In this document: positions 1-64,000 of the stretch, piece by piece
Layout of the letters: each line of letters begins with the position of its first letter
How positions within the stretch are numbered: position 1 is the first letter of the stretch
Source: Lachnospiraceae bacterium
GTDB taxonomy: Bacteria > Bacillota > Clostridia > Lachnospirales > Lachnospiraceae
DNA: 64,000 nucleotides
Direction: 5' to 3'
Assembly (NCBI GenBank): GCA_017626095.1
Contig: JAGAJL010000026.1
Span: 1 to 64,000 of the forward strand
Translations under genes and position numbers: made by a program
Notes under the pieces: generated by a model
The model's input: only the letters and a program-made list of their open reading frames with translations
What the model was told of the DNA's origin: nothing
The model's database searches: none

Positions 1-250
1 TCGTCTTCAAACAGTTGAAACCGGGCATTATTTTTGTTCGCTTATGCCGCTAAGAAATGCCAGAAAACCTCGCTAAATTCCGCGGGCAAAGATATATAAT
101 TTCTGTTAGGGCGACTGGCTATGTCCCCAAAGTTGCGAATAATAAAAAGAGAGAAACGATGGCAGAGAAAAAGTCTGCATCTAAGGTCAAAAACTCCATA
201 TATCACGCTTTCCTCTTATAGATGATGGGAACACAAATCCGAAGAGAGAA
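1..250. repeat. Interspersed nested-palindrome repeat, copy A (half element, cut by window edge)
   Basis: This copy starts inside the central hairpin of the family (a TTGAAACCGGGCAT core near 16-29) and runs out to the family end CACAAATCCG near 233-242. From about 57 onward it matches the right arm of copy B (2350-2538) almost base for base, including GCGGGCAAAGATATATAA and GGCGACTGGCTATGTCCCC. The other arm would lie before the window. It sits downstream of the PFL-family gene, beyond that gene's terminator. No convincing ORF lies in it. Confidence 0.85.
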
Positions 251-255
251 AAATA

Positions 256-298
256 AAAGACAATGGTTTTATGAATTCCACATAAAACTATTGTCTTT
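256..298 (-). terminator. Terminator of the ACT/PFL operon
   Basis: An inverted repeat pairs AAAGACAATGGTTTTATG (256-273) with CATAAAACTATTGTCTTT (281-298), with one internal mismatch and a 7-nt loop. It lies 18 bases past the stop of the minus-strand PFL gene. Read on the minus strand the stem is followed by TATTTT, as expected for intrinsic termination. Confidence 0.8.
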
Positions 299-315
299 AT
301 TATTTATAATATCCC

Positions 316-1692
316 TTAATTTTTAAAACTATGAATCGGTGCCGGAATACGTCCGCCACGATTTACAAAGTTGTCACAAGAGAAAGAATTAACCGGCATA
401 ATCGGTGCATAGCCTAAAAGCCCACCAAATTCAACCGTCTCTCCTACTCCTTTTCCGATAACCGGAATAATACGGACTGCGGTGGTTTTCTGATTAACCA
501 TACCGATAGCCATTTCATCCGCAATCAGACCGGAAATGGTAGTTGCTTTCGTATCGCCCGGGATCGCAATCATGTCAAGACCAACCGAGCAGACACAGGT
601 CATTGCTTCTAATTTTTCCAAGGTAAGACATCCGCATTCCACAGCGTCGATCATACCCTGATCTTCACTGACAGGAATAAAAGCACCACTTAAGCCTCCG
701 ACATAGGAAGATGCCATGACACCACCCTTTTTAACCTGATCGTTTAATAGTGCCAATGCAGCGGTCGTACCGGGAGCACCGGGATGTTCCACCCCGATTT
801 CCGTCAAAATATCCGCAACACTGTCACCCACTGCGGGTGTTGGAGCTAAAGATAAATCGATGATACCAAACGGGATATCGAGCATACGGGATGCTTCTTT
901 TGCCACAAGCTGACCGACACGGGTCACCTTAAATGCGGTCTTTTTAATGGTTTCACAAAGCACTTCAAAATTCTCACCGCGAACCTGTTCCAATGCAGTC
1001 TTAACAACGCCCGGACCGGAAACACCGACATTGATAATCTTGTCGGCCTCGGTTACGCCATGAAAAGCACCTGCCATGAAAGGATTGTCATCCGGTGCAT
1101 TGCAAAATACAACCAGCTTTGCACAGCCTAAAGAATCATTTTCTTTGGTATACTCTGCTGTCTCTTTCACAATCTCACCCATCAACTTAACCGCATCCAT
1201 ATTGATACCGGTCTTAGTCGATCCCAGATTGACGCTGCTACATACAAAGTCCGTTTTACTCAGTGCAAGTGGAATGGAACGAATTAATAATTCATCCGCA
1301 TGGGTCATTCCCTTTGCAACCAAAGCAGAATAACCGCCCAAAAAGTTTACACCGACTTTTTTAGCCGCTTCATCCAATGTAACGGCAATTTCCGCAAAAT
1401 CCTCCGGCGTCTTGCAGGCAGAACCGCCTACTAAAGCAATCGGAGTGACTGAAATTCTCTTATTCACAATCGGAATTCCGAATTCTTTTTCAATCTCCTG
1501 TCCGGTTGCAACCAAATCCTTTGCCGTTTCCGTGATTTTTTTATAAATTTTTTCTTTTAATTTTGAAAGGTCCGAATCAATACAGTCTAACAAACTGATA
1601 CCTAAGGTAATCGTTCTGACATCGAGATTCTCCTTTTCAATCATTTTATTGGTTTCATTAACTTCATGTATATTAATCATATTTTTACCCAT
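316..1692 (-). CDS. PFL family protein (UPF0210/DUF711)
   Basis: The 458-residue protein belongs to the UPF0210/DUF711 family, whose structure resembles glycyl-radical enzymes of the pyruvate formate-lyase type. The biochemical role is not established. Family-like stretches include the [12 protein letters not shown] region near residue 98, [14 protein letters not shown] near 155, and a glycine-rich C-terminal part ([23 protein letters not shown]). Length is usual for the family. The start is supported by AAGG five bases upstream of the ATG. It follows the ACT-domain gene by only 7 bases; this two-gene pair (UPF0237 plus UPF0210) is a widely conserved arrangement, so the ACT protein probably senses a ligand for this protein. 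Family assignment is firm; function is unknown. Confidence 0.9.
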
Positions 1693-1699
1693 TTTAACC

Positions 1700-1972
1700 T
1701 TAGATTCGATGCATCATATCAAAAATATCTTCTCTTTGACATTTTATCACGACTCCGATTTCTTCCCCAAGTGCTGCAAGCGCATCCACAACGGTATCAA
1801 AATCAACATCTGACTGATTGGTATCCACAATCATCATCATATTAAAATAATCCTGAACAATGGTCTGTGAAATATCCAGAATATTGATTTTATGCTCTGC
1901 AAGATACGTACAAACCTTTGCTATGATACCTACAGTATCTTTTCCCACAACGGTAATAATGGCTTTTTTCAT
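1700..1972 (-). CDS. ACT domain-containing protein (UPF0237)
   Basis: This 90-residue protein is essentially one ACT domain. It opens with [19 protein letters not shown], the first strand and the ligand-loop pattern (GKDTVGI) of UPF0237 proteins related to GcvR. ACT domains bind amino acids or similar small molecules and often dimerise. The chosen start is the internal ATG at 1972 because AAAGGAG lies just upstream, while an in-frame ATG 11 codons earlier has no ribosome site. It is the first gene of a two-gene operon with the PFL-family gene, expressed from the promoter at 2012-2040. No ligand can be inferred from sequence alone. Confidence 0.9.
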
Positions 1973-2011
1973 TGGTTTTCTCCTTTGCCTGTATGTTTCT
2001 ACCAATTAATG

Positions 2012-2040
2012 AGTATACCATAATATGATTTTCTTCTCAA
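2012..2040 (-). promoter_or_regulatory. Sigma-70 type promoter of the ACT/PFL operon
   Basis: On the minus strand TTGAGA (2035-2040) is separated by exactly 17 bases from TATACT (2012-2017). This gives a leader of about 35 bases before the ATG at 1972. Confidence 0.75.
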
Positions 2041-2140
2041 TGTTTAGAAGTTTTTTTATTTTCTTTTTTCTCTATTCGCTTTGTTTACATGGAATAATTT
2101 AGATGAAATTTCACATTAAGTTTCTTTATTATTTTTATCC

Positions 2141-2538
2141 CTTTTCGGATTTGTGTTCCCGAAAAAGATGTGCCGAAAGTGCGATATATGGGGTTTTCAG
2201 ACCGATTATGCAGACGCTCTGCCGCGTTTCTCACATAGTTCGCAATCTTTGCGGGATGGCAGTCACCCTTACAAAAATATATATCTTTGTCACTTCACAC
2301 TTCAGTTTTCGGCATTTCTAAGCGGCATGCTCACAAAGTATTTATTAAATGCCAGAAAACCTCGCCCAATTCCGCGGGCAAAGATATATAATTTTTGTTT
2401 GGGCGACTGGCTATGTCCCCAAAGTTGCGAATAATAAAAAGTGAGAAACGATGGCAGAGATAAAAGTCTGCATCTAAGGTCAAAACCCCATATATCGCAC
2501 TTTCGGCACAAATATAGCGGGAACACAAATCCGAAAAG
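2141..2538. repeat. Interspersed nested-palindrome repeat, copy B (longest two-armed copy)
   Basis: This 398-bp palindrome fills the gap between the ACT operon and the DUF4097 gene. Its ends are a perfect 21-bp inverted repeat (2141-2161 and 2518-2538, beginning CTTTTCGGATTTGTG). Inside, GTGCCGAAAGTGCGATATATGG on the left mirrors the region near 2490-2507 on the right, and ATATATATCTTTG near 2277-2289 mirrors CAAAGATATATAA near 2380-2392. The central CCGGGCAT hairpin seen in copies E and G is missing here, replaced by a short junction near 2345-2352. The same short peptide (CRKCDIWGF) can be read from both arms in opposite directions, a by-product of the palindrome and not evidence of coding. 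Confidence 0.9.
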
Positions 2539-2549
2539 AGAACTATTTT

Positions 2550-3395
2550 CTACTTTCTGTAATATTCCCTGCCTTTATCTTTTCCGTTTACCGTTACAAC
2601 ACCCATATCTGCTGATAAATCTAAGGTAAGGTCATCCGGATCTTCTTTCGTTGTCACTGTAACGGAACCCATGGAACAATTAGCCGTCAGCTTCTGAAAA
2701 TCGCCCTCAATTTCAATGCTTCCCATATCAGCATCACATTCTAAGCGGTCGAATGTAGCATTTCTTAATTCTATACTACCCATGTCGGCATCGCATCCGC
2801 CTCTGTCAAAGGCAACTTCATTCATTTCGATATTTCCCATGTCAGCATCAATATCCATTTTAGCAAAAGATATTTGATTTGCTTCGATGTTTCCCATATC
2901 GGCATCAATTGTTAAATCTCCCATACAGATGTCATCCATTTGAATATTTCCCATATCCATGCTCAGATTTACATCTCCGATTTTTGTATCCTTCGGTATG
3001 GTAATCACCAGATCATAATCCATGTCACCAAGCGTACCTATATCTCCAAAACCGAAGTTCACACCGCCATTTCCTTGTTTCTGGTCAATCGTCAAAACAC
3101 CATCGCGTACCTTTACTTCCGGTTTTAATTTTTCAGGATAGTTGTATTCCACCTGATAAGCATCTCCATATACAATTCTCAAATCTCCGACGGCAACATT
3201 TAACATGATATCATCAAATGCTTCAAAATTAAGGACAGTCATTTCATCTGTCTTTTTATAATCTTCGTCAGAAGAAAACCAATGTTTTGCCCTGGAAGTA
3301 TGTCTTACAATTCCATAGATAATACAGCCAATCGTTACCAATGTCAGAATAATTAAATAAATGTTTTTCCACATTTTCAGATTATTGCGTTCCAT
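2550..3395 (-). CDS. DUF4097-family beta-repeat membrane protein
   Basis: The 281-residue protein has one N-terminal membrane segment (about residues 9-28, IYLIILTLVTIGCIIYGIV) and then an extracytoplasmic domain made of about seven repeats of roughly 20 residues built on (D)ADMGNIE or ADMGSIE. This is the adhesin-like beta-helix pattern of DUF4097. The repeats are so regular that they probably stack as one ladder. The start has GGAGGAGAG immediately upstream. It is the last gene of a padR-HAAS-DUF4097 operon, 11 bases after the HAAS gene. Such operons are recognised in Firmicutes as envelope or stress-response modules, but the exact role is unknown. Confidence 0.85.
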   Translation of the reverse strand: MERNNLKMWKNIYLIILTLVTIGCIIYGIVRHTSRAKHWFSSDEDYKKTDEMTVLNFEAFDDIMLNVAVGDLRIVYGDAYQVEYNYPEKLKPEVKVRDGVLTIDQKQGNGGVNFGFGDIGTLGDMDYDLVITIPKDTKIGDVNLSMDMGNIQMDDICMGDLTIDADMGNIEANQISFAKMDIDADMGNIEMNEVAFDRGGCDADMGSIELRNATFDRLECDADMGSIEIEGDFQKLTANCSMGSVTVTTKEDPDDLTLDLSADMGVVTVNGKDKGREYYRK

Positions 3396-3406
3396 CTCTC
3401 TCCTCC

Positions 3407-4420
3407 TTATTCTTTGATTGTAAGATTTGTCTTAATCACAGCATTGATTATCGCTGCAACCGGCCAGATAATCCATGTGATATGCCAGTCAACGCTTAAA
3501 AAGCTCCAAATCAGGTATACACATGTAACAGTCGGCCAGTAAACTTCCATAATGGTTGCAACCGTATCATTAATATAGCGCTCATTTTTCTGATGTTTCA
3601 CATAGTTTCCGCTCACATACTTTTTATCATTCAGTTTTAATAAATCATCATAAGCACCCATAATCATATTATTATGAACAATCATCATGACGCCGATACC
3701 GACAAACACAAACAATAATACAGCTCCGATATTTTCAATTTCCGCCACATTTCCCAAAGGCGATTCATCAATGATCATGGATGGAATCCAGCATAATACA
3801 CAGAGGATAATACCGATAGTCTGACGGATGGCATAGGAGCTACGAAATCTGGATTTCTCACCTTCCAAAACCTGCGCAGTATTATAATCAATCATCCAGG
3901 AAGCATTCTTGATATAATCCCATTTTCCCATCATAATGCCGGAATATACAAACAAAAACACAGCCACACAAATCAAAAGCATCATGCCGGTCACACCAAT
4001 CGCATCCGGCCAGTGAAAAGATGTGGATATAATAGGCATAATCGGTGAAAAAATACAAAACATTACACCGATTGCAACAAAAAATCCATGCTGGATTTTT
4101 GCATCCACAAACTGCTTTGCCTCTTCAAAAGAAAGTGTTTCCTGTGTTGAAAAATACGGTTCATCCGCATACTCGGTCTTTGTACTTTCCTGCTGATATG
4201 AAAACTCTTTTTCCAGTCCCAGCTCTTTTGACAGCTCTTCCAGATTTCCAAATTCCGAAATCACGGTTCCGACTGCTTCATTTTCATTTTTACCCTCATC
4301 TAACAGTTCGTTGTATTTATCCTCCATCATCTGCCAGAGTTCATCTTTTGCCCTGCGCACCTCTGGTGTATTGGGCATTTTTGCAAACATGCTTTCCAAA
4401 TAGCTTTTTAAAGTATTCAT
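3407..4420 (-). CDS. HAAS/DUF1700-like signalling membrane protein
   Basis: The first 80 residues form a soluble helical domain of the HAAS/DUF1700 type (MFAKMPNTPEVRRAKDELWQ, then an EAVGTVISEFGNLEELSKELG segment) that typically pairs with a PadR regulator. A linker follows, then about six hydrophobic segments from residue 112 onward. The start codon abuts the PadR stop (TAG directly followed by ATG), so translation is coupled. Family knowledge supports a PadR-controlled membrane partner. The signal it senses is not known. Confidence 0.8.
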   Translation of the reverse strand: MNTLKSYLESMFAKMPNTPEVRRAKDELWQMMEDKYNELLDEGKNENEAVGTVISEFGNLEELSKELGLEKEFSYQQESTKTEYADEPYFSTQETLSFEEAKQFVDAKIQHGFFVAIGVMFCIFSPIMPIISTSFHWPDAIGVTGMMLLICVAVFLFVYSGIMMGKWDYIKNASWMIDYNTAQVLEGEKSRFRSSYAIRQTIGIILCVLCWIPSMIIDESPLGNVAEIENIGAVLLFVFVGIGVMMIVHNNMIMGAYDDLLKLNDKKYVSGNYVKHQKNERYINDTVATIMEVYWPTVTCVYLIWSFLSVDWHITWIIWPVAAIINAVIKTNLTIKE

Positions 4421-4768
4421 CTATTCTTCCCCTTTCTGAATGAAATGTTCAACAACCTCTTTTGTTAAAATCCATTCCTCACATTTTTCTTCATAATAAG
4501 CTCTACCGTATTCCGTTATACGGTAGTATGTTCTCTTTTTGCCGGAACCACTTTCATCCGGCTCACATACATAGGATTCGATATATCCGTTTTTCTCCAT
4601 TCTGGTAAATGCAGAATACAACGTGGTCTCTTTAATCATATATTTATCCTGCGTCATCTGCCTGATTGTCTTGGAAATCTCATATCCATAAGACGGCTCT
4701 TTTTTCAGGATATACAAAATCATGATATCGTTGTATCCACGAATAACATCGCTACTGATTCCCGCCAT
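4421..4768 (-). CDS. PadR family transcriptional regulator
   Basis: This 115-residue protein is a short-form PadR winged helix: ILYILKKEPSYGYEISKTI is the classic PadR helix pattern, followed by TTLYSAFTRMEKNGYI (recognition region) and the wing GKKRTYYRIT. The ATG at 4768 is preferred over one 10 codons upstream because GAGGAG lies just before it. It is the first gene of the padR-HAAS-DUF4097 operon, and the promoter in front of it carries repeated elements that are good candidates for its own operator, so negative autoregulation is likely. Confidence 0.9.
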   Translation of the reverse strand: MAGISSDVIRGYNDIMILYILKKEPSYGYEISKTIRQMTQDKYMIKETTLYSAFTRMEKNGYIESYVCEPDESGSGKKRTYYRITEYGRAYYEEKCEEWILTKEVVEHFIQKGEE

Positions 4769-4834
4769 AGTCTTCTCCTCTCTTTTCATATTACGCACAT
4801 CGAAGTAGGACTTAGTTCTATTCTTCTCTCTATA

Positions 4835-4906
4835 CTACGTGTGTCGTTGGTACGATAGGCATTGCTATGTCTGTCGTACTATGTCTGTCGTACTATGTCT
4901 GTCGTA
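4835..4906 (-). repeat. Tandem 14-bp repeats at the padR promoter, candidate operator
   Basis: Three perfect, head-to-tail copies of CTATGTCTGTCGTA occupy 4865-4878, 4879-4892 and 4893-4906. A degenerate fourth copy (CTACGTGTGTCGTT) is at 4835-4848. The array begins immediately downstream of the -10 box and covers the expected transcription start, where a bound repressor would block transcription. A palindrome ATAGCA-T-TGCTAT (4914-4926) sits in the promoter spacer, and a close relative (ATAGGCATTGCTAT, 4855-4868) lies at the far side of the array. Confidence 0.75.
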
Positions 4907-4909
4907 GTA

Positions 4910-4938
4910 AATATAGCATTGCTATTTTGTGTTGTCAA
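4910..4938 (-). promoter_or_regulatory. Promoter of the padR operon
   Basis: On the minus strand a perfect TTGACA (4933-4938) is followed after exactly 17 bases by TATATT (4910-4915). The spacer is almost filled by the 13-bp palindrome at 4914-4926, and the tandem repeats begin just downstream. The leader to the ATG at 4768 is about 135 bases. Confidence 0.85.
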
Positions 4939-5011
4939 CATGTTTTTCATAGAAACTATTTTTTTTACTAAAACTGTTTGTGTTATTGATATGCATCTGC
5001 TTATGTTATTA

Positions 5012-5025
5012 GAAACAATTGTTTC
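5012..5025. promoter_or_regulatory. Palindrome GAAACAATTGTTTC upstream of the padR promoter
   Basis: A perfect 14-bp palindrome lies about 75 bases upstream of the padR -35 box. Near-copies of its half-site (TAGAAACTAT) flank it at about 4950 and 5032. It could be a binding site for a second regulator. It lies in the padR-radical SAM gap and has no coding function. Confidence 0.4.
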
Positions 5026-5046
5026 ATAAGATAGAAACTATTATGA

Positions 5047-5083
5047 TAAAAAATGGTACTCTCCATAATCGGAAAGTACCATT
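5047..5083 (-). terminator. Terminator downstream of the radical SAM gene
   Basis: AATGGTACT (5052-5060) pairs with AGTACCATT (5075-5083). On the minus strand the stem is followed by TTTTTTATC. It lies 55 bases past the stop of the radical SAM gene, so it probably ends that transcript. Confidence 0.75.
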
Positions 5084-5137
5084 CTGCCTTTTTCTAATAT
5101 TAAATAACTTATTTACCTTAAATGCCTTATTTATTTT

Positions 5138-6025
5138 TTAACCTTTTGAACCAAGAGCACTATCCAATTTTTTATGAAGCGCATTCAGTACACGCTTTTT
5201 ATCCGCACTCCAAAGCGGTGCAATCAATAACGATTTGGGACCGTCACCGGTTAAGCGGTGTACCACCATATCCGGTGGCAACAGTTTCGCACATTCCGCC
5301 ACCAGATCCATATATTCCTCAAACTCCATAGTTTTAAATAAACCATTTTGATAGTCTTTTGCCAGATCCGTATTTTTTAACACATGTAAAAGTTGCAGTT
5401 TTATTCCTTTGCTCTTTTGTAAAACAACATGACGGACACTCGCCAGCATGTCTTCTTTTGTTTCTTCGGGAAGACCTAGAATAATATGCGTAATCGTATG
5501 AATTCCGATTGCATTTAAATCACATATTGCCTTATCATAAACGGCAAGCTGATAACCACGTCGGATATAATCAGCCGTTTTTTCATGGATGGTCTGTAAC
5601 CCAAGTTCTACCCACACCGGTTTGATTTGATTTAATTCATCTAACAACGCAAGGACTTTGTCTGATAAACAGTCCGGTCTGGTAGCAATTGACAAAACTG
5701 CAATATCGTCTCTGTTGATAACCGGTATAAAGATTTGGCGGAGCGTTTCAACGGGAGCATAGGTATTGGTATATGCCTGAAAATAGGCAATATATTTATC
5801 TCCTTTATATTTGGCAGACACTTTCTCCTTTGCCTCGTCGATCTGGTCTTCTATCGGTTTATTCCGGTTTGGGGTAAAATCTCCCGAACCTCCTGCTGAA
5901 CAGAAAATACATCCACGTGTATCAAGTGTTCCGTCCCGGTTTGGACAAGTCATTCCACCATCTAAACTGAGCTTATATAGTTTTTGACCAAATTGTTGTC
6001 TACAGTATTCATTAACAGTAAGCAT
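5138..6025 (-). CDS. TIGR01212-family radical SAM protein (YhcC-like)
   Basis: This 295-residue protein carries the radical SAM cluster motif in the TIGR01212 form: CPNRDGTLDTRGCIFC near residues 27-42, followed by SAGGSGDF. Further family segments are IAYFQAYTNTYAP, the SIATRPDCL motif, WVELGLQT, and GLPEET. Radical SAM enzymes use the iron-sulfur cluster to cleave S-adenosylmethionine; the substrate of YhcC-type proteins is not settled. Length matches the family. GGAGAG sits upstream of the ATG. Transcription probably ends at the terminator at 5047-5083. Family assignment is firm. Confidence 0.9.
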   Translation of the reverse strand: MLTVNEYCRQQFGQKLYKLSLDGGMTCPNRDGTLDTRGCIFCSAGGSGDFTPNRNKPIEDQIDEAKEKVSAKYKGDKYIAYFQAYTNTYAPVETLRQIFIPVINRDDIAVLSIATRPDCLSDKVLALLDELNQIKPVWVELGLQTIHEKTADYIRRGYQLAVYDKAICDLNAIGIHTITHIILGLPEETKEDMLASVRHVVLQKSKGIKLQLLHVLKNTDLAKDYQNGLFKTMEFEEYMDLVAECAKLLPPDMVVHRLTGDGPKSLLIAPLWSADKKRVLNALHKKLDSALGSKG

Positions 6026-6064
6026 ATGCTAACTCTCCACAAACAGATTTTTCTGGTGCAACTC

Positions 6065-6820
6065 TCACTTTTGATGTACTTCCATTTTGATATCACCTTT
6101 TTTAATACCAATTAAAGAAATCCCTTTTGCCTTTCCGCCATTGATATTTTTTATAACCTCACTGACGCAGGCAAAAGGGCCAATGACATTTCCGTTACAA
6201 TACACATTGTGCGCAGTATATGTCTCACAATCTTTACTGATATTGATTGTGTGCACTTCCTTGAGGATAGCGTTTCTGTCATTATACATGGTTAAAATCA
6301 ACGAATCATATTCTCTGCCGATTTTATCAAATTCTTCTTCATCGGTAGAAAAATATGTGATAAAACCTAGCCTTGTCAGATAATCCGAAATAGCTTTTGG
6401 TGCAGTTCCAAATTTGCCGGACAAAACCGCACCATCTTTTTCGTAATCAAAAATCATCCGGGCAAGGCTCATCTCATGCTTTCCAGTTAGACTGAAAACA
6501 GCATTATAGGTAGCAAAAATCTCGCATCCAGCGTACTTCATGGTCACCTTTCCATATTTCATATCCGCATAGTTGTTTTGATCTTCGATATAGCCATGAT
6601 TCTTTTGAATGATTTCTATATGCCGTTTGAAATTTTCTTCGTTGTATTTCAAGTTAACAGAAAAATCTTTATGAAATAATCTTTGCACTTTACGCATTAG
6701 TTCCAACACAGACACAACAACATGATTATCTATCCGATTTGGAATCCATGCGCAGACTATTTGAGTAATTCTATTCTTCCTATTATTCTTCTTAATTTCA
6801 TTTCCGGGTTCTTTTATCAT
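6065..6820 (-). CDS. Hypothetical protein, possible papain-fold cysteine peptidase-like
   Basis: I do not recognise this 251-residue protein by name. From about residue 91 it reads MKYGKVTMKYAGCEIFATYN, a Gly-Cys-Glu followed by a helix, as at the nucleophile of papain-like and C39-like cysteine peptidases. About 95 residues later come EVHTINI (possible catalytic His on a strand) and TAHNVYCNG. That order of Cys and His is compatible with a C39-like fold, but this is inference. There is no signal peptide. The start is uncertain: the first ATG has no ribosome site and lies in a short direct repeat (ATAAAAGAACCC twice), so translation may begin further in. Confidence 0.6.
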   Translation of the reverse strand: MIKEPGNEIKKNNRKNRITQIVCAWIPNRIDNHVVVSVLELMRKVQRLFHKDFSVNLKYNEENFKRHIEIIQKNHGYIEDQNNYADMKYGKVTMKYAGCEIFATYNAVFSLTGKHEMSLARMIFDYEKDGAVLSGKFGTAPKAISDYLTRLGFITYFSTDEEEFDKIGREYDSLILTMYNDRNAILKEVHTINISKDCETYTAHNVYCNGNVIGPFACVSEVIKNINGGKAKGISLIGIKKGDIKMEVHQK

Positions 6821-6905
6821 TGGGGGTTCTTTTATCTTTTTTGTTCTATATCATTTTGAGTTCCATTAGCAGTCATGCTATTTACAATTCCATTGCCAAT
6901 AATCT

Positions 6906-6946
6906 ATAGGGAACTTTTTTAGAATTTATTCCCCAAAAAGTTTCCT
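6906..6946. repeat. Inverted repeat between the alkyltransferase gene and the possible peptidase gene
   Basis: TAGGGAACTTTTT (6907-6919) pairs with AAAAAGTTTCCTA (6935-6947) apart from one mismatch. It follows the alkyltransferase stop at 7019 and could act as a terminator, but no clear run of T follows the stem on the minus strand. Confidence 0.45.
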
Positions 6947-7018
6947 ATTTCAATTCTTAATATGTATCAAATTATCAAATAATGAATGAATTTGTAATCT
7001 TTGGAAAATAATCTATTT

Positions 7019-7666
7019 CTACTCTGCAATTTTTCCATCAACAATTTCTATGGCATATTTTTTTAGATCAACACAGTAATCGCATACCTCTATTCCATCG
7101 TTTTCCAAAAGACTTTTTTGAACATCTTCTCCACCAAAAGCAAATTTTCCTGCAAGTTCTCCTTTTGCATTCACCACACGATAACATGGAATCCCATCCG
7201 GATCCGGATTTTTATGCAGCGCATTTCCAACCGCCCGGCACATCTTTGCATTTCCTGCTAATTCAGCAACCTGTGCATATGTAGCAACCTTTCCTCTGGG
7301 TATTTTCTTAACCGCTTCGTAAATTCTCTTAGTAGGACTATCTGTCACAATATCATAGCTTTCTGCAATCATGCGCTTAATATCATCATCCGGAATACTT
7401 CCATCCAGAATAATGGTATTCCAATGCTCCTTATTTTGATGCCAGCCCGGGATAACCGCTTCGTAGATCTGCCTATAAAAATCTCTCCACTCCGGATTAA
7501 CCTTCACGTTCAGATTGATATAACCATCTCTTTCATAAGTCCAAAGAAAGGCTTTCTTACTTCCTTTTACACGCACAAGCTGCCAGTTTGGATCATGAAA
7601 AGGTGCTTCTTGATATGTATCTTGAAATGATAATCCGTATGTTAAGGCTTCCTCTCTTGTTTGCAT
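7019..7666 (-). CDS. MmcQ/YjbR domain fused to O6-alkylguanine alkyltransferase-like domain
   Basis: Two domains are visible. Residues 1-105 resemble the MmcQ/YjbR DNA-binding fold (EAPFHDPNWQLVRVKGSKKAF, INLNVKVNPEW, HWNTIILDG). Residues 110-190 are an alkyltransferase C-terminal domain: RIYEAVKKIPRGKVATYAQVA, then CRAVGNALHKNPDPDGIPCYRVV. The family repairs O6-alkylguanine by moving the alkyl group to the Cys of PCHR; here the motif is PCYR, so the Cys is kept but the next His is replaced by Tyr. ATL proteins, which lost activity, change the Cys itself. The start at 7666 has AAGGAAG upstream and is preferred to the ATG 7 codons earlier. Activity is likely but unproven. Confidence 0.85.
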   Translation of the reverse strand: MQTREEALTYGLSFQDTYQEAPFHDPNWQLVRVKGSKKAFLWTYERDGYINLNVKVNPEWRDFYRQIYEAVIPGWHQNKEHWNTIILDGSIPDDDIKRMIAESYDIVTDSPTKRIYEAVKKIPRGKVATYAQVAELAGNAKMCRAVGNALHKNPDPDGIPCYRVVNAKGELAGKFAFGGEDVQKSLLENDGIEVCDYCVDLKKYAIEIVDGKIAE

Positions 7667-7751
7667 AAGTTTCTTCCTTTCCGGCATACCTCTTTCTGCT
7701 TTTCACTATATTAAGTATGCCTATACCAACAAGATGCTCTCTTCGAATCAT

Positions 7752-8954
7752 TTACTTCTCGTCTACAACCTGAAAGATATAAAACTTCAAATAATAACTC
7801 TCATCTGCAGCCCACAATATTGGATGGTCTGGTGCCTGCGTCCGAAACTCGACCTGCCTTAGGCGCTTATGCGTAGCTTTTGCAGCCTCTTTAATGGTCT
7901 TTTCCAATAATTCCTGTGTCATAAAATGTGAGCAGGAACAGCTTGCCATATAACCTCCGTCTTTTACAAGCTTTAAGCCCTGCATATTGATTTCTCGATA
8001 GCCTTTGATGGCATTCTTTGTTGCTTCTTTTGCTTTTGTAAATGCCGGAGGATCTAAGATTACAACATCATACTTCTTTCCTGATTTTACAAGCTTCGGA
8101 AGTTCATCTAATACATCGGCTATCCTGAATTTTACAACTTCATCAAGTCCATTTCGTTTTGCATTTTCTCTTGCCTGCTCGATGGCAAAATCCGAAATAT
8201 CCAATCCTTCCACGGACTTTGCACCGGCAATTCCGGCATTTAATGCAAAAGTTCCCATATGTGTAAAACAATCCAACACATCCTTATCTTTGCAGATATG
8301 ATGCATTGCTTTTCTGTTATATTTCTGATCCAGGAAAAAACCTGTCTTTTGACCGTTCTCTACATCAACCAGATAGCGAACACCATTTTCCACGATTTCA
8401 ACACGTGGTTCAAACTCATCTCCGATAAAGCCTTTATGGAGTGGCGATCCCTCCTTTTTTCTTTCCTTGGCATCGCTTCGTTCAAATACACCACGAACTT
8501 GAAATCCGTCTGCTATTAATAACTCCTTCAAAATAGAAACAATTTCTTCTTTAAACTGTTCCATACCAAGTGCCAGACATTGCACGACCAACACATCTTC
8601 ATATTTATCAACAATCAATCCGGGTAACCAGTCTGCTTCACCGAATATCACGCGGCAGCATCCCAAATCATTTGGCATAACCGTTTTACGATATTCCCAT
8701 GCATTCTTTACTCGCATAGATATAAAATCATGGTTAATTTCCTGATCTTTATTACGAGACATCATGCGTACACGGATTTTGGAATTTTGATTAATGAAGC
8801 CTCTTCCCATGGGATATCCATCAAAATCATGAACTTCTACAATATCCCCATTGTGAAACGTTCCCACAATCGAATCGATCTCATTATCAAAAACCCAGCA
8901 TCCGCCCTTTTTTAACAGACGTCCTTCACCCTTTTTTAGCGTCACAATTGACAT
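7752..8954 (-). CDS. Class I SAM-dependent rRNA methyltransferase (RlmI-like)
   Basis: This 400-residue enzyme has an N-terminal PUA-type RNA-binding domain (residues 1-75: LKKGEGRLLKKGGCWVFDNEI, GRGFINQNSKIRVRMM) and a C-terminal Rossmann methyltransferase domain. Motif I is VLDCFTHMGTFALNAG near residue 230, the catalytic-region motif is VVILDPPAFTK, and KDGGYMASCSCSHF follows, as in the RlmI family that makes 5-methylcytosine in 23S rRNA. The GQKTGFFLDQ segment is the family hallmark. AAAGGA precedes the ATG. It stands about 30 bases downstream of the aminopeptidase stop, so co-transcription is likely. Confidence 0.9.
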   Translation of the reverse strand: MSIVTLKKGEGRLLKKGGCWVFDNEIDSIVGTFHNGDIVEVHDFDGYPMGRGFINQNSKIRVRMMSRNKDQEINHDFISMRVKNAWEYRKTVMPNDLGCCRVIFGEADWLPGLIVDKYEDVLVVQCLALGMEQFKEEIVSILKELLIADGFQVRGVFERSDAKERKKEGSPLHKGFIGDEFEPRVEIVENGVRYLVDVENGQKTGFFLDQKYNRKAMHHICKDKDVLDCFTHMGTFALNAGIAGAKSVEGLDISDFAIEQARENAKRNGLDEVVKFRIADVLDELPKLVKSGKKYDVVILDPPAFTKAKEATKNAIKGYREINMQGLKLVKDGGYMASCSCSHFMTQELLEKTIKEAAKATHKRLRQVEFRTQAPDHPILWAADESYYLKFYIFQVVDEK

Positions 8955-8983
8955 ATGCTTTATCCTTTACTCATTACTGTTTT

Positions 8984-10363
8984 CTATTTCGCTTCCAAAA
9001 ATGCCACATATCCTCTCTTGGTTTCATATAAATCGGCTTTGGAAGTTGCTTCAAATGGTGCATGCATATTTAATACCGCAACACCGCAATCGATGACATT
9101 CATTCCGTATAATGACAGGATATAGGCAATTGTTCCGCCACCGCCCAAATCAACTTTACCAAGTTCTGCAGTCTGATAAGATACATCCGCATCATCCATA
9201 ACCTGACGAATAAATGCCAGATATTCAGCATTTGCATCATTGGAACCTGATTTTCCTCTCGAACCGGTAAATTTATTGAATACCATGCCATGTCCTAAAT
9301 ATGCCACGTTCTTTTTATCAAAACTTGATGCATATGTCGGATCAAAGGCTGAGCTTACATCTGATGAAAGCATACGACAATTTGCAAGACATCTGCGAAG
9401 TGAGAGTTCTTTAAAATCACCCATCAAATTCATAACTTCTGCCGTCATATTCTCAAAGAATTTGGACTGCATTCCGGTAGCACCCACACTTCCGATTTCC
9501 TCCTTATCCACAAGCAGACAACATGCGGTACGTTCCGGTGCCTTGATACTTAACATGGCATCTAATGAAGTAAATGCACATACTCTGTCATCCTGTCCAT
9601 ACGCTAATGTCATACTGCGGTCAAATCCGGCTTCTCTTGCTTTTCCGGCAGGAACGACTTCAATTTCTGCAGAAATAAAATCAGCTTCCTCTACCCCGTA
9701 TTGCTCTTTTAAAATTTCCAGAATACCGGCAGTAAACTTATCTTTTTCAGCACCTTTTAATGGCTTATTTCCAACTATGACATCCAAGGCCTCACCTTCA
9801 ATGACTTTATTGGCCTTCTTTTCCATCTGCTCTGATGCCAGATGAATCAACAGATCAGAAATAAAGAATACCGGATCATCCTCTTCTTCTCCGACATTAA
9901 CGATAACCGTAGTACCGTCTTTTTTTACAATCACACCATGGAGCGCCAACGGAATTGCTACCCACTGATATTTTTTAATTCCTCCGTAATAGTGTGTATC
10001 CAAATAAGCAAAATCGCCGTCTTCATACAAGGGATTTTGTTTTACATCCATACGTGGTGAATCAATATGTGCACCAAGGATATTCATACCTTCTTCCAAA
10101 GGCTTTTTACCGATATGGTACATGACTACCGATTTATCCATGTTGACTGCATATACCTTTGCACCGGCTTTAATCTTTTTACCGGATTTCAGTAGTTTTG
10201 CCAGTTCCACATAACCTTCATTCTCAATCCGGTTGACAATGTAGCTGACGCATTCGCGCTCCGTCTTTCCTTCATCCAAAAATGTGCGATAGTCCGCACT
10301 CAGCTTTTCCAACTCTTTTAATTGCTTCTCTGAATATTTTGTCCATACACTTTCTGTTTTCAT
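8984..10363 (-). CDS. M18 family aminopeptidase
   Basis: This 459-residue cytosolic metallopeptidase shows the M18 (DNPEP/Ape) order: LGAHIDSPRMDVK (first metal-binding His and Asp), LLVDKEEIGSVGATGMQS (catalytic Glu), and a C-terminal NMHAPFEATSKAD with the last metal-binding His. The segment SRGKSGSNDANAEYLA is also typical. It removes N-terminal residues, often acidic or neutral, from peptides during amino acid supply. The ATG at 10363 has GCAGGA upstream and is chosen over the longer start 11 codons earlier. Probably in one transcript with the methyltransferase downstream. Confidence 0.93.
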   Translation of the reverse strand: MKTESVWTKYSEKQLKELEKLSADYRTFLDEGKTERECVSYIVNRIENEGYVELAKLLKSGKKIKAGAKVYAVNMDKSVVMYHIGKKPLEEGMNILGAHIDSPRMDVKQNPLYEDGDFAYLDTHYYGGIKKYQWVAIPLALHGVIVKKDGTTVIVNVGEEEDDPVFFISDLLIHLASEQMEKKANKVIEGEALDVIVGNKPLKGAEKDKFTAGILEILKEQYGVEEADFISAEIEVVPAGKAREAGFDRSMTLAYGQDDRVCAFTSLDAMLSIKAPERTACCLLVDKEEIGSVGATGMQSKFFENMTAEVMNLMGDFKELSLRRCLANCRMLSSDVSSAFDPTYASSFDKKNVAYLGHGMVFNKFTGSRGKSGSNDANAEYLAFIRQVMDDADVSYQTAELGKVDLGGGGTIAYILSLYGMNVIDCGVAVLNMHAPFEATSKADLYETKRGYVAFLEAK

Positions 10364-10396
10364 AAAAATATCCTGCCTTTCTTTTCGTATTAACAA

Positions 10397-10663
10397 TTAT
10401 ACACATTAAATTTTTCTTACATTAACTATTTAATAATCTTATGATACCAGGGCAAAAAGTTCATACTTGTCATACTTATTATTCTTACCAAAATCAATAG
10501 AAATTAATAATACATAATAAAATTCCGCTAATCAAAAATATCATATTTCTCATAACGATCTGTACATTTTTCATACCATTTTGAATATCTGCGCCATATT
10601 TTTCCAACTGTAAATTGGGAAATGATAAGCCACAACGGAAATATGGATTTAATAATCAAACAT
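10397..10663. other. AT-rich intergenic stretch with no recognised element
   Basis: This stretch separates the start of the aminopeptidase gene from the rnf terminator. It presumably holds the aminopeptidase promoter, but I could not pick consensus boxes with confidence. No ORF or RNA gene is evident. Confidence 0.5.
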
Positions 10664-10714
10664 GAAAAAGCCGATTAACAATCAGTTATCCATAATAACC
10701 TGAATGCCATCGGC
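10664..10714 (-). terminator. Terminator of the rnf operon
   Basis: GCCGAT (10670-10675) pairs with ATCGGC (10709-10714), and an inner stem pairs CAGTTAT with ATAACCTG. On the minus strand the stem ends in CTTTTTCAT. It lies 19 bases past the rnfB stop. Confidence 0.65.
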
Positions 10715-10732
10715 AATTTTAATACTTTCAAA

Positions 10733-11530
10733 TCAAACCTTAACAATTGCTTTTTTCGGACATTTTGTAGCACAAATTCCGCAACCGACACATTGTTCCT
10801 GGTCAATATGAGCTTTGAAGTTTTCTACGCTGACAGCTTCTTTCGGGCAGTTCTTTGCACAAAGCGAACAACCGATACAAGCCGTTTCACAGGCTTTCAT
10901 GGCAACTGCGCCTTTTTCGGTATTGTTACATGCAACTGCATACTTCGCATCATAGGGAATTAATTCAATCAATCCCTTGGGACAGACTGCCACACATTTT
11001 CCACATGCTTTACAGGCTTCTTTATCAACCTTTGCCACTCCGTTTTCTACATGAATGGCATCAAACGGACATGCCTTTACACAATTACCATATCCAAGAC
11101 AGCCTTGATTACATGACTTTGGACCACCATTTGGTACAAAGGAAAGCATGGCACAATCCTTAACACCGGTATATTCGTAATCCATCTTTGTTTTATCACA
11201 GTCACCCTGACATTTTACAAAAGCCACCATGCGAACGCCTGCTGTTGCTTCTACGCCCATGATTTCTGCGATTCTGGTTGCCACAGGCTCACCGCCTACC
11301 GGACAGGTTCCGACTTCTGCCTCACCTTTTGCAATTGCTTTTGCCAGACCGGAGCAACCGGCGAATCCACATCCGCCACAGTTGTTTCCGGGTAAAGCAG
11401 CCAGTACGGCTTCTTCCTTTTCATCAACCTCTACCTGAAATTTCATACCGGCTATTCCTAAAAACAGACCGATAAATAATCCAACGCCACCAACTAAGAC
11501 GGCGGCAATGATAATTCCACTAATACTCAT
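10733..11530 (-). CDS. rnfB: Rnf complex subunit B (ferredoxin-type iron-sulfur protein)
   Basis: This 265-residue subunit takes electrons from ferredoxin in the Rnf complex. It has one N-terminal membrane anchor (about residues 4-28), the RnfB four-Cys cluster domain (LPGNNCGGCGFAGC), then ferredoxin-like sites: CLGYGNCVKACP, CKACGKCVAVCP, CIGCSLCAKNCP and CVGCGICATKCP. The ATG at 11530 is preferred to an in-frame GTG three codons earlier that lies inside the ribosome site GGAGG. It is the last gene of the rnfCDGEAB operon, 12 bases after rnfA, followed by a terminator. Confidence 0.96.
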   Translation of the reverse strand: MSISGIIIAAVLVGGVGLFIGLFLGIAGMKFQVEVDEKEEAVLAALPGNNCGGCGFAGCSGLAKAIAKGEAEVGTCPVGGEPVATRIAEIMGVEATAGVRMVAFVKCQGDCDKTKMDYEYTGVKDCAMLSFVPNGGPKSCNQGCLGYGNCVKACPFDAIHVENGVAKVDKEACKACGKCVAVCPKGLIELIPYDAKYAVACNNTEKGAVAMKACETACIGCSLCAKNCPKEAVSVENFKAHIDQEQCVGCGICATKCPKKAIVKV

Positions 11531-11542
11531 CTGCCACACCTC

Positions 11543-12118
11543 CTATAACAAACCGGAAAAGCCACAGAATGCAATGGCCATCAATCCAGCAGTAACTAAT
11601 ACAATCGGCATGCCCTGAAACGCCTCCGGAATATCGTTATATTCAATTTTTTCACGAATTCCGGCAAGAATGACAATGGCAATGGTAAAACCAACGGCTG
11701 TTGCAAAACCATTGACAACACTCTCTAAAATACTGTAAGATGCCTGCACATTATTTAATGCCACACCTAAAACCGCACAGTTTGTTGTAATTAAAGGAAG
11801 ATATACACCCAATGCCTCATAAAGGGAAGGAATTACCTTTTTTAAGAACATCTCAACAAACTGAACCAATGCCGCAATGACTAAAATAAATACAATCGTC
11901 TTTAAATAATCAAGCCCTAAAGGATCCAATACAAATTTGTAGAGAACGGACGCAACAAAAGACGCCAAAGTGATAACAAATACAATTGCCGCTCCCATTC
12001 CTGCAGCCGTTTCCGTCTTTTTGGAAACTCCAAGGAATGGACATAAGCCCAAAAACTGACTTAATACAACGTTGCTTACAAGTACGGAGCCTAATGCTAT
12101 TATAATTAAATTACTCAT
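11543..12118 (-). CDS. rnfA: Rnf complex subunit A (membrane)
   Basis: RnfA is a six-helix membrane subunit, paired with the homologous RnfE around a shared intramembrane iron-sulfur site. The segment VSNVVLSQFLGLCPFLGVSKK near residue 15 holds the conserved Cys, and TNCAVLGVALNN near residue 105 holds the second. The ATG at 12118 has GGAGG eight bases upstream, better spaced than the ATG two codons earlier. Its start overlaps the rnfE stop by 8 bases, so translation is coupled. Length (191 residues) is standard. Confidence 0.95.
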   Translation of the reverse strand: MSNLIIIALGSVLVSNVVLSQFLGLCPFLGVSKKTETAAGMGAAIVFVITLASFVASVLYKFVLDPLGLDYLKTIVFILVIAALVQFVEMFLKKVIPSLYEALGVYLPLITTNCAVLGVALNNVQASYSILESVVNGFATAVGFTIAIVILAGIREKIEYNDIPEAFQGMPIVLVTAGLMAIAFCGFSGLL

Positions 12119-13109
12119 CTGCATTTACCTCCTCTTTCTTTTCTTTCTGCACGTTTTCCGGTGCTTCTTCGGTTTCTTCCGGAACTGTTTCCAATGCTTC
12201 AGCTTTTATCTCATTCTGAACAATCTCCGATTCTTTTTTTGTATCTTCCTGTATCGTTTCTTTTACACTTTCGGTTTTCTCTTTCATTTTACCGTTTTGC
12301 CCAGAAACTGTTTTTGTTGTTCCCTCTTCTGATACAATCGCTTTATCAATCGACTCGCTTTTTTTACCAGCTTCTGTCTTTGGCAGTGCTTTTGTTTCCT
12401 TGTCTACCTTCTTCGTATCATCATAGAATTTACGGGATGAGCAACCTTCTTCCCCACAGCTCATACAATCGTGGGTACAACCGGATCCGACTTTGCTCAT
12501 ATCCTTTCCCTTTTTCTCGCCTTCTATTTTGACTTTGTTTTGGATGGCAACGAGGCAGGCAAGTACAAAGAATGCACCGGGTGCCATGACAAAGATACGT
12601 ACAGGTTCATATCCTGCCGGCATAATGCGAATTCCAAATGCTTCTCCTGCACCAATCAGCTCTCTGACGAGACCGATAATGGTTAACGCAATCGTAAAAC
12701 CAAATCCCATTCCAAGTCCGTCAAAGAAAGAAGGAATGACGGGATTTTTATATGCATAGCTTTCTGCTCTTCCTAAAATAATACAGTTTACAACAATAAG
12801 CGGAATATAAAGACCAAGTGCGCTGTACAGGGAAGGAATAAAACCTTCTAAAAGCAATTCCATCATCGTAACAAAAGATGCAATGATTACGATAAATGCG
12901 GGGATACGGACACGATCGGGGATGATTTTACGCAACATGGATATAATCATGTTGGATAATGCCAGTACAACCGTCGTCGTCATACCCATACCAAATCCGT
13001 TGATTGCAGATGTGGTAACTGCCAACGTCGGACACATACCAAGCATCAAAACCAAAGTAGGGTTTTCTTTGATAATACCGTTATATAATCTCTCCAATGA
13101 TTTATTCAT
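12111..13109 (-). CDS. rnfE: Rnf complex subunit E with unusual Cys- and Glu/Lys-rich C-terminal tail
   Basis: Residues 1-200 are the six-helix RnfE core, homologous to RnfA, with conserved Cys in LMLGMCPTLAVT and VNCIILGRAESYA. Typical RnfE ends near 200-230 residues, but this one reaches 332. The extra tail starts with a Cys cluster (GCTHDCMSCGEEGCSSRKF, near residues 207-225) and continues as a highly charged, Lys/Glu/Thr-rich stretch probably disordered and on the cytoplasmic side. The cluster could bind a metal or iron-sulfur centre. Both ends overlap neighbours by 8 bases. The core assignment is firm; the tail's role is unknown. Confidence 0.95.
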   Translation of the reverse strand: MNKSLERLYNGIIKENPTLVLMLGMCPTLAVTTSAINGFGMGMTTTVVLALSNMIISMLRKIIPDRVRIPAFIVIIASFVTMMELLLEGFIPSLYSALGLYIPLIVVNCIILGRAESYAYKNPVIPSFFDGLGMGFGFTIALTIIGLVRELIGAGEAFGIRIMPAGYEPVRIFVMAPGAFFVLACLVAIQNKVKIEGEKKGKDMSKVGSGCTHDCMSCGEEGCSSRKFYDDTKKVDKETKALPKTEAGKKSESIDKAIVSEEGTTKTVSGQNGKMKEKTESVKETIQEDTKKESEIVQNEIKAEALETVPEETEEAPENVQKEKKEEVNADE

Positions 13110-13716
13110 TTGCAGTGCCTCCTCCCATTAACATCGTCTTAAAACAGGTAAGTCCTGCATTCACGCCATTTACAATGGCATTGGTTGTAATGGTCGCTCC
13201 CGAGATGGCATCAATCTGATCAGCGCTTTGAGCACCTGTTTTGGTATAGCTGAATAATTCTGCCTTTTTATTTTCAAATTGTGGTTTCAAAACCGAATCG
13301 GCATTCATGCCAAGTCCTGCAGTTTCTGAAATACTCAAAATCGAAATTCCATTCAGAGTTCCGTCATTGCGGATTCCCATGGAAAACTGGATATCTCCGC
13401 CATAGCCTTCATGGTCAGTTACGGTAATAACATATCCGATTACATTGCCGGAGGCATCAACCGCCTCGGATACTTCATCAACAGATACGTTGTATCCGGC
13501 ATCTGCTACCACTTTATCAGCATCCTCTGATGTGATATCTTCCCGTAAGCGGAAGCTGTTAGCATCCGCAAACACTTCTTTGCTGGCTTCTTCTTTTGCT
13601 TTTTCCTGAGCCTGTGCAATCGGATCTTTGGTAACCTGATAAACAAGTCCCAACAGACATCCGGCAATCAAGGTAATTGCAAACAAAATAGCTGCTTCTT
13701 TCAACATATTTTTCAT
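13102..13716 (-). CDS. rnfG: Rnf complex subunit G (covalent FMN)
   Basis: RnfG has one N-terminal membrane helix (residues 8-28) and an FMN-binding domain. The flavinylation motif is SGATITTNAIVNG near residues 170-182, where the Thr of S-G-A-T receives FMN through a phosphoester bond. The domain lies on the outer face and passes electrons between RnfD and the membrane centre. The ATG has GGAGG upstream and overlaps the rnfD stop by four bases (ATGA). Length of 204 residues fits the family. Confidence 0.95.
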   Translation of the reverse strand: MKNMLKEAAILFAITLIAGCLLGLVYQVTKDPIAQAQEKAKEEASKEVFADANSFRLREDITSEDADKVVADAGYNVSVDEVSEAVDASGNVIGYVITVTDHEGYGGDIQFSMGIRNDGTLNGISILSISETAGLGMNADSVLKPQFENKKAELFSYTKTGAQSADQIDAISGATITTNAIVNGVNAGLTCFKTMLMGGGTANE

Positions 13717-14648
13717 CTCTGCATACCTCCTTTTCTGCCAAATGCATGCGGCATGGTATATTTCTCAATTAAAGGAGTCAACAGATTCCCAAGAATAATC
13801 GCATAGGAAACGCCTTCTGCACTCGCACCAAAAATTCGGAAAATACCGGTTAAAATTCCCAAAAGAATTCCAAAAACATATTGCCCTTTGATGGTAATCG
13901 GCCGCGTCACATAATCAGTTGCCATAAAGAATGCACCAAGCATCAGACCACCACCGGCAAGATGGGCAGCGATAAAGTCAAAATCAAAGCCTCTGCCACC
14001 GAAGAGAACGATAAATACAACAAACGTCACAATATAGGTTCCGGGAATTCTTAAATCGATAATTCCCATGAGCATTAAGAAAATTGCTCCCAGTACAATG
14101 GCGATCATGGATGTTTCCCCAATGGTTCCCGAAGTAAAACCGGTTACCATCTTAAATACATTGACATGCTCTCCTGCCTTTAATGCCGCAAGCGGAGTTG
14201 CACCCGAATAAGCATCCGTTGCAAAATCCGTCATAATGGATGTGAATGCCAGAAGTAAGAAACATCTTCCGCCAAGTGCCGGATTCATAAAGTTTTGGCC
14301 CAGACCTCCAAAGAGCATTTTCACAACTACAATGGCAAAGAAACCACCGATTACACCAATCCACCATGGTGCATTCGGAGGTAGGTTAAGAGCTAACAAC
14401 AAGCCCGTTACAACTGCCGAACCATCTTTGATTGTAATGTTTTTATGTACCAGTAAATCAAATAAATATTCAAAAAGTACACAACTTAAAACAGTCACAA
14501 TGACTAATATGAGCGCATTTTGTCCGAAATTGTATATGCCAAAGACGGTAGTTGGTAAAAGTGCAATTACTACACAAAGCATAATGATCTGAGTCGACAT
14601 CTTCGAACGAATATGCGGATTCGATGACACTTTCATGAAATCACTCAT
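13713..14648 (-). CDS. rnfD: Rnf complex subunit D (membrane, covalent FMN)
   Basis: This polytopic 311-residue subunit, with about nine or ten hydrophobic segments, resembles NqrB and carries one covalent FMN at the SGATPLAALK motif near residue 158. It probably contributes to ion translocation together with RnfC and RnfG. The ribosome site GGAGG precedes the ATG. It follows rnfC by 11 bases and overlaps rnfG by four. No unusual feature was seen. Confidence 0.95.
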   Translation of the reverse strand: MSDFMKVSSNPHIRSKMSTQIIMLCVVIALLPTTVFGIYNFGQNALILVIVTVLSCVLFEYLFDLLVHKNITIKDGSAVVTGLLLALNLPPNAPWWIGVIGGFFAIVVVKMLFGGLGQNFMNPALGGRCFLLLAFTSIMTDFATDAYSGATPLAALKAGEHVNVFKMVTGFTSGTIGETSMIAIVLGAIFLMLMGIIDLRIPGTYIVTFVVFIVLFGGRGFDFDFIAAHLAGGGLMLGAFFMATDYVTRPITIKGQYVFGILLGILTGIFRIFGASAEGVSYAIILGNLLTPLIEKYTMPHAFGRKGGMQR

Positions 14649-14659
14649 TTTTTTACCTC

Positions 14660-15985
14660 CTACGATTTCTTTCTTCGGTCTGCCAAAACCATCTTGCGCA
14701 TGGATTTAATCTGCTGAGTAAGCGGTCTTTTGGCTGGACAAATAAAACTACAGCATCCGCATTCACAGCATTCCATTCCATTATGTTTCTGGAATGCTTC
14801 TTTATTGCCTCTTGCTGCATAATCTGCAAGTCTGGCGGGCACTACCCGACCCGGACATACTTCAACGCATCTGCCACAATTGATGCACGGACCTTCTTTA
14901 GAAGCCGAAACATCATCCTTTGTTAAACAAAGAAGTGCTGATGCTGTCTTGGTTGTGGGAACATCCAGATGGAACAGGGCAAATCCCATCATCGGACCAC
15001 CATTTATGATCTTTGCCGGCTCTTGTGTAAATCCACCGGCTTCTTCAATCAGTTCATGATAATTGGTGCCAATACGCACACGGAAGTTGCGAGGATCTGC
15101 TATTGCATCTCCTGTTACCGTAACAATCCGGTACATCAGAGGTTTATTTTCCCTTACTGCACTGTTGATTGCCACCAGTGTATCTACATTGTCCACAATA
15201 CATCCGGCATCTGCAGGCAGTTGATCGCAATTGATCATTCTTCCAGTCGCAGCATATATCAGCTGTCTCTCTGATCCCTGTGGATATTTGGTCTTTAATC
15301 CTTTGACCGTAATACGGGGTTCGTCCTTGGTAAGCTCTTTTAATACTTTGATACAATCCGGCTTATTATCTTCTACCGCCAGAATTCCCTGTGCATTATC
15401 AAACAAAGCAAGGACACATTTTAAACCGTCAATTACTTTCTGCGGTTCCTCAATCATCCGTCGGTAATCCGAAGTTAAGTACGGCTCACATTCTGCGCAG
15501 TTACCGATTATATACTCAATTTTATCAGGTTCCTTGGGAGAAAGCTTCACATGAGTCGGGAAACCTGCTCCACCCATACCGACAACACCTGCTGTCTGCA
15601 CCTTTTTTATGATTTCCTCTTTGCTTTGTTCCTCTAAAGGCTTGCATACGCCATAATCGACTTCTTCATAAAGGCCGTCATTTTCAATAATAATGGAATC
15701 TACACTATCTCCTACTGTAATCCGTCTCTTTTCAATTCCTTTCACAGTACCGGAAACCGTTGCATAAATCGGCGCTGATACAAATCCGCCTGCTTCGGCA
15801 ATTTTCTGTCCGGTTAACACATGATCGCCTTTTTGAACGATTGGTACCGCCGGCGCTCCGATATGCTGGGATAACGGATATACGAGATCCCCTTTGGGCA
15901 ATACATCTTTGATCGGCTTATCTTTACTTAAATCTTTACCGTCATAAGGATGAATGCCACCGGTGAAAGTTCCTCTTGCTCCCAT
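14660..15985 (-). CDS. rnfC: Rnf complex subunit C (NADH-binding side)
   Basis: RnfC is the soluble subunit that reduces NAD+ using electrons from ferredoxin. Its 441 residues include the N-terminal barrel and GGIHPYDGK opening, a Rossmann-like nucleotide site (GVVGMGGAGFPTHVKL near residue 132) and two ferredoxin motifs near the C-terminus, CINCGRCVEVCP and CCECGCCSFICP. It is the first gene of the operon, with AGAGG before the ATG. The region upstream (15986-16159) should contain the operon promoter, but the boxes are not clear to me. Confidence 0.96.
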   Translation of the reverse strand: MGARGTFTGGIHPYDGKDLSKDKPIKDVLPKGDLVYPLSQHIGAPAVPIVQKGDHVLTGQKIAEAGGFVSAPIYATVSGTVKGIEKRRITVGDSVDSIIIENDGLYEEVDYGVCKPLEEQSKEEIIKKVQTAGVVGMGGAGFPTHVKLSPKEPDKIEYIIGNCAECEPYLTSDYRRMIEEPQKVIDGLKCVLALFDNAQGILAVEDNKPDCIKVLKELTKDEPRITVKGLKTKYPQGSERQLIYAATGRMINCDQLPADAGCIVDNVDTLVAINSAVRENKPLMYRIVTVTGDAIADPRNFRVRIGTNYHELIEEAGGFTQEPAKIINGGPMMGFALFHLDVPTTKTASALLCLTKDDVSASKEGPCINCGRCVEVCPGRVVPARLADYAARGNKEAFQKHNGMECCECGCCSFICPAKRPLTQQIKSMRKMVLADRRKKS

Positions 15986-16159
15986 CTTACTACCTCTTTC
16001 TTTTGCAGTGACAATGCACTGTTATTCTTCTCAATTATCATTCGCGTTTTCAATTCCGCTTTCTTTTCTACTATACTATTTTTTTGATATTTTTTCTATA
16101 AATTCGTGCAAAAAATACATACTTTTCTTATATGTACAGATTTATTGATGGATTTTGTT
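15986..16159. other. Divergent intergenic region upstream of rnfC
   Basis: This A/T-rich stretch must contain the rnf promoter reading left. A short hairpin, CAGTG pairing with CACTG, lies around 16001-16016 in the leader. I see candidate -10 boxes around TAGTATAGTAG on the minus strand but no well-spaced -35, so none is assigned. Confidence 0.4.
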
Positions 16160-16310
16160 TCAGACAGTTGAAACCGGGCATTCATTTTGTTCGCCATGCC
16201 GCTAAGAAAAACACAAAAACTCGTAAAAGCCAGCGGAAAAAGATATATATTTCTGCATGGACGACTTGTGTTCCTCAAAGATTATGAACTATGTAAGAAA
16301 CAAAGACAAA
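16160..16310. repeat. Interspersed nested-palindrome repeat, copy C (half element)
   Basis: The copy begins CAGACAGTTGAAACCGGGCAT, the family centre, then shows TTGTTCGCCATGCCGCTAAG, AAAAAGATATATATTTCTG and the outer part GACGACTTGTGTTCC. The left arm is absent, as in copy A. It is the only copy in the window that lies between divergently transcribed genes (rnfC and yprB). Confidence 0.8.
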
Positions 16311-16446
16311 AGTAAAAATTTAATAAGACTTAGAAGATAAAATATGGTAAAATAACATCGTATAAAGATATCAGATCTATAAAAAGATTTATATTATCAA
16401 GAAATCACAAAAAATTCCAAGTAAAATTACTAAAAGGATAGATACT

Positions 16447-17559
16447 ATGAAAATATTCACGAAAGAACTTTCCATTGATGTGGAAAGATATCCCTTAGAC
16501 CGGATAGCACCGCTTAATAACATTCTCTTTGTCGATATTGAAACCACCGGGTTTTCAGCCAAATCGTCTTCACTATATGAAATCGGATGCATTTATTTTG
16601 ATGATGACAAACCACAACTCATTCAGTTTTTTGCAGAAAATGTTTCCGAGGAAAAAGAAATTCTTTCATCTTTTTTTGCCCTATGCGCAGAAAAAAAAAC
16701 ATTAATTCATTTTAACGGAAATACTTTTGATATTCCTTACATGAAAGCAAAAGCCAAACAATACCATCTGGATGCTCCGTTTGACCAGATGGAAGGCGTT
16801 GATATTTATAAGCGCATTATGCCATATAAGGATATTTTAGGACTTGAAAACTGTAAGCAGAAAACAGTCGAAGCATTCCTTGGAATTGAACGAAAAGATC
16901 AGTACCACGGTGGCCAACTGATTGAAATCTACAAGGAATATTGCAAAAATCCCTCTGCAGAACTGGAAGAATTATTAATCCTACATAACGAGGATGATAT
17001 GAAAGGCATGCTACAACTTCTTCCAATCTTGACTTATTCTGATCTTTTTATGGCACCTTTCCGCGTTGTAAAGGTGCAGGCAAATCACTTTACCAATGAA
17101 GATCAGACTGATGGTGATGAAATATTAATGAAGCTTCGTTTTCAGTCGGCTTTTCCAAAACCGATTTCCATGCACAAGGCAGGATGCCATTTCAGTGCCC
17201 AGGATAAGGAAGGATTTTTAAAGGTTCCTCTATATAAAGGCGAATTGAAGTATTTTTATGCCAACTATAAAGACTATTACTACCTTCCCGAAGAAGATAT
17301 TGCGCTTCATAAAGCAGTTGCCGGTTTTGTCGATAAAAACCATCGCAAACAGGCCAAGGCGTCCAATTGCTACACACGAAAAGAATCTGCTTATCTTCCT
17401 CAATGGGACATCCTTTTTACACCTATCTTCAAACAGTCCTATGAAGATACTCTCTGCTATTTTGAATTAACGGAAGAAATGAAAAAGCAGCCGGAGATTT
17501 TTCGTCAGTATGCTCTTCACATTTTAGATATGATTGCACATGCTCGCAATCTCAGTTGA
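16447..17559 (+). CDS. yprB: YprB-type ribonuclease H-like exonuclease domain protein
   Basis: This 370-residue protein begins with a DnaQ-like 3'-5' exonuclease fold: NILFVDIETTGFS near residue 26 carries the DxE metal residues, LIHFNGNTFDIPY near residue 86 matches ExoII, and LILHNEDDMKGM near residue 178 matches the final Asp. This domain is the YprB RNase H-like family of Firmicutes. Residues 220-370 are a less conserved C-terminal part. It is one of only two plus-strand genes here and appears monocistronic, ended by the shared terminator at 17627-17657. The substrate is not known. Confidence 0.88.
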   Translation: MKIFTKELSIDVERYPLDRIAPLNNILFVDIETTGFSAKSSSLYEIGCIYFDDDKPQLIQFFAENVSEEKEILSSFFALCAEKKTLIHFNGNTFDIPYMKAKAKQYHLDAPFDQMEGVDIYKRIMPYKDILGLENCKQKTVEAFLGIERKDQYHGGQLIEIYKEYCKNPSAELEELLILHNEDDMKGMLQLLPILTYSDLFMAPFRVVKVQANHFTNEDQTDGDEILMKLRFQSAFPKPISMHKAGCHFSAQDKEGFLKVPLYKGELKYFYANYKDYYYLPEEDIALHKAVAGFVDKNHRKQAKASNCYTRKESAYLPQWDILFTPIFKQSYEDTLCYFELTEEMKKQPEIFRQYALHILDMIAHARNLS

Positions 17560-17626
17560 TGAAATATGTCAACAAAATAAAAATATGTTTCAAAAATACG
17601 CTTTTTCTCAAATTTAAAAGTAGTTG

Positions 17627-17657
17627 CAAAAAAAGACAACCCTCTAGGTTGTCTTTT
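17627..17657. terminator. Bidirectional terminator between yprB and cheR
   Basis: AAAGACAACC (17632-17641) and GGTTGTCTTT (17647-17656) form a perfect 10-bp stem with a five-base loop. A run of A precedes it and TTTTC follows, so it can terminate from both sides. The two genes converge here. Confidence 0.9.
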
Positions 17658-17696
17658 CACTTTCATATACAAATATAAAATATCAAATATCATCTA

Positions 17697-18476
17697 TTAC
17701 AATTTTTCATAATAGAAAGAATCTTTTCTGGTAAATCCCATCTGCTTGTATGAAATAATCTGCTCTGTACTTCCGATAAATAAAATACCTTTTTGAACCA
17801 AAGAATTATAGAACTTTTGGAAAATCTCGTCCTTGGCTTCCTCGGTAAAATAAATCAGAACATTACGGCATATGATATAGTGGTAATCCATAGGATATGG
17901 ATCTAACAACAGATTATGCCTGCTAAACTTTACACGCGCTTTAATCTCATCGCTGATCCGGTAAGAAGGTCCTACTTTTGTAAAATACTTCTTTTTTAAA
18001 TCTTCAGGAACTGCCACAATACTTTTTTCATTGTATAACCCGGCCTGTGCTTTTTCAAGCACCTGATTATCAATATCCGTAGCAAATATCGTAATCTGAC
18101 TAAGCGGAAGATGTCTGGATAATGCCATAACAAGCGAATAAGGTTCATCACCTGTAGAACATGCTGCACTCCAAATCTTTAAATTGGGTCCAAAATCACG
18201 TATCAACTGGGGAATAATCGTTTTGTCCATATATTCCCACTGATCCGGATTCCGATAAAACTCAGATACATTAATTGTAAGGTAATTGACAAATTCATCA
18301 AATTTCTCATGATTTGTCTTCAGCAATTCCACATATTTAGCATATCCGTCAACACTGTTTTTGGCTATAAGCGTATCGATACGTCTTTTCATCTGCTTTT
18401 CTTTATAGCAGTTTAAATCGATATGTGTTAAATCATATACAGCTTTTTTAAACTGTTCATAATCATATACAGCCAT
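17697..18476 (-). CDS. cheR: CheR-type protein-glutamate methyltransferase
   Basis: CheR methylates glutamates on chemoreceptors with S-adenosylmethionine. The 259 residues show the N-terminal helical domain (about 1-70), then YLTINVSEFYRNPDQW, the SAM site WSAACSTGDEPYSLVM near residue 103, IFATDIDNQVLEKA, and YHYIICRNVLIYF near residue 200. All fit an intact enzyme. It starts six bases after the S1-domain gene stop without its own strong ribosome site, suggesting translational coupling. No other chemotaxis gene is nearby, so its position beside ispH and the S1 gene is unusual. Confidence 0.93.
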   Translation of the reverse strand: MAVYDYEQFKKAVYDLTHIDLNCYKEKQMKRRIDTLIAKNSVDGYAKYVELLKTNHEKFDEFVNYLTINVSEFYRNPDQWEYMDKTIIPQLIRDFGPNLKIWSAACSTGDEPYSLVMALSRHLPLSQITIFATDIDNQVLEKAQAGLYNEKSIVAVPEDLKKKYFTKVGPSYRISDEIKARVKFSRHNLLLDPYPMDYHYIICRNVLIYFTEEAKDEIFQKFYNSLVQKGILFIGSTEQIISYKQMGFTRKDSFYYEKL

Positions 18477-18482
18477 TATGAA

Positions 18483-19607
18483 TTACGCTTCGCCTTCCTC
18501 TGAGATAACCTGCTCAACATCTACGGAAACTACATCTGCATCATCATCAGCATCTGTTTCCAATAAAGCTTTCATGCTTAAACTAATCTTGTGATCATTT
18601 TCATTGAAATCTACAATTTTAGCTTCCACTTCCTGACCGACTGATAATACATCGGAAGGTTTCTCAATGTGTTCTTTAGAAATCTGTGATACATGCAATA
18701 ATGCATCAACACCGGCTTCTAATTCAATAAATGCACCAAAATCTGTCATTCTGGCAACTTTACCTGATACCACATTGCCAACAGCATATTTGCTTGTAGC
18801 ATCCTTCCAAGGATTGGTATCATCAAATTTCATGCTCAGTGCAATCTTGGTTCCGTCAATATCTTTGATTAAAACTTTCACAGCGTCACCAACTTTGAAA
18901 ACCTTTTTGGGATTTTCAACACGTCCCCATGACATCTCTGAAATATGAAGTAATCCGTCTGCACCGCCTAAATCGATGAAGGCACCGAAATCGGTAACAT
19001 TTTTAACAACACCGTCAACAATGTCCCCGATATGAATTTTTTCAAATAATGCTTTCTGTTCTTCTGCCTTTTTAGCTACTAAAAGCTGTTTGCGGTCACC
19101 GATAAATCTTCTTCTCTTCGGATTATACTCTGTAATTACAAATTCGATTTCCTGATCAGCATATTTGCTTAAGTCTTTTTCATACACATTGGAAACTAAA
19201 CTTGCAGGGATGAAAATTCTTGCTTCATCAACAACAACACTTAATCCACCGTCAAGTACCTGTGCAACTTTTGCTTTTAATACTTCTTTATTTTCAAAAG
19301 CATCCTGAATTCTCTTGTAACCTTTTTCAAGTGCAAGTCTCTTGTATGATAAAAGAACCTGTCCCTCTCCATCGTTTACTTTGATAACTTTAACGTCAAT
19401 TTTGTCATCGACCTTTAAAGCTGTTGTCAGATCAAAATTGGCTTCATTTGTATATTCGTTTCTGGTAAGAACACCGTCTGATTTGTAGCCGATATTCAAT
19501 ACGGCAACATCCGGTTTAACATCGATGACAGTACCCTCTATAACCTCTCCGTTTCTGATCGTTTTTAATGATTGTTCCAGCATTTGTTCAAAAGTTAATT
19601 CTGACAT
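18483..19607 (-). CDS. rpsA: S1 RNA-binding domain protein (ribosomal protein S1-like)
   Basis: Four S1 OB-fold domains are visible in 374 residues: about 18-85 (GEVIEGTVIDVKPDVAVLNIG), 100-165, 188-255 (GDIVDGVVKNVTDFGAFIDLG) and 272-340 (GNVVSGKVARMTDFGAFIEL). This four-domain form is common in Firmicutes and binds mRNA; whether it is a true ribosomal S1 or an S1-like factor is debated. GAGGAGG precedes the ATG at 19607. Its start overlaps the ispH stop by 20 bases in another frame. In some clostridia the two are one fused protein; here they are separate. Confidence 0.9.
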   Translation of the reverse strand: MSELTFEQMLEQSLKTIRNGEVIEGTVIDVKPDVAVLNIGYKSDGVLTRNEYTNEANFDLTTALKVDDKIDVKVIKVNDGEGQVLLSYKRLALEKGYKRIQDAFENKEVLKAKVAQVLDGGLSVVVDEARIFIPASLVSNVYEKDLSKYADQEIEFVITEYNPKRRRFIGDRKQLLVAKKAEEQKALFEKIHIGDIVDGVVKNVTDFGAFIDLGGADGLLHISEMSWGRVENPKKVFKVGDAVKVLIKDIDGTKIALSMKFDDTNPWKDATSKYAVGNVVSGKVARMTDFGAFIELEAGVDALLHVSQISKEHIEKPSDVLSVGQEVEAKIVDFNENDHKISLSMKALLETDADDDADVVSVDVEQVISEEGEA

Positions 19608-20436
19608 AATTTTGAACCTCCTCAATTATATTGTTTGGGGTGGACGCCCCTGCGGTAATTCCCACCGGACCAACCGGTACGGTCAACTCTGATTGTAAGT
19701 CCTTCAGAGTCTGTATAAAAAAAGTGTTCTCACATTCCGCCTTGCAAATCTCATATAATTTACGTGAATTGGAACTATGAGTACCGCCTATCACTATCAT
19801 AGTGTTGACTTTGCGTGCAACCTCTGCTGCCTCGGTTTGTCTCTCTTCCGTTGCGTTACATATCGTTTTTACAACATTTATATCATAACCTTTTTTACAA
19901 ATAATTTCAACCAATTCTTGAAATTTATTGTAATTAAATGTCGTTTGCGATACAATACATATTTTTTGATTTTTGGGAAGAGTTACCTGTCCGGCCTGTT
20001 CTTTGGATTCCACTACAATGGCCGGTTTCTCACACCAGCCTTTAATCCCCTCTACTTCGGGATGAGAATCATTTCCGATGATGATAATCTGACAGCCTTG
20101 CTTACTTTCTTTTTCCACAATTCTGTGTATCTTTTTTACAAAAGGACAGGTGGCATCCACGATTTCCAATCCCTGTTTTTGAATCAATTCATAAACATCC
20201 TTTGATACTCCATGGGAACGAATCACAACACTTCCTTCAGTTAGCGTTGCTAACTCATCAACATTTTCTATTACCTGAACACCTTTTTTTTCCAAATCCT
20301 CCACAACATTTTCATTGTGAATAATCGGTCCAAATGTATATATTTTCTTTCCTGTCTTGATTTGCTCATAAACCTGATCCACTGCACGTTTCACGCCAAA
20401 ACAAAAACCGGCTGTTTCTGCCAAAATTACTTCCAT
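19588..20436 (-). CDS. ispH: 4-hydroxy-3-methylbut-2-enyl diphosphate reductase
   Basis: IspH makes isopentenyl and dimethylallyl diphosphate in the last step of the MEP pathway. The sequence has the three iron-sulfur Cys contexts: AETAGFCFGVKRAV near residue 13, VDATCPFVKKIH near residue 97, and VKTICNATEERQ near residue 190, plus GGTHSSNSRKLYEIC near residue 216. Length of 282 is normal. It follows cmk and overlaps the S1 gene, a Firmicutes-typical order. A ribosome site, AGGAAAA, precedes the ATG. Confidence 0.96.
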   Translation of the reverse strand: MEVILAETAGFCFGVKRAVDQVYEQIKTGKKIYTFGPIIHNENVVEDLEKKGVQVIENVDELATLTEGSVVIRSHGVSKDVYELIQKQGLEIVDATCPFVKKIHRIVEKESKQGCQIIIIGNDSHPEVEGIKGWCEKPAIVVESKEQAGQVTLPKNQKICIVSQTTFNYNKFQELVEIICKKGYDINVVKTICNATEERQTEAAEVARKVNTMIVIGGTHSSNSRKLYEICKAECENTFFIQTLKDLQSELTVPVGPVGITAGASTPNNIIEEVQNYVRINF

Positions 20437-20484
20437 CGTTCTATTTTCCTATCCATTATTTCCACTACGCTATTTTTAGAAATA

Positions 20485-20580
20485 TAATAAAACATTAACT
20501 CATTTTCTATTTCAAAGAAATTTCAATATCAATTTCTATTCCATAGAGATTCCATTATCAATTTATATTTCATTGATACA
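20485..20580. repeat. Degenerate tandem repeats between cmk and ispH
   Basis: Roughly 30-bp units recur two to three times: TTTCTATTTCAAAGAAATTT, TTTCTATTCCATAGAGATTC and TTTATATTTCATTGAT, each followed by CAAT or a similar join. Each unit contains a small palindrome such as ATTTC-AAA-GAAAT. The stretch is A/T-rich and could be simple slippage. Confidence 0.45.
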
Positions 20581-20587
20581 GCAGAAA

Positions 20588-21250
20588 TCAATTTTTGTTT
20601 ATCAATGAAATAATCGTTTCTGCCACTTCTTCAATGGTCATATAAGATGAATCCACCAATACGGCATCATCCGCCTGTCTTAACGGTGAAATTTCACGGT
20701 TCATATCCCGCTCATCCCGTTCAATAATATCCTTTTCAATTTTTTGAAGGTCACAGGCAACACCTTTTGCAGTCAGTTCGTCATAACGGCGTTTTGCACG
20801 CACATCACTGCCTGCGGTCAGATAGATTTTCACATTGGCATCCGGTAAAACTACGGTTCCGATATCCCTTCCATCCATAATTACTTCCGCTGTTTTTGCA
20901 AGTTTTTGTTGCAATGATACCAGTTTTTTTCGGACATCCCCATTGGTAGAGCTGGAAGATGCCATGTTTCCGACTTCTTCGGTTCGAATCAGTCCATTGA
21001 CATTTTCTCCATTTAATAATACGACCTGTTCTCCGTTTTGGTACCGGATTGTAATATCCGCATCCTCACAGGCTGCACTGATAGCTGCCGAATCAGTTGC
21101 CGGAATCCCCTTTCTCAAAAGATGCAGAGCCATGGCCCGATACATGGCACCGGTATCGACATAAATAAATCCCAATTTCTTTGCAACCATTTTGGCAATG
21201 GTACTTTTTCCTGCTCCGGCAGGACCGTCAATTGCTACTGAATAACTCAT
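20588..21250 (-). CDS. cmk: Cytidylate kinase
   Basis: Cytidylate kinase phosphorylates CMP and dCMP with ATP. The P-loop AIDGPAGAGKSTIAK is at residues 6-20, VDTGAMYRAMAL near residue 31 forms the CMP site, DGRDIGTVVLPDA is near residue 120, and RDERDMNREISPLRQADDA near residue 180 is the family C-terminal signature. Length of 220 is typical. It belongs to the flavoprotein-cmk-ispH-rpsA cluster common in clostridia. GGAAAG lies upstream of the ATG. Confidence 0.96.
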   Translation of the reverse strand: MSYSVAIDGPAGAGKSTIAKMVAKKLGFIYVDTGAMYRAMALHLLRKGIPATDSAAISAACEDADITIRYQNGEQVVLLNGENVNGLIRTEEVGNMASSSSTNGDVRKKLVSLQQKLAKTAEVIMDGRDIGTVVLPDANVKIYLTAGSDVRAKRRYDELTAKGVACDLQKIEKDIIERDERDMNREISPLRQADDAVLVDSSYMTIEEVAETIISLINKN

Positions 21251-21384
21251 CTTTTCTTTCCTTTTCCAAATGATTTTCTCTCGTTTTCTTATCCAAACAA
21301 TTTTGTTTCTTTATCCACTAATTTTGTTTTAAATTATTTTTAATGTTTTGTTTCATACCGCTATGGTTCATACGGCTTGCCAAA

Positions 21385-22671
21385 TCACTCTATGGAACTT
21401 CCTGCCAGATGTCCGGTTGACCAGGCAATCTGCAAATTATAACCGCCTGTTAGCGCATCCACATCAATCATCTCACCGGCAAAATACAAGCCTTTTACAA
21501 TCTTAGATTCCATGGTAGACGGATTAATATCTTTGACACTGACACCACCTCTGGTAATAATCGCTTCCTTGAAATCTCTTGTTCCGATAATTGTCAACGG
21601 AAGTGTTTTGATACAGCCACCAAATTTCTGCCGCTCAGCCTTGCTAATCTCACAGACCTTTTTCTCCGGATTAATTTCCGAAAGAGAAATCATGACGGGA
21701 ATCAGTCTTGTAGGAAACAATCCGTTTAATGCATTTTTAAATTGTTTCTGGCCGTTTTCCTCAAATTCACGAATCAGTCTTTTTTGTAGTTGTTCTTCAC
21801 TAAGTGCCGGTTTCAAATCAATAAACATCTGTAAATCTTGTTTTTTCAAAACCGTATTAATTTTGGAACTGGCAGATAAAATCAAAGGTCCGCTGACACC
21901 AAAATGTGTAAACAACATCTCTCCGAATTCATCAAATAACACTTTTTTACCATTTTTTATCTTAACATTGACATTTTTTAAGGAAAGCCCCATTAAATCC
22001 CGGCACCATGTCTCTTTGGTTTCCAGTGGAACCAGTGCCGGACATAACTGTGAAATATGATGTCCACATTTTTCAGACAAGCGTATTCCCTCTCCCGTTG
22101 CGCCCGTTGTCTCATAAGATACGCCCCCGGTTGCCAAAATGACCGCATCAGCTACATATTTTTTACCGTGCTGATCTACAATTCCTTTTATTACCGAGCC
22201 GTATCCCTTTTTTTGCCTACCACATTCTTCGTTATTATCTGCACTGTGATCTTCTTTTTCAATCATCAATTCTTTTATTCTTGTGTTCAATCGAATTTCA
22301 ACATGTAATGCGCACAAACATTTTTCCAAAGTCTTAATCACGTCTGATGCGTGATCAGATACCGGAAACACCCGATTTCCACGTTCTATCTTTATCTTCA
22401 ATCCGTTTTGCTCAAAAAAATCCATGGAAGACTGATTATCAAATCCATATATTGCACTGTATAAAAACTTGGGATTTGTCACAATATTGGAAAAAACATT
22501 TTCCAAATCAGAGGCATTGGTCAGATTGCATCTGCCTTTCCCTGTAATATAAATCTTTTTTCCCAATTTCTCATTTTGTTCCAACAATGTTACTAAATGC
22601 CCACATTCAGCTGCGGCAATTGCCGCCATCATTCCGGCAGCACCTCCGCCGACTACTATGACTTTACTCAT
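21385..22671 (-). CDS. HI0933-like NAD(P)/FAD-dependent oxidoreductase (BaiN/YhiN-type)
   Basis: This 428-residue flavoprotein starts with the dinucleotide motif VGGGAAGMMAAIAAAE, then KKIYITGKGRCNLTN, a family signature. VILATGGVSYETTGATGEG near residue 185 and the C-terminal GLYFAGEMIDVDALTGGYNLQ close the FAD site. Members include BaiN and aminoacetone-oxidase-annotated proteins, but the physiological substrate is uncertain. It overlaps the RpiR regulator by 8 bases and precedes cmk, consistent with one transcription unit. Confidence 0.92.
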   Translation of the reverse strand: MSKVIVVGGGAAGMMAAIAAAECGHLVTLLEQNEKLGKKIYITGKGRCNLTNASDLENVFSNIVTNPKFLYSAIYGFDNQSSMDFFEQNGLKIKIERGNRVFPVSDHASDVIKTLEKCLCALHVEIRLNTRIKELMIEKEDHSADNNEECGRQKKGYGSVIKGIVDQHGKKYVADAVILATGGVSYETTGATGEGIRLSEKCGHHISQLCPALVPLETKETWCRDLMGLSLKNVNVKIKNGKKVLFDEFGEMLFTHFGVSGPLILSASSKINTVLKKQDLQMFIDLKPALSEEQLQKRLIREFEENGQKQFKNALNGLFPTRLIPVMISLSEINPEKKVCEISKAERQKFGGCIKTLPLTIIGTRDFKEAIITRGGVSVKDINPSTMESKIVKGLYFAGEMIDVDALTGGYNLQIAWSTGHLAGSSIE

Positions 22672-23605
22672 ATTCTTTCCTCGTTAACGGATTTTTAAGC
22701 ACCGGCTCATCATCCAGATAATTTAATTCATCATTGGAATATACCTGATAATTCGTCCATGCCTCCTCCAGTTTTTTCAGGTTATCGCTAACCTGTTCCG
22801 GAATTCTTAAGCACAACGCAACTACTAATGCATTGATTAAGCTAAGTGGTGCCACCAACGAATCTACGATGGAAACCATATCACTTCTGGCACAGAGATT
22901 GACAGAAGAATACATACACATCGGCGATCTTTCCGAATCAGTCAGTGCCACAATTTTTGCATTCCGGTCATTTGCAAATTCCATGGCCTTTAACGTACGC
23001 ATGGAATATCTTGGGAAACTAATTCCCACAACCGCGTCCGATGCATCAATCCGAATCATCTGTTCAAACAATTCTGTCATGGATGATGATTTGACACAAC
23101 TCACATCTGAGCGAATCATATTTAAATAAAAACTCAAAAAGTCTGCAAGTGGTTCACAACTGCGCAGACCAATGATGTATACATGTCTTGCATTTAAAAT
23201 GATATCAACAGCAGCTTCAAAAGCCTCCACATTAATATTTTGAAGAGTATCTGCAATTTTGTCGATATCGGAATTAAGTACACTTGTCAAGATCTCAGAC
23301 TGCGTACTTTTTCCATATTTCATACCAACCTTGGCAACGCCATTCCACTCATTTTTAACCCATTCTTCCAGTGCATGCTGAAATTCCGGATATCCCTCAA
23401 ATCCCAAGCCGGAAGCAAAACGCACCACCGTAGATTCACTGATATCAACTTTTTTTCCAAGCTCAGCCGCAGTCATAAACACTGCCTGGTCATAATTATC
23501 CAGAATATAAGTTGCAATCTTTTTATGACTTTTACTTAATCTGTCATAGCGAGAATTAATTAATGCAATGATATCGGTATATTCCGCTTTCTTTTCCTCT
23601 TCCAT
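22664..23605 (-). CDS. MurR/RpiR family transcriptional regulator
   Basis: This 313-residue regulator has an N-terminal HTH_6 domain (residues 12-85, AELGKKVDISESTVVRFASGLGF as the helix-turn-helix) and a SIS sugar-phosphate domain (about residues 130-255; HVYIIGLRSCEPLADF and VVGISFPRYSMRTLKAMEFA). RpiR proteins usually answer to phosphosugars. Here it sits in front of, and overlaps, the flavoprotein gene and not a sugar operon, so the effector cannot be guessed. The C-terminal 30 residues (LDDEPVLKNPLTRKEYE) extend past the family domain. Confidence 0.9.
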   Translation of the reverse strand: MEEEKKAEYTDIIALINSRYDRLSKSHKKIATYILDNYDQAVFMTAAELGKKVDISESTVVRFASGLGFEGYPEFQHALEEWVKNEWNGVAKVGMKYGKSTQSEILTSVLNSDIDKIADTLQNINVEAFEAAVDIILNARHVYIIGLRSCEPLADFLSFYLNMIRSDVSCVKSSSMTELFEQMIRIDASDAVVGISFPRYSMRTLKAMEFANDRNAKIVALTDSERSPMCMYSSVNLCARSDMVSIVDSLVAPLSLINALVVALCLRIPEQVSDNLKKLEEAWTNYQVYSNDELNYLDDEPVLKNPLTRKEYE

Positions 23606-23649
23606 AAGTTATCTTATAATTATCCTTTATCTTAATCCTGTCATATCCA

Positions 23650-23691
23650 TAAAATAACCGAACCAAATACTTGTTATTTCTTTGATTCGGT
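23650..23691 (-). terminator. Terminator of the thioesterase-tetR unit
   Basis: ACCGAACCAAA (23657-23667) pairs with TTTGATTCGGT (23681-23691), perfect if one G-U pair is counted in the minus-strand RNA, which then reads TATTTTATG. It lies about 90 bases past the tetR stop. Confidence 0.6.
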
Positions 23692-23702
23692 CCTTTACAT
23701 TG

Positions 23703-23731
23703 CCAGACACATCGTATACAACTGTGTCTGG
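23703..23731. repeat. Inverted repeat between tetR and rpiR
   Basis: CCAGACACA (23703-23711) and TGTGTCTGG (23723-23731) are perfect inverted repeats around an 11-base spacer. No run of T follows on the minus strand, so it may be a first termination stem, a processing hairpin or an operator for rpiR. Confidence 0.5.
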
Positions 23732-23783
23732 TATAACGTTTTCTAAATAATAATTTAAAAACGTTTATTAAATCATATCATAT

Positions 23784-24335
23784 TCATACGTTCGCAAAAG
23801 AATGATATGCATTTTCCAACAAAGTACAGGTCTCTTCCATCGTCAAATCATAGTCACCGGTTATTACCATGGATGCAGCACCATGAATAAAAATCCACAT
23901 TTTCATAAAGATGTCACTCGGATTTTTGCTTCCCATTGCACCGGCTTTCGCAATTTCTTTATGAAGCAAACTGTCTTTACCGTTTAAAATACCAAACAAC
24001 GTTGCATCGCAACGCTTTTCTTCCAAAAACAGCAAACGGAATAGCTGTGGTTCTTTTGCCGCATATTCAATGTATGCCATTCCAAGATTCACAAACGGAA
24101 CATCACTTTTAACCGGGTACTCTACATAAAAATCGGAAAAATCAGAAATCGCAAGTGAAAAAACTTCATCACATAAAACATCCATTCCCGTATATACACG
24201 AAAAATAGGTTGTGTAGAACACCCTGCTTTAGATGCAAGTTTTCTGGCTGTTACTTCTCGTAATCCTTCTTCTCTTGTAATCTCAAAAGCTGCATTTAAT
24301 AGCATTTCTTTTGTAACACTGATTTTTCTGGCCAT
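23784..24335 (-). CDS. TetR/AcrR family transcriptional regulator
   Basis: The 183-residue protein has a TetR DNA-binding domain (residues 6-50: EMLLNAAFEITREEGLREVTARKLASKAGCSTQPIFRVY contains the helix-turn-helix). The rest is an all-helical ligand domain of the TetR C-terminal type. It follows a thioesterase gene by 38 bases on the same strand, so it may control that gene and respond to a lipid or acyl compound; this is inference. AAGGGG lies before the ATG. Confidence 0.88.
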   Translation of the reverse strand: MARKISVTKEMLLNAAFEITREEGLREVTARKLASKAGCSTQPIFRVYTGMDVLCDEVFSLAISDFSDFYVEYPVKSDVPFVNLGMAYIEYAAKEPQLFRLLFLEEKRCDATLFGILNGKDSLLHKEIAKAGAMGSKNPSDIFMKMWIFIHGAASMVITGDYDLTMEETCTLLENAYHSFANV

Positions 24336-24373
24336 TTTAGAAACCCCTTTTCTTTTGATAAATTCGTATTTCT

Positions 24374-24802
24374 TTATTCTTTTTGCTCGACATACTTGAT
24401 AAGTTTTTCATAAATATCCGGATGTTGTCGTTTCATCCTAAGCGGAACCAAATTCCGATCGGTAAAGCAATGGGAGGATTCGCCCGTAGCTTTGAGTTCT
24501 TTCGTTTTTTCATCGTACACTTCATAGGTCAAATGCATACGTAATCCATTAAAATGATCCAGTTTGGGCACAATGCTGAAAATATCTCCAAAACGAAATG
24601 CAATCTTATAGTTGCAGGATACACCAAGCACCGGAATTAAAAATCCTCTTTTTTCCATTTCATCATAGGGAAGTCCAATTTGATTTAAAAAATCAATTCG
24701 TGCTTCCTCAAACCAACGGATATAGTTGGAATGATGGACAATCTGCATCTGATCCGTTTCATAATAATATACCGGTCTGCAATATGGTTTTAAATCACTC
24801 AT
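24374..24802 (-). CDS. Acyl-CoA thioesterase, hotdog fold (4HBT/YbgC type)
   Basis: This 142-residue hotdog-fold protein has the 4HBT pattern: YYYETDQMQIVHHSNYIRWFEEARIDFL near residue 12, with the catalytic Asp in the TDQMQIVHH segment, then IAFRFGDIFSIVPKL and ATGESSHCF. Such enzymes hydrolyse short acyl-CoA or 4-hydroxybenzoyl-CoA thioesters. It is the first gene of a two-gene unit with tetR. AGGAC precedes the ATG. Substrate not predictable. Confidence 0.88.
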   Translation of the reverse strand: MSDLKPYCRPVYYYETDQMQIVHHSNYIRWFEEARIDFLNQIGLPYDEMEKRGFLIPVLGVSCNYKIAFRFGDIFSIVPKLDHFNGLRMHLTYEVYDEKTKELKATGESSHCFTDRNLVPLRMKRQHPDIYEKLIKYVEQKE

Positions 24803-24924
24803 TTTTATTTGTCCTATCTGATAAGTAGCAGATTCAATTAATTATCAAACGCTATGTTTCTAAATTACTATACCATTCACGAAGAATATTTTTCTCATGC
24901 GCTATCAGGAAAATAGTCTAATTT

Positions 24925-26184
24925 TTACTGCCATGTCAATATTATATTTCCCATAATCGGAGTTGAAAAATCAAATACTGCCAACGAACCATCTTCCGTG
25001 GTATAATACCAGTTTCCACTTGCGGAAGGCTGTAATTTCGGTTTACTTGCCGCCATACCGTATGTAACATATTGTTCTGCAAAGGTTCCACTGTTGTACA
25101 TAAACGAAACCGTACAGGCGTCAGGAGTTGCCGCATCTGAAGTCGACGGTGTTGTTGCCGTCGAAGCAGATGATGTTGAAGCAGTCTGGGAAGTCGTTGT
25201 TTTCTTTTTCGTCGTAGAAGACGTTGTCGTTTCTTCGGTTTCTTCCTCTTCCGAAGCATCCTCTTCAGAATCATCTCCTTCATCCGCATCTTTATTATCT
25301 GTTGTCAGATCTTCGTTATCTTCCTCTTCTTCATCTTCCGATGTTTTGTCTTCTTCGCGTTCCTTTAGGATTTCTTCTATATCATCAAATGAAACAGGAA
25401 CTCGGTCCGGCAATGTATTAACACCAACATAAATTGTTCTTCCCGAATTCATAATCCCTTGCAAAATATTCAATGTCTGTGTGGGTAAATCCTTATAATC
25501 AATCGGCGCAAGCTCTTCCTCTTTATCATTCACATTTTGCAAGATAATCTCAGAAAAATCCTTTCCTCCTCGTGTCAAAACCTGATATCCTTCCGGAATA
25601 TCCACAGGTTTTCCAATCGGCGTACCATCAACTGTATGAAGCTGCAACTCCGTTTTTCCTTCATATACCTGAAAGTCTGAATGAACTTCTCCATCCGCTC
25701 CCTTATAAACACGTGCCCACGTAATGGTACCTCTGATTGCCATGGTAGCATTCGGAGTTTCAATTTCATAAGTGGAACTATCACTCAATTTGCTATCCAG
25801 TTTATGTAAGGTTGCCCCTTCCGATAAAAATATCTGCGTCTTGGAATTGTCCGAATCACCATCTGCCTTCAGAGACATCTTAGTATTTTCTTCAACGTAG
25901 ACAAATTTGTCATCATCCAGTTTTAAATCTAACTCGCTGGACGGTCCAACCGTAACTTCATCCCCGGATTCCAAATTCATATCCACATAAGCATCCAATG
26001 TATCGTTGACACTTTCACGATAAACACTGACTGTACCAAGTGTATCGATTACCGTAATATTTCGAAAAGCCGTTTTTCCATCCAGATTCAGAAGAACTGC
26101 TACCACAATACCACCAACCACTACAGCTCCTGCAGAGATTGCGGCAATTGCTCCTTTTGTAATTCCCTTATTTCCCAGCTTCAT
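24925..26184 (-). CDS. FecR domain protein with acidic linker and InlB-type C-terminal repeat
   Basis: The 419-residue protein has a membrane segment at residues 10-33 (GAIAAISAGAVVVGGIVVAV), then a FecR-like beta domain: GDEVTVGPSSELDLKLDDD near residue 75, EGATLHKLD, and ATMAIRGTITWARV near residue 145. A long Glu/Asp and then Ser/Thr linker (residues 270-345) leads to a 60-residue C-terminal unit of the Listeria-Bacteroides (InlB) repeat kind (VSFMYNSGTFAEQYVTYGM). FecR domains classically pair with anti-sigma signalling, but no sigma factor or TonB gene is here, so it is more likely a cell-surface or sensory protein. The start at 26184 has GAGGAG upstream. It lies 59 bases after the HD-GYP gene. 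Confidence 0.85.
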   Translation of the reverse strand: MKLGNKGITKGAIAAISAGAVVVGGIVVAVLLNLDGKTAFRNITVIDTLGTVSVYRESVNDTLDAYVDMNLESGDEVTVGPSSELDLKLDDDKFVYVEENTKMSLKADGDSDNSKTQIFLSEGATLHKLDSKLSDSSTYEIETPNATMAIRGTITWARVYKGADGEVHSDFQVYEGKTELQLHTVDGTPIGKPVDIPEGYQVLTRGGKDFSEIILQNVNDKEEELAPIDYKDLPTQTLNILQGIMNSGRTIYVGVNTLPDRVPVSFDDIEEILKEREEDKTSEDEEEEDNEDLTTDNKDADEGDDSEEDASEEEETEETTTSSTTKKKTTTSQTASTSSASTATTPSTSDAATPDACTVSFMYNSGTFAEQYVTYGMAASKPKLQPSASGNWYYTTEDGSLAVFDFSTPIMGNIILTWQ

Positions 26185-26243
26185 AACGTTTCTCCTCTTT
26201 TTCTTCACATGATATCTTGTATATTAATGATGTTTTGCCAATG

Positions 26244-27701
26244 CTACTCTAAAACACATTTTTTCAGTGCATTTACAATTTTCTCATCCAACCGGCCTTC
26301 GGAAACCATAGATTCCAAAATAGCAATGGCTTTTTCCTTGGGCATGGGTTGTTTATAAGGGCGGTCCTGACTGGTTAACGCATCATAGATATCTGCAACT
26401 GCCAGAATACGAGATTCGGCAGACAGCTGAGCGGCCGTCAAATGATCCGGGTATCCGGTTCCGTTTAATGTTTCGTGATGTTGTGCGGCCCATATCGGAC
26501 AATCCTTAAAATACCGGTTAAAATGTACTTTTTCCAATATTTTTTTGGTCATATTTACATGATTTTCCATCACAATCCGCTCTTTATCGGTCAAAGTACC
26601 TTTTCTGGTTTTTAGGCACTCTGCTTCTTCTTCCGTCAAAAGCGGGATTTTTTCATCATCCGGTGTCAGGCAAAATGCTTCGGAAATCTGCACAACTCTT
26701 TCATAATCTTCATCCGGCAAAAAACCTTTTGCATCGATTTCTTCGATAAAACAGAGCGTATTCTCTAAATAGTTTTTCTCTGTCTCATAATCTTCTTTTG
26801 AAATTTTATTTTCCAAAAAGCGGATTTTTAGGTAACTTTGGAACAGCTTGAACCTGTCCTTTATCCCCACCAACCGTTCATCCAGTCTGGTCGCTTTATT
26901 CATTACCTCAAGCGGAACAATCATTTTCCCAATATCATGCAGCAGTGCTCCCATAATCAATTGTTCTTTTCTCTGTATATCAAAATGTTCCGGATACTCT
27001 CCTGCATCATATTCTCTATTCAGCTCATCTACTAAAAGACCGGAATAGTCTGCAACTTTTCTCGTATGCAACGCATTATAGGGAGTTCGTTCGTCAATTG
27101 CGGTCGCTAAAGCTTCTGTAAAAGACCACATCTGCTCTTTTAGCTCTTCCGTATAACGCATATTGGAAATCGCAATGGCTGCCTGCGATGCCAAAGACAA
27201 AATCACAAATTCATATTCTTCGTTAAATACAATAATCTGACCATCCTCATCTAAAGCATTGATTAACTGCATGACACCGATGACCTCACCTTCATGGTTG
27301 GCGAGCGGAATCACCAATAAAGACTCGGTATGATATCCGGTCATGGCATCATACTTCTTGGGACCGGAAAAATCAAAGGTATCATTGCGCCAGACATCTC
27401 TGATATTGATTACTTTTTTATGGATTGCACTGTATGCACAAACATTTTCCTCTTTGAGCGGCACCGGGGGCAGATCAATTTTTTCTCCGTTTTCCCCCTG
27501 GCTGATTCCCATGGACAGCGTTTTCATTACCTTGAATTTGAGTGCATTATCCTCTAAAACATATAATGTTCCCGCATCGCAATTGGTAACGTCCATACTT
27601 TCTTCCAAAATCTTATCTAATAATTTATTTCGATCCTTTTCCGTTGTCAATTCGATCCCGATTGATATTATTTTACGAAATTCCTGTTGTGTTAAATCCA
27701 T
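26244..27701 (-). CDS. GAF and HD-GYP domain protein (probable cyclic-di-GMP phosphodiesterase)
   Basis: Residues 1-185 form a GAF sensor domain (NCDAGTLYVLEDNALKF, VCAYSAIHKKVINIRDV, LLVIPLANHEGEVIGVMQL). Residues 205-480 are an HD-GYP domain: TPYNALHTRKVADYSG, MGALLHDIGK (HD), then HHETLNGTGYPDHL (GYP). HD-GYP enzymes usually hydrolyse cyclic-di-GMP. The distance between HD and GYP is longer than usual by roughly 80 residues of helical sequence (about residues 280-360). AGAGGATG precedes the ATG. It follows the TIM-barrel gene by 12 bases and precedes the FecR protein. Confidence 0.9.
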   Translation of the reverse strand: MDLTQQEFRKIISIGIELTTEKDRNKLLDKILEESMDVTNCDAGTLYVLEDNALKFKVMKTLSMGISQGENGEKIDLPPVPLKEENVCAYSAIHKKVINIRDVWRNDTFDFSGPKKYDAMTGYHTESLLVIPLANHEGEVIGVMQLINALDEDGQIIVFNEEYEFVILSLASQAAIAISNMRYTEELKEQMWSFTEALATAIDERTPYNALHTRKVADYSGLLVDELNREYDAGEYPEHFDIQRKEQLIMGALLHDIGKMIVPLEVMNKATRLDERLVGIKDRFKLFQSYLKIRFLENKISKEDYETEKNYLENTLCFIEEIDAKGFLPDEDYERVVQISEAFCLTPDDEKIPLLTEEEAECLKTRKGTLTDKERIVMENHVNMTKKILEKVHFNRYFKDCPIWAAQHHETLNGTGYPDHLTAAQLSAESRILAVADIYDALTSQDRPYKQPMPKEKAIAILESMVSEGRLDEKIVNALKKCVLE

Positions 27702-27713
27702 TCTATCATCCTC

Positions 27714-28508
27714 TTAATCAAATAATTTTTGAAACAGCCCTATTGATTCTTCAAACGATTCCAAACTCTTGAGTTCTAAAAGAATACTTGGCATTTCCTT
27801 CATATCACCATTCTCAAGTAAAGTCATCAATTCCGTTTTAAATTCATGCCAGTCAATTTGACCTTTTCCCAAAGTCATATGCAGATCATTGACAAAATCA
27901 TTGTCATTAATATGCATATGCTTAATAAAAGGTGCGAGGTTTTTCAACCATTCGACCGGTTTGATATTGGATATGGAAGCATGTGCATAATCTAAACAGA
28001 TTCCAAAATTAGGCACATCTGTCATCTGATTGGCAAGTAGCCAGATTAATTCATAATCCAAATCAAACATATTCTCCATATAGACCTGTATATCCGGATA
28101 GGATGTACATAAATCCCTGAAAAATTCTGCATTTTTTGTAATCCAGTTAGATACATAATTATACTCTTTAAATCCCGCAATCAATCCGGTATGAAAAATA
28201 ACACCTTTTACTCCGAGCCGCTTTGCAATTTCCATGGATTTGCGCATACATTGTTTTGAGTATTCCGCAATCTTAGGATCGGAACTATGAAGAACCAAAT
28301 CCAAAAATGCTCCATGCATAGTATCCATACCGGTATCTCTATTACAGGAAAGATACCTCTCAACTCTTTTATCTATTTCATCCTGATTCATATAAACCGA
28401 CGGAAAATAAAAATCATTGTATTCAAAATGTGCATGATATTTTTCTGCCATCGCAACCGATTCATCCAGACGATCATATTCCGGAATGAGTAAAATCTCA
28501 ACTTTCAA
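27714..28508 (-). CDS. Sugar phosphate isomerase/epimerase-like TIM-barrel protein
   Basis: This protein of about 264 residues belongs to the AP-endonuclease-2/xylose isomerase-like TIM barrels. Supporting segments are MDTMHGAFLDLVLHSSDP, KGVIFHTGLIAG, VYMENMFDLDYE, NFGICLDYAHASIS and KHMHINDNDF, with metal-ligand His, Glu and Asp in the usual order. No ATG is available at the front. A TTG at 28508 with GAGGT upstream is preferred to a GTG four codons earlier. It sits just upstream of the HD-GYP gene; a connection to that signalling gene is not evident. Substrate unknown. Confidence 0.8.
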   Translation of the reverse strand: MKVEILLIPEYDRLDESVAMAEKYHAHFEYNDFYFPSVYMNQDEIDKRVERYLSCNRDTGMDTMHGAFLDLVLHSSDPKIAEYSKQCMRKSMEIAKRLGVKGVIFHTGLIAGFKEYNYVSNWITKNAEFFRDLCTSYPDIQVYMENMFDLDYELIWLLANQMTDVPNFGICLDYAHASISNIKPVEWLKNLAPFIKHMHINDNDFVNDLHMTLGKGQIDWHEFKTELMTLLENGDMKEMPSILLELKSLESFEESIGLFQKLFD

Positions 28509-28592
28509 ACTGTACCTCACACCTTACATTATCCAAATTATCCAATCGTTTCATTACCCCTGCTAAATTATTCTTTTTTGAAAATCCTTATC

Positions 28593-28613
28593 AAAAAACT
28601 TTCTCAAAAAGTT
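28593..28613 (-). terminator. Weak terminator after the adenylate cyclase gene
   Basis: AACTTT (28597-28602) and AAAGTT (28608-28613) form a short stem, with TTTTTTG following on the minus strand. It lies about 50 bases past the cyclase stop. Confidence 0.45.
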
Positions 28614-28665
28614 CTTCTCAACACCTTTTATCTTACCTGCTTTTTGTCAATCAAAATGCATACCA

Positions 28666-30486
28666 TCAGCTTTTTGTATCCAGGACTTTCGGCTTTCCTT
28701 CGACTTTTTTCACAGAATAAACCATAACGCCCTTTGTTTTTCCTTTTAACGGAATTTCACCAATGGATTCAACCTCTACCCGGTCTTTTACTGCCTGATA
28801 TACTTCATCACTGATCAAAATCTGACCACGTTTTGCATTCGCTTCGAGTCTTGCCGCCGTATTGACGGTATCCCCGATTGCCGTATAATCCATACGGACA
28901 TCACATCCGATGTTGCCGACAACCGCCGGTCCACAGTTAACACCGACACCGAAACCAACTGTTTTTCCAAAACGCTCCATCATCTCAGCTTCGATTTCAT
29001 CCGCACCTGCTGCAATATCATAAGCGGCACATACTGCCTTGAAAATATAATCATCCAGATCAAATGGCGCATTGAAAACGGCCATGGTCGCATCACCGAC
29101 AAACTTATCCAGCGTACCGGAATTATCAAAAATTGCCTTGGTTGTCAGGCTCAGATAGCGATTTAAGATTTCTACAACCTGCTCCGGCTCTAAGCTTTCG
29201 GACATTGTGGTAAATCCACGAATATCCACAAACAACACCGCAATGTTTCGATTTTCTCCACCCAGCCTGATCTCCAGATTATTCTTTTTGGACAACTCTT
29301 CCACAATCTGCGGTGCCACATACTTTTTGAATGCATTTAATGTACGTGTCCTGTTGATTTTCTCTATCAGATACTGACTGAAAATCTTATATACCAATAT
29401 TAAAATTAAGATAATCGGCAGATAAATAACCGGTATCGTCCATCCGTTTACACGAAGTAAAACACCGATCCCGATTTCACCGGCAATAAATACAAATAAA
29501 CTAACAAGACTGATGATAATATTCTTTTTACGGATCCATAAGTAGAATACAACAGCCGCACAGGCAAAAATCAGACCTGTTAAAACCGAATTGGCAGGTT
29601 GTGAAAACTTTCCTTCCAGCAAAGCTTCAATAATATTGGCATGAACCTCAACCCCATACATCTGGCTGCCTTTTTCAACTGCCACATTAAACGAATCCAT
29701 CAGTCCCGGCGCATATGCTCCGACTAAAACAATACAGTCTTTAAAAACGCGCGGATCAATATTTCCTTCGAGCACATCGCACATGGAAACATCTTCATAA
29801 TCCTCAATATTACCGGAAAAAGTAAACTCAGTCTGATTTAGTGCATCCAGACGTGGTATTTCGATCGAAGCACTATTTTGATTCTGATATGCTTTATAGC
29901 ATGCAAATGCCAGACTGTCCATGGTTCCGTCCGGGGTTTCCACAAACAACTGCGCCTGACGAATATATCCGTCTTTATCCTGTACCGTATTGGCAAAAGC
30001 AGTCGTTGCGCCCTCTGCCAATGCGGAATACGGAATTTCAATCTGTTCAATACTTCGGTTGTTTAAAAAAGTTACCCCATCCGCATAACGATCCACACTG
30101 GTCTTATATACAATGTTTGCGGCAAGTACCACATTCCCGGCATCCTTACATGCTTTTGCAAACTGCGCATCACCTTCCGCATCCTTTTCTCCTATGTACA
30201 TAACATCGAATGCTAAAACCGCAGGCCTGGTATCCTCAGACTGGCAGAGTGTCTCGACCAGTTGTGCCGGAAGATCGCGGCTCCATTCTGTAGTTGGTCC
30301 ATATACACTCATCGTCTTTTCATCAATTTTGATAATCTTTATTTTTTTATTGATAGCACTGGCTCTCTGATATACCATATCGGAAGCCATGTGGTCCAAT
30401 GCGTAAAACGGCTGAAAAATGCCAAGCCATGCAGTAATGATAAAAATCAGAAAAACTGTTATATACTCTTTTATATATTTTTTCAT
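28666..30486 (-). CDS. CHASE2-domain membrane adenylate cyclase (class III)
   Basis: The 606-residue protein has an N-terminal membrane helix, an extracellular CHASE2 sensor (about residues 30-300: LAFDVMYIGEKDAEG, AYAPGLMDSF), two or three membrane helices (about 305-385), then a class III cyclase domain (about 415-580). Metal residues are in VLFVDIRGFTTM and KFVGDATMAVF; the purine-selecting Lys is in TLDKFVGD with Asp in MDYTAIGDTVN, and the transition-state Asn and Arg are in VNTAARLE. That pattern favours cAMP over cGMP. GAGGAAG precedes the ATG. CHASE2 and FecR domains often co-occur in other bacteria, so this may work with the FecR protein nearby. Confidence 0.92.
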   Translation of the reverse strand: MKKYIKEYITVFLIFIITAWLGIFQPFYALDHMASDMVYQRASAINKKIKIIKIDEKTMSVYGPTTEWSRDLPAQLVETLCQSEDTRPAVLAFDVMYIGEKDAEGDAQFAKACKDAGNVVLAANIVYKTSVDRYADGVTFLNNRSIEQIEIPYSALAEGATTAFANTVQDKDGYIRQAQLFVETPDGTMDSLAFACYKAYQNQNSASIEIPRLDALNQTEFTFSGNIEDYEDVSMCDVLEGNIDPRVFKDCIVLVGAYAPGLMDSFNVAVEKGSQMYGVEVHANIIEALLEGKFSQPANSVLTGLIFACAAVVFYLWIRKKNIIISLVSLFVFIAGEIGIGVLLRVNGWTIPVIYLPIILILILVYKIFSQYLIEKINRTRTLNAFKKYVAPQIVEELSKKNNLEIRLGGENRNIAVLFVDIRGFTTMSESLEPEQVVEILNRYLSLTTKAIFDNSGTLDKFVGDATMAVFNAPFDLDDYIFKAVCAAYDIAAGADEIEAEMMERFGKTVGFGVGVNCGPAVVGNIGCDVRMDYTAIGDTVNTAARLEANAKRGQILISDEVYQAVKDRVEVESIGEIPLKGKTKGVMVYSVKKVEGKPKVLDTKS

Positions 30487-30658
30487 TCACACTTCCTCAG
30501 AATCACCTTTGCATTTTCATAATATCAATCCGGAAAATCAATCCGAAAAATCAATTCGGTAAACAATCCAACTATTTTCATGTCATATCAGAATTTAGCT
30601 GTATTATTTTTACTATAACAAAGAGCCGAAGTATAAATACTCCAGCTATCTGTAATCA

Positions 30659-32563
30659 CTATTGAACCGATATCGTATAATTTCCGCTTACCGGAACATA
30701 GAATATCGTATTCATCGGATAGGCAGTCGGATCCCCATCCACTTTATAGACACCATCCTCGCCAAAAAAGTACTCCTGTCCTGCTGTCAGGTAAACCGTT
30801 CCCAGACCAACCTGGATTCTATCTGCAGCATTGGCACCTTCTGCTTCCCAGATGGCATACATAGTAACAGTTTCACCGGCAGTCTGCGGAGAATAGGTAA
30901 AGGTATCTCCCGGCTGATACTCTGCTGTTAAGGTATAAGGATTGGTTGCCCAGCCTTTAAACACAAAACCTTCTTTTGTAAAAGCACATTCCGGTAAGGT
31001 CTGCCCAATTCCATCTATTCCGTTTAATAAAGTATCCATGGTGCCACCACCGCCGTTGGCATCAAAGGCAAGCTTATACAGCTTGGTCCAGATTGCAAAT
31101 AAATCTACAACCTGATTATTGGTAGATGCTTTATAATCAAAAGATGCGCGGTCTGCATACTGTACCGTTCCGGTACCCGTTGTAGACCAGCCTGCAAACA
31201 TTTGGTCAATACTGGTAAACTGATTGGGATTTAATATCGTCGGTTCTGATGAGATTCCTGCCTGATTAGCCATCTCTCCCGTTCCGCCGTTTCCGTTAAA
31301 TCGGATGGAGTAAGCATTGGGCTCCCAGATTGCGTACAAGGTAATATCCTGATTACCCCTGGAAAAATCCAAAGGATACTGATATCCTTCGGGCAAGATA
31401 TCGGAAGATCCATCCGCATTTTCACACCAGCCTATAAAACGATATCCGTCTTTTGATAAACTGCCGTCAGCGCCGGGCAATAAATAGGCAAATATCGATC
31501 CATCGTATGTATATGTCGCCCCCGCCATGGTTCCGGTTCCACCATTCGCATCATAGGAAATACTCACTGTATTTGGATCCCACTGGGCTTCAAATTGAAG
31601 GGATACGTAGTAATCAGGAAGATATTCAAATGTACTGCCTGCCGGATAAATGGTTCCCACATTCTCGTCCGTAGGATCTGCTATACCATCATATAATGCG
31701 CCATTATATTTCCAACCGGCAAAATGATAATTTGACAGGGTATAGGTACATTCCGGCAAAGTAATTGGCTGATCGGATGAACCCTCCATTATACCCATCT
31801 CATCACCGGTGGGGTTTTCCTGACCTACACTTCCGGGATTAAACATCGCAGTATAAGCATATGGAGCCCAAACTGCATATAAAGTTAATTCCTGGCCATC
31901 GGTAACAGTAGTAATCTCATCATTTGGCAGGGTAATTTCACTACCAGCCAGATAAGTAGTTCCTGAACGATCTGATGAAAAAGACCAGTCATAAAATGCA
32001 TAGCCTTTTTTTGTCCAATCAGATGGATTTTCCAAACTATAGGCTTTCTCCCATTGCTGCTTCCGGGAAGCTATTGCTGTTCCGGTGCCCCCGTTAAGAT
32101 CATAATTCAGTGTGTATGTTTCTGCCGGCACCCATTGAAGTGTGATACTATATACTTGCCCCCATGTACTATTAATATCTGTTTGGCTTGATCCGGAAAT
32201 TTGAATTGCTTTGTAATCAACTGGCAAAGCTTTATTTAATGTAGCCAATTTATAATATGTCGTAGTGTTATCTGATGCGGTTTCTGTACTAAAAGAAAAA
32301 TAATCCGTTATTCCCAAAGCACTATTCTCCTTATCTATTACAAAGGATCCTCCCGAAGAAGCCCGTTCCATTACATCTCCCACTTCAGATAATTGCAAGC
32401 TTTCCGGTGTATAACTTTCAATCTTAGATAAATCAATATTACTATTATATCCAAATTCAATAGTCGTCGCAGCTGCCACTTGTTCACCTGACATTTCCAA
32501 ACTCATACATACAGCCAACAATATTGCAATTAACCCATTTACTCTTTTTCTCAATTCTTTCAT
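30659..32563 (-). CDS. Secreted protein with InlB-type (Listeria-Bacteroides) repeats
   Basis: An N-terminal signal peptide (RVNGLIAILLAVCMSLEMSG, ending near AAA at residue 33) is followed by a short unique region and then about six beta-grasp repeats near residues 145-600. Each has a core such as LNYDLNGGTGTA, ISYDANGGTGTMAG, IRFNGNGGTGEMAN or LAFDANGGGGTMDT and ends in LYAVW or DLFAIW. No LPXTG anchor or choline-binding tail is visible; the C-terminus is short (VPVSGNYTISVQ). It is likely exported for adhesion or surface binding. GAGGTG precedes the ATG. The same repeat type ends the FecR-domain protein 5 kb away. Confidence 0.88.
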   Translation of the reverse strand: MKELRKRVNGLIAILLAVCMSLEMSGEQVAAATTIEFGYNSNIDLSKIESYTPESLQLSEVGDVMERASSGGSFVIDKENSALGITDYFSFSTETASDNTTTYYKLATLNKALPVDYKAIQISGSSQTDINSTWGQVYSITLQWVPAETYTLNYDLNGGTGTAIASRKQQWEKAYSLENPSDWTKKGYAFYDWSFSSDRSGTTYLAGSEITLPNDEITTVTDGQELTLYAVWAPYAYTAMFNPGSVGQENPTGDEMGIMEGSSDQPITLPECTYTLSNYHFAGWKYNGALYDGIADPTDENVGTIYPAGSTFEYLPDYYVSLQFEAQWDPNTVSISYDANGGTGTMAGATYTYDGSIFAYLLPGADGSLSKDGYRFIGWCENADGSSDILPEGYQYPLDFSRGNQDITLYAIWEPNAYSIRFNGNGGTGEMANQAGISSEPTILNPNQFTSIDQMFAGWSTTGTGTVQYADRASFDYKASTNNQVVDLFAIWTKLYKLAFDANGGGGTMDTLLNGIDGIGQTLPECAFTKEGFVFKGWATNPYTLTAEYQPGDTFTYSPQTAGETVTMYAIWEAEGANAADRIQVGLGTVYLTAGQEYFFGEDGVYKVDGDPTAYPMNTIFYVPVSGNYTISVQ

Positions 32564-32759
32564 GAATTCACCTCATTTGATTCATGCAGATACACTCCTG
32601 CATCATCATAAAACATACCAAAATAATTGTATCAGAATAAATAACACAATGCAACATCTTGTGTTTTTTAATTTTTTATGTTTTTTTATGTTTCTACAGT
32701 ATTTATATTTATTCCTTTGATATTTGGGATATTTTTGTGATCTTTTGTTATTTTAGACT

Positions 32760-34178
32760 TCAATGTTTCTTTTTCGGTTTCATCAAAAATCCAAACAAAA
32801 AACCGCCTGTTAGATACAAAAGCACAACCACTCCCACCAAAAGCGCCCGATAGGTAAAGAAAAAATGAATGTAGGAATGATTGTTTAATACCAAAAACCG
32901 CAAAAACGGAAGTGCGCTGACTATCAGCAGCATTTTATTAAGACAACTCTCCCGCTTTTTGCGAAACAGATACCATATACAAAATGCAACAATTCCAATC
33001 AATAACACATACAAAAGCGTACCTTTTAAAGACATTTCATCTTTAAAAGGAAAAATACATCCGATATTTCTCCAAAGTGCACCACTAATTCTCTCAAAAT
33101 CTGATACTGTCTCTGCACCTATGACATTTCCCAGTGTTGCATCTCCGTTTATACGCAAAGCAGCCTGATTTAATGCTGCAAAAAAAGCGTCCTTCCCAAG
33201 AACAGCCAGTGAAATCATCCACTTTAAAAGCACCATGAACGCATAGGAACAAAACCAGATGATGCCGCTTTTTAAGAAACAAAGGCACTCTTCCTTTAAA
33301 GATTTCATCTGACGGAATCGCTCTTTTATAACGAGATACAATACATATGCCATCGTAAAAGTAATGGTTTCCGTCGTCAAAAAATCCACAAACCCTGTCA
33401 CAATCCCGGCACAGGATAGGACCGTCCACAAAACAAGCTCCGGCCTTTGCACAGTCGTCTTACCGGTTTTATTGAACGATTTGGTCAACAGCAAAAACAA
33501 AACCGGCAATTCCACTGACATCACAACAAAAGGCATGGCATATTCTATACAGAACGCACACATCCACACGGAAACCAGTAATAACCCCAATGCATAACAG
33601 ATACCATAATAAGAATACCGGTTTTTGAATAAAAGTATTTCCAACCAGACTGTCAGAATCAGAATGACAATTCCAAGCACCAGACGCACGCCGGTTATGT
33701 CAAAAAGCACAAACAACGGCCTCAACACCACCATGGAACCGTGCCAATAACGTGAATAATCGACATTTGCATTCACCTTATGATTGACGGCATATGAAAA
33801 ACTTTCCGTAACACTCTCATCTTCCGGATTGTAGTAGGGTGCCTGCAAAATCGAGTGCAATAAATCACTTTGGTCAATGTGATAGATAATATTCGTTAAA
33901 ATACAATCCGCATAGTTATCCTGTCTGCTTAAAAACATAAAATGCGTGATATGGTCAAACATCTGATGATTACTATAATAATCAGCCGACTTTTCCATAT
34001 TCTTTTGTAAAGCACTTTTTGGAATGAGTGATGTCAAAAACAATAGCACAATACAGATTATAATACTTGCCATTGAACATAGAATAACCTTTTTCATTGC
34101 GTTTTTTTCTGCAACGTCTATGATTTTCTTCCCTGTTTCTTTTTCACAATTTACGATATTATTTACTATATTTTTCAT
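32760..34178 (-). CDS. Polytopic membrane protein of unknown function (GT-C-like topology)
   Basis: I do not recognise this protein. From a start at 34178 (AGGGAAAAT upstream; the longer ATG at 34256 has no ribosome site) it has 472 residues with about ten or eleven hydrophobic helices. A large loop of about 100 residues follows the first helix and contains DNYADCILTNIIYHIDQ and YSRYWHGSMVVLRPLF, a charged and aromatic pattern like the first extracellular loop of GT-C lipid-linked glycosyltransferases. The glycosyltransferase link is only inferred. It ends in MKPKKKH, a cytoplasmic tail. It stands alone, between repeat copy D and the InlB-repeat gene. Confidence 0.7.
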   Translation of the reverse strand: MKNIVNNIVNCEKETGKKIIDVAEKNAMKKVILCSMASIIICIVLLFLTSLIPKSALQKNMEKSADYYSNHQMFDHITHFMFLSRQDNYADCILTNIIYHIDQSDLLHSILQAPYYNPEDESVTESFSYAVNHKVNANVDYSRYWHGSMVVLRPLFVLFDITGVRLVLGIVILILTVWLEILLFKNRYSYYGICYALGLLLVSVWMCAFCIEYAMPFVVMSVELPVLFLLLTKSFNKTGKTTVQRPELVLWTVLSCAGIVTGFVDFLTTETITFTMAYVLYLVIKERFRQMKSLKEECLCFLKSGIIWFCSYAFMVLLKWMISLAVLGKDAFFAALNQAALRINGDATLGNVIGAETVSDFERISGALWRNIGCIFPFKDEMSLKGTLLYVLLIGIVAFCIWYLFRKKRESCLNKMLLIVSALPFLRFLVLNNHSYIHFFFTYRALLVGVVVLLYLTGGFLFGFLMKPKKKH

Positions 34179-34318
34179 TATTTTCCCTGTGTATTTATCA
34201 AAATATGATGAAATGCCCCAAAGCATAATTTGCACTTTCTTTATGAAATGAAACATTGTAAATACAATGCCATATAACTATAGTATTCTATTATCCGATT
34301 TTTTTCAAAATATTTTAT

Positions 34319-34560
34319 TCGCTTTTCGGATTTGTGTTTCCAATATATATCTTTGTCCGCCGGCTTTTACGAGGTTTCGTGTCTTTCTTAGCGGCATAAG
34401 CAAACAAAAGTAATGACCGGTTTCAACTGTTTGAAGACGAAGTCTGAGTTTTGAAACCGGTCATTTAATAATACTTTGTGAGCATGCCGCTTAGAAAGTC
34501 TAGAAACCGAAGTACGAGGCGGCAAAGATATATATTGGGAACACAAATCCGAAAAGGGAC
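34319..34560. repeat. Interspersed nested-palindrome repeat, copy D (compact two-armed copy)
   Basis: Outer ends CTTTTCGGATTTGTGTTTCC (34322-34341) and GGGAACACAAATCCG (34537-34551) face each other; inside, AATATATATCTTTG and CAAAGATATATATT pair, then GCGGCAT/ATGCCGC, and the centre is AATGACCGGTTTCAAC with GTTTTGAAACCGGTCATT. The centre uses GACC/GGTC in place of the GCCC/GGGC of other copies, so both arms changed together. A 9-bp direct repeat ATATTTTAT flanks it (34310-34318 and 34561-34569), possibly a target-site duplication. It follows the oadA-like operon terminator. Confidence 0.9.
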
Positions 34561-34568
34561 ATATTTTA

Positions 34569-34603
34569 TAAAAAAGGCCGCCCATGCATCATGGACGACC
34601 TTT
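34569..34603 (-). terminator. Terminator of the decarboxylase operon
   Basis: AGGCCGCCCATG (34575-34586) pairs with CATGGACGACCT (34590-34601), complete if G-U pairs are allowed, with a three-base loop. On the minus strand it ends in TTTTTT. It lies about 40 bases past the oadA-type stop. Confidence 0.9.
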
Positions 34604-34640
34604 GTCTCTTACGAGTAGTTTTTTATAATAAGCAATGAAC

Positions 34641-36080
34641 TTATACCGGATAAGCTCCGTTAGCTGTATCAGCTTTTGTTAAATCTACTTTTTCCTGCTG
34701 AGCTTTACGATATTTGAAGAAATCTGCAGCAACCTGAGGGAATAATGCATAAGATAATACATCTTCTTCCTGCTGAGGTTCAAATCCCTTTTCAATCATT
34801 TCAGCCTTAATTGATTCAAGCTCGGGCTCTGTATGTCCGGTAGCTTCTGCAGAACGTGCTGTAGAACGTTTCTCTCCCGGAATTACTTTGTTGATAACTT
34901 CTTCGTTCATAGGTTTTACGGTCTGACCATAGTTACCACGAAGCAAGTCTTTGAATTCTCCGGTAGCCATCTTGTATCTTTCACCCATTAATACGTTGAA
35001 GATAGCCTGTGTACCAACAATCTGAGATGAAGGTGTAACAAGCGGAGGCTCACCACAGTCTTTACGTACTCTAGGGATTTCTTCCAATACTTCCTGGAAT
35101 TTATCTTCTGCATGCTGTTCTTTTAACTGGCTAACCATGTTAGAAAGCATACCGCCGGGTACCTGATACAGTAATGTCTTGATATTAACACCAAGAACTT
35201 TGGTAGATAATAATCCGTTTGCTAAACATTCTTCTCTGTAAGGTGCAAAGTAATTAGCGATTTCAGCAAGTAAGTTCTGGTCATATCCTGTATCATAAGG
35301 AGTTCCGCGGAATGCTTCAACCATAACTTCTGTTGCAGGCTGTGATGTACCTAATGCTAAAGGTGACATTGCACAGTCGATGACATCAACACCGGCTTCT
35401 ACTGCTTTTAAATAAGTCATGGAAGCAACACCGGATGTATAATGTGTGTGTAACTGAATCGGAAGCTTGGTAGACTCTTTTAATGTCTTAACGAGTTCTT
35501 CTGCTTTGTAAGGAACCAAAAGGCCTGCCATATCTTTGATACAGATAGAATCTGCACCCATTTCTTCGATATCTTTTGCCATTTTTGCCCAATACTCAAG
35601 TGTATAAGCATCACCTAATGTATAAGAAAGGGCGATCTGAGCATGTCCTCTTCCTTCGCGCTGTTTAATCTTGTTTGTTGCATCAACTGCAGCCTGTAAG
35701 TTACGGATATCATTTAAGCAGTCGAAAATACGAATGATATCAATACCGTTTGCAATTGATTTTTCAACGAATGCATATACAACATCATCAGCATAAGGTC
35801 TGTAACCTAAGATGTTCTGACCACGGAATAACATCTGAAGAGGTGTATTTTTACATTTGTCTTTGATTTTTCTCAATCTGTCCCAAGGATCTTCTTTTAA
35901 GAAACGAAGGGAAGCATCAAATGTAGCACCGCCCCAGCACTCTAATGAGTTATATCCGACCTGATCCAGCTTATCCAGAATAGGAAGCATAAAATCGGTA
36001 GGCATTCTGGTTGCGATCAATGACTGATGTGCATCACGTAATATAGTTTCCGTAATTTTTACGGGTTTCTGTTCTGCCAT
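34641..36080 (-). CDS. oadA: Oxaloacetate decarboxylase/pyruvate carboxyltransferase alpha subunit (no biotin domain)
   Basis: This 479-residue protein is a 5S/pyruvate-carboxylase-type carboxyltransferase: ITETILRDAHQSLIATRM near residue 9, LECWGGATFDASLRFL near residue 53, then HTHYTSGVASMTYLKA and DVIDCAMSPLALGTSQPATE holding the metal and carboxyl sites. It stops at NGAYPV without a biotinyl domain, which is instead supplied by the separate carrier gene. The start at 36080 is chosen because the ATG five codons upstream lies inside the GGAGG ribosome site. It is the last gene of the operon, after the multi-hairpin element, and precedes a strong terminator. Confidence 0.93.
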   Translation of the reverse strand: MAEQKPVKITETILRDAHQSLIATRMPTDFMLPILDKLDQVGYNSLECWGGATFDASLRFLKEDPWDRLRKIKDKCKNTPLQMLFRGQNILGYRPYADDVVYAFVEKSIANGIDIIRIFDCLNDIRNLQAAVDATNKIKQREGRGHAQIALSYTLGDAYTLEYWAKMAKDIEEMGADSICIKDMAGLLVPYKAEELVKTLKESTKLPIQLHTHYTSGVASMTYLKAVEAGVDVIDCAMSPLALGTSQPATEVMVEAFRGTPYDTGYDQNLLAEIANYFAPYREECLANGLLSTKVLGVNIKTLLYQVPGGMLSNMVSQLKEQHAEDKFQEVLEEIPRVRKDCGEPPLVTPSSQIVGTQAIFNVLMGERYKMATGEFKDLLRGNYGQTVKPMNEEVINKVIPGEKRSTARSAEATGHTEPELESIKAEMIEKGFEPQQEEDVLSYALFPQVAADFFKYRKAQQEKVDLTKADTANGAYPV

Positions 36081-36123
36081 TATTTTTTCCTCCAATAATA
36101 ATAATTAATATTTTGTATTTATA

Positions 36124-36254
36124 TTTTAAAGATTTGAACTCATAGCCCTGCGGGCTATTTCGTCGCGCTTCGCGCTTTATATGATTTTATCTACAAAACA
36201 GCATGTATGCGAGCATACGCTGTTTTGTATCTCAAATCATGCAAATCTTTAAAA
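36124..36254 (-). promoter_or_regulatory. Multi-hairpin element between oadB and oadA
   Basis: A perfect 13-bp outer stem (TTTTAAAGATTTG at 36124-36136 with CAAATCTTTAAAA at 36242-36254) encloses three hairpins. ATAGCCC-TGC-GGGCTAT is at 36142-36158. A GC-rich hairpin (GCGC/GCGC) lies around 36165-36175. A 60-base hairpin runs 36181-36240 with arms ATGATTT, ACAAAACAGC and GTATGC. The outer stem includes the oadB stop codon. This cloverleaf-like form is not a normal terminator because no T-run follows. Confidence 0.75.
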
Positions 36255-37403
36255 TACCCCGAAGATCGCCATAAAGGTTCCGGCTGCTACCGCTGTACCA
36301 ACAACACCGGCAACGTTCGGTCCCATCGCATGCATCAATAAGAAGTTTGTCGGATCAGCCTCCGCACCTACCTTCTGGGATACACGGGCAGCCATCGGAA
36401 CAGCTGATACACCGGCTGAACCAATCAAAGGATTTACCTGACCTTTTGTTGCCACACACATAATCTTACCAAAGATAACTCCGGCAAACGTACCAAAAGC
36501 AAATGCAATCAAACCTAATGCAACGATTTTTAAAGTATCCCAGTTTAAGAATGCTTCTGCGGAAGTTGTAGCACCTACAGAGGTTCCCAAAAGGATAACG
36601 ACAATGTACATCAATGCATTGGATGCTGTTTCCTGTAACTGTCTTACTACACCGGACTCTTTGAACAGGTTACCAAGCATAAGCATACCAACCAAAGGTG
36701 CTGTTGTAGGAAGAATCATACATACAACGATTGTTACAATGATAGGAAATAAAATCTTCTCTAATTTACTAACGGGACGTAACTGACCCATTTTGATTTT
36801 TCTTTCTTTTTCTGTTGTAAACAGTTTCATAATCGGGGGCTGTATAATCGGCACCAGTGACATATAGGAATATGCCGCCACGGCAATCGGTCCCAATAAC
36901 GCCGTCTGTCCCAGCTTACCAGCTAAGAAGATGGATGTCGGGCCGTCCGCACCACCGATGATAGAAATTGCTGCTGCTGCTTTGTCGTTGAATCCCATTG
37001 CAATCGCTCCAAAATAAGCTGCAAAGATACCGAACTGAGCTGCGGCACCCAATAAGAAACTCTTAGGGTTTGCAATCAAAGGACCAAAGTCAGTCATTGC
37101 ACCTACACCCATGAAAATCAGGGAAGGCAAGATCGACCATTCGTCCAGAACATAGAAATAATACAGTAAACCGCCGGTCTGTCCGTCACCAAAAGGTGTC
37201 ATGATACTCGGATAGATATTTACCAGAAGCATACCGAATGCGATAGGTGTTAAAAGCAATGGTTCAAAGCCTTTAGCAATCGCAAGATAAAGAAATACAC
37301 ATGCAATTAAAATCATGAAATAATTACCGACAGTCAGATTAAAGAATGCTGTCTGATGAAGTAAATTGCTTAATGTATTTGATACATATGATATATCCAT
37401 CAA
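36249..37403 (-). CDS. oadB: Sodium-translocating decarboxylase beta subunit
   Basis: This 384-residue integral membrane protein decarboxylates carboxybiotin and pumps sodium ions. About nine hydrophobic segments are visible. Family signatures are LIFMGVGAMTDFGPLIANP near residue 94, the invariant GGADGPTSIFLAGKL near residue 149, SLVPIIQPPI, and GSAGVSAVPMAARV near residue 325 with ANPTNFLLMHAMGPNVAG-like sequence after it. GGAGG precedes the ATG. It lies between the biotin carrier and the multi-hairpin element. Confidence 0.94.
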   Translation of the reverse strand: MMDISYVSNTLSNLLHQTAFFNLTVGNYFMILIACVFLYLAIAKGFEPLLLTPIAFGMLLVNIYPSIMTPFGDGQTGGLLYYFYVLDEWSILPSLIFMGVGAMTDFGPLIANPKSFLLGAAAQFGIFAAYFGAIAMGFNDKAAAAISIIGGADGPTSIFLAGKLGQTALLGPIAVAAYSYMSLVPIIQPPIMKLFTTEKERKIKMGQLRPVSKLEKILFPIIVTIVVCMILPTTAPLVGMLMLGNLFKESGVVRQLQETASNALMYIVVILLGTSVGATTSAEAFLNWDTLKIVALGLIAFAFGTFAGVIFGKIMCVATKGQVNPLIGSAGVSAVPMAARVSQKVGAEADPTNFLLMHAMGPNVAGVVGTAVAAGTFMAIFGVF

Positions 37404-37446
37404 TTTAACCTCCTGTTTTAGTAAAAAACCAATTAATTCATTTTAA

Positions 37447-37815
37447 TTAGTTTAATGTAGCAAGAACGGTACCTGCATCAACTGCATCACCTACAGAAAC
37501 ATTGATACTTGCTACAGTACCATCTTCAGGAGCAACCTGGGGAATTTCCATCTTCATAGCTTCCAGAATTAATACGGTATCACCTTTTTTCACTGCCTGT
37601 CCTACAGAAGCTTCTACTTTAAATACTTTACCTGCTGCGCCGGCTTCAATCTTAATTCCGCCTGCTGCACCACTTGCTGCAGGTGCTGCGGGAGCTGCCT
37701 TAGGTGCTGCTTTGGGAGCTGCCTTGGGAGCTGCTGCGGGAGCGCCTGTAGAAGCGCCTTCTTCTACTACTACATCATATACGTTGCCATTAACGGTAAT
37801 GGTATAATTTTTCAT
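37447..37815 (-). CDS. Biotin carboxyl carrier subunit
   Basis: The 122-residue carrier has a short N-terminal strand region, a linker very rich in Ala, Pro and Lys (about residues 24-50), and a biotinyl domain at 52-122. The biotinylation motif EAMKMEIPQ is at about residues 85-93; the central Lys carries biotin. It shuttles the carboxyl group between the transferase subunits and the membrane pump. It sits 18 bases after the gamma subunit gene and 43 before oadB. Gene name in these operons varies (mmdC or gcdC), so no symbol is given. Confidence 0.94.
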   Translation of the reverse strand: MKNYTITVNGNVYDVVVEEGASTGAPAAAPKAAPKAAPKAAPAAPAASGAAGGIKIEAGAAGKVFKVEASVGQAVKKGDTVLILEAMKMEIPQVAPEDGTVASINVSVGDAVDAGTVLATLN

Positions 37816-37833
37816 CTTATTTTCCTCCTATAA

Positions 37834-38610
37834 TTAGGCTCTCTGCCATTTGTTTGTGCTTGCTCTTCTGATACTTCTGATTACCACACCATCTGTGCTG
37901 GCAGCGCCTTCACTTGCTGCGATTGCTGCTGCAATTACGGCAACTAATTCTGTATCATCAGAAAGCTCTTCATTTTCGATAATCTGTGCAATTGTATTGT
38001 CTACAGCGGCACTGGTGTTGCTACTGGTTTTCTTAGCTTTTTTATCAGCAATGGATTTTTCGATTTTCGGAATAATTCCAAATGCAGAAATAATCCACAT
38101 GATAAGAATTAATACCGCAAATACGGTACCCATACCCATCAGTGTATTTAATGCTGCTTTTGACATTTTCTCACCAAGTGTATAGTTTGGTGAAATCATC
38201 ATATCCGGAACAATACTGTCCGCATCGCAATATAACTCAACCTGTGCATTACGATTACTGCCGACAATTTCTACGGAAATCGTATAATCTTCATCCGTAC
38301 CGGTAACAACTGTTGAACCGGCAACAACCGATTTATAAAATCCGAATTCATCAGATGCTGATGCAAAAATCTCACATGCAGATTCAAATGCTTTTCCGGC
38401 TTCTGAACCGTATGCAGATGCAAACTGTTGTACATATGCTTCTGTCTGTCCGGAAATCACAACTTCATTGAGAAATGTCAAAGTGCTTTCTGCTGCTGCT
38501 TCTGCATCTTCTACTGTAATAGAAAGTGTTTCTTCTTCCACATTGCCACACGCTGTTAATCCGAATGCACACATTACTGTAAGAGCTAAGGTTAACAAGA
38601 ATTTTTTCAT
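37834..38610 (-). CDS. OadG-type gamma subunit fused to an N-terminal lipoprotein-like domain
   Basis: This 258-residue protein starts with a signal peptide and lipobox (LLTLALTVMCAFGLTACGN). Residues 25-165 form an exported domain (FLNEVVISGQTEAYVQQFAS, YKSVVAGSTVVTG). Residue 165 onward is OadG-like: one helix (TLMGMGTVFAVLILIMWIIS), PKIEKSIADKKAKK and an Ala/Glu-rich tail. Plain OadG proteins are only about 80-120 residues, so the outer domain is an addition. The subunit presumably holds the complex at the membrane. Located between the carboxyltransferase and the carrier. Confidence 0.88.
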   Translation of the reverse strand: MKKFLLTLALTVMCAFGLTACGNVEEETLSITVEDAEAAAESTLTFLNEVVISGQTEAYVQQFASAYGSEAGKAFESACEIFASASDEFGFYKSVVAGSTVVTGTDEDYTISVEIVGSNRNAQVELYCDADSIVPDMMISPNYTLGEKMSKAALNTLMGMGTVFAVLILIMWIISAFGIIPKIEKSIADKKAKKTSSNTSAAVDNTIAQIIENEELSDDTELVAVIAAAIAASEGAASTDGVVIRSIRRASTNKWQRA

Positions 38611-38628
38611 ATCTTATATCATCCTTTC

Positions 38629-40059
38629 TTATACAGTTCCATGTTTTTTCGCCGGACGATCATCTCTTTTTGTAAAAAGCATCTCAAAAGCACCGATTAC
38701 ATATTTTCTTGTATCAACGGCATTGATGATCTGGTCTACATATCCTCTCTTAGCTGCACCGGCTGCGCTAGTCTGAGCTTTTTCGTATTCTTTTGCTTTT
38801 TCGGCAATCACATCTGCACCCTGTCCGTCATAAATGATCTGGGCAGCTGTCTTTGCATCCATGGCACCAATCTGTGCGCCATCCCATGCAATGGTAAGGT
38901 CAGCACCGATTGCTTTTGAATTCATGGCAACATAAGCGCTTCCCATAGCCTGTCCGATAATGACATTTACTTTCGGAACGGTTGCGTTAGCAAATGCATA
39001 AGTAAGCTTTGCAACTGCTTTTGCAATCTTCTTTTCAGAGCACATGGTTGCTTCAAAACCTTTTACATTTGTTAAAGATAATACCGGAATGCTGAATGCA
39101 TCACAGAAATTAATAAAGTCTGCAGCCTTTTCAGCACCGTTTGCTGTTAATACCGCATCAAATTTTTCTGCAACTTTACCTTCTTCGTCAACCACTTCAC
39201 AGCGATTTGCCACAGCACCAACGGTAACACCGTTTAATTTGATAAATCCGGTTACCATTTCTTTTGCATATGCAGCTTTTGTTTCAAAGAACATATTGTC
39301 ATCAGCGATGATAGATAATGCAACAGATGTATCACCTACACAGTTTGCAAGCTCAGCAGATGCACGATTTAAATCATCGGTGCAATCTACATAAGATGCA
39401 TCATCTTCATTGTTGCCGGGTAATAAAGAAACTAAGGTACGAATCTGTGAAAGTACTTCTGCTTCTTCTGCAACAACATCAACAATACCTGCTTCTGCGC
39501 TCTGGAAATCTGCAGCAGCTGTATCGTTTTTCTCTGCATAGTTGCCATCTAATGCATTAGGAGAATTTACAAACAATTTTGCTTTCTTTGCTTCCATGAA
39601 AGTAAAATCAGTTAATGTAGGGAATAATGCAAGTCCACCGCCACAGGTACCAAAGATAGCCGTAATCTGGGGAATTACACCGGAAGCCAATGTCTGTTTC
39701 ATGTAGATTTCACCAAATGCATTTAATGCATCGGTAGCTTCCTGTAATCTAAGTCCGGCTGAATCGATTAAACCGATGACAGGTGCACCTGTCTTTAAAG
39801 CCAGATCATAGAGGTTGGCAATTTTCTTTGCATGCATCTCGCCTACGGTACCGTTTAATACGGAAGCGTCCTGGCTGTAAACATACACAAGATTGCCATC
39901 GATTACTCCATAGCCGGTAATAACACCGTCCGAAGGAGTTTCTGTTTGTTTCAGATCAAAATCAGTGGCTCTGGCTGTTACCATGGCACCGATTTCAACG
40001 AAACTGTTGTCATCGAGTAAAGCTGCAATTCTTTGACTCGCTTGTGAAGAATTACTCAT
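38629..40059 (-). CDS. Acyl-CoA carboxyltransferase subunit (methylmalonyl-CoA decarboxylase alpha-like)
   Basis: A 476-residue carboxyltransferase of the biotin-dependent acyl-CoA type. Segments include VITGYGVIDGNLVYVYSQD near residue 46, GLIDSAGLRLQEATDALN near residue 94, IFGTCGGGLALFPTLTDF near residue 128, and the second half SIPVLSLTNVKGFEATMCSE and VIIGQAMGSAYVAMNSKA. It should move the carboxyl group of methylmalonyl-CoA or a related thioester to biotin. It is the first gene of the operon and has an extended -10 promoter upstream. GGAGG precedes the ATG. Confidence 0.9.
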   Translation of the reverse strand: MSNSSQASQRIAALLDDNSFVEIGAMVTARATDFDLKQTETPSDGVITGYGVIDGNLVYVYSQDASVLNGTVGEMHAKKIANLYDLALKTGAPVIGLIDSAGLRLQEATDALNAFGEIYMKQTLASGVIPQITAIFGTCGGGLALFPTLTDFTFMEAKKAKLFVNSPNALDGNYAEKNDTAAADFQSAEAGIVDVVAEEAEVLSQIRTLVSLLPGNNEDDASYVDCTDDLNRASAELANCVGDTSVALSIIADDNMFFETKAAYAKEMVTGFIKLNGVTVGAVANRCEVVDEEGKVAEKFDAVLTANGAEKAADFINFCDAFSIPVLSLTNVKGFEATMCSEKKIAKAVAKLTYAFANATVPKVNVIIGQAMGSAYVAMNSKAIGADLTIAWDGAQIGAMDAKTAAQIIYDGQGADVIAEKAKEYEKAQTSAAGAAKRGYVDQIINAVDTRKYVIGAFEMLFTKRDDRPAKKHGTV

Positions 40060-40142
40060 TTTTCAGACCTCCATTTTATATTAATAAAAAAAATAACTAG
40101 ATTTGCGAATGGGCAGAGTAAACCCATTGACGCATCGTTTAG

Positions 40143-40148
40143 AGTATA
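40143..40148 (-). promoter_or_regulatory. Extended -10 box of the decarboxylase operon
   Basis: On the minus strand TGTTATACT contains TATACT (40143-40148) with the TGN extension. No good -35 is present at the right distance. The start of transcription would be near 40136, giving a leader of about 75 bases with a small hairpin around GGGCAG/CCCA. Confidence 0.5.
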
Positions 40149-40198
40149 ACATAGAATTTGTAGCACTTCTAGATATAAATTTTATTTTTTTCAACAAA

Positions 40199-41521
40199 TT
40201 ATTGTGATAAAAACTCTTGTAAAATATAGCATTTCAAGACTTTATCCAAACAATACCGATATGTATATTTCCCAACACTGTTTTTTACCTTGATTGGAAA
40301 TACCTTATAGACTTCATCATTGATATAGATTTTTTCATATCCGACAATCTCGTTTTTTTGAACCGGTGCAGTCAGACAATCCTTCATTTCACACTCTGTT
40401 TTTACCTTATCCCAGTCTGCCAGCAGACAGGAAACATCCTCTTTTTCCATATATAGCTCCGCTTCATCTTCGATTCCGTCCAAAACCGCCAGACTTTCCG
40501 GGATCTCTTCCTGTTCAATTTCACGATACCGGTAATTCTCTATCCCATAATTCATCATAGCTTTTGTATCTACCCATTTATAATTTTTGTGGGGTGGCCA
40601 GCCACTGGCCAAAACAACCGAAACCAGTTTGATGCCGTCTCGCTCGACTGCTCCCACAAAACAGTACCCGGCTTTATTGGTAAATCCGGTCTTAATTCCG
40701 ATTGCACCAGACATCATATCCAAAAACCGATCTTTATTATTCACTGTAAAGCTTCTTTGCGTAGTCAGTTCGCAAAAAGACGCACTTCTTGTAGCAATCA
40801 GTTCATCAAACTCCGTATTTTGAATGGCATAGGCAGCTATCTTTGCCAGTTCATATGCCGTCGTAGAATGTTGTTTTCCGTCTACTTCAGCGTCCAGTCC
40901 GTTTGGGGTAATAAAAAAAGTCTGGCTGCACCCCAAATCCCTTGCCTTCTGATTCATCATCTGTGCAAATCCTTCCACACTCTGTCCGATATGCTCTGCA
41001 ATTGCAACAGCAGAATCATTGTGCGACTCCAACATGAGGGATTTCATTAAATCTTTTAAATAATACTGTTCTCCTTCCCGCATGCCAAGATGAACCTTGG
41101 GCATGGATGCTGCTTTTTTGGATACGGTTACCACATCATCCGGATTTCCGTTTTCTAATGCTATGATTGCTGTCATAATTTTGGTTGTAGACGCCATGGG
41201 CATAATCTGATCTGCGTTTTTTTCATATAAAATACGATTGTTGGTTGCATCCAATAAAACTGCGGAAAGTGCATAGAGTTTTACTTCCGGTTGTTCTGCT
41301 TTACTCTCTGCCTGCTCCGGTTCACTCTCTGTCTGCTCTAGTTCTATCTCTGCCTGCTCGATATTACTCTCTGTCTGCTCCAATTCATACTCTGTCTGCT
41401 CAACATTCGTTAATTTCATCTTATTTTCCACCACATAATCGTTTGCCCAGACAGATGTTGGGACATAGAGAAAAAAAATAAGATTTAAAAAAAGAAAAAA
41501 GCTCAAAAAAAGAAATTTCAT
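40199..41521 (-). CDS. D-alanyl-D-alanine carboxypeptidase (DacF-like) with repeat spacer
   Basis: A secreted 440-residue penicillin-binding protein that trims pentapeptides of peptidoglycan. The signal peptide MKFLFLSFFLFLNLIFF begins at 41521, where AGGAAAAG precedes the ATG; the longer upstream start is less likely. Residues 33-80 form a Glu/Gln-rich tandem repeat. Active-site motifs are complete: STTK (MASTTKIMTAII), SHN (ESHNDSAVAIAEH) and KTG (IGIKTGFTNKAGY). It follows scpB by 89 bases. A second such enzyme lies at 43978-45132. Confidence 0.92.
   Translation of the reverse strand: MKFLFLSFFLFLNLIFFLYVPTSVWANDYVVENKMKLTNVEQTEYELEQTESNIEQAEIELEQTESEPEQAESKAEQPEVKLYALSAVLLDATNNRILYEKNADQIMPMASTTKIMTAIIALENGNPDDVVTVSKKAASMPKVHLGMREGEQYYLKDLMKSLMLESHNDSAVAIAEHIGQSVEGFAQMMNQKARDLGCSQTFFITPNGLDAEVDGKQHSTTAYELAKIAAYAIQNTEFDELIATRSASFCELTTQRSFTVNNKDRFLDMMSGAIGIKTGFTNKAGYCFVGAVERDGIKLVSVVLASGWPPHKNYKWVDTKAMMNYGIENYRYREIEQEEIPESLAVLDGIEDEAELYMEKEDVSCLLADWDKVKTECEMKDCLTAPVQKNEIVGYEKIYINDEVYKVFPIKVKNSVGKYTYRYCLDKVLKCYILQEFLSQ
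41291..41403 (-). repeat. In-frame tandem repeat in the dac gene
   Basis: Units such as CTCTGTCTGCTC or CTCTGCCTGCTC recur about every 15-30 bases. On the coding strand they give repeats of the form EQTES, EQAE and EQAES near residues 35-70 of the carboxypeptidase. It forms a charged spacer between the signal peptide and the catalytic domain. Unit number could vary by slippage. Confidence 0.7.
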
Positions 41522-41610
41522 CTTTTCCTGACCTTTTTGTCTTTTCTGTCTTTGTTTGAAATCCATCATCCGAATCACTCCGTTTTTGTAAAGTATATTC
41601 AGATGGTTTC

Positions 41611-42183
41611 CTAAATATCCAATTTTAACTGAACTTCCTTTTCCGCCTGCTCACGAAACTCCTCCATACGATCGGTATTCATGCGCGGAAGATCTTCGAT
41701 GCTGGTAACACCAAAAGAACGTAAGAATTGTTCGGTTGTGCCAAACAAAATCGGTTTTCCCGGTGCATCCATTCTGCCGACTTCCGTAATCAGATCAAAT
41801 TCAATCAGCCGGTTAATCGCATGGTCACAGCTGACACCTCGTATTTTTTCGATTTCAATACGGGTTACCGGCTGCTTATAAGCCACGATAGACAAGGTTT
41901 CCAACAACGAATCCGTTAAAGTATATTTACGTGGAGTTGCGGCGATTTTAATCAGCCAATCATACATTTCAGGTTTGGAACACATCTGATAGGCACCATC
42001 CAGTTCCATGATGGTAATTCCCTTCGTTTCATCCCGATCGTATGCTTCTTTCATTTCTTTTAAAAGTGTTTTTACGACTTTGGGCTTAACATCCAAAACC
42101 TGCGCCAGTCTTTCTGCTTCCACGGATTCTCCCATGGTAAACAATACCGACTCCAAAATCGCTTTTTGTTTTTCTTTTTCCAA
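41611..42183 (-). CDS. scpB: Segregation and condensation protein B
   Basis: ScpB is the winged-helix partner of ScpA in the SMC condensin complex. The 190-residue protein shows KQKAILESVLFTMGESVEAERLA, KYTLTDSLLETLSIVAYKQPVTRIEIE near residue 95 and GRMDAPGKPILFGTTEQFL. The start is inferred to be TTG at 42183, one base after the scpA stop, with GGAGG nine bases upstream; a longer reading would run back into scpA and adds an atypical N-terminus. Co-transcribed with scpA. Confidence 0.9.
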   Translation of the reverse strand: MEKEKQKAILESVLFTMGESVEAERLAQVLDVKPKVVKTLLKEMKEAYDRDETKGITIMELDGAYQMCSKPEMYDWLIKIAATPRKYTLTDSLLETLSIVAYKQPVTRIEIEKIRGVSCDHAINRLIEFDLITEVGRMDAPGKPILFGTTEQFLRSFGVTSIEDLPRMNTDRMEEFREQAEKEVQLKLDI

Positions 42184-42184
42184 A

Positions 42185-42934
42185 TTATGCTGCCTCCTTT
42201 GAGGTAATATAGATATCCTCAAAAGCATCTTCCTGCTCAATCATAATTTCACCGATTTTCATTAATTCCAAAATAACCAGAAATGTCACAATCACTTCCA
42301 TTTTGGAATTCTGTTTTTCCAGTAAATTGCGAAAACTGCAATGCTTCTGTAACCTAATCAAATCCTGCACATAAATCATTTTGGCATCCATATCCACTTC
42401 ATCCTTTTCAATCTTACCGAATTTAGAACGGATAGGGTCAATCTTATCTTCGCGTTTTTTCATGACACTCTCAAAAATTGAGCGAAGTCCCGCAAGATTC
42501 TGTCCGCCGATTAATTCGTCATAATCAAGCGGTGGAACATATTCGGCTACTTCTTTGGGTAGTGCACGCTCCTTAAACCATACTTTCTGTGCATCCTGAT
42601 ACTTGTCCTTTAATTCAAAAGACATATATTTGTACATCTTGTACTCCAACAATTTCTGTACAAGCTCTGCTCTGGGATCTTCTTCATTTCCTTCTTCATC
42701 AACCTCTTTGGGAAGGAGCATTCTGCACTTGATATCGATTAATGTTGCAGCCATGACCAGAAATTCACTCATGATATTCATATCTTCATGATGCAGATTT
42801 CTGACATATTCCAGATATTGATCCGTAATCTCAACGATAGGAATGTCATAGATATCAACTTTATTTTTTTCAATCAGATGAAGCAAAAGATCCAGAGGAC
42901 CTTCAAACACCTGCAATTTCACAGCCAGACTCAT
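42185..42934 (-). CDS. scpA: Segregation and condensation protein A
   Basis: ScpA, the kleisin of the SMC-ScpAB complex, bridges SMC heads during chromosome segregation. The 249 residues begin VKLQVFEGPLDLLLHLIEKN, an exact family signature, followed by DIYDIPIVEITDQYLEYV and FLVMAATLIDIKCRMLLP. The C-terminal winged helix (SKMEVIVTFLVILELMKIGEI) is present. AGAGGTA lies before the ATG. The gene is followed immediately by scpB. Confidence 0.95.
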   Translation of the reverse strand: MSLAVKLQVFEGPLDLLLHLIEKNKVDIYDIPIVEITDQYLEYVRNLHHEDMNIMSEFLVMAATLIDIKCRMLLPKEVDEEGNEEDPRAELVQKLLEYKMYKYMSFELKDKYQDAQKVWFKERALPKEVAEYVPPLDYDELIGGQNLAGLRSIFESVMKKREDKIDPIRSKFGKIEKDEVDMDAKMIYVQDLIRLQKHCSFRNLLEKQNSKMEVIVTFLVILELMKIGEIMIEQEDAFEDIYITSKEAA

Positions 42935-43026
42935 AGCATTACCTCTTTTCGCATATGTGCCAGATTATAATACTACATATTGTGTTTAATTGCAAGCATC
43001 AAACTAGATATAGATAGTTATGTAAA

Positions 43027-43902
43027 TCACATCTTTATTTCATCTGTTTCGGGATACACCATAACCTCTATAAGTTCTCCGGGATTAAAAAAACGGATGG
43101 GAATGGTATGACAACCAAGTCCTCTGCTTAGAATCATGGTAGTATCCTTTTTCGTAAACAGTCCGCCGTCATATTTTGGAAACAGTCTGAATTTTGGAGA
43201 AATCACTCCACCCAAAAACGGAATTCTGGCAATGCCACCATGCATATGTCCGGAAAGCACCAGATCCACACCGGTTTTTGCATAATTTTCAAAATACTCT
43301 GGATTATGTGCCAGCAAAATGGTAAAACAATCCTTTTCTGCTATTCCGATTTTTTGCAGGGAATAGTCAGCCGGCATTACTGGCATCTTCCATTTCCGGT
43401 AATACATCCGGTCAATTTCCAGACCATAAACCTTCACATCCTTCCGGTGCGAATCACAGCTTCCGGTATATAGACGTACAATCCCAAGATTACGAATGGT
43501 TTCTTCAAATTCAGATGACATATTTCCATATTTTTCTGTATCAATCCGCATACGGTATTCATGATTTCCACTACCATAGTAAACCGGATATTTTTCAGAC
43601 AATGCTTTTAAAAAGGCAATCGTATCATCATATTGTTTTCCGGGAAGCGCGGTAATCATATCCCCGGCAATATAAACCGCTTCCGGTTTGATTTTATCAA
43701 TTGCGTCAAGCAGTTTTTTATTTTGATATCCAAAGGCTTTATCATGCAGATCTGAAAGAACCACAAAATGATAGGGTGATTTTATCTTTGAGCTTTTTAA
43801 CTCATATCGCTTTACCACAAAATGTGTCGTATCATATAAAATATCCAGACAGACCAATGCAGCCAGACAACCAAAGGCTTTCAGCAACCATTTCCTCTTC
43901 AT
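43027..43902 (-). CDS. Membrane-anchored metallophosphoesterase (YkuE/YaeI-like)
   Basis: The 291-residue protein has an N-terminal membrane helix (residues 5-22) and a calcineurin-like phosphoesterase domain. Metal motifs are VVLSDLHDKAFG near residue 45, YIAGDMITAL near residue 80, YYGSGNHEYRMR near residue 108, LLAHNPEYF near residue 200 and LVLSGHMHGG near residue 215. The YkuE group is sometimes annotated as lipid A or UDP-diacylglucosamine-type phosphatase, but no lipid A is expected in a Gram-positive cell. The ATG at 43902 has AGAGGAA upstream. Confidence 0.9.
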   Translation of the reverse strand: MKRKWLLKAFGCLAALVCLDILYDTTHFVVKRYELKSSKIKSPYHFVVLSDLHDKAFGYQNKKLLDAIDKIKPEAVYIAGDMITALPGKQYDDTIAFLKALSEKYPVYYGSGNHEYRMRIDTEKYGNMSSEFEETIRNLGIVRLYTGSCDSHRKDVKVYGLEIDRMYYRKWKMPVMPADYSLQKIGIAEKDCFTILLAHNPEYFENYAKTGVDLVLSGHMHGGIARIPFLGGVISPKFRLFPKYDGGLFTKKDTTMILSRGLGCHTIPIRFFNPGELIEVMVYPETDEIKM

Positions 43903-43977
43903 CTTTTTTCCTCTTTTTCCTGACATTTCGGATGAATCCTACAATAATATCAGTATAGCATGTGCATTATCCCAACG

Positions 43978-45132
43978 TCAAAAATAGAATTTCAGTATCT
44001 GTTTTAAATAATCGCCATATTTTGCTTCTTTTACATACGAATTATATAAAATATTGACACTTCCTATCTTATTACCGTTTAAAAAGTAAATCATTTCTCC
44101 CGCTTTTCCATCTTTTTCAATCGGTGCGTCATGGGTATCGGAAAGGCGAAGTTCCTTTTGTACCCCGGATAAATCGTTTCCATGGACATCCAGATAAGAA
44201 AAATTATTTTCGTATCTCAAATCAACCGTCTTTTCAATTCCGCCTCTAACCTCTACCTCAGGCAAATCATCCGTCTGGTCATCGGTATATACCTGACTGA
44301 CAGAAAATCCATATTGAAACATTTTAATTGCATCCGAAAAACGCATTTTATGGTCCGGTGCTGCCATGACCACCGCTATCAGATCAATCCCATCTTTTGA
44401 TGCCGTTCCCGAATAGCAATATTTGGCACTTGATGTTGATCCCGTTTTTAATCCCGTTGAATACGGATATTGACGTAAAAGCTTATTTGTACTTGTTAAT
44501 GTAAAGGTACTGGAACCCCTCGCCGTATTATGCACAATATCTTCCATCCAGATTTTTGTATAATCATAAATCTGTGGATATTTGGTAATCAGTTCTTTGG
44601 ACATGATGGCAACATCTCTGGCACTGGTAATGTGACTATCCGAATCCGTCAATCCGCAACAATCTTCAAAATGCGTTGCGGTCATATTGAGTTCATTTGC
44701 TTTTTCATTCATCCATCCCACAAATGCTTCTTCACTCCCGGCAATATGCTCTGCCATGGCAACTGCCGCATCATTTCCGCTGGCAACGGCAATACATTTG
44801 ATCAGTGTATCCACAGTCTGCACTTCTCCCGCTTCCAAAAAGACCTGACTGCCACCCATGGACTGGGCATAAGCACTGGTTACAACCTCATCCTCCAAAT
44901 GAATTTGTCCTTTCTGCAATGCCTCAAACGTCAGTAAAAGTGTCATGATCTTTGTGATACTTGCCGGCTTCAACGGTTGATCCGCATTCTTTTCATAAAT
45001 CACTTCACCTGTTGTTGCTTCCACTAAGATGGCAGAAGGCGAATCGATCTCAAGCTCTGCCGCATTCACATTCTCTGTCCAAAAAAGAAAACACATCAAT
45101 CCACTTATCATACAGAAAATCAATCGTTTCAT
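43978..45132 (-). CDS. D-alanyl-D-alanine carboxypeptidase (DacF-like), second copy
   Basis: This 384-residue secreted enzyme has a signal peptide (LIFCMISGLMCFLFWTENVNAAE) and complete motifs: ASITKIMTLLLTF (SxxK near residue 58), ASGNDAAVAMAEH (SxN near residue 117) and GLKTGSTSSAKYC (KTG near residue 230). The C-terminal beta domain (about 275-384) is present. It resembles the enzyme at 40199-41521 in the catalytic core but lacks the repeat spacer. The ribosome site (GCGGATT) is weak. Confidence 0.93.
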   Translation of the reverse strand: MKRLIFCMISGLMCFLFWTENVNAAELEIDSPSAILVEATTGEVIYEKNADQPLKPASITKIMTLLLTFEALQKGQIHLEDEVVTSAYAQSMGGSQVFLEAGEVQTVDTLIKCIAVASGNDAAVAMAEHIAGSEEAFVGWMNEKANELNMTATHFEDCCGLTDSDSHITSARDVAIMSKELITKYPQIYDYTKIWMEDIVHNTARGSSTFTLTSTNKLLRQYPYSTGLKTGSTSSAKYCYSGTASKDGIDLIAVVMAAPDHKMRFSDAIKMFQYGFSVSQVYTDDQTDDLPEVEVRGGIEKTVDLRYENNFSYLDVHGNDLSGVQKELRLSDTHDAPIEKDGKAGEMIYFLNGNKIGSVNILYNSYVKEAKYGDYLKQILKFYF

Positions 45133-45205
45133 ATTTTCTAATCCGCATTTTATTTTGTTACTACTATCTTAATCTGCCGATAGGAAAAATATGCCCCTTT
45201 CTCAT

Positions 45206-45500
45206 TTTTTATGATTCACAACTTTGAGAACATAGCTTGGGAATATAGCAAGTCGACCTTACAAAAATTGATATCTTTGCCCGCCGGCTTTTACGAGGTT
45301 TTGTGACTTTCTTAGTGGCATGGCGAACAAAATGGAATGCCCGGTTTCAACTGTCCGAAGACGAAGTCTGAGTTTTGAAACCGGGCATTTAATAATATTT
45401 TGTGAGCATGCCGCTTAGAAAGTCTAAAAACCGAAGTATGAGGCGACAAAGATATCAATTTCTGTAAGGACGACTTGCATCCCGCAAAGGGAATCATAAA
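45206..45500. repeat. Interspersed nested-palindrome repeat, copy E (two-armed copy)
   Basis: Arms meet at a centre with CCGGTTTCAACTG on one side and TTTTGAAACCGGGCATT on the other (45351-45390). AAGTCGACCTTACAAAAATT (45250-45269) mirrors the region around 45448-45475 with two differences, and TTTTTTATGATTC at the left edge mirrors GAATCATAAAAAAG at the right edge. In this copy both arms carry AAATTGATATC/GATATCAATTT where other copies have AATATATATC/GATATATATT, so both arms changed together. It lies between the second carboxypeptidase and rpsU, just past the rpsU terminator. Confidence 0.9.
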
Positions 45501-45528
45501 AAAGACACCCGGCTTTATACCGAGTGTC
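45498..45528 (-). terminator. Terminator of rpsU
   Basis: GACACCCGG (45504-45512) and CCGAGTGTC (45520-45528) form a nine-base stem with one mismatch and a seven-base loop, followed on the minus strand by TTTTTT. It lies 12 bases past the rpsU stop. Confidence 0.92.
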
Positions 45529-45539
45529 TCTAACTTTAA

Positions 45540-45716
45540 TTAGTTATATTTGCGTTTGCGTGCGGCTTCAGATTTTTTCTTACGTTTTACGCTGGGTTTC
45601 TCATAATGCTCTCTTTTGCGGATTTCCTGCTGAATACCTGCTTTTGCACAGCTTCTTTTGAAACGACGTAAAGCGCTATCTAAAGTCTCGTTCTCTTTTA
45701 CGATTACGTTTGACAT
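45540..45716 (-). CDS. rpsU: 30S ribosomal protein S21
   Basis: This 58-residue protein is S21, a small basic component of the 30S subunit acting in translation initiation. Translation gives [19 protein letters not shown] at the start, then [20 protein letters not shown], and a Lys/Arg-rich end [15 protein letters not shown], all matching S21. AGGTG lies six bases before the ATG. It has its own promoter (45802-45829) and terminator, so it is monocistronic. The gene is easy to miss because it is short. Confidence 0.96.
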
Positions 45717-45801
45717 AAATCACACCTGACCTCCCTTCAGTCCCTTCAAGTATCACGACTGCTGGGTAATTATTATGCATATTCGCACATGCACAATAAA
45801 G

Positions 45802-45829
45802 ATTATAACACAATTCCCGTATCCGTCAA
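45802..45829 (-). promoter_or_regulatory. Promoter of rpsU
   Basis: On the minus strand TTGACG (45824-45829) is followed after 16 bases by TATAAT (45802-45807). The leader to the ATG at 45716 is about 80 bases. Confidence 0.75.
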
Positions 45830-45917
45830 CTGTTTTTTCCGGTATAACACGAAAAAATGTAGAAAAACTTGGAAAAAATCATCGTCACATCATGACAATC
45901 ACTTACATTCCAATCCC

Positions 45918-45946
45918 TTCTCCGATTTGTATTTCCGGAAAGAGTA
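45918..45946. repeat. Small remnant of the palindromic repeat family
   Basis: CTTCTCCGATTTGTATTTCCGG resembles the outer end of copies B and D (CTTTTCGGATTTGTGTTCCCG) with a few changes. It is alone here, without a partner arm, downstream of the alaS stop. It may be decayed or coincidental. Confidence 0.4.
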
Positions 45947-45988
45947 CATGAAAATCATTGGAAACGCAAATAAAGCAAGAGATATATT

Positions 45989-48643
45989 TTATGCAATCTG
46001 TCCCTCTAACACTTCCACCGCTTTCTTTAAGGCATCCTCAATGCCTGCCGGATTTTTACCGCCGGCCTGTGCCATGTTGGGACGTCCTCCACCGCCACCG
46101 CCAACCAAAGCGGCAATGCCTTTGATTAAGTTTCCTGCATGTGCTCCCTGTTTCATGGCGCCATCTGTAGCCATAGCTACCAGATTAACTTTTCCGTCTG
46201 TATCGGATGCCAGTAAAATAACGCCTTCGCCAAGCTTTTCTTTTAACTGATCACCCAAATCACGTAAGCCGTTCATATCAACACCGCTTACCTTTGTGGC
46301 AAGTAGTTTCACGCCTTTGACTTCAGATACCTGATCCATAACATCGCCAAGGGCACTCTGTGCTGCTTTGGCTTTTAAGGATTCGTTTTCACTCTGCAAT
46401 TCCTTAATCTGGGCATGTAAGCTGTTAATCTTATTTACCAGCTCTGTGGGAGTTGTCTTAGCTGCCTTTGCCGCATCCGAAAGCTGTTTTTCAAGATACG
46501 CATAATATGCTGTAACATTGGCACCGGTTATTGCCTCAATACGACGAACGCCTGCAGCGGCAGAGCTTTCAGAAACAATCTTAAATGCCTGGATTTCACC
46601 TGTGTGGGATACATGGGTACCACCACAAAATTCCTTTGAGAAATCACCGACGGAAACAACGCGTACGCTGTCACCGTATTTTTCACCAAACAACGCCATG
46701 GCACCGGTTTTCTTTGCATCCTCAATTCCCATAACCTGCGTATCAACCGCAATATCTTCGGTAATCTTTTGATTAACAATTTCCTGAACCTTTTCAATTT
46801 CTTCTGCTGTCAGTGCCTGTCCGCAGCTAAAGTCAAATCTGGTTCTGTCGCTATCCTGATAAGAACCCTGCTGATGAACATCATCTCCCATAACTTCCTG
46901 TAACGCAGCCTGTAAAAGGTGTGTTGCGGTATGGTTACGGCATGTACTCATACGGTTCTTTACATCAACCATAAGGGTTGCTGTATCGCCGGTTTTGATA
47001 CTGCCGGATACAACATATCCAAGATGTGCAATTCTGCCTTCGGGAATTTTAATCGTATCAGTTACCTTAAATTCACCGCCTGCAGTTTTAATAATACCGA
47101 TATCTCCTTTTTGTCCACCCATGGTAGCATAGAAAGGTGTCTTTGGTGTAATCAAAGTACCGCTCTCACCCTCTGTCAGACTATCTTTCACTTTATCTTC
47201 GTCTGCCAAAGCAGCAACCGTGCTTTCTACGACTAATGTATCATAGCCGACAAACTCACTCTTGATATCAGCGGATAATTCATTAAACAAATCAGAATCG
47301 GCACTCAGTTTTGCAGAGAAATTCTGATTTTCTCTTGCTTTCTGTTTCTGCTCTTCCATGGAAACCGCAAAGCCTTCTTCATCAACGCTTAAGCCTTCTT
47401 CAGCAGCCATTTCTACGGTCAGCTCAATCGGGAAACCAAAGGTATCATACAAATAAAATGCGGATTTTCCGTCAATCGCCTTCTGTCCGGCTTTTACCTT
47501 TTCATCCAGAATCTTTTTAAATTCTTTCATACCGTTTTCAAGCGTACTTTCAAAACGAACAATTTCTTTGTCCAACTCTTTTAAGATAAATTCACGATTT
47601 TTCACAAGCAACGGGAAACTATTGTGATATACCTGATCAATATAAATCTTTGCAATCTCCAATAAGTTTTCTTTGGAAAGACCTAAGGTACGTCCATGTC
47701 TTACCGCACGACGAATAAGACGTCTTAATACATATCCTGCTCCGGCATTGGACGGCGTCAATCTGGCCTCGTCACCGATCAACATCACGCTTGTACGCAT
47801 ATGATCAGCCAAAATACGCATGGATTTGGTTAATTTCTCATCTTCATCATATTTTGTTTTGGACTGTTTTTCCACATACGCAATGACAGGAGCAAACAAA
47901 TCTGTACGATAAACATCCTTGGTACCGTTTAAGAAAGCCAGATTTCGCTCCAGTCCCCATCCGGTATCCACGTTTTTCTGTGCCAGTGGTGTCAAATGAC
48001 CATCTTTGTGCTTTTCATACTGCATAAAAACATCATTTCCAAGCTCGGTATATTTACCACAGCTACATCCGGGACCACAGTTCGGACCACAATCCGGGAC
48101 ATCGGCAATATAAAACATCTCACTGTCAGGACCGCAGGGACCATATTCCAATCCCCACCAGTTATCTTCTGCGGGAAGATAATATACATTTTCTTTTTTA
48201 AATCCGGATGCAATTCTGCACTGTGCACCTTCTTCGTCACGGGGAGCATTATCATCTCCGGCAAATACGGTTGCAGCCAGATGATCTCTGTCAAAACCGT
48301 AAACCTGAGTTAAAAGCTCATAACTCCATTTACAACGGTCTTCTTTAAAATAATCACCAAGACTCCAGCTTCCCATCATTTCAAAAAATGTCACATGGCT
48401 CTTATCACCAACCGAATCAATATCGTTGGTACGCACACATCCCTGAACATTGCAAAGTCTTGTTCCCAAAGGGTGCTTCTGACCTAACAGATAAGGCATC
48501 AGCGGCTGCATACCTGCAACATTGAACAATACACCGGTAGAACCGTCGGACACCAAAGAAACAGCTCCGACATCTACATGTCCACGTTCTTTGTAAAAAT
48601 TGAGCCAATCGGTTCTTAATTCATCTGAAGTAAACTGCTTCAT
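45989..48643 (-). CDS. alaS: Alanine--tRNA ligase
   Basis: AlaS charges tRNA-Ala and proofreads Ser and Gly. The 884 residues show an aminoacylation domain (HVTFFEMMGSWSLGDYFKED near residue 85), tRNA recognition (NAGAGYVLRRLIRRAVRHGR), an editing domain with HTATHLLQAAL near residue 575 and CGGTHVSHTGEIQAF near residue 675 as zinc ligands, and the C-Ala domain with the DHHA1 Gly-rich patch GGGGGGRPNMAQAGG near 850. An unusual Cys-rich insertion (CGPNCGPGCSCGKY) lies near residue 190. GGAGGAA precedes the ATG. No T-box leader is evident. Confidence 0.97.
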   Translation of the reverse strand: MKQFTSDELRTDWLNFYKERGHVDVGAVSLVSDGSTGVLFNVAGMQPLMPYLLGQKHPLGTRLCNVQGCVRTNDIDSVGDKSHVTFFEMMGSWSLGDYFKEDRCKWSYELLTQVYGFDRDHLAATVFAGDDNAPRDEEGAQCRIASGFKKENVYYLPAEDNWWGLEYGPCGPDSEMFYIADVPDCGPNCGPGCSCGKYTELGNDVFMQYEKHKDGHLTPLAQKNVDTGWGLERNLAFLNGTKDVYRTDLFAPVIAYVEKQSKTKYDEDEKLTKSMRILADHMRTSVMLIGDEARLTPSNAGAGYVLRRLIRRAVRHGRTLGLSKENLLEIAKIYIDQVYHNSFPLLVKNREFILKELDKEIVRFESTLENGMKEFKKILDEKVKAGQKAIDGKSAFYLYDTFGFPIELTVEMAAEEGLSVDEEGFAVSMEEQKQKARENQNFSAKLSADSDLFNELSADIKSEFVGYDTLVVESTVAALADEDKVKDSLTEGESGTLITPKTPFYATMGGQKGDIGIIKTAGGEFKVTDTIKIPEGRIAHLGYVVSGSIKTGDTATLMVDVKNRMSTCRNHTATHLLQAALQEVMGDDVHQQGSYQDSDRTRFDFSCGQALTAEEIEKVQEIVNQKITEDIAVDTQVMGIEDAKKTGAMALFGEKYGDSVRVVSVGDFSKEFCGGTHVSHTGEIQAFKIVSESSAAAGVRRIEAITGANVTAYYAYLEKQLSDAAKAAKTTPTELVNKINSLHAQIKELQSENESLKAKAAQSALGDVMDQVSEVKGVKLLATKVSGVDMNGLRDLGDQLKEKLGEGVILLASDTDGKVNLVAMATDGAMKQGAHAGNLIKGIAALVGGGGGGRPNMAQAGGKNPAGIEDALKKAVEVLEGQIA

Positions 48644-48681
48644 TTATTCTTCCTCCAAAACTTCAAAATAAGCTATCTTCT

Positions 48682-48724
48682 TGACGTGACACAAGCCACG
48701 CATAAAACGTGGCATGTGAAGTCA
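48682..48724. repeat. Hairpin between glyS and alaS
   Basis: Three short arms stack: TGAC/GTCA (48682-48685, 48721-48724), CAC/GTG and GCCACG/CGTGGC (48695-48700, 48708-48713), with an AT-rich loop. It lies in the 95-base gap between the stop of glyS and the start of alaS. No T-run follows, so it may be a processing or partial termination stem. Confidence 0.55.
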
Positions 48725-48738
48725 TTCATTTCCATTGA

Positions 48739-50139
48739 TTAAAATGTAAATTTATCTGCAAAATAAGCATCCAGATCTGCGATTGCAATTCTCTCCTGTT
48801 GCATGGTATCACGATCTCTGACCGTCACGCAACCATCGGTTTCTGAATCAAAATCGTATGTAATACAGAAAGGAGTTCCAATCTCATCCTGTCTGCGGTA
48901 TCTTTTACCAATATTTCCTCTGTCATCAAATTCGCAGTTGTATTTTTTTGACAACTGTGTAAATACAGCTTCTGCACCCTCGTTTAATTTCTTTGACAAA
49001 GGCAGTACACCGATTTTAACCGGAGCAAGAGCCGGATGGAAATGCAGAACGGTACGAATATCAGGTGCCTCTTCTGTTCCGATGTTTTCCTCATCATATG
49101 CAGCGCAAAGGAATGCTAAAACAACACGGTCTGCACCAAGTGAAGGCTCAATAACATAAGGAATATATTTTTCATTCTTTGTATCATCAAAATATGACAT
49201 ATCCTGACCGGATGTATTTTGATGCTGTGTCAGATCGTAATCCGTACGGTCTGCAATACCCCAAAGCTCACCCCAGCCGATAGACGGGAATAAATATTCA
49301 ATATCGGTTGTCCCTTTAGAATAGAAACAAAGCTCTTCGGGCGCATGATCACGAAGTCTCATTTCTTCCTCTTTGATACCAAGAGTTAATAACCAGTCAC
49401 GGCAGAAGCCTCTCCAATACTGGAACCACTCCATGTCTGTTCCGGGTTCACAGAAAAACTCTAACTCCATCTGTTCAAATTCTCTGGTACGGAAAGTAAA
49501 GTTTCCGGGAGTAATTTCATTACGGAAGGATTTACCAATCTGTCCGATACCGAACGGGATTTTTTTACGGGAAGTTCTCTGTACATTTTTGAAGTTTACA
49601 AAGATACCCTGAGCAGTCTCGGGTCTTAAATAAACGGTATTTTTTGCATCTTCGGTAACACCCTGGAATGTTTTAAACATCAGGTTGAACTGTCTGATAT
49701 CCGTAAAGTTGTGCTTGCCACAGGTTGGGCAAGGCACATTGTTGTCTTCAATAAAAGCCTTCATCTCTTCCTGGCTGTATGCATCAATGGGTTTTTCAAG
49801 AGTAATCCCGTTTTCTTCTGCATAATCCTCAATCAGTTTATCCGCACGGAAACGCTCATGACATTCTTTACAATCCATTAACGGATCCGCAAAACCTGCT
49901 AAGTGTCCGCTTGCCACCCATGTCTGGGGATTCATCAAAATAGCACAGTCTACGCCGACATTGTAGGGATTTTCCATAATAAATTTCTGCCACCATGCTT
50001 TTTTTACATTGTTTTTCAATTCAACACCAAGGTTACCGTAATCCCATGTATTTGCCAATCCACCATAGATTTCACTACCGGGATAAATAAATCCTCTGGA
50101 TTTTGCCAAAGCCGAAATTTTCTCTAATGTTTTTTCCAT
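48739..50139 (-). CDS. glyS: Glycine--tRNA ligase (dimeric alpha-2 type)
   Basis: The 466-residue protein is the eukaryote-like, single-chain class II glycyl-tRNA synthetase (annotated glyS or glyQS). Motifs are [20 protein letters not shown] near residue 15, [17 protein letters not shown] near residue 171, [18 protein letters not shown] near residue 198, [14 protein letters not shown] near residue 355, and the anticodon domain begins near residue 375. Length is normal. GGAGC precedes the ATG. It lies 95 bases upstream of alaS, so the two synthetases may be co-transcribed. Confidence 0.96.
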
Positions 50140-50351
50140 TGTTATGCTCCTTATCTCTTATATCATCTGTCATCTTTCATTTATTTTTTGTCATATCTCA
50201 TATATGTTTTATGCTATATCTCATATACATTTTGCATCAAATGCACATCAGACACATATCACACGCATATATAAATTTGACAAAGACTGAAAATAATGAA
50301 AATCAGACAGTGTTTATCATTTTTTATCAATACAAATACGAATCAATTTCA

Positions 50352-50945
50352 CTATTGATATACAATCACGGAATAAGTATCGGATTCTCCCACTGTTGCC
50401 AATCCGGATGACTTCAATGAAACATTGTCACTGATATATAATATATCACCCTTTACTTCCACATCCATTTCCTCTTCACAGATCACTACCATTTCTTCTG
50501 TCATCTGATCCACAGGTGCAAGTGTCTTAGCAGACTGTGCCTCGGCCGCATGTAATCCTTCTAAAACATATCCTGCCTCTCTTGCTTCCTTAACTGTTCC
50601 GACAAAAAATTCACAGTTATGAATGCTGCCATAGTCCTTTGCACTTTTATATTTGATTCTGACATTCAGTTTCGCCGAATCATCTGAAAGCTCATATTGA
50701 TCTAGAACGACCAAATCCGAAGCCCCGTTTTTTTGGTTGTATTCCTGAATTGTCTGCTCCATATTCTGTTTTAATTCTTCTGTATCGTAATATGATTTAT
50801 CAAAATCTTCCACGATATATTCGGATACTTCCTGATCTTTTCCGATATAAACCGTAGTCGTATCATAATCTTTATTAAAACTGCCACAGGCGGTAAGCAT
50901 AAACAGTAAAGCACATGTTACCATGAGCATTCTACATTTTTTCAT
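50352..50945 (-). CDS. Putative lipoprotein of unknown function
   Basis: The 197-residue protein has a lipoprotein signal peptide (MLMVTCALLFMLTACGS, Cys near residue 17) and a soluble domain without a family I recognise. It contains NLEQTIQEYN-like helices, YELSDDSAKLNVRIKYKS and a C-terminal strand SDTYSVIVYQ. It resembles small exported Lachnospiraceae lipoproteins but no function can be assigned. The ATG at 50945 has GGAGG upstream. It lies between recO and glyS; copy F of the repeat is in the gap to recO. Confidence 0.75.
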   Translation of the reverse strand: MKKCRMLMVTCALLFMLTACGSFNKDYDTTTVYIGKDQEVSEYIVEDFDKSYYDTEELKQNMEQTIQEYNQKNGASDLVVLDQYELSDDSAKLNVRIKYKSAKDYGSIHNCEFFVGTVKEAREAGYVLEGLHAAEAQSAKTLAPVDQMTEEMVVICEEEMDVEVKGDILYISDNVSLKSSGLATVGESDTYSVIVYQ

Positions 50946-51036
50946 AATCAACCTCCGCATACTGTATCATATTATAACGAACCGTTTTCATATTTTCAAC
51001 CTTGTTTTATTGCGATTGAGTCTTTTATCGGTATTT

Positions 51037-51080
51037 CCTTTTTGGATTTGTGTAATGACCGGTTTCAAAACTCAGACTTC
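51037..51080. repeat. Interspersed repeat family, copy F (short deletion derivative)
   Basis: CCTTTTTGGATTTGTG, the outer end of the family, is joined directly to TAATGACCGGTTTCAAAACT, the centre of copy D. All the arm between them is missing, so this is a deletion derivative about 44 bp long. It uses the GACCGG version of the centre, as copy D does. It lies just past the recO stop. Confidence 0.7.
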
Positions 51081-51099
51081 CATTTCCTCTATAGATGCT

Positions 51100-51762
51100 T
51101 TATTGCAAAAAGGAAATAGTGGAATTTAAAATCTCCAGACTGTGAAATACATGTCCCATATACCGCTTCCGGTATTCAACCACACACTCGGCAAGTTCCT
51201 TTAACACTTCATCCGAAACAACAAAGGTATATAAACGATCCAGACCACTTTTTACCACATAATCAATGGTATAAAGAGTATCCGGTGACAGCGATTTATT
51301 TGCCGGTATTCCGGGGAATTCCCCGTTTACCACAAGAGCTTTTATCTCAAATATGTATAAAATCAGTTCATTTTGAATGGCAGGAAGAAGTAAAGCCCGT
51401 AAGGACTGATATACAAGCATTAACATTTCTTTTTCATCGTTGTTTTCCCGGGTATAATAATCCGCAACCTCGAGAAAATACATCCCATACATGGTGCCTT
51501 CCAAATCTTCCCTGAATTCATCAAAATAATTGCTAATTTCGGCATCAACCAATGTGTAAGAACTTTTTCCCTCGTACATTTTAAAGGTTCCGAAACAAAA
51601 AGGATTTGTCCTTGCCATCAACTTGCTGTTGGGTCGTCTGGCACCTCTTGCAAACGCAGCAATCTTACCGCGCTCTTTTGTTAAAATTGTCACTCTTTTA
51701 TCATATTCGCCCATCGGAAGGTTTTGTATCACCAATCCCGTTACTTCTATATATTCCTGCAT
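51100..51762 (-). CDS. recO: DNA repair protein RecO
   Basis: RecO loads RecA onto SSB-covered DNA. The 220 residues begin with an OB-fold: VTGLVIQNLPMGEYDKRVTILT near residue 7 and IAAFARGARRPNSKLMA near residue 34, then the helical part with YGMYFLEVADYYTRENNDEK. It is at the short end of the family and has no CxxC pairs where many RecO proteins carry a zinc finger. Its start overlaps yqzL by 62 bases. Gene order yqzL-recO after era is typical of Firmicutes. Confidence 0.88.
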   Translation of the reverse strand: MQEYIEVTGLVIQNLPMGEYDKRVTILTKERGKIAAFARGARRPNSKLMARTNPFCFGTFKMYEGKSSYTLVDAEISNYFDEFREDLEGTMYGMYFLEVADYYTRENNDEKEMLMLVYQSLRALLLPAIQNELILYIFEIKALVVNGEFPGIPANKSLSPDTLYTIDYVVKSGLDRLYTFVVSDEVLKELAECVVEYRKRYMGHVFHSLEILNSTISFLQ

Positions 51763-51907
51763 CTAAAGCTGTATCTTCCTTTTGCATCTGATAAATTCCA
51801 TGCCGTTCCATAACCTGTTTCAGGCTCTCATCCGATTGGGCACGATAATCCAGGTAATCTTTGATACTTCCTGTTACACAAAAATGCTGCCAGTAATTTT
51901 CTTTCAT
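51701..51907 (-). CDS. yqzL: YqzL-like small protein
   Basis: This 68-residue protein lies between era and recO, where Firmicutes carry yqzL. Its front half KENYWQHFCVTGSIKDYLDYRA follows the YqzL pattern of an aromatic residue, F, TGS and a YL pair. A strong ribosome site (GGGAGG) precedes the ATG. The last 62 bases overlap the start of recO in another frame, coupling the two. The function is unknown; yqzL proteins are short and conserved. The C-terminal 45 residues are longer than the usual family member. Confidence 0.8.
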   Translation of the reverse strand: MKENYWQHFCVTGSIKDYLDYRAQSDESLKQVMERHGIYQMQKEDTALDAGIYRSNGIGDTKPSDGRI

Positions 51908-52089
51908 AAAAGTATCCTCCCTTTGTATGCATCTTAACCGATATCAAAAAATATCGTTGCAAATATTAGGTTCTTCTTTTGTGAAATTTCTATGCAGCAT
52001 TTTGAAAAAATGAAACGGTAATTTTTACATATTATCATTTGCTCCCTTTTCCAATTGTGTGACCATGAAATTTGTAGAAAGGGAAGCTG

Positions 52090-52998
52090 TTATATATCAA
52101 TCTCTTTTTTATTGTACCCAAAATTTTTCAGTAGATAATCACTGTCCCGCCAGTCTTTTTTCACCTTGACCCAAAGCTTCAAATTGACTTTGCATTCCAT
52201 CATATCTTCAATTCCATGACGGGCATTGGTACCGATACGTTTTAGCATCTGTCCGCCTTTGCCGATAATAATTCCTTTGTGTGAATCCTTTTCGCAGATA
52301 ATGGTAGCCTCGATATCCACAAGTCCTTTTTTGACTTTCATCTGTTCAATGGAAACTGCAATTCCATGGGGAATTTCATCGTCTAAAATACGCAGAGCCT
52401 GTTCTCTGATTAATTCTGCCACAATCTGTCTCTGCGGCTGGTCGGTTACCGTATCCTCATCATAAAACATAGGCCCATACGGAAGGAAGGAAAAGATGGC
52501 ATCTAAAACCTCTTTTGTTCCCTCTCCTTTAAAGGCGCTGATGGGAATAATCTGTTCAAAATCCATCTCCTTGCGATAGGCATCAATAATCGGCAGTAAT
52601 TCTTCTTTTTTAGCCAGCATATCCATTTTATTAATCAGTAAGACAACCGGAACCTTTGCTTTTTTCAACTGCTCGATAATATGCTTATCTCCTGCGCCGA
52701 TAAACGTATCCGGTTCCACCAAAAACAAAATGACATCGACTTCTTTTAAGGTATGCTCAGCAACATTTACCATATAATCACCGAGTTTATTCTTGGCCTT
52801 GTGAATTCCGGGTGTATCCAGAAAAACAATCTGCCCACGCTCGTCCGTATAAACCGTCTGAATCCTATTTCTGGTAGTCTGGGGTTTCTTCGATGTAATG
52901 GCAATTTTCTGGCCAATCAGGCAGTTCATCAACGTAGACTTTCCAACGTTTGGTCTACCGATTAATGTTACAAACCCACTTTTTGTCTGTTCTTCCAT
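52090..52998 (-). CDS. era: GTPase Era
   Basis: Era binds 16S rRNA and helps 30S assembly. The 302 residues have the G1 motif GRPNVGKSTLMN near residue 13, G2 (ITSKKPQTTRNRI), G3 DTPGIHKAKN, G4 NKMD (VLLINKMDML) near residue 123 and the KH domain GKGGQMLKRIGTNARHGIE near residue 245. The start at 52998 has GGAG upstream; an ORF extending 29 codons further upstream is unlikely to be used. It is downstream of the M16C protease gene and upstream of yqzL. Confidence 0.96.
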   Translation of the reverse strand: MEEQTKSGFVTLIGRPNVGKSTLMNCLIGQKIAITSKKPQTTRNRIQTVYTDERGQIVFLDTPGIHKAKNKLGDYMVNVAEHTLKEVDVILFLVEPDTFIGAGDKHIIEQLKKAKVPVVLLINKMDMLAKKEELLPIIDAYRKEMDFEQIIPISAFKGEGTKEVLDAIFSFLPYGPMFYDEDTVTDQPQRQIVAELIREQALRILDDEIPHGIAVSIEQMKVKKGLVDIEATIICEKDSHKGIIIGKGGQMLKRIGTNARHGIEDMMECKVNLKLWVKVKKDWRDSDYLLKNFGYNKKEIDI

Positions 52999-53143
52999 CT
53001 TCTTCTCCGTTTTCTGATTTTCATCTGTATCTGACAACTCATATCCGCTTATTTTTCTACATCTGATTCTATCGTTTGTATTCAATCTTTTTATACATGC
53101 AGTATTCTCGTTTTATATACAATCTACTTTTCTGCTGCTAAAT

Positions 53144-56065
53144 TTAGACAATCAAATCATTAAGCGAATCAAACAACTCAGCATTTTCCTTCATCTTTTC
53201 TTCGGCTCCAATGACACACAAAGCATCCTCGTCCATAAATGCTTCGATATAATCTCCTAATGCACGAATATCTTTTACATCGGTATTTAAGAGTTCATCC
53301 CGTTCTTTCTGCTCATCGCGAATGTTCCAATTTGAAAAGTACGCCGACATGGAGCGAACGCCTTTTAACTGCGGTGTCAATGGTGTGTCTTTATCACTGA
53401 CAGCTCCGATGACATATTTTGTCATGGTCTTTTCATCAGCCGTAAAATTACGAATATAATCTGCGGCATTTTCATAAACATCAATGGTTTCCTTCAAATT
53501 CGGATCACGATAGGAAACAAAACTGCATTCACCGGTTTTGCGGAATCCACTCATGCATCCGTAAGCACCGCCCTTTACGCGAACATTTAACCACAGATAA
53601 TCATAGCCCATCATCACACGTAAAACCAGTAAGGAGCCCGTATAGCGAAGTCCTTTTTTCTTGTAGTTTCCGCTTCTGCAGACATATTGAACAGTTCCTG
53701 ATGTCTTAAAGCCCTCATTCTTTTTCACCGGGCATATGACAAGTTCTTCTTTTTTGACCGGATCCGTATAAAGCTTATCACAAAATGCCGGGATTCTTGC
53801 AGTTACCTCTGCCAGACCTTCTTTTGTTCCCGTATAGTCGACCATAAAGTTTTCAGGACGACAGATTTTGTGCATTAAAAGCTGCATCGTGCGAATCAGT
53901 TCATCTGCCTGTTTATCATATTCCCGTATGAGTTCACAAAGATTCTGATAAAATGCAATACCACTTAAGCATTCTTCCAGATAAGCCAGTTTTTCATAAT
54001 AGGAGTTGGCACGAAGCTGCGCGGCCACATGACCGGAACTCATCATGCGGGCTTCCTGCTTGGACCTGGTCTCTTCCAATATCTCCAATAGTCTCTTTTT
54101 GTCCGAAAAGACAGTTTCAAAAAGCATTTCTTCCATTAAATCAAAAGCACAATCATTTTCACCATAGAGTGCTTTTGCCTTACATTCAAAATGGAGACGG
54201 TATTTTGAATCATCTTTTGAATCCGCATAGATATTGATACATGGAACAATTCCGCCCGTCGTTCGGAAAATTTCATTAAAAAACGCACCGTAATCATGCT
54301 TTTGTGTATCCATAAGGCCTAAAACAATCTTTAATACTCCCAGTGGAAACAGCTCTTTCTCACAAATGCCGTGAATATTAAAAACCAACCGGGTATAGGA
54401 TACACCATTTGTAAAGATATCATGGAAAAGCACATCCGTCCCATTCACATTTATCAATTCATTTTGGAAAGGTTCTGCTTCTTTCTTTAAATCATTTCGG
54501 CTCAACATCGGAATTTTCTCAAGGTCTTCTTTTCGATCCTCCGATTCCTGATATTCTCTTAGCTCTTTGGTTTCGCGAACCAGTAAATCCAGTTCTTCTT
54601 TGCTAAGCGATGCTTTATAATCTGCAAGCTTTTTAGAAAGTTCCTTTTCTTTTTCTGTATTCAATCCCTTTTTAGGAACCACACAGACATAAGCTTTGTG
54701 TGGATTATCGAGTAAATAGGTCTGAATCAGCTTTTCGTAATAATCCGTATCAATCCGCTCCTTCAGCTTGCGATACGTTGCTCCTGCTTCCACATGCAAA
54801 AAAGGACTGTTTTCATCATAAATCCAGCTGTCAAGCATCCAAAGTCCGTACATCAATCCTTTGGGGTAAGACCCAAAGTCCGCTTCGCGATACCGGAATT
54901 CAAAGAGATTCAGTGCTGCCCTTAATGAATTTTTATCAAGGCCTTCTTTTACAATTTTATTTAATTCCTCTTCAATTACCTCTAAAAATTCCTGTTTCTG
55001 GGGTAGATTGGCATTTTTTGCAACAATAGAGAAATAAGGCTGGTACACACCATTGTCAAAGCTGCTGTAGTTTTCCGTTCCGATACCTTTGTTTAGTAAA
55101 GCCTTTTTAATCGGTGCACCGGGTGCAGAACACAATGCATAGTCCAATATCTGGAAAGCGACATACAAGTCCGCATCCAAAACATCACCTATTACAGCAT
55201 TGTAGGATAAATACGTATTGTTCTTTTCCGATTCATTTTCTGCAATGGAATATTCCTTTGTCACATCAAGAGGCTTTTCAAAAGCTTTTTGCGGCAAAAT
55301 AGCCGAATCTACTTCTGTCTGTTCAAACGCAGACAGATACTCTGTATCAAGCCAGTCCAGTTTTTCTGCCATATCCATATCGCCATACAGATAAATATAG
55401 CTGTTGGACGGATGATAGAACTTACGGTGAAAATCTAAAAATTCCTCATAGGAAAGATTGGGGATATCATCCGGATCTCCTCCTGATTCATTGGCATAGG
55501 TATTGTCCGGAAACAAAGAATTAAGAATACTTCGCTCCAACACATCATCCGGAGAAGAAAAAGCCCCCTTCATTTCATTATAAACGACACCGTTTACTGC
55601 CAATGCATCATCAGCAGCTTCTAACTCATAATGCCAGCCTTCCTGTCGGAATATCTTTTTCTGTTTATAGATATTCGGATAAAAAACGGCATCCATATAA
55701 ACATCCATTAAATTTTGAAAATCTTTATCATTACAGCTTGCAACAGGATATATCGTTTTATCCGGATAAGTCATGGCATTTAAAAAGGTGTTTAAAGAAC
55801 CCTTGACTAATTCCACGAAAGGATCCTTGACCGGGAACTTGCGGGAACCGCATAAAACCGAATGCTCCATAATATGAGCCACTCCGGTACTGTCTGTCGG
55901 GGTTGTCCGAAAACCGATATAAAAAACTTTATTGGGATCATCATTGGATAGCAAAACGATTTTGGCACCGCTTTTTTTATGAACCAGTATCGCTCCTTCG
56001 GAATTTAAGTCGGGAATCATACGTTGTTCCAATACTTGATATGCATTGTGTGAATCTAATTTCAT
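53144..56065 (-). CDS. M16C family zinc metalloprotease (PreP/insulinase-like)
   Basis: This 973-residue enzyme has the inverted zinc motif HxxEH (GVAHIMEHSVLCGS near residue 62), then EMKGAFSSPDDV (distal Glu near residue 165). The four M16 domains are all present: two N-terminal, a hinge near residue 490, and two C-terminal with GAYGCMSGFRKTGECSFVSYRDPNL near 850. It cleaves short peptides. It is cytoplasmic, since no signal peptide is seen. AAGGAG precedes the ATG. It lies between the sigma-like/hypothetical pair and era. Confidence 0.93.
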   Translation of the reverse strand: MKLDSHNAYQVLEQRMIPDLNSEGAILVHKKSGAKIVLLSNDDPNKVFYIGFRTTPTDSTGVAHIMEHSVLCGSRKFPVKDPFVELVKGSLNTFLNAMTYPDKTIYPVASCNDKDFQNLMDVYMDAVFYPNIYKQKKIFRQEGWHYELEAADDALAVNGVVYNEMKGAFSSPDDVLERSILNSLFPDNTYANESGGDPDDIPNLSYEEFLDFHRKFYHPSNSYIYLYGDMDMAEKLDWLDTEYLSAFEQTEVDSAILPQKAFEKPLDVTKEYSIAENESEKNNTYLSYNAVIGDVLDADLYVAFQILDYALCSAPGAPIKKALLNKGIGTENYSSFDNGVYQPYFSIVAKNANLPQKQEFLEVIEEELNKIVKEGLDKNSLRAALNLFEFRYREADFGSYPKGLMYGLWMLDSWIYDENSPFLHVEAGATYRKLKERIDTDYYEKLIQTYLLDNPHKAYVCVVPKKGLNTEKEKELSKKLADYKASLSKEELDLLVRETKELREYQESEDRKEDLEKIPMLSRNDLKKEAEPFQNELINVNGTDVLFHDIFTNGVSYTRLVFNIHGICEKELFPLGVLKIVLGLMDTQKHDYGAFFNEIFRTTGGIVPCINIYADSKDDSKYRLHFECKAKALYGENDCAFDLMEEMLFETVFSDKKRLLEILEETRSKQEARMMSSGHVAAQLRANSYYEKLAYLEECLSGIAFYQNLCELIREYDKQADELIRTMQLLMHKICRPENFMVDYTGTKEGLAEVTARIPAFCDKLYTDPVKKEELVICPVKKNEGFKTSGTVQYVCRSGNYKKKGLRYTGSLLVLRVMMGYDYLWLNVRVKGGAYGCMSGFRKTGECSFVSYRDPNLKETIDVYENAADYIRNFTADEKTMTKYVIGAVSDKDTPLTPQLKGVRSMSAYFSNWNIRDEQKERDELLNTDVKDIRALGDYIEAFMDEDALCVIGAEEKMKENAELFDSLNDLIV

Positions 56066-56074
56066 GCTAACTCC

Positions 56075-56497
56075 TTACAGATGCAAAAGCATCATATTTC
56101 TCTTTTTAAAACTGATTTCCTGAATCATAAATTGATCCGGATGATTGTGGATTTCTTCATCGGCCATAAAATCCTGCAGTGAATAATCCTTTATATCATA
56201 AGTTTCTTTTGTTTTCCCTTTTTTATCCGTCTTTAACACAAGAGAAATTGCTTTTATGACTACACGCATCTGCTGATATGCCATAAAACTAAGAGAATCC
56301 TCTTTTATCTGCATTAAATGATCTGCAATTGTCATATCGGGTGAAACTTCTTTTAAAAAAATGCGATAGACGGCATCCTTGATCTTGCATGGCACATCGT
56401 CATAATCTGCCAAATCCTGATATGTCATCCTTGCTCCAAGATAAACATTGGAAAAATCCTGAATGGCATATTTATAATCTTCATCACGAAACTCCAT
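56075..56497 (-). CDS. Conserved-looking hypothetical protein overlapping the sigma-like gene
   Basis: I do not recognise this 140-residue protein. It is soluble, rich in Asp, Tyr and Lys, with mostly helical segments (DEDYKYAIQDFSNVYLGARM, IADHLMQIKEDSLSFMAYQQM) and a C-terminal strand pair IQEISFKKRNMMLLHL. There is no signal or membrane segment. AGGAG precedes the ATG. The start overlaps the sigma-like gene by 14 bases, so the two are translated together and may act in one complex. The next gene, the M16C protease, follows after 9 bases. Confidence 0.7.
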   Translation of the reverse strand: MEFRDEDYKYAIQDFSNVYLGARMTYQDLADYDDVPCKIKDAVYRIFLKEVSPDMTIADHLMQIKEDSLSFMAYQQMRVVIKAISLVLKTDKKGKTKETYDIKDYSLQDFMADEEIHNHPDQFMIQEISFKKRNMMLLHL

Positions 56498-57239
56498 CGT
56501 CTTCTCCTATTTCTACTGTATCAATCTGATTTCCGCTCCATTTGCAGGCTTGTCTGATTTCATCCTCGGTAAAATCCGTTTCCATAGCAAGCTCTTTGGG
56601 TGTCACTTTTCTGTGCAAATCCTGATATAGTTCCTCAGCAGCCTTGGCCACCTGAATAACTCTTTCTAATATTTTTTCATCGACATCTTTATTATCTGCT
56701 TCTTCAGAAATCAGAACTTCCATGGCATCCATGACCATGTTGGCAATATAAGCATCTGCTTCCTCCGCTTTTTCGATGCAACCGGCCATGGAAACCGCTG
56801 CCATTAAAGCCACATTGCCTTCACCGATCAAATCCTCTAAAAAGACATTTTGTCCTACGTACAGCTTGGCAATTTCTACCACTTTGGGAAGATAAACTTC
56901 CACTAACTGTTGCTGTGCCTGCTTATCATCCTCCATCGCACGAAGAATCAGCTCTTCCTTTTCCTTATCTGAGATTTTCGGCAATAGCTTTAGTTCTTCC
57001 ATAAACATTCCCAAAAAATCTCTGTCTTCACTACCCATTACTTCATCCGGATCAAATTCCTCGTCAATCCGGATCTGATTTTTCTGAAGATACTCATAAA
57101 TAAACGGCAGCTTCTCATCCGCTATTTCCGATTGCGTAAATGCCTCTTTAATCTGCCCAAAGGACAGTTGATTGCCCTGATTTTTCCCCAATCGGACAAG
57201 CGCCGACAGCTCTTTTACAAAAATTTCTTCCTGATTCAT
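56484..57239 (-). CDS. Sigma-70-like protein lacking region 4
   Basis: The 251-residue protein reads like a primary sigma factor without its promoter-binding parts. LSFGQIKEAFTQSEIADEKL resembles region 1.1, FLGMFMEELKLLPKISDKEKEELILRAMEDDK resembles 1.2-2.1 (about 70-120), and LPKVVEIAKLYVGQNVFLEDLIGEGNVALM is region 2.1-2.2 (near 125-155). The aromatic Y-WW motif of 2.3-2.4 is absent; AYIANMVMDAMEVL is in its place. The next segment, LYQDLHRKVTPKELAMETDFTEDEIRQA, looks like region 3.0. Region 4 is absent. It probably binds core polymerase or copies a sigma fold for another use. Function unknown. Confidence 0.75.
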   Translation of the reverse strand: MNQEEIFVKELSALVRLGKNQGNQLSFGQIKEAFTQSEIADEKLPFIYEYLQKNQIRIDEEFDPDEVMGSEDRDFLGMFMEELKLLPKISDKEKEELILRAMEDDKQAQQQLVEVYLPKVVEIAKLYVGQNVFLEDLIGEGNVALMAAVSMAGCIEKAEEADAYIANMVMDAMEVLISEEADNKDVDEKILERVIQVAKAAEELYQDLHRKVTPKELAMETDFTEDEIRQACKWSGNQIDTVEIGEDDGVS

Positions 57240-57387
57240 AATTATTATCCCGTTTTCTATTTTATAGTTCTAAATCATATCCATCCATTTCCTGATATAT
57301 CCTTTTATCATTCTGATAACTGTTATAGCAAATCAACAACACTTCGTTATCTTTTATCATTGAATATCAGGAAGCTTTCAAGATGTT

Positions 57388-58308
57388 TTATCCTTCATTT
57401 TTGACATGCGTATGCGTATAAATATGCTTTGAGCAGTATTCGTAGTTGCCATCGCATTTTGAGCAGAAACGGAAGGTTTCATCCGGATCACTCTCTTCGG
57501 TTCTTCCACAGATGGCACATTTGTGTCTGGTAATATTTTTGGGGCGCATGGCACGTTTTTGAAACTCTCTCTGCCGCTTTATCTGTGTAGGCGTTCGGAA
57601 ACTCTTCCTTGTTACAATAAAGAACACAAGTACATTAAACAAGGAAAACAGAATAACCGTTGCCATCACGATTCCATAAAATACATTGGATGCAAACGCG
57701 GAAAAAATCGTATATGCCATAATGGCCACATAAAATATTCCAAGCACCTTGGCTTTAATCGGAATGACAAACATAAATAACATCTGCGAATCCGGAAATG
57801 TCATGGCGAATGCCAAAAAAATCGACATACTGATGTAATACGTACTAAACATCGAAGAGTAACCTGATGAAAAGGTCTTTAATAACTCGGCTCCTCCCAG
57901 AAAACCTGCTCCGAGTGACTGACCAAAAATCCAGATAAACAGATACAGAATAACCGCACCGATAATCGTAAAGATAACTCCCATGAACATGAATACATTG
58001 TAGCGGAAAGTTCCCCACGTACGCTCTAATAACGTACCGATGCTGAAATAGCAATACAACATCACAAGTGTAAATAAATCAAAACCTCCCGGCGGTATTA
58101 ACAGCCAGGTAAAAAGTCTCCAGATTTGTCCATGCAGGATGGCATATATATCCAATGTCATATAACTCATCAGACCACTCATCGCCGGATTGTAAAGTGA
58201 TGCAAGCTGAAGCAGATAACCAATGGCATAGCATATGATTAAATAGAATGTCAGATTTGGTATCGCGTATTTTCCGTATTTTTGTTCTAATTTTGTAAAC
58301 CACAACAT
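57388..58308 (-). CDS. Rhomboid-like membrane protein with C-terminal Cys cluster (probably inactive)
   Basis: About six membrane helices and the rhomboid-type landmarks (IWRLFTWLLIPP near residue 62, LLERTWGTFRYNVFM near residue 92) place it in the rhomboid superfamily. The protease signature GxSG and the His of the catalytic dyad are not visible in the expected helices (FLGGAELLKTF is in place of GxSG), so it is likely a non-proteolytic member like iRhom or Derlin. The tail carries KCAICGRTEESDPDETFRF then CSKCDGNYEYCSKH, probably a zinc ribbon. AGGTAG precedes the ATG. Confidence 0.75.
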   Translation of the reverse strand: MLWFTKLEQKYGKYAIPNLTFYLIICYAIGYLLQLASLYNPAMSGLMSYMTLDIYAILHGQIWRLFTWLLIPPGGFDLFTLVMLYCYFSIGTLLERTWGTFRYNVFMFMGVIFTIIGAVILYLFIWIFGQSLGAGFLGGAELLKTFSSGYSSMFSTYYISMSIFLAFAMTFPDSQMLFMFVIPIKAKVLGIFYVAIMAYTIFSAFASNVFYGIVMATVILFSLFNVLVFFIVTRKSFRTPTQIKRQREFQKRAMRPKNITRHKCAICGRTEESDPDETFRFCSKCDGNYEYCSKHIYTHTHVKNEG

Positions 58309-58428
58309 ATAACTACCTCGATATATCCATTTTTTACATACTGTTTTATTTTATCATGCCCTTTTTTTTGTGTAAACAATGGACGAAAAATTTTCATTTT
58401 CTTTATAATTTATTAAGACTTTGCACAA
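58309..58428. other. Divergent intergenic region, left part
   Basis: This A/T-rich stretch separates the divergent rhomboid-like gene and the activase gene. It must hold a promoter for the rhomboid-like gene (minus strand), but I found no clear consensus pair. No ORF or RNA gene is evident. Confidence 0.4.
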
Positions 58429-58457
58429 TTGAACTTTTGATTTTCCTGTCGTATAAT
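58429..58457 (+). promoter_or_regulatory. Sigma-70 type promoter of the activase gene
   Basis: TTGAAC (58429-58434) is followed after exactly 17 bases by a perfect TATAAT (58452-58457). The leader is about 90 bases and contains a small hairpin, CAACA-ACC-TGTTG near 58492-58504. Confidence 0.85.
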
Positions 58458-58554
58458 ATCAAAGTGTGTCAATACATATTATAAATAAGAAACAACAACC
58501 TGTTGTATTTGCAGCATTTTGTATCTTTCAAGATATATTAAGGAGAGACTAAAA

Positions 58555-61500
58555 ATGAGCGAGCAAACATATACCTTGGGAATCGATATCGGTTCCACAA
58601 CCGTAAAAATTGCGATCTTAAATGAACAAAAGGACATTATTTTTTCAGATTATAAAAGACATTTTGCCAATATCCAGGAAACCCTTTCGGATTTATTAAA
58701 GGAAGCTGTTACCAAACACGGAAATCTTATTGTCAATCCCATGATTACCGGTTCCGGTGGCCTGACTTTGGCGAATCACTTAGGCATTCCCTTTACACAG
58801 GAAGTCATTGCCGTATCTTCTGCCCTGCAAAAAGAAGCACCTCAGACAGATGTTGCTATCGAACTTGGCGGCGAAGATGCCAAAATCATTTATTTTGAAG
58901 GCGGTAATATCGAACAGCGAATGAACGGAATTTGTGCAGGCGGTACCGGTTCCTTTATCGACCAGATGGCTTCTTTACTGCAGACTGATGCCACAGGCTT
59001 AAATGAGTATGCCAAAAAATATCAGTCTCTTTACACCATAGCTGCCCGTTGTGGCGTTTTTGCCAAAACAGATATCCAGCCGTTAATCAATGACGGTGCC
59101 ACACGTGAAGATTTAGCGGCATCGATTTTTCAGGCGGTTGTTAACCAGACGATATCCGGTTTGGCATGTGGTAAACCGATTCGCGGTCATGTTGCATTTT
59201 TAGGCGGTCCGCTACATTTCTTATCCGAATTAAAGGCTGCCTTTATCCGCACACTGAAGTTGGACGATGAACATATCATCGCACCCTCCCATTCCCATCT
59301 GTTTGCTGCCATCGGCTCTGCTCTCAACGCAAAACCGGATGTTTCTTTTTCTTTGGAAGATATGGCAAACAAACTATCCATGGGCATCAAAATGGAATTT
59401 GAAGTTGAGCGTTTGGATCCCTTATTTGAAGATGAAGATGATTATCAGGCTTTTGTTTCCCGCCATCAGCGTGATCAGGTAGGCACTGCTAATTTGAAGG
59501 ATTATCACGGAAACTGCTATCTTGGTATTGACGCCGGTTCTACCACCACCAAGCTTGCTTTGATTGGCGAAAACGGACAACTTCTTGATTCTTTTTACAG
59601 CAGTAATAACGGTAATCCATTAGCGACCGCTATCTCTGCAATTTGTGGAATTTATCAAAAGCTTCCTGCCGGCACGAAAATTGTCCATTCCTGTTCAACC
59701 GGTTATGGCGAAGCTCTCATGAAAGCGGCTTTCTTATTGGATGAAGGGGAAGTGGAAACGGTTGCCCATTATTATGCTGCTGCATTCTTTTCTCCTGACG
59801 TGGATTGCATTCTGGATATCGGCGGCCAGGACATGAAATGCATCAAAATTAAAAATCATACGGTAGACAGCGTGCAGTTAAATGAAGCATGCTCATCCGG
59901 ATGCGGTTCCTTTATCGAAACCTTTGCACATTCTTTAAATTTCAGTGTCCAGGATTTCGCAAAAGAAGCGCTTTTTGCAAAGCATCCGATTGATTTAGGT
60001 ACACGTTGCACCGTTTTTATGAATTCCAAAGTAAAACAGGCGCAAAAAGAAGGTGCTTCCGTTGCTGATATCTCAGCCGGACTTGCATATTCTGTCATAA
60101 AAAATGCGTTGTTCAAAGTCATAAAAGTATCCGACGCTTCCGAACTTGGCAAAAAAATCGTAGTACAGGGCGGAACCTTCTACAACGATGCCGTTCTGCG
60201 TAGCTTTGAAAAAATTGCAGACTGCGAGGCTGTCAGACCGGATATTGCCGGTATTATGGGAGCTTTTGGTGCTGCTCTCATTGCAAAAGAGCGCTATCAT
60301 GAAAAGAAAACGAAAATGTGCGGCAATCTCGAAAAAGAGACCACTATGCTCTCCTACGAGAAAATCCAGGCTTTAGAGTACACAACACGTATGGCAAAAT
60401 GTCGTGGATGCACCAACAACTGTCGTCTGACCATCAACCAGTTTTCCGGTGGCCGCCAGTACATATCCGGTAACCGCTGTGAAAAAGGCATTGGCAAAGA
60501 AAAGAATGCCAACCATTTACCAAACCTTTTCGAATACAAAAACCGAAGATATTTTGACTATGAACCGCTTCCCGCCGATATGGCAAAACGCGGTGAGGTC
60601 GGAATTCCCCGTGTACTGAATATGTATGAAAACTATCCTTTCTGGTTTACGTTTTTCACCAAATTAAAGTACAGGGTTATTCTATCCCCTCAGTCAACAC
60701 ATAAAATATATGAGCTTGGAATCGAATCCATTCCGAGTGAATCAGAATGTTATCCGGCTAAATTAGCACACGGTCATGTTACATGGCTGATCAGACAAGG
60801 TGTAAAATACATCTTCTATCCTGCCCTTTTCTATGAGCGTGATGAGGTAGAGGGAGCAACCAATCATTACAATTGTCCGATTGTAACCTCCTATTCGGAG
60901 AATATCAAAAACAATGTTGAGGAAATTGGAAGCGGGGATATCAAATTCCAAAATCCCTTTATGAGTTTTAAAAATGAAGAAACCATTTTACAGGGGCTTG
61001 TAAAATCCTTCCCCGATATTCCGTTATCCGAATTAAAGGAAGCCATTCACGCCGGATTTACGGAGCTTGCCTCTGCGCGTGATGATATGCGTAAAAAAGG
61101 AGAAGAAACCTTAAAGTATCTCGAAGAAACCGGACGACGCGGTATTGTTTTGGCGGGACGTCCTTACCATATTGATCCTGAGATTAATCATGGCATTCCG
61201 GAATTAATTAATTCTTACGATATAGCCGTTTTAACAGAAGACAGCATTTCTCATCTTGGAAAACCGGAACGTCCGCTCATCGTTTCCGATCAGTGGATGT
61301 ATCACTCCAGATTATATGCTGCAGCTGCTTTTGTCCGTACCCGTGAAAATCTGGATTTAATACAATTAAACTCCTTTGGCTGCGGTCTTGATGCCGTTAC
61401 AACGGATCAGGTTAACGATATCCTTTCCGGTTCCGGCAAGATTTATACCTGCTTAAAAATTGACGAAGTCAACAATTTAGGCGCTGCACGTATTCGTGTC

Positions 61501-62811
61501 AGATCATTAATTGCCGCTCTTCGTGTCAAAGAACAGAAAAAAGAAAAATGTGAAATTCATTCCACTGCCATGAATCGTGTGATATTTACCGAGGAAATGC
61601 GTAAGAACTATACGATTCTTTGTCCACAAATGTCTCCGATTCATTTTGACGTCCTGCAATCCGCATTTGCCTCTGCCGGATACCATTTTGAGGTCATTCC
61701 AGAAAACAACCGGCATGCTGTGGACACCGGCTTAAAATATGTCAATAATGATGCCTGCTATCCTTCTTTAATTGTTGTGGGGCAAATCATGAATGCATTA
61801 AATTCCGGCAGGTATGATCTCAATAAAGTCGCTGTCATGATCACACAGACAGGCGGCGGATGCCGTGCAACCAACTACATTGGTTTCATACGTCGTGCGT
61901 TAGCAAAAGCTAACTTGGAGCACATTCCCGTTATCTCATTAAATCTCGGTGGTATTGAAACAAATCCCGGCTTTAAGATTGATGCAAATCTGGCACTGCG
62001 TGTGGCATATGCTGCTGTCTTTGGTGATTTGTTCATGCGATGCTTATACCGGATGCGTCCGTATGAAAAAGTAAAAGGGGAAGCAAATGCAGTTCATGAA
62101 AAGTGGCTGAAAAGATGTCAAACTTTTGTATCCCAAAAGCATCCTTCTTTCTTTACATTCCAGAAAATGTGTAAAGAAATCGTAGAAGAATTTGATCGTA
62201 TTCCGATTACGGACGAAAAGAAACCCCGTGTCGGTATTGTCGGAGAAATCCTGGTTAAATTTTTGCCGGAGGCAAATAACCACCTCGCAGAGCTTTTAGA
62301 AGCAGAAGGAGCCGAAGCTGTATGCCCCGACTTAATTGACTTTTTAATGTACTGCTTCTACAACCAGATTTACAAAGCGGATAACCTTGGAACCTCCAAA
62401 AAATCAGCCCGCAACGCCAGACTTGGCATTTATGCCGTTAACTTCTTTAGAAGCGCCGGCGCAAAGGCACTAAAACTAAGTAAACACTTTGATCCTCCCG
62501 CCAATATTTTCGACTTGGTTGACTATGCAAAGGATATTGTATCCATCGGTAACCAGACCGGTGAAGGCTGGTTTTTAACCGGAGAAATGTTAGAGTTAAT
62601 TCACTCCGGCACACCCAACATTGTATGTACACAACCCTTTGGCTGTCTTCCTAATCACATTGTCGGCAAAGGTGTCATCAAAGCTCTTCGCAAGCAATAT
62701 CCGGACAGCAACATTGTTGCCATCGATTATGATCCCGGTGCCAGCGAAGTCAATCAGTTAAACCGTATTAAGCTCATGCTCTCAACGGCTTTTAAAAACC
62801 TGGAGCAATAG
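58555..62811 (+). CDS. 2-hydroxyacyl-CoA dehydratase activase, large (BcrA/BadF-type with DUF2229)
   Basis: This 1418-residue protein joins two ASKHA ATPase domains, DUF2229 and a dehydratase-like end. Domain 1 (residues 1-270) has [13 protein letters not shown], the iron-sulfur loop [15 protein letters not shown] and [11 protein letters not shown]; domain 2 (310-580) has [24 protein letters not shown] and [17 protein letters not shown] Cys cluster ([11 protein letters not shown]) near residue 615 leads to DUF2229 and an HgdB-like tail with [13 protein letters not shown] and [13 protein letters not shown]. Such activators supply high-energy electrons to 2-hydroxyacyl-CoA dehydratases; the dehydratase subunits are not in the window. 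The ATG at 58555 has AAGGAG upstream. Confidence 0.93.
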
Positions 62812-62839
62812 TTTGATTTTGTAGCAAATATATATATAA

Positions 62840-63035
62840 ATAATGCCCGGTTTTAACTGTCTGAAGACGAAGTCTGAGTTTTGAAACCGGGCATTTAATA
62901 TTTATTTGTGAGCATGCCGCTTAGAAAACCGAAGTATGAAGCGACAAAGATATATATTTCTGTTAGGGCGACTGCCATCCCGCAAAGATTGCGAACCTTA
63001 TGAGAAGCGTGGCAGAGCGTCTGCATAATCTAATT
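62840..63035. repeat. Interspersed nested-palindrome repeat, copy G (centre plus right arm)
   Basis: The central hairpin AATGCCCGGTTTTAACTG / TTTTGAAACCGGGCATT spans 62843-62895. The right arm follows with GAGCATGCCGCTTAGAAA, GACAAAGATATATATTTCTG, CCCGCAAAGATTGCGAAC and GGCAGAGCGTCTGCAT. That arm mirrors the left arm of copy B nearly base for base. The left arm is missing. It lies between the convergent ends of the activase and galE genes, where it may act as a two-way terminator. Confidence 0.88.
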
Positions 63036-64000
63036 TGAAAAATATTGCTGGGTAAAGCGCCAAGAATCCTTGCACATGCGCTCTAAATCATATTCGGCCT
63101 CCCATCCAAGTTCTTCTTTTGCTTTTTGGGGATTTGCATAGCAGGTTGCTATATCTCCGGCACGACGCGGTTTGATCTCATACGGAATCTTCACACCGTT
63201 TGCAGCTTCAAAGGCTTTTACAATATCTAAAACAGAGTATCCGTTTCCGGTACCTAGATTGTAAATATTAACACCGGTCGTACTGGTAACCTTGTCAATT
63301 GCATTCACATGTCCCTTTGCCAGATCCACAACATGAATATAATCTCTGACACCGGTTCCGTCAGGTGTATCATAATCATTTCCAAATACACCCAGTTTTT
63401 CCAATTTGCCGATTGCAACCTGCGTAATATAGGGCATCAGATTATTGGGAATACCATTGGGCACTTCGCCAATCAGACCGCTTTCATGTGCACCGATAGG
63501 ATTGAAGTAACGAAGTAATACCACACTCCACTCCGGATCCGGAACACAAAGATCGCTTAAAATACGCTCTAAATATAGTTTGGTTGTTCCATACGGGTTG
63601 GTCGTACTAAGCGGAAAATCTTCCGTAATCGGCACTGTCTTGGGCGAACCATATACGGTTGCCGAAGAACTGAAAATAATTCTTTTACAGTGATATTCCG
63701 TCATTAATTCGCATAAATTCATGGTTCCTGTCAGGTTGTTCTGATAATAAAGCAAAGGCTTTTGAACGGATTCACCAACAGCTTTCAATCCGGCAAAATG
63801 GATCACCGCATCAAATTTATGAGCCTCAAAAATAGGTCTCATCTCTTCCTTATTCAGCATATCCGCCTGATAAAACACTACTTTTTTGCCGGATATTTTC
63901 TCAATTTTATCCACAACTTCAATTTGGGAATTATAGAGATTGTCAAAAATCACAACCTCATGTCCTTTTGCCAGCAATTCCACACATGTATGCGAACCGA
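63030..64000 (-). CDS. galE: UDP-glucose 4-epimerase (N-terminal end outside the window)
   Basis: GalE interconverts UDP-glucose and UDP-galactose with NAD+. The visible part reads through the window edge: before a GTG codon that looks like a start, the frame continues as GSHTCVELLAKGHEVVIFDN, so the true N-terminus with the GGAGYIG motif lies beyond position 64000. VIHFAGLKAVGES, the catalytic SSSATVYGS and YGTTK (Tyr-x-x-x-Lys), and RYFNPIGAHESG are present. The C-terminus ends near a normal length. It is convergent with the activase gene, separated by repeat copy G. Confidence 0.95.
   Translation of the reverse strand, partial: GSHTCVELLAKGHEVVIFDNLYNSQIEVVDKIEKISGKKVVFYQADMLNKEEMRPIFEAHKFDAVIHFAGLKAVGESVQKPLLYYQNNLTGTMNLCELMTEYHCKRIIFSSSATVYGSPKTVPITEDFPLSTTNPYGTTKLYLERILSDLCVPDPEWSVVLLRYFNPIGAHESGLIGEVPNGIPNNLMPYITQVAIGKLEKLGVFGNDYDTPDGTGVRDYIHVVDLAKGHVNAIDKVTSTTGVNIYNLGTGNGYSVLDIVKAFEAANGVKIPYEIKPRRAGDIATCYANPQKAKEELGWEAEYDLERMCKDSWRFTQQYFSN

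Follow-up and report, generated by a model that had tools for sequence, protein, structure and literature searches.

Several intergenic palindromes lie in the window analysed here (64,000 nt, from the first base of contig C46 of a Lachnospiraceae draft genome), and their two arms differ from copy to copy in a matched fashion. Covariation of this kind ordinarily serves as proof that an RNA or DNA structure is functional; the question raised by this locus is whether the arms are held together by selection on pairing or by the way in which a mobile repeat is copied.

The palindromes of the window

The initial annotation had reported seven palindromic stretches of one layered design. Sequence comparison recovered the repeat in all seven, and an eighth copy absent from that list, a short stub, was found as well. 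They are listed below, G000 being the genome of the window and G003 and G008 two metagenome-assembled genomes (MAGs) of the same genus.

1–255, minus strand: copy A, part of a long-form element, ended by the contig start
2138–2541, minus strand: copy B, long form, both outer ends kept, central hairpin deleted
16159–16301, minus strand: copy C, part copy; G003 has a fuller copy at the same place
34310–34318, no strand: left target duplication of copy D, ATATTTTAT
34319–34560, plus strand: copy D, intact short form, 242 nt
34561–34569, no strand: right target duplication of copy D, ATATTTTAT
45198–45502, plus strand: copy E, outer ends not recognisable
45914–45943, no strand: stub of 30 nt, outer ends only, common to G000, G003 and G008
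51039–51080, no strand: copy F, short fusion of an outer end and a piece of the core
62836–63035, plus strand: copy G, part copy with the core and one long-type arm

Because the window starts at base 1 of its contig, the part missing from copy A reflects the contig edge and not biology; what is left matches two intact long forms, C12:6290-6780 and C35:70042-70521, at 91–92% identity. Five of the draft genome's contigs start within a copy.

Full forms are near-palindromes of 235 nt (short) or ~480 nt (long) with the ends CCCTTTTCGGATTTGTGTTCCC, the palindrome covering the entire element in nested layers and the outer arms being inverted repeats of tens of bases. The 22-nt ends are present on both sides in 43 of 100 classed copies, so that many dispersed copies carry terminal inverted repeats at both ends, as expected of a miniature inverted-repeat element (MITE). 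Bulges are common to the long forms. The tip region is conserved, and more so than the arms, as judged by eye from an alignment of 41 G000 copies (a 42nd, truncated at the edge of its contig, was left out), which hints at some constraint.

Further copies are plentiful in the 2.74-Mb draft genome, about a hundred or more in number; its outer-end 16-mer, allowing up to two mismatches, is matched 91 times, the reversed control twice. Two MAGs of the same genus are similarly rich. The carriers are a few uncultured gut bacteria, namely these three congeners and one further MAG, and no match to the family came up in the 58 other genomes searched; among open-licence PMC papers, no title or abstract start that the searches returned names it. 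The annotation's placing of the copies just past gene 3′ ends applies to the family as a trend: where both neighbours could be called (82 copies), 68 copies have a gene 3′ end on one side or both, and 36 sit between convergent genes (12 further copies lie under short, probably spurious ORFs).

Covariation between the arms

That the arms change together, as the annotation had proposed from a few copies, is borne out by alignments (no covariance model was used): 25 of 66 pairs are altered on both sides, as compared to 6.7 in shuffles and 4–7 in slid controls, and over 104 copies the double changes total 129, where shuffles average 22. Copies of this wider set were selected by at least 76% coverage of positions 48–195 of copy D and by distinct inner sequence. 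The exchange of GCCC/GGGC for GACC/GGTC at the centre is real and corresponds to pair 82/127, which reads C-G in 30 of 41 copies and A-U in the other 11, intermediates being absent; among 104 copies there are two intermediates. Likewise, where copy E has the arms ATTGATATC/GATATCAAT, the corresponding locus of a sister species has ATTTATATC/GATATAAAT.

The covariation arises between orthologues. At 17 orthologous loci diverged by no more than 10%, 22 double Watson-Crick and three other double changes were found where about three are expected in all, and slid partners at these loci gave 0–2 Watson-Crick double changes. The loci were taken from 23 groups, whose defining flanks can include arms; a group of ten, mostly long-form, was dropped, and five others were identical or more than 10% diverged. 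This count supersedes a looser one (32 pairs, 100-nt flanks, diverged pairs included) of 89 double Watson-Crick and 49 other double changes versus 44.6 expected in all. Since the double changes postdate the species split, symmetry is being restored and not only inherited.

Mobility

Empty sites in relatives, which the annotation had suggested looking for, exist: the locus of copy D, with its 9-bp target duplication, is empty in G008 and holds a 142-nt deleted form in G003. A second clean empty site corresponds to C11:10497, and copy B is without counterpart in the orthologous interval of G003. The target duplications of the C11 and C18 copies are weaker than that of copy D, and over the family the signal is not significant, five of 66 end pairs (two of them mutual orthologues) reaching the score that shuffles reach 1.6 times on average and six times at most.

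As to the statement that no transposase is nearby, the sequence examined was that between paired ends: among the ORFs listed between seven end pairs 0.7–4.5 kb apart none was recognised. One of these pairs, 4.3 kb apart on C15, had been considered as a parent element and is read as two neighbouring part copies. The whole-genome search covered two transposase families, Y1 and PF06782. The latter, the ISLre2 type, was chosen because we take it to leave a 9-bp duplication; it is absent in G000 and G008, and the locus of the single copy in G003 has no good match to the ends of the repeat, so that an ISLre2-type parent was rejected. E-type copies vary in their limits, and the idea that they form an independent element bounded by ends of their own was rejected for that reason. 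The annotation's proposal came through both checks that could have refuted it, since further copies are many and the covariation exceeds controls. Of its two alternatives, the second agrees best with the data, namely a mobile palindrome, non-autonomous and with mutual correction of the arms: a MITE-like mobile element for which no transposase partner was found.

Inversion of the interior and smaller derivatives

The interior of the element inverts in place. Comparing orthologues by unique flanks outside the arms, it is inverted in 11 of 38 pairs that have both flanks, seven one-flank or odd-pattern pairs being left out. By our grouping, it is inverted between species at eight of 24 loci, of which two (L180/L018 and L214/L229) moreover pair a short with a long type and may represent separate insertions; assembly errors, too, may account for some inversions, since all the genomes are draft-quality MAGs. 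The invertible interior is well over 100 nt. At L092/L247 and L127/L185 the outer arms are shared, with truncated or diverged inversion junctions, and the breakpoints vary by locus, being near the ATATATCTTTG layer in L127/L185 and further out in L143/L196.

Smaller derivatives occur at shared loci. Copy E has the same orientation in G008 and is partly deleted in G003, and at another locus short/long hybrid arms in G008 stand against short/short arms in G000 and G003.

How the arms are kept alike

Homogenised arms and an inverted spacer are thus both found between close relatives, and both have been described as outcomes of template switching from one inverted repeat to the other (PMC8604942). 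The reading we prefer, with a probability of roughly 0.7, is a MITE-like, non-autonomous near-palindrome whose arms and interior are reshaped by template switching. The element would insert in AT-rich intergenic DNA with a short (~9-bp) target duplication, moved by a transposase that may since have been lost. At replication, a strand copying one arm could switch to the other, so that a mutation in one arm would be copied onto its partner and appear as covariation, and a switch between the arms could invert the interior in place. Slippage stimulated by the palindrome would remove the centre or single layers and so produce the short forms, the hybrids and the 30-nt stubs.

RecA-type recombination or a site-specific invertase acting on the same mobile element could also match arms and flip interiors, and outer arms of tens of bases are suitable inverted repeats; we consider this unlikely, with the differing breakpoints speaking against a single invertase site; RecA exchange is compatible with all the results.

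Lower still is the probability of a structured RNA or 3′-end hairpin, with pairing under selection, that spread within transcripts, which was the other alternative of the annotation. The strength of the covariation, the bulges of the long forms, the conserved tip and the frequent position between convergent genes would suit it, as would G-T cells outnumbering A-C cells (204 versus 90, common variants counted), although most lie in a few pairs. Against this, rare one-sided G-T and A-C changes number 63 and 49 (p = 0.22), and the core shows no preferred orientation to tandem genes (15 same, 17 opposite). Double transversions, six of the 22 double Watson-Crick changes, have about the share seen for transversions among one-sided changes (20 of 82); pair 82/127 passes without intermediate among the 41 copies, and the interior flips in place. 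Rfam gave no match in the window, the best score in 34200-34700 being 13 bits against a cut-off of 100. Beyond covariation and the conserved tip nothing positive speaks for the RNA, and with no clear strand bias selection on RNA is not needed.

An ordinary old MITE family with symmetry merely inherited from a symmetric ancestor would agree with the age of most insertions (102 of 110 orthologous comparisons are filled), but the double changes that followed the species split make it very improbable. Equally so are REP/REPIN-type palindromes mobilised by a RAYT (Y1 transposase), a link raised in the annotation: position, symmetry, copy number and the REP-sized stubs are as expected, whereas the full forms of 235–480 nt are not, nor is the target duplication of copy D, since a Y1 transposase should leave none, and the origin was rejected on the Y1 counts (none in G000 or G008, one in G003).

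Relation to known repeats

Bacterial MITEs such as QMITE2 of Coxiella and Chunjie of Geobacter are, as described in PMC10969869, short, non-autonomous and hairpin-forming, with inverted ends, AT-rich intergenic targets and truncated REP-like derivatives, and QMITE2 has short direct repeats of 7–9 bp; the present family resembles them, a direct repeat of this size being clear at copy D, and differs in being a nested palindrome throughout, with co-evolving arms, a flipping interior and no parent IS found. Template-switch homogenised inverted repeats show the same arm copying, spacer inversion and multi-base compensatory change, the cases described being short single inverted repeats in yeast genes and stems of RNA genes (PMC8604942, PMC8794818) rather than a dispersed mobile family with so long an invertible interior. 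REP/REPIN sequences with RAYT resemble the family in being palindromic, intergenic and of high copy number, and in the size of the stubs (PMC3116915, PMC2817692, PMC3733652); they differ from it in their RAYT link, far shorter full forms and the target duplication seen here at copy D.

ERIC/IRU and Correia/NEMIS are intergenic repeats, imperfectly palindromic, in which internal insertions and deletions occur. The family is like them in this respect; by description it is set apart by its larger size and by the homogenisation and inversion found here.

Copying of arms and flipping of middles would be an unusual means of keeping a repeat symmetrical. With strong covariation lacking a clear RNA-strand signature, in-place inversions and many natural replicates in close relatives, the family is both a warning and a test bed for telling selection from template switching.

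SbcCD and the build-up of palindromes

The family also offers a natural setting for studying the survival of long palindromes in bacterial chromosomes, and for asking if they accumulate once SbcCD is lost. Among nine genomes, SbcD is above its cut-off in the congeners G002 and G004–G007 and below it in G000, G001, G003 and G008; SbcC, which reached the curated cut-off in none of the nine, gave best E values of 3e-39 or better in the former and 2e-4 or nothing in the latter. SbcCD is thus missing in all three rich carriers; it is missing in G001 too, yet that genome is copy-free. In G431 (SUG1497), the fourth holder, SbcD scores 177.6 bits, and the 320,990 bases sampled from this genome contain one copy. 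Absence of SbcD is common, 108 of 150 genomes of the bacterial family passing the cut-off and G000 and G008 being among the 42 that fail. A search for a deletion scar by way of a neighbouring gene found differing neighbours. The link between loss of SbcCD and copy build-up is a lead only. We offer tentatively, as possible rather than probable, a self-symmetrising MITE whose arms are recopied and whose interior flips repeatedly, which would have exceeded 100 copies in an SbcCD-less lineage and would decay to 30-nt palindromes; if true, this would make visible how a transposon can turn into a REP-like repeat.

Palindrome copies: number and spread

The palindrome family is real. Its most likely nature is a MITE-like long palindrome that stays symmetrical because its two arms exchange sequence with each other; such a system is built from known components and is unusual in its combination of them, in scale and in natural replication. 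The initial annotation had grouped seven stretches of the window, and sequence comparison within the window bears them out as copies or pieces of one repeat, with two further features needed here:

34319–34560, copy D, an intact short form of 242 nt
45914–45943, an eighth piece, a 30-nt stub

Further copies, on which the claim of a family hung, are present in the source genome (G000, a draft of 2.74 Mb, the window being bases 1–64000 of its contig C46): at least 63 matches to a 281-base copy D query were found when 40 of the 166 first-look candidates had been scored, and the outer end TTTTCGGATTTGTGTT has 91 matches at ≤2 mismatches versus 2 for the reversed control. The stretches examined hold 84 clusters in 353 kb, a set picked around matches, and further stretches 85 in 452 kb. 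On long continuous pieces there are 9 in 169 kb of C46, 6 in 102 kb of contig C11 of G003 and 38 in 877 kb (six contigs) of G008, the latter two being MAGs of the same genus; this density, one per 17–23 kb, would amount to about 130–170 palindromes per genome if they are spread evenly. Five G000 contigs (C18, C22, C46, C48, C51) start within a copy; the palindrome thus breaks assembly and makes every copy count a minimum.

Among 61 genomes (own, genus, family and order), matches occur in G000, G003 and G008 only; these three share a genus, and its six other members in the set gave none. The 19-base outer end at one mismatch is present in four of 397 family genomes, a set outside which G003 lies (44 in G000, 34 in G008, one each in two others). 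A core 25-mer is found in at least 77 stretches of a wider collection; among the matches listed are three MAGs only, RGIG406 (dairy cattle colon; apparently G003), SRR11489746 bin.3 (apparently G008) and SUG1497, the last with one stretch. No title or abstract opening among the open-licence PMC papers listed names the family.

Anatomy and smaller forms

The long consensus (485 nt) folds into one hairpin. In short forms the 22-nt outer end is joined straight to the ATATATCTTTG layer, while long forms carry about 110–125 nt extra per arm; the most conserved part is, by eye, the tip. Long-form arms differ from each other by shared bulges, so arm exchange is local, not total. Among 100 classed copies, 34 are short/short, six long/long, one short/long and two have middle-length arms; 18 have one recognisable outer end and 39 none. 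The limits of end-less copies vary from copy to copy, which rules them out as a separate element.

The smaller forms appear to have arisen by deletion. The 30-nt stub would be the long form's first bases joined to its far end at a shared CCGAAAA; opposite another stub, at C46:138481, G003 carries a much larger, itself incomplete copy. The copy D locus is empty, 142 nt or 242 nt across three species. At C24:60831, where G000 and G003 are short/short and the core of the G000 copy is flipped, the G008 copy is a hybrid of short left and long right arm, the appearance expected of a half-finished type change.

Covariation of the arms

That the arms change together beyond chance, as had been proposed from a few copies, holds across 104 copies, with 129 two-sided Watson–Crick changes; 300 shuffles averaged 22 and never exceeded 33. 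The 41 own-genome copies show double changes at 25 of 66 pairs (shuffles 6.7, slid partners 4–7) and 96 double-change cells versus 18.7. Because shared ancestry of paralogues can inflate such figures, orthologues were compared (17 loci, ≤10% diverged, 1412 pairs): they gave 22 double Watson–Crick and three other double changes where independence predicts about three in all, slid partners giving 0–2 double Watson–Crick changes. A looser count with diverged pairs gave 138 versus 44.6. Six of the 22 (27%) are double transversions, for which a route through a G–U pair is impossible; the transversion share of one-sided changes is similar (20/82, 24%). Between L218 and L091, two compared copies, the layer adjoining the core on its outer side has several differences, each mirrored in the opposite arm.

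A hairpin conserved as RNA would be one source of such symmetry. With common variants included, G–T mismatches number 204 versus 90 A–C, mostly from a few pairs, and the figure of the 17-locus set (40 versus 22) was set aside because RNA folding rules favour G–T. Among rare one-sided mismatches G–T and A–C do not differ (63 versus 49, p = 0.22), and where neighbour genes run in tandem the core shares their direction in 15 cases and opposes it in 17; arm symmetry therefore looks like a DNA property, not clearly tied to one RNA strand.

Inversion in place

When flanks were taken from 180 nt beyond the core outwards, both sides matched in 38 orthologous pairs, the core having the same orientation in 27 and being inverted in 11; grouped by hand, inverted loci are eight of 24. 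Six inverted pairs, aligned in flank orientation, have the interior reversed, outer arms and junctions being kept at most. Template switching between inverted repeats yields both arm homogenisation and spacer inversion, according to two reports (PMC8604942; PMC8794818).

Exchange by RecA is another possible source of arm matching and inversion, and draft assembly errors are a possible source of some inversions. Separate insertions may account for two of the eight inverted loci, where the type changes between short and long as well. A second, opposite insertion is unlikely where odd outer parts are shared, namely truncation or divergence in L092/L247 and L127/L185 and an unusual variant at one end in L136/L236. 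A single recombinase site is argued against by break points that vary among loci.

Mobility

The copy D site is cleanly empty in G008, and ATATTTTAT flanks D on both sides; a second site, C11:10497, is likewise cleanly empty, its target duplication worn, and C18:304427, flanked by ATTATTTGT and ATCATTTAT, is empty in G008. Of eight small gaps examined, all but two clean empty sites are remnants or ambiguous (six). Most insertions are old, the element being present in 102 of 110 orthologous comparisons. Target duplications at five of 66 end pairs (two orthologous) are not significant (shuffled pairs, mean 1.6, maximum 6); worn flanks would explain this, which remains a weak point. In the stretches examined, paired ends 0.7–4.5 kb apart enclose no recognisable transposase, and G000 and G008 have no Y1 transposase.

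The empty site of L124 (G008 C3) reads by eye as a terminator-like hairpin, within which different element forms lie in L180 (G003) and L018 (G000 C24:76190); the site is possibly an insertion hot spot.

SbcCD

In the E. coli chromosome this hairpin nuclease is reported to cut a 460-bp perfect palindrome, killing the cell (PMC4245961); unlike it, the palindromes here bear mismatches and bulges. SbcD scores above cut-off in five copy-free congeners and below it in the rich carriers G000, G003 and G008, two of which are 99–100% complete. SbcC strength agrees, being weak or absent in these three and in G001 and present in the other five. Against a causal link count G001, with neither SbcD over cut-off nor palindrome copies, the failure of 42 of 150 family genomes at the SbcD cut-off, and SUG1497, which has SbcD and of which a 321-kb sample held one copy. 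A tie between SbcCD loss and palindrome abundance is a lead only.

Other repeats

A second dispersed repeat, with motifs CAGGGTCAAAAGGTCATAC, CATGAAAAAGTATGAC and AAGTGCGTAGCAATCCGTTG, occurs in G000 outside the window and also in G003 and G008. Each motif has 5–12 matches in the G000 sequence examined, reversed controls none. Some copies adjoin palindromes, around which most of that sequence was picked. Its G000 sites include, among others:

C46:80327
C46:96524
C3:13124
C3:16442
C6:25584

The window itself holds short tandem repeats:

41277–41401, repeat of 21 nt
37681–37760, repeat of 12 nt
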